A stretch of 25,392 bases of DNA from the IMG/VR virus record IMGVR_UViG_3300025168_000603, positions 1 through 25,392 of that record; one strand, written 5' to 3'. The stretch's first letter is position 1. Each line of letters begins with the position of its first letter. The DNA comes from a virus. Positions 1 to 25,392 of the stretch are shown here, in pieces. The translations under genes and the position numbers were made by a program. Under the pieces are notes generated by a model. That model did no database searches, was not told where the DNA came from, and saw nothing but the letters and a program-made list of their open reading frames with translations.

Positions 1-692
1 ACGACATTGCAAGCCAAGGACAGGTACAACAAAATCAAGCCCGCGCCAACGCAGTAAGTCAAGGTGCTTTTGGTGGGGCGCGTTCCGGTATCATGGAATC
101 AGAGCTTGCAAAAAATATTTTAAGAGAACAAGGCAGAGCAGCCGGTAACTTACGGGCACAAGGCTTTGGGGCAGCACAACAAGCCGCACAGCAAGCGTTT
201 GAAAACACACAGCAACGTCGTTTAGCCGCTTCTCAGGGTATTGGTGATCTAGGTCTTCAATACGGACAATTAAGTCAAGCAGATATTGGGCAACTTCAGA
301 ACATAGGACAGGGTATTGCGGGCTTGTCTAATCAATATGCCGGTCTTAGTGGTCAAGCCGCCAATCTTGGCTTACAACAAGCAGGACTTGGTGAGATGGC
401 GCAACGGTCTAATCTTGCAGACGTTCAAACTCTAACAGGGTTGGGTGCTATGCAAAGGGGTCAGCAGCAAGCAGAATTAGATGCTCTTAGGCGTAGTAAT
501 GTAGAGCGCATGGCCGCTCCGTATCAACAACTTGGATTTCTCTCTGATGTTTATAGAGGAACACCAACAAGTCAGGCCACGATTACAAGTCAAAATAGTC
601 AAGATCCATCTACCGCGCAACAAGTTCTTGGTTTAGGTATTGCGGGCCTTGGTGCTGTTACAGGTGCTAGGTCTGCGGGATTAGGATTTTAA
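1..692 (+). CDS. Putative virion-associated protein, 5'-truncated
   Basis: The reading frame is open to the left edge (codons in phase from base 3), so the true start lies outside the window; the first internal ATG, at 93, is not a convincing start. The visible 230 residues are rich in Gln, Ala, Gly and Leu, with an N-terminal stretch of the type 'SQGAFGGARSGIMESELA' followed by a long helical Gln/Ala-rich region. I recall this composition from small structural or DNA-ejection proteins of marine podoviruses that precede large internal virion proteins. The next gene follows after 3 bases, so the two are co-transcribed. No enzymatic motif is visible. Assignment to a structural role rests on composition and position only. 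Confidence 0.6.
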   Translation, partial: DIASQGQVQQNQARANAVSQGAFGGARSGIMESELAKNILREQGRAAGNLRAQGFGAAQQAAQQAFENTQQRRLAASQGIGDLGLQYGQLSQADIGQLQNIGQGIAGLSNQYAGLSGQAANLGLQQAGLGEMAQRSNLADVQTLTGLGAMQRGQQQAELDALRRSNVERMAAPYQQLGFLSDVYRGTPTSQATITSQNSQDPSTAQQVLGLGIAGLGAVTGARSAGLGF

Positions 693-695
693 TTT

Positions 696-3032
696 ATGAG
701 TACATTAAATAGACCAATGTTTATGAGCCGTGGCGGTGGTGCTTTCCCAGATGTATCTGGTGATGGAAAGATTACTCAAAAAGATATTCTTATGGCTCGT
801 GGGGTTATTCCACAAAACAAAAATATGGGTGGAATGATTCGTAAAGATGAGCGAACTATTCGCAATGTAGATGATGAAATATATCGTATTGCTCCTAAAA
901 CATACGGCCGTGGCCGCGAAAGAATGGATGCTAGAGAAGAGTACGCTAGGGATTTAAGAGAGAAAGATTACTTACGCGCTCAAATGAATCGTTTAGCTAA
1001 TGGAGGTCCGCCTCTCCCTGTTCCAATGAACCCTGCCATGATGGCACCCCCTATGATGGCACCAGAGGAGCAAGTTCAAATAACCGAAGATGCCGCCGCC
1101 TTGCAGGGCGAGCAATTAGGTGAGCAATATTTAAACGAAATGATGACCGGCCTAGATACGGCTGGAAGCACGGAAGAAGTGATTGATGCCATTCGTGGCA
1201 ACGATAAAACGTTACAAGAGCGATATGACGAGCTTGCTAATTTTGTAGGGGAGGCCGATTCTTCTGCCACGCCCGAATCTGTCTTGGCCCTTGTGCAACC
1301 GACCATTATGCTTACTGAACAAGGTGCAATGGACTCGGGAATTGGTGAGCTAATGCAAGGTATTGCCGGTGAAGTAGAAATGGAAACAGAGATGGGCGCA
1401 CCTACGCCAATGGGGCAAGGTGTGGGCGAATTGATGGTTAGTCAATCTGTTGAAGAGATGGTTCCGCAAATGAATGCGGGCGGTCCGGTGCAACATTTTA
1501 GCAAAGGGCTTGGTGTATTTTCTGATCCATCAATGGCAAATATACAAAATAAAGCAGGAATGTATGAGCAACTATATGGCCCTGTTTTTGGCTTTAATGA
1601 GGCAGATGAAGACATTGCCAAGTCTCAAGTTGCCCTTGAAATAGCCAATCGTGGATTAGCTTTAGCCAGTGGAGTAGATCCTAACACCGGACAAAAAATG
1701 TCAGGAAGTTTAGTTTCTCAAGTAGCACAATCAGCGCAAGGATTGCCTCAAGCACTAGGTGTAATCGGAGCGCAAAAAAGAGCATCAGAACGACAAATTG
1801 CTCAGGCTGGTTTAGGACAAGCTATTACTGAACAAACTGCAATGGATCAAGCGAGATACGCACAAAGCTTACGTCAGGCTGGGCAAGCACCTAAATTTTA
1901 CACTGTTACAACTGGAACTGGGGAAACTCTTAATTTAGATTTAGGAGGCTCAAATCTTTCAGATCTTACGACTTTTAAAAATTTAAGCGCAGAGGGGGGA
2001 GATGGAGTAAGTACTATGAATGCCGTTAGTTCTGTCACTCAGCCTCCTCAATCAATGTATAAAAACATAATTCTTCCTGACGGTAGAAACCTTGGTACGA
2101 TAGATGTGTCTGTGGGACAAGATCCCGAAGCAGCAATAAATACATTGCTTGAAGCTAACGATATCCCTCTTAATACTGCGTATAATCTTCAGAACCTTGA
2201 TACCACTGGTGAAAACGTACCTCCTGATGAGCTAATAATTAGAGAATCATTAGCAAAACAAATGATTAAAAATTCTGAAGCCGGTGAATCTTCAAGGGAT
2301 TTAAACAGACAATTAGATGTTGCTTATAACATAATAGACGATGGAACGTTTAAACAAGGTTTTGGAGCGGACTTTAGAAAAACATTAGGAGAAATTAATC
2401 AGTTGTTTGGAAGTGTTGTTTCCGAAGAATTGATTGATGGTGTAGATTCCGCCGCCGCTTTTGACGCAGTTAGTACCCAGTTGTTAGCAGATACGATTTC
2501 AGAATTAAAAGGCGTAAGAGGGACTCAATTTATTTTTCAAACTTTGGAAAAAAGTGGACCTAGTTTAAAAAATAGCCCAGAAGGTAATAAACTTATTATT
2601 GATATAAGAAGAGCGGCTAACAATTATATAAACGATAAGTCAAAAATTGCGGATAAATACATTACGGACGTTCAAGGAAGCACCACTAGAACAGTAGACG
2701 GAAAAACTTATTCACAAGCTATACGTGAATTTGAAAACAACAATGAGGCAATACCTGAGTCGTTAAAAGAAAGATTATCTAGTCTTGTTACCGAGGGACA
2801 GGATATTGATATTTTAGGTAAGCTTGAAAATGCTGAAAAAGAGTTTAAGGATCTGAAAGATAAAGGTCAGGAAACTTATGATTCTCTTCAAGATTATATA
2901 AAAAGTCTAGATGTCTTTACGCAAATGCAAATAAAAACTGCTCAAAAGATAAGGGAAGCTAGATTTTCGAGTTCCCAAGAAATACTTGACGGATCTACTT
3001 TGATCGACACTAGGAGCAATGTAGATGGCTGA
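696..3032 (+). CDS. Large virion/internal protein with degenerate EF-hand (dockerin-like) N-terminus
   Basis: A 778-residue protein. Residues 18-36 read as an EF-hand/dockerin-type loop (DVSGDGKITQKD, with acidic or polar residues at loop positions 1, 3, 5 and 12 and Gly at 6), followed by 'ILMARGVIP'. Residues about 97-125 form a Met/Pro-rich linker after a 'NGGPP' motif, and a second 'NAGGPVQ' motif lies near 262. The rest is a long, mostly helical and polar region. No catalytic motif is recognised. Such N-termini and Gly-Gly-Pro linkers are familiar from large structural or ejected proteins of pelagiphage-like viruses (family knowledge, moderate certainty). The stop overlaps the next gene's start by 8 bases, so the two are translationally linked. 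Confidence 0.65.
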   Translation: MSTLNRPMFMSRGGGAFPDVSGDGKITQKDILMARGVIPQNKNMGGMIRKDERTIRNVDDEIYRIAPKTYGRGRERMDAREEYARDLREKDYLRAQMNRLANGGPPLPVPMNPAMMAPPMMAPEEQVQITEDAAALQGEQLGEQYLNEMMTGLDTAGSTEEVIDAIRGNDKTLQERYDELANFVGEADSSATPESVLALVQPTIMLTEQGAMDSGIGELMQGIAGEVEMETEMGAPTPMGQGVGELMVSQSVEEMVPQMNAGGPVQHFSKGLGVFSDPSMANIQNKAGMYEQLYGPVFGFNEADEDIAKSQVALEIANRGLALASGVDPNTGQKMSGSLVSQVAQSAQGLPQALGVIGAQKRASERQIAQAGLGQAITEQTAMDQARYAQSLRQAGQAPKFYTVTTGTGETLNLDLGGSNLSDLTTFKNLSAEGGDGVSTMNAVSSVTQPPQSMYKNIILPDGRNLGTIDVSVGQDPEAAINTLLEANDIPLNTAYNLQNLDTTGENVPPDELIIRESLAKQMIKNSEAGESSRDLNRQLDVAYNIIDDGTFKQGFGADFRKTLGEINQLFGSVVSEELIDGVDSAAAFDAVSTQLLADTISELKGVRGTQFIFQTLEKSGPSLKNSPEGNKLIIDIRRAANNYINDKSKIADKYITDVQGSTTRTVDGKTYSQAIREFENNNEAIPESLKERLSSLVTEGQDIDILGKLENAEKEFKDLKDKGQETYDSLQDYIKSLDVFTQMQIKTAQKIREARFSSSQEILDGSTLIDTRSNVDG

Positions 3033-5820
3033 AAATGATCCTAGAGGTAGTATAAGTTTATTAACACCTATTCTTGATCCAATAGACTCTTCCATTACTC
3101 CAGAAAAAGTTGAATCTGGAGACTATACTGCTCCGCAAATAACCACCTCAGAAGAACGTCTATTACTTCCCCCAAAAACTAAATTTGAGTTCATAGACCC
3201 ACGAGATCCATCAGTCACGAAAATTTTAGAAAGAAACGACTCCGATGTACCTAGAATTGACATAAAAACGGGCTACACTGAGGCGTATGATTCCCTTCCA
3301 ACAGGTGCGTATTTCTACGATATAGACGGCCTTAATTTATATAAAAAAGACGCAGAACCAAAAACTTTAGTTGAAAGAGGTTTTGAACGTCTTATAGGCG
3401 CAGATATTGATGCTCGTGGGTTTGGCATTGAAATTCCTAGAATTGTTTCTACTGTAACAGGTGGTATGGTGGGAAGCAGATTGGGTTTAATGACCCCTAC
3501 CATTGCTAATCCTTTAGGTGTTGCAATTAAAGGAACAGGTGTGTTGGCCTTGGGAGGTTTGGGATCGGCTATTGGCGCAATTATGCCAGAGCAAACTTTA
3601 GAGTGGGGAGAAAAATTTGGTTTAATCCCTGAAGGAACAAGAGATCAATACGGATATACTGATGAAGAATTACGTACTCTTTTTATGGGAGAAGGTCTTT
3701 TAGACATGGCTTTTGGTGCGGGATTCTCGGGTCTAAGGGCAGTGGGAAGACCTGCTGTTAAGTTTGGGGCACGTATATCAGAAGACTCGGCTAAACTGGC
3801 TCAACAAGCAAAAGACCGTGGTATAGCTATGCTTCCCGTTATGCTTGGAGATTCTCCTGTTGCTCGTGGCTATGTTTCTGTCATGGGAAGATTTCCTTTT
3901 TTCGGAACTCCATTTAAAAAAGGAGGAACCGCCGCTGTTGAAAATTATAAAAGTCTTGTAGAAAACATACCGACAAGAATGGGGCCATTAGTTGGTTTAA
4001 ACGAGTTAAGTAATAGAATATTTAAAGAAGCTTCTAATTATGTAAAACAAGTAGAAACTGATTTCTCTAACGCCTATACGAGTATTTATAAACGCGCAGA
4101 AGAAGCTGGCGTAAGAGTCATTCCAGAAAATTCTTTATCAGAAGCCACTAGAATTAAAAATCAAATATTAGCCACTAGGACGCAACTTGCAGATGGTTCC
4201 TTTGGTCAACTTTCTTCAGAAGCAGCAAGCTTTGTTAATTTTTTAGATAAAGAAATTTTAAACCTAAAACAAGGAGCCGTAAGAACAAATGCTGCTCCCA
4301 CTTTTAGAAGAAATCCTCAAACAGGTTTGCAAGAAACGGTATATGAAACAGTTCCCGTTCGTTTAGAAGGCGGAGAAACTCTGGCAGGTGCCCCACAAAC
4401 TATGGAATCTATGGATGGCATAGCCGGTAGACTAGATACCTTTATGTCAAGTACCCGACAACAATTAAATGGTAAACTTCCTGAAAATTTTGGCGAATAT
4501 TACAGCACGTTAGGCAATTCAATTAAGGGAGATGTTGTTGGAAACTTAGTAGAAAATGCTGGAAAGAATGCAGAAACTGGTTTAGACATTTATAAAAGAA
4601 ATCCACAAGGAGCCACTGGTTCTATAGGTTATGAACTACAGTTGTTAGACAAAGATTTTTCCCAAACAATGAATGCTTTGTTTGAAACAAGTGGTGCTAA
4701 AATGTTTGAAGGGGTACGTCGAGGAGGATTAAGAGGTACTACGGCCCCTTCACAAGAAGCCTTGAGAAAGAATGTTGACACTTTTGCACAATCATTATTA
4801 ACAGAGATCCCAAAAAGTCCGGCAAGTATTTTAGAGCTTAGACGAATTGTGGGTCCAGAAACTTTTAACATGATTGGCGCAGAATATTTAAACAAGGCTA
4901 TTTTACAAGCCACTGATTCAAAAACTGGAATTTTAAGAACTGATGTCCTTCGTAAAAAATTAGGATTTGATAATCCTAATGGACCAGAGGCAAAAGGTTT
5001 AGAAGCTTTGTTTTCGGGAATGAGGGCTAGTCCTGATCTTGAAGATGTCAATAAAATATTGTCTATTCCGGAACTAGAAACGATTTTAAATATAGGCGAT
5101 TCAATATCTAAATTAGAGATTCCCGATGTTTCTACGTTTATTGCTAGAAGAGCCGTAATGGGCGGACCCTCTTCTGCGGCAAAATCTTTTACTCCATTTA
5201 ATGTGGCAACAGGAACTGCCGCAGGAGCCGGTGCTACTACTTTGTTTGGAGCAGTACCTTTAATGATTACATTGACGGGAATAGCAGGGGCAAGAGGCAT
5301 TTCTAGTATGCTTTCTAATCCTTCTACTGCATTGCCTTTAAAAAAAGTCTTACAAGAAGAAGCAGAGGGAATTGTTGGTAAACAAAATTTTGCAAGAGTA
5401 GCTAGAGGTGTAATTCGATCATTAGGAGCAACCGGAGCGGCTACCTTAGAAGAAGTTTCCGAAATGTTGGGAGAATTCGACGGAATCTATGATAAGTTAC
5501 TAGAAATAGAAGAAGATCCTTCTTTATTACAAAACACTTCGCCAGCGATTGACGAGATTGAAGAATCTATTGCGACTCCGGTAGCAGTGATAGAACCTCC
5601 CCCTCCTTTTGACGCTATGAGAGACAACGTTCCCCCTCCTCCTATGAACGTAGCGCAGTTGCCGCAACAATCCACTCCTGTAGCGGTCCCACCACCACGG
5701 CCCGCGCCTCAAGGGATCGCCGCCGCTTCCCCAGAAAGCCGTGCCCAGTTTGCGGCATTGTTTCCTAATGACATGGCAAGCGGAGTCATTCGATCCCAAG
5801 GCATTGGTTCTCTCGTTTAA
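3025..5820 (+). CDS. Large internal virion / DNA-ejection-type protein
   Basis: A 931-residue protein whose ATG overlaps the previous stop by 8 bases. It has two Gly/Ala-rich hydrophobic segments (about residues 140-186 and 725-760) that could insert in or cross a membrane, separated by a long helical region. The C-terminus is a Pro-rich tail (about 855-905) ending in a segment containing 'AALFPND'. Two membrane-active segments in a very long protein encoded after other virion genes fit an ejectosome or internal core protein that helps DNA cross the host envelope; that role is inference. The LFPND-like tail recurs, as I recall, in large virion proteins of marine podoviruses and may be a packaging or assembly tag. 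No lytic transglycosylase motif is seen. It ends 15 bases before a convergent gene. Confidence 0.62.
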   Translation: MAENDPRGSISLLTPILDPIDSSITPEKVESGDYTAPQITTSEERLLLPPKTKFEFIDPRDPSVTKILERNDSDVPRIDIKTGYTEAYDSLPTGAYFYDIDGLNLYKKDAEPKTLVERGFERLIGADIDARGFGIEIPRIVSTVTGGMVGSRLGLMTPTIANPLGVAIKGTGVLALGGLGSAIGAIMPEQTLEWGEKFGLIPEGTRDQYGYTDEELRTLFMGEGLLDMAFGAGFSGLRAVGRPAVKFGARISEDSAKLAQQAKDRGIAMLPVMLGDSPVARGYVSVMGRFPFFGTPFKKGGTAAVENYKSLVENIPTRMGPLVGLNELSNRIFKEASNYVKQVETDFSNAYTSIYKRAEEAGVRVIPENSLSEATRIKNQILATRTQLADGSFGQLSSEAASFVNFLDKEILNLKQGAVRTNAAPTFRRNPQTGLQETVYETVPVRLEGGETLAGAPQTMESMDGIAGRLDTFMSSTRQQLNGKLPENFGEYYSTLGNSIKGDVVGNLVENAGKNAETGLDIYKRNPQGATGSIGYELQLLDKDFSQTMNALFETSGAKMFEGVRRGGLRGTTAPSQEALRKNVDTFAQSLLTEIPKSPASILELRRIVGPETFNMIGAEYLNKAILQATDSKTGILRTDVLRKKLGFDNPNGPEAKGLEALFSGMRASPDLEDVNKILSIPELETILNIGDSISKLEIPDVSTFIARRAVMGGPSSAAKSFTPFNVATGTAAGAGATTLFGAVPLMITLTGIAGARGISSMLSNPSTALPLKKVLQEEAEGIVGKQNFARVARGVIRSLGATGAATLEEVSEMLGEFDGIYDKLLEIEEDPSLLQNTSPAIDEIEESIATPVAVIEPPPPFDAMRDNVPPPPMNVAQLPQQSTPVAVPPPRPAPQGIAAASPESRAQFAALFPNDMASGVIRSQGIGSLV

Positions 5821-5835
5821 ATTAAAATACTTAGG

Positions 5836-6315
5836 TCACTTAACTTTCTTAGGCACATATTCTCCAAGTTGGGGATTAACTACGTTAGAGCGAAGCATCC
5901 TATATATTCTTTTAAACCCCAACCCGTGAGGTTTTCGATATATGTTTTTTAACCATCGGCATTTAGGCCCAAACTTATATTGAACGTGATGCGCTACTTC
6001 ATGCGACACACTTAGCCACAAGTCCTCTTCGAGGCTCTTGGTATAGCGTCCGCCGATCACGGGACAGTTGTCATAAGCAGGGTATTCTTTGTGCCAGCCT
6101 TCCTTTCCGTGCTGCCAATAGTTAAGGTTGATCTGAATAACTCTTTTGCCGCCGTAAGTCGCTCCGCTGCACCAATCCTTATTTACTACTTTGGTGCATT
6201 GTATGGCCTCTTCAACATGATGCTTTTTAATATCCAGTTCGTAGTCTTTCTTTTTTAAATGATTCATACACTTCCTGACCATTCGTTCAATCAACTTCTC
6301 TTCGGCAGTCTTCAT
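5836..6315 (-). CDS. SprT-like zinc metalloprotease-fold protein
   Basis: A 159-residue protein. The zinc-metallopeptidase signature HEVAH is at residues 105-109, with a further candidate ligand in HGLGFK starting at His130; HExxH followed about 20 residues later by HGxxFK/R is the SprT/Spartan-like arrangement. SprT-family proteins are linked to DNA-protein crosslink proteolysis and DNA repair; the role in phage is unknown. A strong ribosome binding site (AGGAGGTG) lies 4 bases before the ATG, inside the end of the upstream gene, and start and stop overlap as ATGA, so the two genes are coupled. The C-terminus is basic. There is no C-terminal Cys-rich ribbon here, unlike the second SprT-like protein of this window (22781-23365). 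Confidence 0.75.
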   Translation of the reverse strand: MKTAEEKLIERMVRKCMNHLKKKDYELDIKKHHVEEAIQCTKVVNKDWCSGATYGGKRVIQINLNYWQHGKEGWHKEYPAYDNCPVIGGRYTKSLEEDLWLSVSHEVAHHVQYKFGPKCRWLKNIYRKPHGLGFKRIYRMLRSNVVNPQLGEYVPKKVK

Positions 6316-6542
6316 ACTTTCACCTCCTTTATAGGAAGCCGTCGAGTCTTAGTACGATGCTTACCTTCTTTCCAAGCAATTATGACGATGTGTGCCCACT
6401 TTGGTCCTTTGGTTTTTAAATACCCCACTCTGTATCCGCAATCATAGTAATGAACTAACGGCCAACCATTAGTCTTAGCTTGTCGTTTAAGGCGAGCGAC
6501 TACTTTAGTCCACGGGAATATATCTTTTTTGTTTTTACACAT
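6312..6542 (-). CDS. Small basic protein of unknown function
   Basis: A 76-residue, Lys/Arg/Trp-rich protein. The start at 6542 is chosen because AAGGAG lies 6 bases upstream (6549-6554, minus strand); a longer frame from 6575 has no such site. It begins MCKNKKDIFPW and contains several aromatic and basic residues (for example WPLVHYYDCGYRVGYLK), compatible with a compact nucleic-acid-binding fold, though no family is recognised. Its stop overlaps the start of the SprT-like gene (ATGA), implying a two-gene operon driven by the extended -10 promoter at 6580-6588. Confidence 0.65.
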   Translation of the reverse strand: MCKNKKDIFPWTKVVARLKRQAKTNGWPLVHYYDCGYRVGYLKTKGPKWAHIVIIAWKEGKHRTKTRRLPIKEVKV

Positions 6543-6579
6543 ATGTTTCTCCTTGAATGAATTTTCAAAACACAAGCGT

Positions 6580-6588
6580 ATTATATCA
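6580..6588 (-). promoter_or_regulatory. Extended -10 promoter for the 6542 gene pair
   Basis: On the minus strand the sequence reads TGATATAAT, a perfect TATAAT with the TGn extension. The predicted start falls near 6573, giving a leader of about 30 bases that contains TTCATTCA and then AAGGAG. No good -35 box is seen at 16-18 bases, as expected for an extended -10 promoter. Confidence 0.6.
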
Positions 6589-6782
6589 AACGACTTTTTG
6601 ATTTTTAGAAACTACGGTAAAAACAGGGTACAAACGGGGCTGAAACCTAATGTTCATCACAAGAAAAAAAAGTTTGGTGGCTATAAACGTAGCGTATTTC
6701 TTTGTAACAATAACAAAAAAACACATTAAGAAGGGCTGTGCCTCAACAAATATGGGGACACAATTTATTACAATTTATTTTT
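6589..6782. other. Non-coding gap between minus-strand genes
   Basis: About 190 AT-rich bases between the end of the helicase gene and the promoter at 6580. It contains a tandem pair of the 10-mer ACAATTTATT (6760-6779) just after the helicase stop and runs of A/T. I see only a weak GC hairpin around AGGGCTGTGCCT and no convincing rho-independent terminator. Short plus-strand reading frames here have no ribosome binding site and are not called. Confidence 0.4.
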
Positions 6783-8237
6783 TTAGATCAACCAGTCAAC
6801 TAAATTTTCACCAAGCACTTGACCTGCTAAATTAATTTTATCTCGTAAAGCTTGAGTTATTTTCTCGTCAATAGTTGCGGGACTATAAAGGTCGATATAT
6901 GTAACGGATTTCTTTTGTCCAATCCGATGCGCTCTATCCTCACTTTGAATCCGATGCTCAAGGTTGTAGGAGTTGCTGTAATAAATCACGGTACTTGCAG
7001 CAATTAACGTAATACCGTATCCCGCAGTAGAGGGCTGTCCTACAAAAAAACGTAATGGACTATTAACGTCTTCAAACTCTTTGACAATTTTTTGACGCTC
7101 ATCTTGAGGAGTGGCCCCATAGTAACTGGCTACCGAGTCTCGTCCATAAGCTTTAGTCAAAGCTTCTTCGATGGATTTAATATCATGCGTCCATGTTGCC
7201 CATATTATTGATTTACCAGAATTTTCTTCGCATATGGTCAAAAGTTCATCGAGTCTATTGTTGTTTATTGGCTGTATCGGTGCTTGTTCATCGGGTTGAA
7301 AATGACCACAAGCTATTTGATGAAGCCTCATTATCTGCGTCAAAACATTGGCGGTAGTCGCCAATTTTCCGTCATCTAATTGTGCTAAAGCCAATTCTTT
7401 CATTTGCCCATAAAGTTTTTTCTGTTCCGATGTCAGTTCCACTTTTCTTCTAACATAAACTTTTGCAGGAAGGTCTAAACAATCTTCTTTTAAAACCCTA
7501 GTAGCAAACTTATCTAATCTTTCTGAAAGTTCGTCTAATCTTTGAAAACTGACAATTTCTTGAAAGTTTTTAACGCCCATCGTTCGCCGTCTCATTACTG
7601 CATATCGCGCTTGAAAGCTGTAAAAACTTTTAAAACCTAAAGCATTTAACGACAAGAAACTGCACTGGGTGTACAAGTCCATAGGAGACTTTGTGACAGG
7701 AGATCCTGTAAGGATGCGTCTATACCTTGCTTTTTCTCCACAGCGCATGACGCTCTTTGTACGAGCCGCTGTGCGGTTCTTTATCGTAGTGCTTTCATCC
7801 ACCACCATAAAACTATCCGGATTGAGTTCTAGGAAACGATACGCGGCCGCTGAACCTTTGCTCGTAGAAAGTGCCTCTACATTCATTACTAAAATATTTA
7901 ATGTTTCAGGCTCTCTGTTTTCAGGAACCGCAACTTTCAGTAATTCTTCTTTGTACTTGTTGGTAAAGTTTGGTTGCCACCTTACGACATATCTTTTAAT
8001 TCTTTCTGGAAGATGTGCCGGAATTTCAAGTTGGACCCAATTATCAAAAACACCTTTGGGAGCGACAACTAACGCATGAGTTACTTTATTGTTTTCAAAA
8101 AGCGACCCCATTGTGTCAACAATGACTTTAGTTTTCCCTGTTCCCATTTCCATGAAAAGCGCATGATACGGGGCGTTACAAGAATTATTAAAGGCAGACA
8201 ATTGATGATCGTATGGTTTTGTTTTAAATTTATACAT
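6783..8237 (-). CDS. SNF2-family (superfamily 2) DNA helicase/translocase
   Basis: A 484-residue protein from the ATG at 8237 (an AAAGG-type site lies just upstream; the frame extends further without a better start). Helicase motifs in order: Walker A MGTGKTK (residues 31-37, Lys36), motif II VVDEST (145-150, DEST in place of DEAH), motif III LTGSP (176-180), and near the C-terminus HRIQSEDRAHRIGQ, the diagnostic SNF2 motif VI. ATP-driven translocation on double-stranded DNA is the expected activity. Phage members are compact, without the extra domains of chromatin remodellers, and probably act in replication, recombination or displacement of proteins from DNA. It is transcribed away from the replication module from a shared divergent promoter region. 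Confidence 0.9.
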   Translation of the reverse strand: MYKFKTKPYDHQLSAFNNSCNAPYHALFMEMGTGKTKVIVDTMGSLFENNKVTHALVVAPKGVFDNWVQLEIPAHLPERIKRYVVRWQPNFTNKYKEELLKVAVPENREPETLNILVMNVEALSTSKGSAAAYRFLELNPDSFMVVDESTTIKNRTAARTKSVMRCGEKARYRRILTGSPVTKSPMDLYTQCSFLSLNALGFKSFYSFQARYAVMRRRTMGVKNFQEIVSFQRLDELSERLDKFATRVLKEDCLDLPAKVYVRRKVELTSEQKKLYGQMKELALAQLDDGKLATTANVLTQIMRLHQIACGHFQPDEQAPIQPINNNRLDELLTICEENSGKSIIWATWTHDIKSIEEALTKAYGRDSVASYYGATPQDERQKIVKEFEDVNSPLRFFVGQPSTAGYGITLIAASTVIYYSNSYNLEHRIQSEDRAHRIGQKKSVTYIDLYSPATIDEKITQALRDKINLAGQVLGENLVDWLI

Positions 8238-8252
8238 TTTTTTAACCTTTTG

Positions 8253-8282
8253 TTGACACCGCACAATATAAGAGTTTATCAT
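8253..8282 (+). promoter_or_regulatory. Sigma70-type promoter of the replication module
   Basis: TTGACA (8253-8258, perfect) is followed after 18 bases by TATCAT (8277-8282, 5 of 6). The predicted start is near 8289, immediately before a perfect inverted repeat at 8290-8309. This is the first plus-strand promoter before the replication genes, which run without a clear terminator to about 15580. Confidence 0.65.
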
Positions 8283-8291
8283 CCAAATCAA
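8263..8291 (-). promoter_or_regulatory. Candidate promoter for the SNF2 helicase gene
   Basis: Minus strand TTGATT (8286-8291), a 17-base spacer, then TATTGT (8263-8268). Each box matches the sigma70 consensus at 4 of 6 positions. It interleaves with the plus-strand promoter in the same stretch, so the two divergent units would compete for polymerase. Confidence 0.4.
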
Positions 8292-8309
8292 GCTGAAATC
8301 CATCAGCTT
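8290..8309. repeat. Perfect inverted repeat at the predicted transcript start (operator or 5' hairpin)
   Basis: AAGCTGA (8290-8296) and TCAGCTT (8303-8309) are exact 7-bp arms around a 6-base loop. It covers the start of the predicted plus-strand transcript and touches the -35 box of the divergent helicase promoter, so it is well placed for a repressor operator or a transcript-stabilising 5' hairpin. Confidence 0.6.
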
Positions 8310-8327
8310 TGAACACGAGGCATGAAC

Positions 8328-8906
8328 ATGAGCGAAATTGATGACTTTCTTACAAGCACTGTGTCCCAAAGTAAATCAAGTCTTGAAAACGTAGATGACA
8401 ATGGCGTAAGAACGATTGCAGAACTTGCAACCTCTGTAAAAAAAACTACTGCACAAATTCTTAATCTTGAGAATCAACTAAAAAAAGAAAAGGAAAACCT
8501 ACGTCAATTAACTGACGAAGATCTTCCGGACATGCTTTTTAGTTTAGGTGTTCAGTCGTTTAAACTTCACGACGGAAGCGAGGTCACTGTCAAACAAACC
8601 TACGGCGCACACATTAATCTTGAAAATAAAGATGCGGCGCATCATTGGCTACGGGAGAACGGGTACGGTGATCTTATTAAGAATCACATCACTTGCGAGT
8701 TTGGTAGAGGTGAAGACGAAGCAGCTTCTAAATTTATTGAAGTAGCAAACACATTAGCCAAAATTGCCCCAAAACAGAAAACGGACATCCATTCTTCGAC
8801 ACTTAAAGCCTTTGTAAAAGAAAGCTTACAAGCGGGAGTGGACATACCGACTGATCTTTTTGGTGTGTTTACAGGGAATCGAGCAACCATTAAACAAGGA
8901 AAATGA
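8328..8906 (+). CDS. Conserved phage protein of unknown function upstream of the ssDNA-binding protein
   Basis: A 192-residue protein. The second of two nearby ATGs (8328) is chosen because GAGG (8317-8320) lies 7 bases before it but only 1 base before the first (8322). Residues about 30-70 form a helical, charged region (coiled-coil-like, 'NQLKKEKENLRQL'), followed by a more globular part with FKLHDGSEVTVKQ and a C-terminal 'HSSTLKAFVKE' segment. It resembles, from memory, small phage proteins located just before ssDNA-binding or recombination genes; a replication accessory role is inference. The stop is separated from the next ATG by a single base. Confidence 0.75.
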   Translation: MSEIDDFLTSTVSQSKSSLENVDDNGVRTIAELATSVKKTTAQILNLENQLKKEKENLRQLTDEDLPDMLFSLGVQSFKLHDGSEVTVKQTYGAHINLENKDAAHHWLRENGYGDLIKNHITCEFGRGEDEAASKFIEVANTLAKIAPKQKTDIHSSTLKAFVKESLQAGVDIPTDLFGVFTGNRATIKQGK

Positions 8907-8907
8907 A

Positions 8908-9696
8908 ATGACTAAAGAGAAACAAGTAGCTGAAAAACAATCCACGGAACTAGCAGAAGCGCAGAGTATAGATAGTTTTCTTGCTGAAAACGCAGGGGCC
9001 GGAACTCAAAACTTCACTAAAGACGATTTAGCGTTGCCTTTTTTACGTGCCCTTGATGAAGGCGCGGCGATGTTAAAGACATTAAAAGGCTCAGAAGCAG
9101 GGGACATGTATAATAGTGTTACCCACGAGGTCTACAAAAACGATGTCGGGATTAAAGTAATTCCGTGTTTTTATCAAAAGGAATATATTGAGTGGGCACC
9201 GATTGGAACGGGTACAGGGGCACCTGTAAACATCTTTAAAACTCTTGACGAAGCCCCTAAAACTGAAAGGAACCATGAAAACAAAGACATGATTGTTGGT
9301 GGTAGTGGAAACTATATTGAAACAACCGCACAGCATTATGTTCTTTTAATTTCTGGGCAGAGTGCATCTCCGGCTTTAATTTCTTTGAAGTCTACGCAAC
9401 TAAAAAAATCTCGTATGTGGAACACATTAGCGGCAACTGCACCTACAATAAAAACCGATTCGGGGGCAGAACCCGCACCAATTTTTACTTATTACTATCA
9501 ACTAACCACCAATCCGGAATCTAATCAAAAAGGCAATTGGAGAGGTTGGAAGATAGTTCGAGGCGAAAAGGTAAATGTTCTTGCACATTTGAAATCCGCC
9601 CACAGTTTGGCGGTGAGTTTTGAAAAAGGTGAGGTACATATCAAGCGAGAACAAAGTGAAAGTTCTTCAGTTGATAACTCTGACATCCCGTTTTAA
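8908..9696 (+). CDS. Putative single-stranded DNA-binding protein with SSB-like DIPF tail
   Basis: A 262-residue protein. The start at 8908 is supported by AAGGA 7 bases upstream. The C-terminus reads DNSDIPF, closely resembling the acidic, Phe-terminated protein-recruitment tail of bacterial SSB (DDDIPF). The body has several beta-rich stretches with aromatic residues (for example IFTYYYQLTTNP and GNWRGWKIVRG) consistent with an OB-like DNA-binding fold, although no canonical SSB signature is visible. It sits immediately before the primase gene, a typical position for a phage ssDNA-binding protein. The tail could recruit host or phage replication partners. Function is inferred from tail and context, not from a recognised domain. 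Confidence 0.65.
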   Translation: MTKEKQVAEKQSTELAEAQSIDSFLAENAGAGTQNFTKDDLALPFLRALDEGAAMLKTLKGSEAGDMYNSVTHEVYKNDVGIKVIPCFYQKEYIEWAPIGTGTGAPVNIFKTLDEAPKTERNHENKDMIVGGSGNYIETTAQHYVLLISGQSASPALISLKSTQLKKSRMWNTLAATAPTIKTDSGAEPAPIFTYYYQLTTNPESNQKGNWRGWKIVRGEKVNVLAHLKSAHSLAVSFEKGEVHIKREQSESSSVDNSDIPF

Positions 9697-9702
9697 AAAC
9701 TT

Positions 9703-11232
9703 ATGGAAGATGCACAAAAATTTTCCCATATCTTTCGGGGTTTGGAGGCGGCTTACGGTACTTATCGAATTGATAAGAAGCAATCTAATGGAAAACACGT
9801 TGGAAAAGCTTCATTAATTAGAGAAGTCCGGACAACCGAAACTTGGAAAAAACATCTCGATGGCACTGGCGATGCCATTGGGATTGTTCCGATCAATGAA
9901 GACAACAAGTGTGTCTTCGGTGCGATTGATGTAGATACCTATCCGTTAGATCTTACAACTCTTGTGACTAAAATACGAAAGCTCAACTTACCCTTAGTGG
10001 TATGTCGTAGCAAGTCAGGCGGGGCACATTGTTATCTTTTTACGTCCGATTGGATTGACGCTAAAAATATGCAAGGTGTTTTGAATATGGTTGCGGCGGC
10101 ATTGGGCTACAACGGGTCTGAAATTTTCCCAAAGCAAATTTCTCTGCAACTTGATCGCGGAGATGTGGGAAATTTTATAAATCTTCCAATGTACGATGCT
10201 GAAAAGGGGTTGCGTTACGCAATTCACGATGACGGTTCTGCCGCAACACTTCAAGAGTTCTTTGAAATGTACGATCAATTTGTACAGACACCAGAGCAAG
10301 TCTCTGCTTTACAAATTGAGGAAAAACCCGATTCCCCTGTTCCTGATGGCCCTCCATGTTTACAAACACTTTGCGCTCAAAGAATTAGCGAGGGTGGAAG
10401 AAACAACGGGTTATTTAACGTAGGGGTCTATCTTCGCAAAGCTTTTCCTGATAATTGGAAAAGTGAAATATTAGCGTACAACATGAATTATTTTGATCCT
10501 CCCTTGCCGCTTGATGAAGTTAATTTAGTGGCTAAACAGTTGGAAAAAAAAGATTATGCCTATCGGTGCAAAGACGCTCCGATAAATGCTTACTGTAATG
10601 CGGAAGTGTGTAAAACAAGGAAATTTGGCATAGGGGCCGCATTAAGTGGGGCAGTTATGGCTAATTTAAGAAAATACAACTCTACGCCTCCTGTTTGGTT
10701 TATCGACATTAATTCATTGCCCGTGGAACTCGAAACAGATGCTTTAATGTCGCAACCTACGTTTCAAAGATCATGTATTGAACAAATTAATTTTATGCCA
10801 AAAACGTTGGCTAGACTTTCGTGGGAAGGAAAGATTAACGGTTTACTTGAAGAGATGTTGACTTCCGATGGAAGTATCATTGAGGTTTCTCAAGACGCTT
10901 CGGTAACTGGGCAGTTTTACGATCATTTGGAGGATTTTTGTTGCGGCAAGCAACAAGCAACGGAACGGGAAGAAATATTGTTACGAAGACCATTTACAAG
11001 TGAAGAAGAAAATAAAACTTATTTTCGTTTAAAAGATTTTGACAGTCATTTAAAGAAGCATAAATTTTTTGAATTTAAGTCGCATAAAATTGCTCAACGG
11101 TTGCGAGACATAAACGGGGCAGCCACTTCTATAAAAATAAAAGGAAAATCCGTAAGAGTTTGGTGGGTACCAAGTTATACCTCGCCTCCAGAAATTTCTT
11201 CACCCAAACTTTCCGAAGAAAAACCATTTTGA
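9703..11232 (+). CDS. Archaeo-eukaryotic-type (TOTE-like) primase
   Basis: A 509-residue protein. Residues 8-165 carry the AEP primase signatures seen in TOTE-type primase domains: the metal-binding pair in FGAIDVD (Asp76, Asp78), a basic/His motif SKSGGAH (His109), IFPKQ (141-145) and GNFINLP (156-162). The N-terminal FRGLEAAYGTY also fits this family. A middle region (about 215-310) resembles a primase C-terminal helical domain and ends in a Cys-containing stretch (Cys289, Cys298, Cys303), a possible metal site. The last 200 residues are of unknown fold. It would synthesise primers for the adjacent family A polymerase. No DnaG/TOPRIM or DnaB-type helicase domain is present. The start is 6 bases after the previous stop. 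Confidence 0.85.
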   Translation: MEDAQKFSHIFRGLEAAYGTYRIDKKQSNGKHVGKASLIREVRTTETWKKHLDGTGDAIGIVPINEDNKCVFGAIDVDTYPLDLTTLVTKIRKLNLPLVVCRSKSGGAHCYLFTSDWIDAKNMQGVLNMVAAALGYNGSEIFPKQISLQLDRGDVGNFINLPMYDAEKGLRYAIHDDGSAATLQEFFEMYDQFVQTPEQVSALQIEEKPDSPVPDGPPCLQTLCAQRISEGGRNNGLFNVGVYLRKAFPDNWKSEILAYNMNYFDPPLPLDEVNLVAKQLEKKDYAYRCKDAPINAYCNAEVCKTRKFGIGAALSGAVMANLRKYNSTPPVWFIDINSLPVELETDALMSQPTFQRSCIEQINFMPKTLARLSWEGKINGLLEEMLTSDGSIIEVSQDASVTGQFYDHLEDFCCGKQQATEREEILLRRPFTSEEENKTYFRLKDFDSHLKKHKFFEFKSHKIAQRLRDINGAATSIKIKGKSVRVWWVPSYTSPPEISSPKLSEEKPF

Positions 11233-11972
11233 AGGCTCATCAAAGACTTGTTCGAGAAAAGGTGGCCGCTCAAAATGATGACCTTTTTGGTAATTGGTGG
11301 TCGGACATTGATACCAATATAAAAAAAGCAGAAGTAAAAGAGGTCACTCATCAACAAGCTAAAAAGATTATTGAAAAATACGAGTGGTTAGGTTGTCTTG
11401 CTGCCATTAATTGGCATTACTATGGCATTTTCTTTGACGGAATTTGTGGAGGTGTAGTGGTATATGGCGTCGAGTACATTGAAAATTTAGGCCGATGGGA
11501 CAAATACGACTATACAGGGAAAATTATTCTTTTAAATAGGGGTGCTTGTGTTCATTGGGCACATCCGCACAGCGCAAGCAAATTAATCTCTGCTTCTATA
11601 AAATTGTTACCAGAAAAATATAAAGTTGTTACTTGTACGGTTGATGACCTTGCAGGGGAAATCGGCACGATATATCAGGCTTGTAACTTTACATATGTTG
11701 GCTCGATGCGAGAAGCTAATCCTAATATTAATAGTCGGGATGGTGATCGGGATGGTTGGCTAGTTAATGGCAAGATGTATGGCTCACGGGCCATGCGGCA
11801 AAAATTTGGAACTACTGAGTTGTCTAAAATTAAGAAAGTCTTTCCTAATGTTAAAAAAGTAAAACAAAACAGTAAAGGGAGATATTTCTTTTTTCGAGGC
11901 ACTCGGTCTGAGAAAAAATATTATTTGAGTAAAATAAATCATTTGATAAAGGAGTATCCAAAACGTGTTTAG
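11229..11972 (+). CDS. Mom-like GNAT DNA-modification protein
   Basis: About 247 residues if translation begins at the TTG at 11229, which overlaps the primase stop as TTGA; no ATG occurs early in the frame, and GTG at 11262 is an alternative (236 residues). The region LNRGACVHWAHPHSASKLI (102-120) and the later GEIGTIYQACNFTYVG (143-158) match the pattern of phage Mom-family acyltransferase-fold proteins. Mu Mom converts adenine in DNA to N6-carbamoylmethyladenine and so blocks many restriction enzymes. A basic C-terminus (about 200-247) would suit DNA contact. Placement between primase and helicase genes fits modification of newly made phage DNA. The family call is from motif memory; the modified base and target sequence cannot be read from sequence. 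Confidence 0.65.
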   Translation: MKAHQRLVREKVAAQNDDLFGNWWSDIDTNIKKAEVKEVTHQQAKKIIEKYEWLGCLAAINWHYYGIFFDGICGGVVVYGVEYIENLGRWDKYDYTGKIILLNRGACVHWAHPHSASKLISASIKLLPEKYKVVTCTVDDLAGEIGTIYQACNFTYVGSMREANPNINSRDGDRDGWLVNGKMYGSRAMRQKFGTTELSKIKKVFPNVKKVKQNSKGRYFFFRGTRSEKKYYLSKINHLIKEYPKRV

Positions 11973-13473
11973 GATATTTGGTCCGCCTGGTACAGGAAAA
12001 ACCACAACTCTTTTAAACATGGTAGATGAAGCTTTGGCGGAGGGCATTGCCCCTCAAAAAATTGCATTCCTAGCGTTTACACGCAAGGCCGCTAACGAAG
12101 CACGAGATCGTGCAGTAACTCGTTTTCATTTAGACGCTAAAAATGATTTAACTTACTTTAGGACTTTGCATTCCCTTGCTTATCGGTTGTTAGGGGTGCG
12201 AGAAACTAAATTAATGAGAAAAGAAAACTATTTAGAGTTACATAGTCTGACAGGTTATTTGTTAAGTGGAACTTCAACCGTTGGGGAAGATGATGACATT
12301 ACTCAAAGTAAGGCGGAACACCCTATTCTTTCTATTATTAATTTGTCACGGCTCAAGTGTCAAAGTTTGCGGGAAACTTACGATCAAAGCGATATAGACT
12401 TTACGTGGGTAGAAGTAAATTACGTGGCTCAATCTTATAAAGATTATAAAGAGAGGGATGAACTTTTAGATTTTACCGATCTTTTAGAGTTGTTCTTAAA
12501 GCAAATACCTATTATTTGTCCTGATTTTGATCTGTGTTTTTTAGACGAAGCCCAAGATTTATCCCCACTTCAGTGGAAAATTGCTCATGCTTTAGATAAG
12601 AAAAGTAAAAAGTTTTATGTTGCCGGAGACGATGATCAAGCTATTTATCGTTGGAATGGGGCAGAAGTTTCTATGTTTATTAATTTAGAAGGCGGGTCAG
12701 AGGTGCTGTCGCAATCTTATCGCATTCCGCGCCAAGTACATGCTTTGGCGGAACGAGTCGCAGATCGCATTGAGAATAGGTTTCCGAAAACTTATTTACC
12801 GAAGAACGAAGAAGGTAGTGTTGAATATATAAACAGTATTGATCAAGTTGACATGGCGAAAGGTCAGTGGTTGGTCATGGCTCAAGCTAACTACATGCTT
12901 TCTCCTGTGGTTGAGGAGCTAAAACGCATGGGTTATTTATTTGAGCGCAATGGTTTTCGTAGTATTTCTGAAAAAGTTTCTGCCGCCGTTAATGGTTGGG
13001 AGCAGTTACGAGCAGGGAAAGCAGTAGCGGGGGAAGTAGCAAAATCAATATATAGTTATCTTTTTGGTAACGGTTTGCAAGTCGCTCGCGGAAAAAAGAA
13101 TTTAAGTTTTTCAGAAGACGAGGTTGTGACGCTAAAAACCCTGCAACAAGATCATGGGTTGTTAATTGGCGAAGATTTAATTTGGCATCAAGCTTTAGAA
13201 AGACTTCCGGACGCCGATAAAGTTTACATTACTGCAATTCTAAAATCGGGGGAAAAATTTAATGCTATTCCTCGTATTAAATTATCCACGATCCACGGAA
13301 CAAAGGGCGGAGAATCTGAAAACGTGGTTTTATTCACTGATCTTTCCCCCGCCGCTTCAAAAAGCACTGATCAAAATGATTTGCATCGCGTTTTTTATGT
13401 TGGCATAACCCGCACTCTTCATAATTTATTTGTTGTAGACGCTACGTCTTACGATAGGAGTTATTTACTATGA
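11965..13473 (+). CDS. UvrD/PcrA-like superfamily 1 DNA helicase
   Basis: A 502-residue protein starting with GTG at 11965; AAGGAG (11949-11954) lies 10 bases upstream and the gene overlaps the previous one by 8 bases. Motifs in order: Walker A GPPGTGKT (residues 6-13), motif Ia FTRKAANEAR, motif II LDEAQD, motif III GDDDQAIYRW, motif IV SYRIP, a motif V-like STIHGTKGGE and motif VI FYVGITRT. This full set identifies a UvrD/Rep-type 3'-5' helicase. The protein is shorter than bacterial UvrD (about 720 residues), so accessory subdomains are reduced. With no DnaB-like helicase in the window it is the best candidate for the replicative or recombination helicase of this module. Confidence 0.92.
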   Translation: MFRIFGPPGTGKTTTLLNMVDEALAEGIAPQKIAFLAFTRKAANEARDRAVTRFHLDAKNDLTYFRTLHSLAYRLLGVRETKLMRKENYLELHSLTGYLLSGTSTVGEDDDITQSKAEHPILSIINLSRLKCQSLRETYDQSDIDFTWVEVNYVAQSYKDYKERDELLDFTDLLELFLKQIPIICPDFDLCFLDEAQDLSPLQWKIAHALDKKSKKFYVAGDDDQAIYRWNGAEVSMFINLEGGSEVLSQSYRIPRQVHALAERVADRIENRFPKTYLPKNEEGSVEYINSIDQVDMAKGQWLVMAQANYMLSPVVEELKRMGYLFERNGFRSISEKVSAAVNGWEQLRAGKAVAGEVAKSIYSYLFGNGLQVARGKKNLSFSEDEVVTLKTLQQDHGLLIGEDLIWHQALERLPDADKVYITAILKSGEKFNAIPRIKLSTIHGTKGGESENVVLFTDLSPAASKSTDQNDLHRVFYVGITRTLHNLFVVDATSYDRSYLL

Positions 13474-13682
13474 AGGTTTTAAAAAAACAAGTTGGAGGCA
13501 GTCATTACACAAATATGGCAATTCAACCTGTGGAATACATTGTAAAAAATGATATCCCGTATAGAGAAGCAAATATTATAAAATACGCTTCTCGACATAA
13601 ATTAAAAAATGGTGCGGAAGATATAAAAAAAGTTATTCATTATGCAGAAATGATCTTAGAAGATTATGAGAAACAAAAATGA
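13470..13682 (+). CDS. DUF3310 family protein (phage 'nucleotide kinase'-annotated)
   Basis: A 70-residue protein whose ATG overlaps the helicase stop as ATGA, with TAGGAG upstream. The sequence shows the DUF3310 pattern: HYTNMAIQPVEYI, then IIKYASRHKLKNGAEDIKKVIHYAEM. Family members are common beside phage polymerase and nucleotide-metabolism genes and are often labelled nucleotide kinase, but no P-loop is present here, so that activity is doubtful. It overlaps the polymerase start by 4 bases (ATGA), so helicase, this protein and polymerase are translationally coupled. Confidence 0.85.
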   Translation: MKVLKKQVGGSHYTNMAIQPVEYIVKNDIPYREANIIKYASRHKLKNGAEDIKKVIHYAEMILEDYEKQK

Positions 13683-15580
13683 CAAATTCTATGCAGTTCC
13701 CTATGTTTAAACCGGCTACCGAATGGACACCTCCTTCGGAACTACCTGATTTAACCGCAGCAAAAGAGATAGCGATTGATCTTGAGACGCGAGATCCAGA
13801 TTTAAAAGAGCGTGGTGCCGGATGGCCCACTAAAAATGGAGAGATTATTGGGTACGCGATAGCAACAAGCGATTGGTCTGGGTATTTGCCCATAGCTCAT
13901 GCGGGAGGAGGGAATTTAGACAAGCGAATAGTTAATAATTGGATGAAAGATTTGCTTGCCTGTCCTGCCGACAAAATTGCTCATAACGCAAGTTATGATC
14001 TTGGTTGGCTTCGCTCGGCGGGCTTTGAGGTTAACGGAAGAATTATTGACACGATGCTAACGGGAAGTTTGCTCGATGAAAATAGGTTTTCGTACAGTTT
14101 AAACGCACTAGGATACGACTATCTTGGACAAGTTAAGTCCGAGAAGGGGTTGGTAGAAGCGAGTACCGCTTTTGGAATTGATAGTAAAAGCCAAATGCAC
14201 TTAATGCCCGCGATTTATGTAGGCGAATATGCAACCAAAGATGCGACCCTATGCTTAGACCTGTGGCATCATTTTAAAGGTCTATTAAGTACCGAAGACC
14301 TTTGGGAAGTCTGGGATATGGAGATGGCACTATTGCCTAATCTTGTTGAAATGACTTTGCGCGGTATTCGCGTAGATGTAGATCAGGCCGAAAAAACTAA
14401 ACAAGCGATTATAAAACGCGAAAAAACAATTAATAAGCGCATTAAAGAAATTGCAGGTAGTTCTGTGGAAATTTGGGCGGCGGACTCTATTGCAAAAGCC
14501 TTTGATAAAGCCGGATTAGAATATCCAAAAACAGCGACTGGTCGGCCTTCCTTTACTAAAAATTTTTTAGCGGATCATCCTACCGAACTGGCTAAATCTA
14601 TTGTTATGTCTCGTAATTTAAATAAAATGCAGACCACTTTTATTGATTCTATATTGAAATATGTCAAAAATGGCAGGGTTCACGGGCATATCAACCAACT
14701 GCGCGGGCCTGACGGAGGGACTGTCTCTGGCAGAATTTCAATGAATAATCCTTCTTTGCAGACCATACCTTCTCGTGATCCCGAACTTGGCCCAATGATG
14801 CGGCGGTTGTTCTTACCCGAGGAGTTTAAACAGTGGGGGGCTATTGATTTTAGTCAGCAGGAACCAAGAGTGCTTGTCCATTACGCCGACGCCTACGGAA
14901 AATCTCGCAATACCCCGCTCCAAGGGGTGGAGGAATTTGTTGACGGCTACAACAACGACCCCAATATGGATTTTCATTCGCTCGTGGCGGAGATGACGCA
15001 ATTGCCCCGTAAGACAGCAAAAGTGTGTAATTTGGCTTTAATGTACGGAATGGGTGTCAATAAATTGTCTGATCAGTTAGATATTTCTGTTGACGAGGCA
15101 AAAAACCTAATGAAGCAGTACAACGAGCGCGTCCCTTTTGTAAAGCAGTTGATGCAAGGGGTCACCAAGCATTTAGAAAGCAATCGCTCCAATGGCTCGA
15201 TACGCAGCCTAAAGGGGCGTAAGTGCCGCTTTGACAAGTGGGAACCCGCAAGCTTTGGCACCCACAAGGCTATGTCTCGTGATGAAGCTATCGCGGCTCA
15301 CGGGGAAACTACGCGATTAAAACGAAGTGGGGTTTACAAAAGTTTAAACAGGCTCATTCAGTCTTCAGCGGCGGATATGACTAAACAGGCAATGGTCGAT
15401 TGTTGCAAAGCCGGTTATTTGCCTATGCTGCAAGTCCATGACGAACTGGCTTTTTCGGTGAAGGATGCCGAAGAAGCTAAAGCTATCCGGAAAATTATGG
15501 AGGATGCTTTGCCCTTGTGTGTCCCCAATCAATGCGACATTGATTTAGGGCCTAATTGGGGCGATGCGGTGGAAATTTAA
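13679..15580 (+). CDS. polA: Family A DNA polymerase with 3'-5' exonuclease domain (Leu at position 762 equivalent)
   Basis: A 633-residue polymerase. Exonuclease motifs: DLET (Asp34, Glu36), HNASYD (Asn103, Asp107) and YATKD (Tyr184, Asp188), so proofreading is intact. Polymerase motif A is DFSQQEPR (Asp390, Glu395, Arg397), motif B runs from Arg444 through Lys448 to Tyr456, and motif C is HDE (587-589). The residue matching E. coli Pol I Phe762 is Leu452 (CNLALMYG). Leu at this position is established in a large group of marine viral polymerases and affects fidelity and speed. There is no 5'-3' exonuclease domain, as in most phage family A enzymes. It ends the replication operon; the next gene starts about 40 bases later. 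Confidence 0.95.
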   Translation: MTNSMQFPMFKPATEWTPPSELPDLTAAKEIAIDLETRDPDLKERGAGWPTKNGEIIGYAIATSDWSGYLPIAHAGGGNLDKRIVNNWMKDLLACPADKIAHNASYDLGWLRSAGFEVNGRIIDTMLTGSLLDENRFSYSLNALGYDYLGQVKSEKGLVEASTAFGIDSKSQMHLMPAIYVGEYATKDATLCLDLWHHFKGLLSTEDLWEVWDMEMALLPNLVEMTLRGIRVDVDQAEKTKQAIIKREKTINKRIKEIAGSSVEIWAADSIAKAFDKAGLEYPKTATGRPSFTKNFLADHPTELAKSIVMSRNLNKMQTTFIDSILKYVKNGRVHGHINQLRGPDGGTVSGRISMNNPSLQTIPSRDPELGPMMRRLFLPEEFKQWGAIDFSQQEPRVLVHYADAYGKSRNTPLQGVEEFVDGYNNDPNMDFHSLVAEMTQLPRKTAKVCNLALMYGMGVNKLSDQLDISVDEAKNLMKQYNERVPFVKQLMQGVTKHLESNRSNGSIRSLKGRKCRFDKWEPASFGTHKAMSRDEAIAAHGETTRLKRSGVYKSLNRLIQSSAADMTKQAMVDCCKAGYLPMLQVHDELAFSVKDAEEAKAIRKIMEDALPLCVPNQCDIDLGPNWGDAVEI

Positions 15581-15622
15581 TAAAAAGTCTTATATACTCT
15601 TATTTTTTGGGGGATAAATTTG

Positions 15623-15841
15623 ATGGATACAACAAAATGGCGTCAGGTTCTTGTGCCAATAGACGTTTACCATCGGCTTGTCACGATGGCCCATATTGAG
15701 GAACGAACAATAAGCGGGCAAGTGCGCGTCATTTTTAACCAGTGGGTAGACACTAATTTAAGTAAGGCGGATCGAAAATTTTTAGAAGAAGAAACCGAAA
15801 TTATTGTTGAAAAAGAAAAAAAACGTAGATCAGAATTGTGA
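15623..15841 (+). CDS. Ribbon-helix-helix-like small protein
   Basis: A 72-residue protein. The ATG at 15623 is preferred over the adjacent TTG; GGGGA lies about 9 bases upstream. The pattern 'WRQVLVPIDVYHRLVTMAH' followed by 'RTISGQVRVIFNQWV' fits a ribbon-helix-helix DNA-binding fold (short strand, then two helices), followed by a charged helical tail. Such proteins usually dimerise and bind palindromic operators. It could regulate the small-gene cassette that follows. A possible -10 box TATACT (15593-15598) precedes it without a clear -35. Confidence 0.65.
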   Translation: MDTTKWRQVLVPIDVYHRLVTMAHIEERTISGQVRVIFNQWVDTNLSKADRKFLEEETEIIVEKEKKRRSEL

Positions 15842-15951
15842 AAATAACGCTTGAAATTTCGGAAGATGAGGCCGAAGAAGTTTTTTTATTATTGCAAGAA
15901 ATTAAAGAATTGTTAGAACATTTTAAACAAATTAATGAATCTCAAAAGTAG
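15838..15951 (+). CDS. Tiny acidic helical protein, tentative
   Basis: A 37-residue frame starting with GTG that overlaps the preceding stop as GTGA and ends in TAG at 15949-15951. The product is an amphipathic, Glu/Leu-rich single helix (beginning MKITLEISEDEAEEV). Start/stop overlap and co-direction with the ribbon-helix-helix gene support it; the lack of a clear ribosome binding site and a 20-base convergent overlap with the next minus-strand gene weaken it. Confidence 0.4.
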   Translation: MKITLEISEDEAEEVFLLLQEIKELLEHFKQINESQK

Positions 15952-16123
15952 TTTTTGAATTAAAAACGTCTTCGCTTAACGTCACTTCGCCATAACAATC
16001 GTCACAAAACAACAAAATTTCTTTATCTAAATCAATGCGTTTAAGAACTTCTTCACTAAAAACCGAAGTGAAACACGGTTCACGGCATCTTATGCAAAAA
16101 AAATGTTTATCAATGCTTGACAT
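15932..16123 (-). CDS. Small zinc-ribbon-like protein
   Basis: A 63-residue protein with two CxxC pairs (Cys10/Cys13 and Cys40/Cys43), the layout of a zinc ribbon. It is the only minus-strand gene within the 8.3-20.5 kb plus-strand block. There is no Shine-Dalgarno sequence before the ATG; the upstream bases hold two copies of ATCTTATA, so a very short or absent leader is possible. Zinc ribbons of this size are often nucleic-acid or RNA-polymerase binding, but nothing specific can be claimed. Confidence 0.65.
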   Translation of the reverse strand: MSSIDKHFFCIRCREPCFTSVFSEEVLKRIDLDKEILLFCDDCYGEVTLSEDVFNSKTTFEIH

Positions 16124-16145
16124 GAGGTATAAGATTTTATAAGAT
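16117..16145 (+). promoter_or_regulatory. Promoter of the small-gene cassette
   Basis: TTGACA (16117-16122, perfect) with TAAGAT (16140-16145) at a 17-base spacing, or TATAAG (16138-16143, 5 of 6) at 15. The -35 box overlaps the start codon of the divergent zinc-ribbon gene. It is followed by TTCATTCA (16151-16158) and AAAAAGAGGTA before the ATG at 16178. Confidence 0.55.
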
Positions 16146-16177
16146 CATGGTTCATTCACTAAAAAGAGGTATGAACT

Positions 16178-16489
16178 ATGACAACAACCTATTCCCTCCC
16201 TGATTTTGAACCTTCTGTTTCTACGGTTATCGAAATTACTTCTTCTCAAGTTTACGGGACTCTCATTGAACTTGACAGAGAATTAATTGGCGGCGAAGAC
16301 TACCTTGGTCTGGCTAAGTGGTGGTCGTCCGGTAGAGACGATTATTACCACATTCTTAAAAATGTTAGTTCGTTTAAACGCAAGAGAATTCACGACGTAC
16401 TGGTCCATAATAAAATACCCTTGGCGCAACCTGATAGAGATTTTGGTGAGCAAGAACTTGCTTCCGAAATTTATCGAAGATACTTATGA
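16178..16489 (+). CDS. Hypothetical phage protein
   Basis: A 103-residue protein with a strong ribosome binding site (AGAGG about 10 bases upstream) in the shared TTCATTCA leader. It is mixed acidic and aromatic (contains 'YLGLAKWWSSGRDDYYHILK' and 'FKRKRIHDVLVHNKIPLA'), likely a compact helical fold. No family is recognised. Its stop overlaps the start of a tiny membrane peptide (ATGA). Confidence 0.65.
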   Translation: MTTTYSLPDFEPSVSTVIEITSSQVYGTLIELDRELIGGEDYLGLAKWWSSGRDDYYHILKNVSSFKRKRIHDVLVHNKIPLAQPDRDFGEQELASEIYRRYL

Positions 16490-16578
16490 TTCGATTCATT
16501 TTTGCTTTTTTTGCCACAATGCTCACTTGGTTAGTTTATTTGGTGGGTGTAATTGTAATTTTAACATGGATTTTTTAG
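16486..16578 (+). CDS. Thirty-residue single-pass membrane peptide
   Basis: Starts with ATG overlapping the previous stop (ATGA) and encodes 30 residues that are almost entirely hydrophobic (MIRFIFAFFATMLTWLVYLV and a further hydrophobic tail), i.e. one transmembrane helix. Start/stop coupling and the ribosome binding site of the next gene lying at its stop codon support it as real. A holin-like, membrane-regulatory or superinfection role is possible, but nothing in the sequence decides. Confidence 0.6.
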   Translation: MIRFIFAFFATMLTWLVYLVGVIVILTWIF

Positions 16579-16588
16579 GAGAACGACA

Positions 16589-16744
16589 ATGACTGAAGAA
16601 CAGATGATGAGTAACGCGTGGTGGGTATGTGAAAGTTGTAGCAACGAATGGTCAGCAATGTTAGGTGATAACGAAGTTCCAGAACGCTGTGAATGTGGCG
16701 GCAAAATCAAGGAGAACGATGATGACCATTCAAGAACTAATTAA
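16589..16744 (+). CDS. Small zinc-ribbon protein
   Basis: A 51-residue protein with TAGGAG 9 bases before the ATG at 16589. It contains CESC (Cys14, Cys17) and CEC (Cys34, Cys36), i.e. a probable four-Cys zinc site, and the rubredoxin/zinc-ribbon-like 'WWVCESCSNEWSA' context. It overlaps the next gene by 23 bases. Function unknown; many such phage peptides bind host transcription or nucleic-acid proteins. Confidence 0.65.
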   Translation: MTEEQMMSNAWWVCESCSNEWSAMLGDNEVPERCECGGKIKENDDDHSRTN

Positions 16745-17258
16745 CAGACCTGACCACAGCCATGAAATTCATACGCTTCAACACATGGTTAAAATATTGG
16801 AAAGACATACAGAAAATGAAGAAGCCTTTACTTCTAACCAAAAACAGTTTGTGTACGCAATATCTCGATGGTTTCAAACCAGACCGACTCCATGCAATGG
16901 GTATGATTTTAAAACGAAATGTGGACGACCAACTGTATCGAGCAACGGTAGCCACCCTACTTCTAGTGACGTATGCGAAGAGTGTCGAAACAAGCACTGG
17001 GAAAAGAATCCTCCTGTGCTATCGAAGGTAGAGCAACGCATCATTGACAAGGTAGAAAGCTTGTATCAAGAAATATTAGCCCGTCAATCTTTAACGCATA
17101 AAGATGTGAGGGACTTTTATAGTAGATTAAGGACTTGCACTAAGAAAGCAATCGAGAAAGATCACATGGTTTTTTATCTAACCAAGCTTGGCGGTAAGTA
17201 TGATTCAGACTGTGACGCTTTGGTACAAAAAATAAACAAGGAGATTGAATATGATTGA
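16722..17258 (+). CDS. Hypothetical protein with Cys-rich (zinc-binding) centre
   Basis: A 178-residue protein. The start at 16722 is taken because AAGGAG (16709-16714) is 7 bases upstream; the adjacent ATG at 16719 has only 4 bases of spacing. Cys58, Cys67, Cys85 and Cys88 (CX8C...CEEC) suggest a zinc site flanked by helical N- and C-terminal parts. No known family is recognised. Confidence 0.7.
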   Translation: MTIQELINRPDHSHEIHTLQHMVKILERHTENEEAFTSNQKQFVYAISRWFQTRPTPCNGYDFKTKCGRPTVSSNGSHPTSSDVCEECRNKHWEKNPPVLSKVEQRIIDKVESLYQEILARQSLTHKDVRDFYSRLRTCTKKAIEKDHMVFYLTKLGGKYDSDCDALVQKINKEIEYD

Positions 17259-17451
17259 TTTTACCGAAGAAGAACTAGAAATTATTACATCTCTAGCATT
17301 TAACGCGGCAATGGATTGCGACTCTGATCTTGGCGGGAAATATTCTGAAAACTTGTCGGAAACTTCGCGGGAAGTTTTGCAAGTACATAGTGAGCGTTTG
17401 TTAGGAATTGGTAAAAAACTCGCCGGAGTAAACAAAAATGAAGCTTTGTGA
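17251..17451 (+). CDS. Small acidic helical hypothetical protein
   Basis: A 66-residue protein; ATG at 17251 has AAGGAG 7 bases upstream and overlaps the previous gene by 8 bases. Acidic and helical (TEEELEIITSLAFNAAMD), with no recognised domain. Part of the tightly overlapping small-gene cassette. Confidence 0.65.
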   Translation: MIDFTEEELEIITSLAFNAAMDCDSDLGGKYSENLSETSREVLQVHSERLLGIGKKLAGVNKNEAL

Positions 17452-17638
17452 CGATGATTTGCAACGTTTGGCCGTGGTTGTCCACGCTTCTCAACAAGAT
17501 CTCGAAGAGGATCTTTCCGAAATTAAAACTTCCCGAATCGGTACCGCCGCTTTAGATTTTGAACTTCACGAAATGTGTAATCTTTTAAAAATCATTCATA
17601 AAGAAATTGATAGGAGAAATAAAAATGGCTTATCTTAA
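17438..17638 (+). CDS. Small helical hypothetical protein
   Basis: A 66-residue protein starting inside the end of the previous gene (14-base overlap) with GGAG upstream. Alternating acidic and hydrophobic residues predict two helices ('DLQRLAVVVHASQQDLEEDL', 'ELHEMCNLLKIIHKEIDRR'). No family is recognised. Confidence 0.6.
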   Translation: MKLCDDDLQRLAVVVHASQQDLEEDLSEIKTSRIGTAALDFELHEMCNLLKIIHKEIDRRNKNGLS

Positions 17639-18146
17639 TGAACCTAAAACTTTTGCGGCTATGGCACAATATGCACATGTTTTAAATTCTAAAAAAGAAC
17701 TTGGCCCAACCAATTTGTACACAAAAAAACCTTTAAAAATTGCTCTTACTACAACTGACGGTAAGGAACACCTTGATTTTGTTACGTTTTTTTTAATCAA
17801 TCAAATAAATTCGTTAGAGTCAAGGTACCCTAATTCTGGTTTAGCGGGGGGATTTTTACAAAATGGCAACGAGGAAAAAATGGGATGGGATACCGTAAAA
17901 ACTTTTACCAAAAAGATAACTAAGGTAATTCAACATCACCCTTATTTTCGAGATTACGCATCTTTGGGCGATAGGGTACCGATATTAAACGCAAACATCT
18001 TCATGCGGTACGAGGAAAATACGATGTCTCTTCCTAATTATCACGAATCGGATATTTGTTTTGTTTTAAATTGGATAAAAAACGATATATTAATTGATCT
18101 ATATTCCCGTGATCAAAAACGTTTGCAAGGAAAATGGAGCAACTAA
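17625..18146 (+). CDS. Hypothetical phage protein
   Basis: A 173-residue protein. The start at 17625 is supported by TAGGAG 8 bases before it; a longer frame from a TTG at 17607 is unlikely. It overlaps the previous gene by 14 bases. The sequence is mixed alpha/beta, with no membrane segment or catalytic signature that I recognise. Confidence 0.7.
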   Translation: MAYLNEPKTFAAMAQYAHVLNSKKELGPTNLYTKKPLKIALTTTDGKEHLDFVTFFLINQINSLESRYPNSGLAGGFLQNGNEEKMGWDTVKTFTKKITKVIQHHPYFRDYASLGDRVPILNANIFMRYEENTMSLPNYHESDICFVLNWIKNDILIDLYSRDQKRLQGKWSN

Positions 18147-18322
18147 TGAAAATAAAGCTAGAAATTAAAGTTGCTAACAACGGGCTTATGCACCTTTATC
18201 CAATAGATGAAAAAGGCCGTACTTTAACCAAAATTACTAAAACAAAGACCCTGACCCCCGAAACAATTAAGCTGTTTAAACAACTTGGATTTACTTTTTT
18301 AATTGGAGAAACAATATTATGA
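18146..18322 (+). CDS. Small hypothetical protein
   Basis: A 58-residue protein. The ATG at 18146 overlaps the previous stop as TAATG and has GGAG just upstream; an ATG at 18134 would add four residues. Basic, beta-rich start (MKIKLEIKVANNG). It may be a small DNA- or protein-binding domain, but no family is recognised. Confidence 0.6.
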   Translation: MKIKLEIKVANNGLMHLYPIDEKGRTLTKITKTKTLTPETIKLFKQLGFTFLIGETIL

Positions 18323-18558
18323 ATAATGACAGAGATCCGGTAGTTCTCGATGAAATAAAGCACGATTTACAGCAAAACTATTCAACACAAAGCATAGAAA
18401 TTGATCCTGACGCGCAGTACGAAGAAAAACGTGATAAAGAACTTGCAGATGACAGAAAAGCTGTATGTGGCATTATGGCAGAATTGGGGCAACGCCCGAT
18501 CAATGGTATCATCAAAGACATTATGAAATTAATTGACAACGCGAGGAAATTTGGATGA
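18319..18558 (+). CDS. Small acidic hypothetical protein
   Basis: A 79-residue, Asp/Glu-rich protein starting in an ATGA overlap with the previous gene; GGAG lies upstream. It is acidic throughout its first half, with a helical C-terminus (INGIIKDIMKLIDNARKFG). Its stop overlaps the lipase start (ATGA), so the two are coupled. Confidence 0.6.
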   Translation: MNNDRDPVVLDEIKHDLQQNYSTQSIEIDPDAQYEEKRDKELADDRKAVCGIMAELGQRPINGIIKDIMKLIDNARKFG

Positions 18559-19271
18559 AAAATCTAAAAAACGCGGCACTTTTATGCAAACAAGCTTACA
18601 AGTCTGGCATTCCTAAGACGTTAAAAATTGAAAATAAAAAAACTTCGATGGTCGCGTTTTTAAAACGTGAAAAAAATGCTAACTGGCTTGTCTTTCGGGG
18701 AACCGATAGCTTAAAAGATTGGGCTTACAATGCCAATTTTTTGCCCGTAAGGGTGCAAGGGTCTTGGATTCATTGCGGTTTTTGGCTTGCTCACCGTAGT
18801 ATATGGAAAGAAATACGCAAAGAATTAGACCCGCAAAAAAAATTAATTGTTACAGGGCATTCTTTGGGCGGCGCGTTGGCAGAGATTAGTATTTTATACC
18901 TTATGAGAAAAGGATTTAAAAATGTGGATCTCATCACTTTTGGCAAACCAAACGTTTTTGCTAAATGGCAAAGGGGAAAACAAGCACGTTTAAACGGTGA
19001 AGGGTTCAAGGTGCAACTTTCAGTTGTTAACGGGTCGGATGTGGTGGCTCGTATTCCTCGTATAGGCTATCGTGCCGCACTTAATCAAACGCAATTATGG
19101 TTTGCAGAAAATGAGGATTTTGTGGATCCTACGCCGGAGATGAAAAAAGACCAGTGGGAAATGTTTTCATCCGTCAGCAGTCACGACATGAGTAAATATT
19201 GCGAAAGAGTAGATGATTTTTTAGAAAGTGGATTTTTAGTCGCAACGCTAACCTCTAGTTTGCGTGAATGA
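18555..19271 (+). CDS. Class 3 lipase-like alpha/beta hydrolase
   Basis: A 238-residue protein with the lipase class 3 pattern: FRGTDSLKDW (47-56, oxyanion-hole region), the nucleophile elbow GHSLGG (Ser103), FGKPNV after the next strand, Asp162 in NGSDVVARIP and His210 in SSHD, giving a complete Ser-Asp-His triad. No signal peptide or membrane segment is evident, so it would act in the cytoplasm or be released at lysis. Lipase 3 enzymes hydrolyse acylglycerols or phospholipids; in phages they are uncommon. Possible roles are membrane weakening at lysis or lipid remodelling during infection (inference). It is the last gene before a hairpin and a strong terminator and is coupled to the upstream small gene by ATGA. 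Confidence 0.85.
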   Translation: MKNLKNAALLCKQAYKSGIPKTLKIENKKTSMVAFLKREKNANWLVFRGTDSLKDWAYNANFLPVRVQGSWIHCGFWLAHRSIWKEIRKELDPQKKLIVTGHSLGGALAEISILYLMRKGFKNVDLITFGKPNVFAKWQRGKQARLNGEGFKVQLSVVNGSDVVARIPRIGYRAALNQTQLWFAENEDFVDPTPEMKKDQWEMFSSVSSHDMSKYCERVDDFLESGFLVATLTSSLRE

Positions 19272-19280
19272 GCAAGTTTT

Positions 19281-19308
19281 GGCCCTTCTTGTGCGACGCA
19301 ATAGGGCC
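19281..19308 (+). terminator. Hairpin after the lipase gene
   Basis: GGCCCT (19281-19286) pairs with AGGGCC (19303-19308); an inner stem around TTGTG...CGCAA extends it. It is followed by TTTATG rather than a long T run, so it may slow or protect transcripts rather than end them. Confidence 0.45.
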
Positions 19309-19364
19309 TTTATGTATATATGTACGATTGAAAATAAAAAAAGTTTTTTTTGTACGGATGGGGA

Positions 19365-19439
19365 AACTGGTGCAACTGGTGCAACCTTCACGGATCACGG
19401 GGCTTTGACGGGGTACACTAGGTTGCACGGGGTACACGG
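19365..19439. repeat. Repeat cluster upstream of terS (candidate packaging or origin site)
   Basis: Contains a tandem 9-mer AACTGGTGC (19365-19382), a direct repeat ACGGGGTACAC (19408-19418 and 19427-19437), a perfect 9-bp inverted repeat GTGCAACCT/AGGTTGCAC (19379-19387 and 19420-19428), and CACGG at 19389, 19396, 19426 and 19435. CACGG is the reverse complement of the CCGTG core of the array before terL. This density in a non-coding gap next to the small terminase suggests a pac/cos or replication site. Confidence 0.55.
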
Positions 19440-19493
19440 TAGAAAATGCGTTAAGGGGTCATTCCTTTTTATTTTTTTATTTTTTTATTTCTT

Positions 19494-19519
19494 CCCCTAT
19501 ATACAATAGGGTTTTTTTT
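19494..19519 (+). terminator. Rho-independent terminator before terS
   Basis: CCCTAT (19495-19500), loop ATACA, ATAGGG (19506-19511), then eight T (19512-19519). The stem-plus-T-run form is canonical. It ends transcripts from the small-gene/lipase cassette and lies only 16 bases before the terS ATG, so terS needs its own promoter. Confidence 0.8.
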
Positions 19520-19527
19520 GATAAACT
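19519..19527 (+). promoter_or_regulatory. Candidate extended -10 for terS (near-leaderless)
   Basis: TGATAAACT: a TGn extension followed by TAAACT (19522-19527, 4 of 6). The predicted start would lie within a few bases of the ATG at 19536. There is no Shine-Dalgarno sequence, matching the arrangement at terL. Confidence 0.35.
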
Positions 19528-19535
19528 CTTTTTTC

Positions 19536-20132
19536 ATGAAAAGCCGCTACACAATGCCGCTCGAAGAGCGCAGAAAAAGAAACGCTCCCACTAAGCCGAG
19601 AAAGCTTGTTCCCCCTGAAAACCTTCCTTTAACGGGTAAGCAATCCCGTTTTGTAAAGGAGTACGTTATGTCGGACGGCATGTCTTCGCAGACAGAATGC
19701 GCTATTTCCGCAGGTTTTGGGGCAAAACATGCCACCGCTACCGCCTCCAAACTGATACGCCTTCCCCATGTGGCAAAGGCCATTGCCATCGCTACGCGAG
19801 AACGTGACGAAAAATACGGGATTAAATATGAAAGGCATTTAAGAACCTTGGCTGAAATTAGAGATAAAGCGTTAGCTGACGAATCTTACGCGGCGGCAAT
19901 TAATGCCGAGTATAGACGCGGGCAAGTGGGCGGCTTGTATATAAATAGAACAGAGGTCCGTCATGGGTCGATTGACTCAATGTCAAAAGAGGACGTTTTG
20001 AGGGCTTTGAATGAAATTCGAGGAACTATTATCGACGGGCATTCCGAAGAAATCCACGATTCGGAAAAAATCGGAAGCAAACTTCTGGAAGTCAATAAAA
20101 AGCCAATCGAAGAAACAACTCCCCCGTTATAG
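19536..20132 (+). CDS. terS: Terminase small subunit
   Basis: About 198 residues from the ATG at 19536; an ATG at 19554 is an alternative and neither has a Shine-Dalgarno site. After a basic N-terminus comes 'LTGKQSRFVKEYVMSDGMSS', then QTECAISAGFGAKHATATASKLIR, the DNA-binding helix-turn-helix pattern of Terminase_2-type small subunits. It recognises the packaging site and recruits TerL. The gene lies directly after a terminator and a repeat cluster that could be the packaging site. Its last 122 bases overlap the nuclease gene in another frame. It is separated from terL by a block of minus-strand genes, which is unusual. Confidence 0.85.
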   Translation: MKSRYTMPLEERRKRNAPTKPRKLVPPENLPLTGKQSRFVKEYVMSDGMSSQTECAISAGFGAKHATATASKLIRLPHVAKAIAIATRERDEKYGIKYERHLRTLAEIRDKALADESYAAAINAEYRRGQVGGLYINRTEVRHGSIDSMSKEDVLRALNEIRGTIIDGHSEEIHDSEKIGSKLLEVNKKPIEETTPPL

Positions 20133-20481
20133 ATTTACCCGTTTGGAGTCGTGGGCCTCGTTAGGGGTTCCGGATGTCCTCGTATGTGATGATGAAGGTT
20201 CGTTTCACCTTGTAGAACTAAAATCAATAACCGGCTATGCCTCTACCCTGTCGGCGCATCAGATTAGTTTTTTTTCAAGTCACGCCGAAGCTAATGCGTG
20301 GATATGGATATATAAAACAGGACGTTTAAACGCTCCGCAAATTTTTATTTACCACGCAAGCCAAATAATGGAACTAGTAAAAAAAGGCGTAAAGGCGGAA
20401 CCGTTTGGAGTTTGGAAGGAAACGGGGATTGACTGGGGGGAAGTTTGGGATAAAATTAAAGCCCGCCGAAACGGGCTATAA
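20011..20481 (+). CDS. PD-(D/E)XK nuclease (resolvase-like)
   Basis: A 156-residue protein from the ATG at 20011 with GAGGG 6 bases upstream. Motif: SEANFWKSIK, then a basic RLESW segment, GVPDVLVC (Pro-Asp) and FHLVELK (Glu-X-Lys), the PD-(D/E)XK core of VRR-NUC/Holliday-junction-resolvase-like phage endonucleases. It would cut branched DNA before packaging or act in recombination. The conserved 'SEANFWKS' start lies inside the 122-base out-of-frame overlap with terS, so the overlap is real and not a mis-called start. It ends at a hairpin terminator shared with the convergent operon. Confidence 0.8.
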   Translation: MKFEELLSTGIPKKSTIRKKSEANFWKSIKSQSKKQLPRYRFTRLESWASLGVPDVLVCDDEGSFHLVELKSITGYASTLSAHQISFFSSHAEANAWIWIYKTGRLNAPQIFIYHASQIMELVKKGVKAEPFGVWKETGIDWGEVWDKIKARRNGL

Positions 20482-20495
20482 TTTATATTTTTTTA
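20460..20495 (+). terminator. Rho-independent terminator at the nuclease stop
   Basis: AGCCCG (20460-20465), loop CCGAAA, CGGGCT (20472-20477), followed by an AT/T-rich tract ending in a run of T. It overlaps the nuclease stop codon and the end of the convergent ribbon-helix-helix gene, so it may work in both directions. Confidence 0.7.
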
Positions 20496-20629
20496 AGTTT
20501 GCGGGCATGTTCCAACGCTAACGTTTTTAAAATTTGAGAAATACTAGTACGTTGTTCCTCTGCAATTTCTTGCAAAGCTTTTTTCAGTTGAGAATCTATT
20601 CTAATTCCGATTTGCTTGTCATTGTTCAC
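20483..20629 (-). CDS. Ribbon-helix-helix (CopG/Arc-like) DNA-binding protein
   Basis: A 48-residue protein starting with GTG at 20629, in a GTGA overlap with the upstream gene; AAGGA lies about 9 bases before. The sequence MNNDKQIGIRIDSQLKKALQ followed by EIAEEQRTSISQILKTLALE is a clear ribbon-helix-helix: strand 'QIGIRI', helix, turn with 'RTSISQ', helix. Such dimers bind palindromic operators. It is a candidate regulator of this minus-strand block and possibly of the GTTTAAAC palindromes. Last gene of the operon. Confidence 0.75.
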   Translation of the reverse strand: MNNDKQIGIRIDSQLKKALQEIAEEQRTSISQILKTLALEHARKLKKI

Positions 20630-20790
20630 ATCAATTTTTCCTTTTTTAATAAATTTTCGTATTTGTCGGCAATTCTTGCCATTTCTTGCAATTCTTTGCT
20701 TACTAAAGAATCTGGTTTTTTGTCGTCATATAGTGCTAAAAGTGCGGGCAAAACGTGAATCCACGAAGTAATTTCTGGTTTTTTTGTCAT
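20626..20790 (-). CDS. Small hypothetical protein coupled to the ribbon-helix-helix gene
   Basis: A 54-residue protein from ATG 20790 to TGA 20626. It starts MTKKPEITSWIHVLPALLAL and has a charged helical C-terminus (LQEMARIADKYENLLKKEK). The stop overlaps the GTG of the ribbon-helix-helix gene, so the pair is translationally coupled; an antitoxin/partner relation is conceivable, but no toxin fold is recognised. Confidence 0.6.
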   Translation of the reverse strand: MTKKPEITSWIHVLPALLALYDDKKPDSLVSKELQEMARIADKYENLLKKEKLM

Positions 20791-20800
20791 TATAAAGCCC

Positions 20801-20977
20801 TTAAATTAAAAACATTAAAACGGTAAACAACCAAAAAAATACCGCTAACGAGACGGCACCTCCCACAAATGCGGCAATTTTTAAATATAGAACCCACCCC
20901 GTTGTTTTGTCATACCATTTGTAGATATTTTCGGGATCGTGAATATTTAATTTATTTTTAAAATCTTTCATTACCAT
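20801..20977 (-). CDS. Small single-pass membrane protein
   Basis: A 58-residue protein from ATG 20977 (AGGGGA about 7 bases upstream). The N-terminal 28 residues are polar (MVMKDFKNKLNIHDPENIYK), followed by one strong hydrophobic helix (about 29-58) running to the C-terminus. Possible holin, spanin-like or membrane regulatory role; no family is recognised. Confidence 0.6.
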   Translation of the reverse strand: MVMKDFKNKLNIHDPENIYKWYDKTTGWVLYLKIAAFVGGAVSLAVFFWLFTVLMFLI

Positions 20978-21007
20978 AATAATTCCCCTTATAAACGTTT
21001 AAACAAG

Positions 21008-21175
21008 TTAAATGAAAAGTGGTTTAATTGTCATTGCCACCATGTAAATTAAGACAATGGCGGCGGATATCGCTGCAACGTAAAACCCACCCTCTAAAAT
21101 AGAATCTGTAAAAACTTCCATTCGTCGGGCTCTTAATTGTTTTTGTCGCCTCTGTTCCCTTCGCAAAGTTCTCAT
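21008..21175 (-). CDS. Small basic membrane protein
   Basis: A 55-residue protein from ATG 21175, with GGAGGG before it inside the end of the upstream gene. The N-terminus is very Arg-rich (MRTLRREQRRQKQLRARRME), followed by one transmembrane helix (about 31-50). The positive-inside rule places the N-terminus in the cytoplasm. The pairing with the next membrane gene could be a holin/antiholin or two-part membrane complex, which is inference. Confidence 0.6.
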   Translation of the reverse strand: MRTLRREQRRQKQLRARRMEVFTDSILEGGFYVAAISAAIVLIYMVAMTIKPLFI

Positions 21176-21178
21176 AAT

Positions 21179-21436
21179 TTAAACCCTCCCTTTGTTGTTT
21201 CTAGGTGGTAATATTTTGCTTCCGGTGCATGTCCTTAAATGGCTATATTGTGTCCCTGAAATAGCTACCGCCCCGCCCTTAATTAAATGACTCCAAGCAC
21301 TTTCAGGCATTTGTACTCCATGCCCCTTTCCGATATTTACCTGTAAAAAATCGCGCTCGATTTGGGCTCTAGCGGCTTCTGTTCCCTGAATAACTTTAGT
21401 AACTTGTTGTGTACTTCCGTTGACATTAATTAACAT
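21179..21436 (-). CDS. Small hypothetical protein
   Basis: An 85-residue protein with GAGGA 7 bases before the ATG, just after the TTCATTCA leader and a GC-rich hairpin. Contains 'TEAARAQIERDFLQVNIGKG' and a Gly/Ser-rich C-terminal half. No recognised domain. It is immediately followed by the Arg-rich membrane protein gene. Confidence 0.65.
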   Translation of the reverse strand: MLINVNGSTQQVTKVIQGTEAARAQIERDFLQVNIGKGHGVQMPESAWSHLIKGGAVAISGTQYSHLRTCTGSKILPPRNNKGRV

Positions 21437-21460
21437 TTTGACGTCCTCTATTGAATGAAT

Positions 21461-21476
21461 GCCCCCGTAAGGGGGC
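21461..21476 (-). terminator. Intercistronic GC hairpin
   Basis: GCCCCC/GGGGGC with a 4-base loop, 6 bp and fully GC-paired. It lies right after the stop of the 21483-22061 gene and right before the TTCATTCA leader of the next. No T run follows, so it may be an RNA-stability or processing hairpin rather than a full terminator. Confidence 0.45.
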
Positions 21477-21482
21477 CATAAA

Positions 21483-22061
21483 TTACCCCGCTACAATTCG
21501 ATAGTATTCTTCCATTTTGCTTTCAGATTCTGGGGTATAACTATAATCAGAAATAACTTCTTCGGTGACTTCGGCGTTACCCCATAAAAACAAAAAAGAA
21601 CCTAAGCGATCAATTTGCAAAGTGTTTTCATCAGATGCGCCCATTTCGTCGAGGATTTCGTTTTTATTGGTACAACCGTGTTTTAAAATGTCTTCTTCGT
21701 CAAACACATTAATTTTATGACCGTCTGATAAAATTTTAATTATCATTCTTTCGATAGCGTCGGCGGCTTCAATGGGTATAGCTTTATGAAGCTCAGTTCT
21801 GTTTTTAAGATAATATTGAGCATCTGGCGCGGTAGTCACCACGACGTTTTTATTGGGTAATACCCCTACGCCTGTTATTTTAAGCTCTGGAAAATGCTTA
21901 TTAATAAGTGCTTGCGCGGCGTCTCTATCGGGATATGGGCTTGTGTGATCGTAAGGAACTTTGAGAGAAACTCTATTTTCCCCGTCCCCCGCCGTGGCTT
22001 TAAGGTAAGAGTTTGTTTTGTCAGTCATTGAAAAATATTTAACTTCGATTGCATAAGCCAT
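21483..22061 (-). CDS. Hypothetical phage protein
   Basis: A 192-residue protein with AAAGAGG about 8 bases before the ATG, in the TTCATTCA leader. The first 70 residues look beta-rich (IEVKYFSMTDKTNSYLKATA), followed by a helical acidic part. No family is recognised. Probably driven by its own promoter in the gap upstream (22094-22122). Confidence 0.7.
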   Translation of the reverse strand: MAYAIEVKYFSMTDKTNSYLKATAGDGENRVSLKVPYDHTSPYPDRDAAQALINKHFPELKITGVGVLPNKNVVVTTAPDAQYYLKNRTELHKAIPIEAADAIERMIIKILSDGHKINVFDEEDILKHGCTNKNEILDEMGASDENTLQIDRLGSFLFLWGNAEVTEEVISDYSYTPESESKMEEYYRIVAG

Positions 22062-22093
22062 GATAATTACCTCTTTTTATTGAATGAATGTAC

Positions 22094-22122
22094 ATAGTAT
22101 ATTAAATGCAAAACAATGTAAA
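22094..22122 (-). promoter_or_regulatory. Candidate promoter for the 22061 gene
   Basis: Minus strand TTTACA (22117-22122, 5 of 6), 17 bases, then TACTAT (22094-22099); TATACT at 22096-22101 is an alternative -10. The transcript would begin near the TTCATTCA motif at 22081-22088. Confidence 0.4.
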
Positions 22123-22128
22123 ACTTTA

Positions 22129-22332
22129 TTACTCGCTAAATTCAAATATATTTTCATTAATCCAATCAGTTGCACACTCAACGGCGGCACTTTCCGATTC
22201 TATCCTGTAACAAGTGAAGCAATATTCGTCTATCCATTCCCCACTAATAAATATTTGAATATTAAAAGTCGCGCTTTCGTTCCACTTGACGCGGATATTT
22301 TCCCCTTGTAGTTCTAAGTTAAAAAATTTCAT
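22129..22332 (-). CDS. Small hypothetical protein
   Basis: A 67-residue protein with AAAAAAGAGGTA directly before the ATG region, the same ribosome-binding block as its neighbours. Acidic, with an aromatic, beta-rich centre (FNIQIFISGEWIDEYCF) and helical C-terminus. No family is recognised. Confidence 0.65.
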   Translation of the reverse strand: MKFFNLELQGENIRVKWNESATFNIQIFISGEWIDEYCFTCYRIESESAAVECATDWINENIFEFSE

Positions 22333-22349
22333 TTCGTACCTCTTTTTTA

Positions 22350-22383
22350 ATATGCCCCCTTGCGGGGGCGTTTAAACGTTTAT
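22350..22383. repeat. 34-bp gene-end element, copy 1 (hairpin plus GTTTAAAC palindrome)
   Basis: An ATAT flank, the hairpin GCCCCC-TTGC-GGGGGC (22354-22369), then the palindromic CGTTTAAACG and TTTAT. It is identical over all 34 bases to 22748-22781. It covers the stop codon of the minus-strand gene at 22380 and separates it from the next gene. Confidence 0.85.
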
Positions 22384-22721
22384 ATTAAATCTTCGGAAGC
22401 TTGCATAAAGTCATATGCACATTGTTGCTCTTCTTCTAAAGTTGTTTGTCTAACCCTTACAACTCTACCAATTGCGGACAAAGCCGAATAAGTGGCGCAA
22501 TTTTGCCCCCTGTGGTTGTCGGAAAGCCAGAACCACGCCCCGATAAAAAAGTCACACATGGTAAAATCTTCGTCTATTGCTTCATCCATCCAAAGAAAAT
22601 CGTCGTTTGTATCCTCCATGATAGAATTCGACAAACCTTGTATTTGATCCATCGCCAGCCAGAATTCCCCGTTGTTTAAAGAAGATAAAAGGCTTTCGTA
22701 TTTTTGCTGAATAGGTGACAT
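22380..22721 (-). CDS. Acidic hypothetical protein
   Basis: A 113-residue acidic protein with GGAG about 10 bases before the ATG. Contains an aromatic, acidic middle (DDFLWMDEAIDEDFTMCDFF) and a helical C-terminus. Highly acidic small phage proteins can act as DNA mimics, but no specific family is recognised. The stop lies inside the 34-bp repeat. Confidence 0.65.
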   Translation of the reverse strand: MSPIQQKYESLLSSLNNGEFWLAMDQIQGLSNSIMEDTNDDFLWMDEAIDEDFTMCDFFIGAWFWLSDNHRGQNCATYSALSAIGRVVRVRQTTLEEEQQCAYDFMQASEDLI

Positions 22722-22747
22722 AATTTTTACACTCCGTATTTTTTTAG

Positions 22748-22781
22748 ATATGCCCCCTTGCGGGGGCGTTTAAACGTTTAT
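22748..22781. repeat. 34-bp gene-end element, copy 2
   Basis: Exact duplicate of 22350-22383, again ending in the stop codon of the upstream gene (here the SprT-like protease) and preceding the next gene's leader. Two exact copies 398 bases apart, each between genes, suggest a functional transcript element or a spreading intergenic repeat. Confidence 0.85.
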
Positions 22782-23365
22782 TAAAGCGTTGTGTCTAGAT
22801 CGCCTTCGCACACTTGGCATATGTGCGAGTTCATAGCTTCAACATTCTTTTTGCTGGTTCTAAAAGACCACGTACAAACCGTGCATGATACTTTTATCAT
22901 TCTCGTGGATTGTTTTTTCCGGCCGGATAAGTCGAGCTTTGCATGCGGGTATTCGCCTATTCTTTTTACAATTTTCTTTAGTGTTACTAGCAATTCTTCG
23001 CCCGCAATTGTTGCGGTCATTTTGCCGGTAAGTCCGATAGATAAAGCCAACTTCCGGAAGGCGGGGCCGTGGCCTGATTCGTTCCCATCTATTGCGTGGC
23101 AAAATTCATGGCAAAGAACGTCTAAGACTCTCTCACTTTCACATAGTTCCGGCGATAAAAAGATTTCTATTTTTTGATCCGCCGATGATGTGGCGGGAAA
23201 GCACACTCCTAATGTTTGATTTTTTGCGCCCGCTTTACGATTTGATAAAGCCCCGCAACCGATACGTATATTTTCGGGTATTGTTAAACCGGCGGGTCCG
23301 AAGACTTCTTCTTGTAACATAGGCAAAGCCGCCAGTATCCAATCTTCTCTGTTTAATATAGCCAT
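22781..23365 (-). CDS. SprT-like zinc metalloprotease with C-terminal zinc ribbon
   Basis: A 194-residue protein. The ATG at 23365 is chosen because it follows the shared leader block (AAAAAGAG). HEFCH (86-90) and GHG (98-100, His99) form the SprT-type zinc site; the C-terminus has CTVC (161-164) and HICQVC (181-186), a zinc ribbon typical of SprT-like proteins. SprT/Spartan enzymes are linked to DNA-protein crosslink repair. It is the first gene of the minus-strand block, placed beside the promoter at 23397-23425. The protein is distinct in sequence from the one at 5836-6315. Confidence 0.82.
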   Translation of the reverse strand: MAILNREDWILAALPMLQEEVFGPAGLTIPENIRIGCGALSNRKAGAKNQTLGVCFPATSSADQKIEIFLSPELCESERVLDVLCHEFCHAIDGNESGHGPAFRKLALSIGLTGKMTATIAGEELLVTLKKIVKRIGEYPHAKLDLSGRKKQSTRMIKVSCTVCTWSFRTSKKNVEAMNSHICQVCEGDLDTTL

Positions 23366-23396
23366 GTGTAGTACTCTTTTTAATGAATGAGATATA

Positions 23397-23425
23397 ACTT
23401 TACTACCTTGTTTAAACAATGTCAA
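23397..23425 (-). promoter_or_regulatory. Promoter of the minus-strand block, with GTTTAAAC palindrome in the spacer
   Basis: Minus strand TTGACA (23420-23425, perfect), a 17-base spacer, then TAAAGT (23397-23402, 4 of 6). The spacer contains the palindrome TTGTTTAAACAA (23408-23419), ideally placed for a repressor. Transcription would start just before the TTCATTA leader of the SprT-like gene. Confidence 0.55.
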
Positions 23426-23548
23426 ACAATGTGCAACAAATAAATTAAATAAATTAATCGACTATATAGGGTCGAGGTAAACTCGACTTGTTTCTTAATA
23501 CTTATATGTATGTAACAAGTACCCCACCCCCACCCCCCTTGCTTTTTT

Positions 23549-23625
23549 CCGTGGACCGTGGACCGTGAACCGTGGTTCACTAAGCAAGTGACACTAAGCA
23601 AGGCCCGTGGCCCGTGAACCGTTGC
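23549..23625 (+). repeat. Heptad-phased repeat array (CCGTG units)
   Basis: Four consecutive 7-mers CCGTGGA, CCGTGGA, CCGTGAA, CCGTGGT (23549-23576); then two copies of a 14-base unit containing ACTAAGCAAG (23577-23604); then CCGTGGC, CCGTGAA, CCGTTGC (23605-23625). All eleven heptads are in one phase. The inverted repeat GTGAACC-GT-GGTTCAC (23565-23580) is embedded. Confidence 0.85.
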
Positions 23626-23829
23626 GCGTCTCGCATGGGTCACGGCGCGTTTAAACGTCCCTAGTATCTTTTTAGCGGGACTCCGGCAATAGAGGCTAAA
23701 TCTAATGAAATCAATGACTTAGCGCACGATCCACGAATCAGGGGGTTTCCCGTCACCGGAGGGGGCTTGGGCCATGTTTCTCTCAAACAAATCTTGTTAA
23801 AATGTTATTAAAATCTTTTTCTTTTACTA

Positions 23830-23838
23830 TGATATAGT
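23830..23838 (+). promoter_or_regulatory. Extended -10 promoter giving a leaderless terL transcript
   Basis: TGATATAGT: TGn extension plus TATAGT (23833-23838, 5 of 6). A start about 7 bases downstream falls at or next to the ATG at 23846. No Shine-Dalgarno sequence is present, supporting a leaderless mRNA. Confidence 0.55.
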
Positions 23839-23845
23839 CTTATAT

Positions 23846-25297
23846 ATGAGCGTGATTACAGAGACAGACGAAAAGATAATGAAGCTGGAACTTAGGCTGG
23901 CCCAGCTTGAACGCCTTGAGGCGTGTAACGATAACTTTATAGAATTCGTAAAAGCCATGTGGCCTGAGTTTATCACCGGCAAGCATCATCAGATTATTGC
24001 GGATAAGCTTGAACGTGTAGCCAGTGGCGATTTAAAGCGTTTAATAATAAATATGCCGCCTCGGCACACGAAATCAGAGTTTGCTAGTTATCTGTTTCCT
24101 GCGTGGATGATTGGTAAGAATCCTTCAATGAAAATCATACAAGCCACACACACCACGGAGCTTGCGGTGGGCTTTGGTCGTAAGGTCAAGAACCTTTTGG
24201 ACAGGGAAGAATATCGTGAAATTTTTGAAGACACGGAACTTGCTGTTGATTCAAAGGCTTCTGGGCGATGGGATACGTCTCGCGGCGGAATGTACTATGC
24301 CGTTGGCGTAGGTTCTAACTTGGCGGGTCGTGGTGGTGATTTAATTATTATTGATGATCCTCATTCTGAGCAGACGGCGATGTCGAATAATGGTTTTGAT
24401 GACGCATGGGATTGGTATACGGGAGGTCCCCGACAACGGTTACAGCCTAACGGGGCAATAGTTTTGGTAATGACACGTTGGTCAGACAAGGATCTGACGG
24501 GGCAGTTGATGCGTTCACAGGCTAAAGAGAATAGAGCGGATCAGTGGGAAGTGGTGGAGCTACCTGCGATTATGCCTAGCGGAAAGTCTTGTTGGCCTGA
24601 ATATTGGCCGCTTGTAGATCTTGAAGCAGTAAAAGCCTCAATTCCTGTTAGCAAGTGGAATGCTCAGTATCAGCAGAATCCGACGGGTGATGAGACGTCT
24701 ATTTTAAAGCGGGAGTGGTGGAATCTTTGGGAAAAAGAAACGGTTCCTGCACTAGAGTATGTTATTCAAAGTTATGATACGGCGTTTAGTAAAAGAGAAA
24801 CGGCGGACTACAGTGCGATTACAACGTGGGGTGTGTTCTTTCCAAACGAGTCAGGGACCCCTAATCTGATACTTTTGGACTCAGTTAAAGGGCGATGGGA
24901 CTTTCCTGAATTAAAAGCAAAGGCGTATGAGCTTTATAAGTTCTGGGACCCCGAAACAGTAATTATTGAAGCAAAGGCGACAGGTACCCCTTTAACGCAT
25001 GAATTAAGAAACATGGGAATTCCTGTGGTAAACTTTACGCCTTCTAGGGGTAATGATAAAGTATCGCGTGTACACAGTGTAGCTCCGTTATTTGAAAGCG
25101 GTATGATATGGGCCCCCGATGAAACATGGGCCGAAGAGCTTATAGAAGAGTGTGCAGCCTTTCCAAATGGGGAGTATGACGACTTGGTAGATAGCACGAC
25201 ACAAGCGTTGATGCGGTATCGGCAGGGCAACTTTGTCCAGTTGCCGTCGGATGATTGGGAAGATCCTGAACCACAACAGATCCAGTATTACGGCTGA
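23846..25297 (+). CDS. terL: Terminase large subunit
   Basis: A 483-residue DNA-packaging motor. ATPase part: the Walker A-like MPPRHTKSE (about residues 70-78) and Walker B LIIIDDPH, with downstream 'MTRWSDKDLTG' typical of phage terminases. Nuclease part (RNase H-like): Asp in SYDTAF, Glu in VIIEAKATG and Asp in DDLVDSTTQAL. It cleaves concatemers and drives DNA into proheads together with TerS and the portal protein. The length is usual for the family. The start at 23846 follows an extended -10 promoter without leader. It begins the late virion operon, which continues beyond the window. Confidence 0.95.
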   Translation: MSVITETDEKIMKLELRLAQLERLEACNDNFIEFVKAMWPEFITGKHHQIIADKLERVASGDLKRLIINMPPRHTKSEFASYLFPAWMIGKNPSMKIIQATHTTELAVGFGRKVKNLLDREEYREIFEDTELAVDSKASGRWDTSRGGMYYAVGVGSNLAGRGGDLIIIDDPHSEQTAMSNNGFDDAWDWYTGGPRQRLQPNGAIVLVMTRWSDKDLTGQLMRSQAKENRADQWEVVELPAIMPSGKSCWPEYWPLVDLEAVKASIPVSKWNAQYQQNPTGDETSILKREWWNLWEKETVPALEYVIQSYDTAFSKRETADYSAITTWGVFFPNESGTPNLILLDSVKGRWDFPELKAKAYELYKFWDPETVIIEAKATGTPLTHELRNMGIPVVNFTPSRGNDKVSRVHSVAPLFESGMIWAPDETWAEELIEECAAFPNGEYDDLVDSTTQALMRYRQGNFVQLPSDDWEDPEPQQIQYYG

Positions 25298-25302
25298 ATA
25301 CT

Positions 25303-25392
25303 ATGCGACTAAATAAATTCTTTGCACTAAACACTCATTACAACAGGCAGGAAGACGAAGAAGACGCTCTTGCGGGTAGTGGCGGTAGTTCT
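25303..25392 (+). CDS. Start of a downstream late gene, 3'-truncated
   Basis: ATG at 25303, five bases after the terL stop, with the frame open to the window end (30 residues, beginning MRLNKFFALNTHYNRQEDEED and then Gly/Ser-rich). Too short to identify. In related phages portal or a small accessory gene follows terL; either is possible. Confidence 0.5.
   Translation, partial: MRLNKFFALNTHYNRQEDEEDALAGSGGSS

Follow-up and report, generated by a model that had tools for sequence, protein, structure and literature searches.

The window analysed here, the whole stretch of 25,392 nt of viral DNA, carries a gene for an SprT-like metalloprotease and, scattered along its length, 16 exact copies of the palindromic word GTTTAAAC (Table 1). 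A recount returned the same number and the same start coordinates as the original prediction, which had also claimed a skew to the right half; 13 of the 16 sites indeed lie at or beyond 13.7 kb. Eleven copies fall within coding sequences, all in the FK or LN register as had been claimed, and five are intergenic.

Table 1. Copies of the palindrome, the SprT-like gene and other features of the window. L173 and L005 are related viruses described in the text.
Feature	Position	Strand	Basis or remark
GTTTAAAC site	2348..2355	.	coding, FK
GTTTAAAC site	3995..4002	.	coding, LN
Very weak second SprT-like protein (HEVAHH, without zinc ribbon)	5836..6315	-	Pfam E 0.02, below cutoff
GTTTAAAC site	8558..8565	.	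coding, FK; kept in sister L173
Mom-like DNA modification gene	11223..11972		PF25680, E 7e-22; PHROG 1384
GTTTAAAC site	13705..13712	.	DNA polymerase gene start; GTTTAAGC in L173, GTTCAAGC in L005
GTTTAAAC site	14097..14104	.	within polymerase; kept in L173, GCTTGAAC in L005
GTTTAAAC site	14824..14831	.	within polymerase; missing from L173
GTTTAAAC site	15342..15349	.	within polymerase; kept in L173
RHH1 gene	15620..15841		ribbon-helix-helix
GTTTAAAC site	16372..16379	.	coding
GTTTAAAC site	18274..18281	.	coding
Class 3 lipase gene	18555..19271		PF01764, E 3e-20; also in L173
GTTTAAAC site	18988..18995	.	coding, lipase gene; missing from L173
GTTTAAAC site	20324..20331	.	coding; kept in L173
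RHH2 gene	20483..20629	-	ribbon-helix-helix
GTTTAAAC site	20997..21004	.	intergenic; 20 bp upstream of minus-strand operon with RHH2 gene last
GTTTAAAC site	22370..22377	.	adjoins GCCCCC/GGGGGC hairpin; 38 bp upstream of next minus-strand gene
GTTTAAAC site	22768..22775	.	adjoins second GCCCCC/GGGGGC hairpin copy; immediately 3' of SprT gene
SprT-like metalloprotease gene (194 aa, PF10263), proposed site reader	22781..23365	-	Pfam and association
C-terminal KKQSTR arm and zinc ribbon (residues 150-183)	22817..22918	-	conserved in motif-bearing homologues
HExxH catalytic motif (HEFCH, residues 86-90)	23096..23110	-	alignments
-10 box TAAAGT, predicted promoter of SprT gene	23397..23402	-	sequence
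GTTTAAAC site	23410..23417	.	inside 17-bp spacer of SprT gene's predicted sigma70 promoter
-35 box TTGACA, predicted promoter of SprT gene	23420..23425	-	sequence
GTTTAAAC site	23649..23656	.	large intergenic region ahead of terminase gene

The over-representation claimed for this word is fully borne out, as it ranks first among all 8-mers of the window under Markov models of orders 3 to 5. Its expected count is 0.7 from base composition, 1.66 at order 3 (Poisson tail 3e-11), 1.95 at order 4 and 3.5 at order 5, while 1000 within-gene synonymous shuffles gave 1.7 coding copies on average and never more than 5, against the 11 present. These two tests rule out chance or codon bias as the source of the excess. 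Within the window, C is preferred before the word and G after it (CGTTTAAAC, 17 against 0.74 expected), and 8-mer counts revealed no enrichment of its one-mismatch forms. An assembly artefact is also ruled out, since the excess is found both in an 8.6-kb contig 99.9% identical to the window, which has the same 8 sites (L085), and in a divergent sister virus.

This sister, L173 (71-82% DNA identity), holds 12 copies in 14.4 kb against 0.66 expected, and the word is again the top 8-mer; its contig stops before the SprT locus. Only four positions are common to the two viruses (8558, 14097, 15342 and 20324), the rest having been gained or lost separately. Such maintenance of density while positions turn over argues for a role across the genome and against mere inheritance of individual sites. 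L005, with 85% polymerase identity, has zero copies, and L088, which is syntenic with the window and 80% identical to it in terminase DNA, is without both the word and SprT. The remaining loci fetched by polymerase or terminase have counts near expectation, and the cultured relatives DSL-LC04 and HTVC023P hold 0 and 2 copies, respectively, in 50 kb. Enrichment in relatives, on which the original prediction had made itself depend, therefore holds for the nearest sister but not for slightly more distant viruses.

Other repeats were observed among relatives of the window. The palindromes CCTCGAGG (7 in 7.5 kb, 0.26 expected) and GGGGCCCC (5, about 0.15 expected) are enriched at loci L160; L121, L122 and L124. 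L088, and also L005, has the repeated modules ACAATTCATTCAAT, AGCCGAAACGCC and GAACCTGCCATC, with 7-8 copies of each in L088, probably intergenic and lying in a small-gene array where the window has its GCCCCC/GGGGGC hairpins.

Distribution of the word and of SprT-like genes

Searching viral contigs for closely spaced pairs of the extended word returned 119 stretches, of which about 25-30 were very dense contigs mostly unrelated to the window; one of them, for which 0.9 copies of GTTTAAAC would be expected, has 21 within 7.4 kb. When the proteins of 29 dense loci were compared all against all, one family, an SprT-like metalloprotease, appeared in 18 of the loci, the window included. The SprT profile matches 27 viral loci, 22 of them dense and none among the window's motif-poor relatives. 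Since the word served as bait for the dense loci, that set alone is possibly biased, and the later sets were chosen without it.

Homologues of the window's SprT protein occur in 163 phage records and 70 plasmid records. Using an alignment of the catalytic domain, we selected 79 further viral contigs solely by similarity to this domain. They contain 580 copies of GTTTAAAC against 40 expected, with at least one copy in 74 contigs and p<1e-3 individually for GTTTAAAC or GTGTAAAC in 64, whereas the reversed control word occurs 29 times against 21, all of these being counts from contigs related to one another and hence not independent. Among phages picked by SprT alone, GTTTAAAC occurs 34 times in Methylophilales phage Venkman (2.2 expected), 10 times in Dinoroseobacter phage R5C (0.32), 9 times in Pseudanabaena phage Pan1 (0.12) and 7 times in Burkholderia phage Mica (0.12); plasmids picked in the same way include a Magnetospira plasmid with 18 copies (0.45) and pUT1 with 5 (0.04). 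Enrichment at small counts (3 to 6 copies) was seen in sphingomonad plasmids, Persinger and Bas97. The actinobacteriophages Zeta1847, VroomVroom, Amyev and Marky have 0-2 copies of GTTTAAAC, and their most enriched 8-mer is the one-base variant GTGTAAAC (observed/expected 22/0.57, 18/0.72, 23/0.66 and 35/1.25, respectively). The control word CAAATTTG was not enriched in any SprT-picked cultured phage or plasmid record examined.

Across 18 motif-bearing phage and plasmid genomes, SprT reaches 16-17 of the others from most queries and 9 from the most divergent one, and no family other than SprT, or its antisense reading frames, is common to more than five others. Three motif-dense contigs of at least 40 kb whose fetched part was without SprT all carry the gene elsewhere, and short dense fragments often lack it, as would be expected of fragments. 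The window's motif-poor relatives, 13 on contigs 27 to 60 kb long, showed no SprT. We consider it almost certain that GTTTAAAC and the SprT gene are linked across unrelated phages and plasmids.

Several unusual arrangements were also recorded. Tandem arrays of GTTTAAAC occur at L310:6546-6760 (about 13 copies, period near 16.5 bp, close to an SprT gene) and at L337:6526-6787 (10 copies, period 29 bp), and a bacterial-bin contig (SZUA-567) encodes an SprT homologue with two copies directly upstream (L218:3194-3808, minus strand). The genome of Arthrobacter phage VroomVroom (L359) contains 6 copies of GTTTCACGTGAAAC, a parS-like palindrome, far above expectation.

The SprT-like protein and its C-terminal tail

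The protein encoded in the window belongs to PF10263 (37.8 bits against a gathering cutoff of 25.6, E 1.8e-9), and its alignments show the metal-binding HEFCH together with a downstream H99. Phage proteins of PF10263 or PHROG 6361 are annotated as 'SprT-like protease' or 'transcription elongation protein SprT', although PHROG 6361 itself carries no functional assignment. The tail is marked by residues K150, K151, Q152, R155, C161, C164, R169 and C183. Motif-bearing homologues retain KKQ[ST]TR, the ribbon cysteines and R169, and in most SprT proteins of the GTGTAAAC type the second cysteine is replaced; comparison of homologues yielded no convincing residues to account for the GTTT/GTGT switch between GTTTAAAC and GTGTAAAC. 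In the structure predicted for this protein by AlphaFold2 (mean pLDDT 85.5), the tail is a beta hairpin following a low-confidence basic arm. No confident template emerged from a PDB sequence search or from Foldseek with the model, and the best weak structure match, CapP (E 0.06, TM-score 0.30), carries no evidential weight.

Natural variants separate the tail from catalysis. The homologues of Microbacterium phage Eden, Pseudomonas phage PSA20 and Bordetella phage CN1, whose genomes have neither word, keep the catalytic HExxH and have lost KKQxTR and R169, amounting to about two independent cases as PSA20 and CN1 are closely related. At L311:5502-6110 (minus strand), HExxH has become AMxxH in an SprT protein with an intact KKQGTR tail, accompanied by 16 sites in 10 kb; this protein may be a naturally occurring DNA-binding form without catalytic activity. 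Taken together, tail loss in the three phages and HE loss in L311 indicate that the association between word and SprT follows the tail and not catalysis.

Candidate readers and functions of the site

When the flanks of 749 sites were pooled, position -1 favoured Y and positions -3 and -5 both favoured A. This extends the site to some 18-20 bp, AnAnYGTTTAAACRnTnT, with a flank symmetry that is assumed because both sides were pooled. This length is typical of a dimeric DNA-binding protein and exceeds the usual methylase site. The broad idea of a protein-binding site, raised in the original prediction, is supported, but most of the specific readers and roles proposed with it are not. A packaging or replication signal, also proposed there, would have to accommodate sites that turn over in position and are present on plasmids too. 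The window's two ribbon-helix-helix (RHH) proteins had been suggested to read the palindrome, and in their favour the word precedes the RHH2 operon in both motif-rich viruses, and the DNA-contacting beta strand of RHH2 (QIGIR/HIGIR in motif-rich, SITVR/SITIR in motif-free relatives) tracks its presence. However, RHH1 is conserved throughout the clade, including many viruses without GTTTAAAC, RHH2 turned up in no more than four viruses and the 18 motif-bearing genomes have no RHH family in common, so that an RHH operator is scarcely credible.

The site of a modification system, also proposed, found no support either. No methyltransferase family is common to the 18 genomes. Where the window has its Mom-like gene, the interval in L173 and L005 shrinks to about 200 bp (an alignment gap in L173), which points to recent gain or loss of this gene. 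Since the motif-rich L173 is without Mom at the locus, Mom modification is unsupported. Host mimicry likewise gained no support from a search for paired CGTTTAAACG in 84,980 species genomes, which revealed no dominating taxon. With an exact 8-bp palindrome scattered through coding DNA, the phage could be mirroring its host, either a host-wide iterated palindrome like HIP1, for which a tie to orphan methyltransferases is described (PMC4390886), or a restriction-modification site of the PmeI type. With no species group dominating the scan, no methylase shared and a site extending well past eight bases, we regard this explanation as very improbable.

The reading we favour, with a probability of roughly 0.6, is that the SprT-like protein encoded by the virus itself has GTTTAAAC as its cognate DNA site. 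That this protein is the reader of the palindrome seems probable from the comparisons above; that it serves as a site-guided protease is a closer call, falling slightly short of an even chance. The SprT-like protein would bind the palindrome as a dimer through its C-terminal KKQ[ST]TR/zinc-ribbon element, and binding at dispersed sites would load it at many places of its own genome. There, the metalloprotease domain could cleave or clear DNA-bound proteins, whether host silencers, roadblocks or a regulator. Retention of HExxH in all 79 SprT-chosen contigs makes a protease brought to many points of the genome the most likely role, although L311, a single sequence, lost the catalytic motif and kept its sites, which speaks against proteolysis being essential. 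In Venkman and in the window the sites are biased to non-structural regions, a bias that uniform patrol of the genome would not predict.

Control of the SprT gene's own promoter may be added by site 23410, located between the TTGACA and TAAAGT boxes that precede the SprT start. Judging from this position, autoregulation is likely in the window, and a site lies near or upstream of the start of SprT itself in 16 of 59 contigs, where site density would give 6.9. Genome-wide, 43 of 791 sites fall in sigma70 promoter spacers against 35.6 in the control. This lack of enrichment rules out promoter-spacer operators as a general explanation and means that autoregulation cannot be the main reason for the sites. 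The operator proposed originally is thus retained for site 23410 but not for the sites overall, and the many intragenic sites, together with the missing spacer enrichment, make a simple operator role insufficient.

Alternatively, the SprT-like protein could be purely a DNA-binding regulator with dispersed, stoperator-like operators, its protease fold being secondary and its bound sites repressing promoters or stopping RNA polymerase inside genes. Placement lends this some weight: of 111 sites in annotated genomes, 48 reach into intergenic DNA, which makes up about 7% of the sequence, most intergenic sites of VroomVroom precede gene starts by 16-37 bp and 10 of 11 share an orientation, and actinobacteriophages show orientation biases of 15:3, 14:0 and 16:6. 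The spacer position of site 23410 and the loss of HE in L311 point the same way. Nevertheless, an intergenic preference would arise from coding constraint alone, 8 of 10 sites in R5C are intragenic, most sites in R5C and Pan1 being intragenic and widely spaced, and neither the constancy of HExxH nor the missing promoter-spacer enrichment agrees with a pure regulator, which we judge rather unlikely. It is also conceivable that another factor, perhaps a host nucleoid, recombination or replication protein, reads GTTTAAAC, and that SprT is its partner or antagonist, for instance the protease that removes it, since a DNA-dependent protease could co-evolve with its DNA-bound substrate. Yet the correlation tracks the C-terminal ribbon and not the catalytic motif, the word is nearly constant across hosts spanning Methylophilales, Dinoroseobacter and Sphingobium, and sites for a hostile protein should be lost by phages rather than gained; these points make another factor decidedly unlikely.

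Relation to known systems

Tentatively, the favoured reading may extend to a widespread class of phages and plasmids in which a sequence-guided SprT protease, its ribbon tail reading GTTTAAAC or GTGTAAAC, degrades DNA-bound host proteins solely on the DNA of the element itself. If true, such elements would possess a previously undescribed kind of self-marking system, one that counters silencing or defence by proteolysis, and the protease family may be steered by DNA sequence. Records of cultured phages with SprT-like genes number well above a hundred, and plasmid records with them run to dozens; most of these genes gain a testable DNA target, and the link with SprT explains the conspicuous repeated word in these genomes. 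Natural variants that have lost the tail or catalysis are at hand for comparison.

In the open-licence papers searched, we found no SprT-like protein linked to a DNA word and no report of such a link for SprT in phages. To our knowledge, no SprT protein has been coupled to a sequence-specific DNA word. The family (PF10263 / PHROG 6361), with eukaryotic SPRTN and bacterial SprT as relatives, shares HExxH with a downstream His and a C-terminal zinc ribbon; what sets the phage and plasmid genes apart is their association with an iterated DNA word. Two papers describe SPRTN as a DNA-dependent DNA-protein crosslink protease (PMC5127644, PMC5128726), and such DNA dependence among relatives fits the idea of a DNA-guided protease for phage SprT.

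As working analogies, the closest appear to be the stoperators of cluster A mycobacteriophages (PMC9283540) and the Kor operators of IncP plasmids. Stoperators likewise give a phage protein numerous sites of its own across its own genome, but they are asymmetric and are read by a monomeric two-domain immunity repressor (PMC9283540). The system described here has a palindromic site, asymmetric and partly oriented only in the actinobacteriophage variant, occurs in both phages and plasmids and has a metalloprotease partner gene, the sole family shared by motif-bearing genomes being SprT-like. KorA and KorB are plasmid-encoded global regulators of the helix-turn-helix and ParB-like families that read dispersed palindromic operators of IncP plasmids. 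These reader families differ from SprT, and the KorA site GTTTAGCTAAAC has just the half-site GTTTA in common with our word. HIP1 of cyanobacteria, GCGATCGC, resembles GTTTAAAC in being an exact 8-bp palindrome dense in coding and non-coding DNA, but it is chromosomal and linked to methyltransferases (PMC4390886), whereas GTTTAAAC is carried by mobile elements and linked to SprT.

Follow-up and report, generated by a model that had tools for sequence, protein, structure and literature searches.

What is a 77-bp run of short repeats, set in steps of exactly seven bases, doing just upstream of the gene for the large terminase (terL) of a phage, and which protein would recognise it? We addressed this in the window, i.e. 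the whole stretch of DNA analysed, a linear IMG/VR fragment of 25,392 bp, and in its relatives. The array has the look of a landing strip, one for a phage protein of several subunits that initiates packaging or turns on late genes.

Eleven seven-base steps upstream of terL

The following features of the window surround the array or repeat its motif:

23522..23538, + strand: C-rich tract CCCCACCCCCACCCCCC adjoining the array (sequence reading and TRF)
23549..23625, + strand: heptad lattice, 11 x 7 bp in one phase, in the direction of terL (read directly)
23577..23604, + strand: spacer of 28 nt that preserves the 7-bp phase, 14-mers TCACTAAGCAAGTG then ACACTAAGCAAGGC
23677..23698, + strand: block A, GGGACTCCGGCAATAGAGGCTA (GGGNNYCC...), conserved, 97 bp upstream of the B core
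23761..23792, + strand: block B, GGGGGCTTGGGCCATGTTTCTCTCAAACAAAT, imperfect dyad with core start at 23774, conserved, single copy
23828..23852, + strand: AT-rich GTCTTATAT region, possible terL promoter or start (by eye)
23846..25297, + strand: terL, large terminase, first late gene
19388..19400, - strand: heptad doublet CCGTGATCCGTGA, about 136 bp upstream of the ATG of the small terminase gene (TerS), on the opposite strand

Read directly, the 77 bp divide into eleven 7-bp steps in a single phase, so the array reported by the first-pass annotation is real. Its first block holds four CCGTGRN units (CCGTGGA at 23549, CCGTGGA at 23556, CCGTGAA at 23563 and CCGTGGT at 23570) and its last block CCGTGGC (23605), CCGTGAA (23612) and CCGTTGC (23619). 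The layout of seven CCGTG-type heptamers, four and three, stands, except that the seventh unit is CCGTT and not CCGTG. The blocks do lie exactly 28 bases apart, and the spacer does consist of two 14-mers, although these are imperfect copies, identical at 11/14 positions (79%). The array also lies before the large terminase gene as described, in a 420-bp non-coding gap between terL and a divergent SprT-like gene (22781-23425, - strand).

The doublet CCGTGRNCCGTGR, with at most one mismatch, occurs nine times in the window against 0.10 expected, five of the nine within the array, and a count of nine was reached by 0/100 shuffles. TRF reports 7-bp arrays at 23549-23575 and 23602-23616, and in the stretch upstream of terL lags 7 and 14 exceed 100/100 dinucleotide shuffles. 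The sole other exact doublet of the motif in the window, CCGTGATCCGTGA, stands inverted upstream of TerS, an arrangement seen again in relatives.

An RNA element, either a structured leader or a small RNA, might explain the inverted repeat GTGAACC-GT-GGTTCAC at 23566-23581. The fold z-scores (-0.74 for RNA, +0.53 for DNA) reveal no excess folding and no Rfam match was found, on which grounds we rejected it. Several relatives, read by eye, also carry a terminator-like hairpin of the upstream gene with a T run before the lattice, and the conserved block B after it. An RNA function is thus extremely improbable.

Heptad phase and direction across the phage family

We compared the window with 80 terL relatives and with HTVC027P, 023Pt_psg01, HTVC023P, DSL-LC04 and MinM2, scoring each lag between 700 and 100 bp upstream of terL against 100 dinucleotide shuffles. 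Among the 73 usable loci, lag 7 rose above all 100 shuffles in 36, the window counted in, and lags 14, 21 and 28 did so in 31, 23 and 16, respectively; any lag outside this series reached at most 6/73 loci, and three control stretches gave 0-3 loci at lag 7. A replication set of 43 independent loci, picked solely by block B and having less than 30% of 13-mers in common with the first set, gave lag 7 in 14/43, lag 14 in 12/43 and lag 21 in 9/43, with at most 3/43 for any lag not divisible by 7. As the loci are related by descent, the p-values of these comparisons are descriptive. The first-pass annotation had staked its reading on heptad phasing being conserved in relatives, and it survived this comparison well in both sets. 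It in fact under-sold the array: CCGTG heptads kept in phase typify the phage family, and carriers of the array are found among its marine and freshwater members.

When whole contigs are taken together, about 678 kb, lag-7 arrays rich in G/C are nearly confined to the region upstream of terL. HTVC027P (L091) is the clear exception, with three arrays of GCTTGNN, a motif unlike that of the rest of the family, at 16500-16650, 17394-17440 and 17718-17740, about 2.7-4 kb upstream of terL and near TerS. No statistically clear array was found in about half of the relatives. A group of close relatives (L006-L008, L014 and L017) has a long G/C-rich inverted repeat, such as CCCCCCACCC...GGGTGGGGGG, upstream of terL, where heptads are absent. 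Because arrays often generate spurious ORFs, a crude comparison of coding and non-coding sequence was put aside.

The letters of the heptad unit differ widely among phages (e.g. CCGCTAC, TTCGTGG), and up to about 15 contiguous heptads occur in L067. Enrichment of hexamers upstream of block B, over 49 dereplicated loci, is strongest for CCGTGG (91 against 10.2 expected), and its reverse complement CCACGG stays at background level (10). CCGTG outnumbers CACGG in 35 loci and is outnumbered in 6, pointing along terL, a strand bias that was not found in control regions. Furthermore, gaps of 10-80 bp between successive CCGTG motifs are multiples of 7 in 40/53 cases, and still in 33/45 when near-perfect arrays are left out, indicating that the register persists across degenerate heptads, as it does in the 28-nt spacer of the window.

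To look at the motif irrespective of genes, we scanned 2.9 million viral contigs for CCGTGRNCCGTGRNCCGTG, i.e. three in-phase CCGTG heptads. Among the matches listed, 60 of the 80 loci examined hold the TerS or TerL of the phage family; among these same matches, terL lies 0.1-2.1 kb downstream in the same direction in 22 loci, TerS lies downstream of the array in 2 further loci, and in 14 loci a divergent TerS has the array 0.3-0.65 kb upstream of it. A complete scan with the same motif at period 8 returned just 36 loci, 2 with TerL, and scrambled heptads (GCGTC) gave 15/80 loci with the family's TerS or TerL. The contrast between 60/80 and these controls ties CCGTG heptads to both packaging genes. 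In L251, L254, L256, L265, L276, L292 and L308, similar triplets (CAAGGCTCCGTGGCCCGTGAYCCGTG and variants) fall within open frames some 290-300 codons long, so that the heptads recur at yet a third kind of location.

Could the arrays nevertheless be neutral or weakly selected satellites, gathered and then decaying in an unconstrained spacer before terL because slippage favours 7-nt units? Heptamers are over-represented among the simple repeats of many bacterial genomes, for which slippage related to the polymerase footprint has been put forward (PMC4692102, PMC4679880). In our data, the close pair L044 and L046 differs in length by whole heptad units, unit sequence is highly variable, periods of 8, 9, 11, 16, 20 and 22 expand in the spacer of some relatives, and scrambled heptads too show some enrichment in the family. 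What slippage has to contend with is one motif in one direction that recurs over diverged spacers, the near confinement of G/C-rich heptad arrays to the region upstream of terL (3-4 kb off in HTVC027P), and the preference of CCGTG over scrambled heptads for contigs with TerS or TerL (60/80 among the matches listed vs 15/80). Bacterial heptameric repeats (Xanthomonas GGGAATC, those of Nostoc, Beggiatoaceae TAACTGA) are likewise intergenic, 7-bp tandem and variable in length, but they are dispersed through genomes, whereas here one type of locus is tied to terminase genes with direction and phase conserved. We regard a neutral origin as unlikely. The spacers of L022, L019, L071, L076, L037 and L040 contain tandem repeats of 8, 9, 11, 15, 16, 20 and 22 bp, and this expansion of other periods in the same place suggests that the spacer upstream of terL is a general duplication hotspot.

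The A-B core, parS sites and contig ends

Block B, with the conserved pattern GGGCCATGTTTCTCNCAAAYAWT, reaches a PWM score of 43.7 bits in the window, where the next best match is below 0, and it occurs once per genome in the whole contigs that hold it (best 30-54 bits, second best <16). The start of block A lies 96-102 bp from the B core in relatives and 97 bp in the window, giving a rigid A-B core. In an exact-pattern scan of viral contigs with B only, 67/74 loci have terL downstream of B and on its strand. In L019, L020, L071, L073 and L076, TerS directly precedes terL and the element lies upstream of TerS, which is the classical order of site, terS and terL. Considering the single-copy B, the fixed A-B spacing, the terL downstream, these TerS-terL rearrangements and the hairpin that precedes the lattice, the lattice and the A-B core look like a DNA-level site heading the late/packaging operon. 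A sigma-70 scan found no + strand promoter at 23828..23852.

Contigs end at most 1 kb upstream of terL in 32/80 cases and at most 1 kb downstream in 3/80. Measured from block B, their starts range between -2 bp and positions beyond -900 bp, past the array, and share no single position. These contig ends mark no sharp genome terminus: the pile-up upstream of terL is strong, but the ends scatter over about 1 kb, and given this scatter imprecise cutting, repeat-broken assembly and strain variation fit equally well.

Searching with the chromosomal parS TGTTTCACGTGAAACA at no more than two mismatches, we found a parS 38-99 bp downstream of B in 38/74 B-selected loci, 26 of them exact, and 1 further parS in the remainder of the same 594 kb. 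About 35/80 relatives of the first set have a parS upstream of terL; it falls between B and terL, 40-330 bp upstream of terL, in L027, L029, L033, L052, L064, L067, L070, L075, L078, L081, L083 and others. Four of six control palindromes score zero, and the two that score are both two mismatches from parS and so pick up parS sites. Relatives without a parS upstream of terL often have a parS-like site on the other side of the gene, about 5.7-7.3 kb downstream (L012 6441, L016 6351, L028 6693, L034 6317; whole contigs G001, G003, G006 and G008). A parS of HTVC027P, at 16412, lies by our reading in coding sequence and may be due to chance. No parS was found in the window, which ends 95 bp past terL.

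These sites raise the idea of a composite phage site made of a directional 7-bp nucleoprotein lattice, the rigid A-B core and, in roughly half of the relatives, a host-type parS lying between that core and terL. Through such a site, late expression or the start of packaging would be coupled to host ParB, e.g. because phage genomes are held in place or insulated within the cell. We consider such coupling decidedly unlikely. No description of a phage parS link was found in the literature searched, coverage of which was incomplete.

Since parS sites normally lie near origins (PMC10197239), they bear also on a replication origin with the heptads as iterons, which the first-pass annotation had named as an alternative. 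Repeats with an adjoining AT-rich stretch would suit an origin, as would exact DnaA boxes (TTATCCACA), which occur 425-560 bp upstream of terL solely in the subclade of L049, L050, L061, L066, L070 and L072, with 7 within 1 kb upstream of terL. Exact boxes were not found in the matching stretch of the window or of most relatives, no initiator gene was recognised beside the array, and GC skew has no switch at the site beyond gene orientation. DnaA boxes thus lend the alternative weak, subclade-limited support, and GC skew is uninformative; we rejected it and regard an origin as very unlikely.

Candidate proteins for the lattice

The window encodes two candidate binders:

19536..20132, + strand: TerS, small terminase of the Terminase_2 family, relative of SF6/SPP1 G1P
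15620..15841, + strand: gene for a small ribbon-helix-helix (RHH) protein of 73 aa, directly after polA, candidate lattice binder

The position first given for TerS is correct, with an ATG at 19536 and a stop at 20132, and the protein matches Pfam Terminase_2 (2.6e-12) and the SF6 G1P structures PDB 3zqp and 4zc3 (E 7.5e-4 and 9.6e-4). Immediately before it lies a Class 3 lipase/esterase-like ORF (18555-19271, Pfam Lipase_3). Elsewhere in the window, an ORF at 11160-11972 matches Mom-like DNA modification proteins (phrog_1384), which raises the possibility of modified phage DNA.

A pac of the SPP1 type brings together a cognate SPP1/SF6-type small terminase and sets of direct repeats at the packaging genes, and we see both here, the repeats being the heptads upstream of terL and of TerS. 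The earlier suggestion of a multimeric protein wrapping the DNA, with TerS at pac or cos-adjacent sites as one precedent, is thereby supported in part: a link to packaging follows from context, as the arrays adjoin terL and TerS and TerS is an SPP1/SF6 relative. The SPP1 pac, which overlaps the terS promoters, contains three sets of direct repeats; its boxA repeats are missing in SF6, yet the TerS proteins of SPP1 and SF6 are exchangeable (PMC4737164, PMC6316719). The present site resembles the SPP1/SF6 pac and G1P in the TerS family, matched by sequence, and in direct-repeat sets where the packaging genes begin, with letters that vary between relatives and promoters near. It differs in its strict 7-bp lattice with a conserved, directional CCGTG, in a separate A-B core of fixed spacing, and in a TerS gene usually 4-5 kb off, with the array by terL and an inverted copy by TerS. 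Direct-repeat binding sites at packaging genes are known as a kind; the strict 7-bp lattice is unusual.

We tentatively read the array as a protein-binding lattice that belongs to a pac-type site of packaging or late control. Its probable binder is an SPP1/SF6-type TerS, which context and family make the leading candidate. Several observations count against this. The DNA-binding domain of SF6 TerS showed hardly any preference for sequence (PMC4737164), in contrast to the conserved CCGTG of the present site, and TerS is usually distant from the array. Roughly half of the relatives are without a statistically clear array, near ones with G/C-rich inverted repeats in its place among them, and contig ends spread over about 1 kb instead of marking one cut.

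The serious rival to TerS is the RHH protein, one dimer of which might bind each heptad in a spiral, forming a late-gene switch or a centromere-like site. On plasmid pSM19035, the RHH protein omega/ParB binds 7-10 contiguous WATCACW heptads, unspaced, with one dimer per 7 bp and at least 4 heptads for full activity (PMC9499535), an exact precedent. As in pSM19035 parS, where the heptads are bound by the small RHH omega, the site here has several contiguous, non-palindromic heptads (CCGTGRN x4 at 23549-23576) and the same element encodes a small RHH protein, its fold supported by a model; the motif is CCGTGRN and not WATCACW, degenerate heptads are interleaved, and the site belongs to a phage late operon. 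Wherever a clade contig spans polA, the RHH gene comes after it, DSL-LC04 has an RHH-like ORF after polA too, and the AF2 model (pLDDT 88) has the order strand-helix-helix, with CopG, Arc, MatP and AmrZ among its Foldseek matches, all with weak E-values. A host-type parS beside the element would fit a partition-like role of this protein. Yet HTVC023P and 023Pt_psg01 have RHH-like proteins where clear G/C heptads are absent, and the RHH gene is far from the arrays, which track TerS and TerL instead. The strand residues predicted to face the DNA (W, Q/S, L) are atypical, matches beyond the clade are weak (E 0.0009-0.56), and a sequence search against the PDB returned no match. On this evidence, binding by the RHH protein is somewhat unlikely.

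On our preferred reading, the phage family has a cis-acting lattice for protein binding, phased in heptads, of which the array is the copy present in the window. A composite site would then stand immediately before the late/packaging operon, with the lattice as its upstream arm, followed by block A and, about 97 bp on, block B. Most likely, TerS would load on the lattice as an oligomer, with one DNA-binding domain per one or two heptads, and the directional run of CCGTG would align it with the A-B core. There TerL would be recruited and packaging would begin, making this a pac-type site; we infer the packaging role, any cleavage and the identity of the binder. Since inverted heptads lie upstream of TerS too, the lattice may also set the expression of terL and TerS.

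The cos site of lambda, too, is composite and lies before the packaging genes, consisting of cosN and a cosB with TerS-binding R sites. The resemblance (the cos side being general knowledge) lies in repeated elements combined with separate conserved blocks; here, unlike in lambda, contigs end at no fixed position, there is no lambda-type TerS and the repeats are strictly 7 bp.

To our knowledge, the sites at which abundant uncultured marine phages start packaging or control late genes have not been described. Should TerS bind the lattice, its recognition of DNA would depend on sequence and phase, although the best-studied member of its family binds nearly unselectively. If confirmed, the link to parS would represent a new phage use of host chromosome machinery. 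Three CCGTG heptads in phase, or blocks A and B at a distance of about 97 bp, serve as sequence-only markers of the site across the family, and make the identity of the lattice binder directly testable in cultured relatives.
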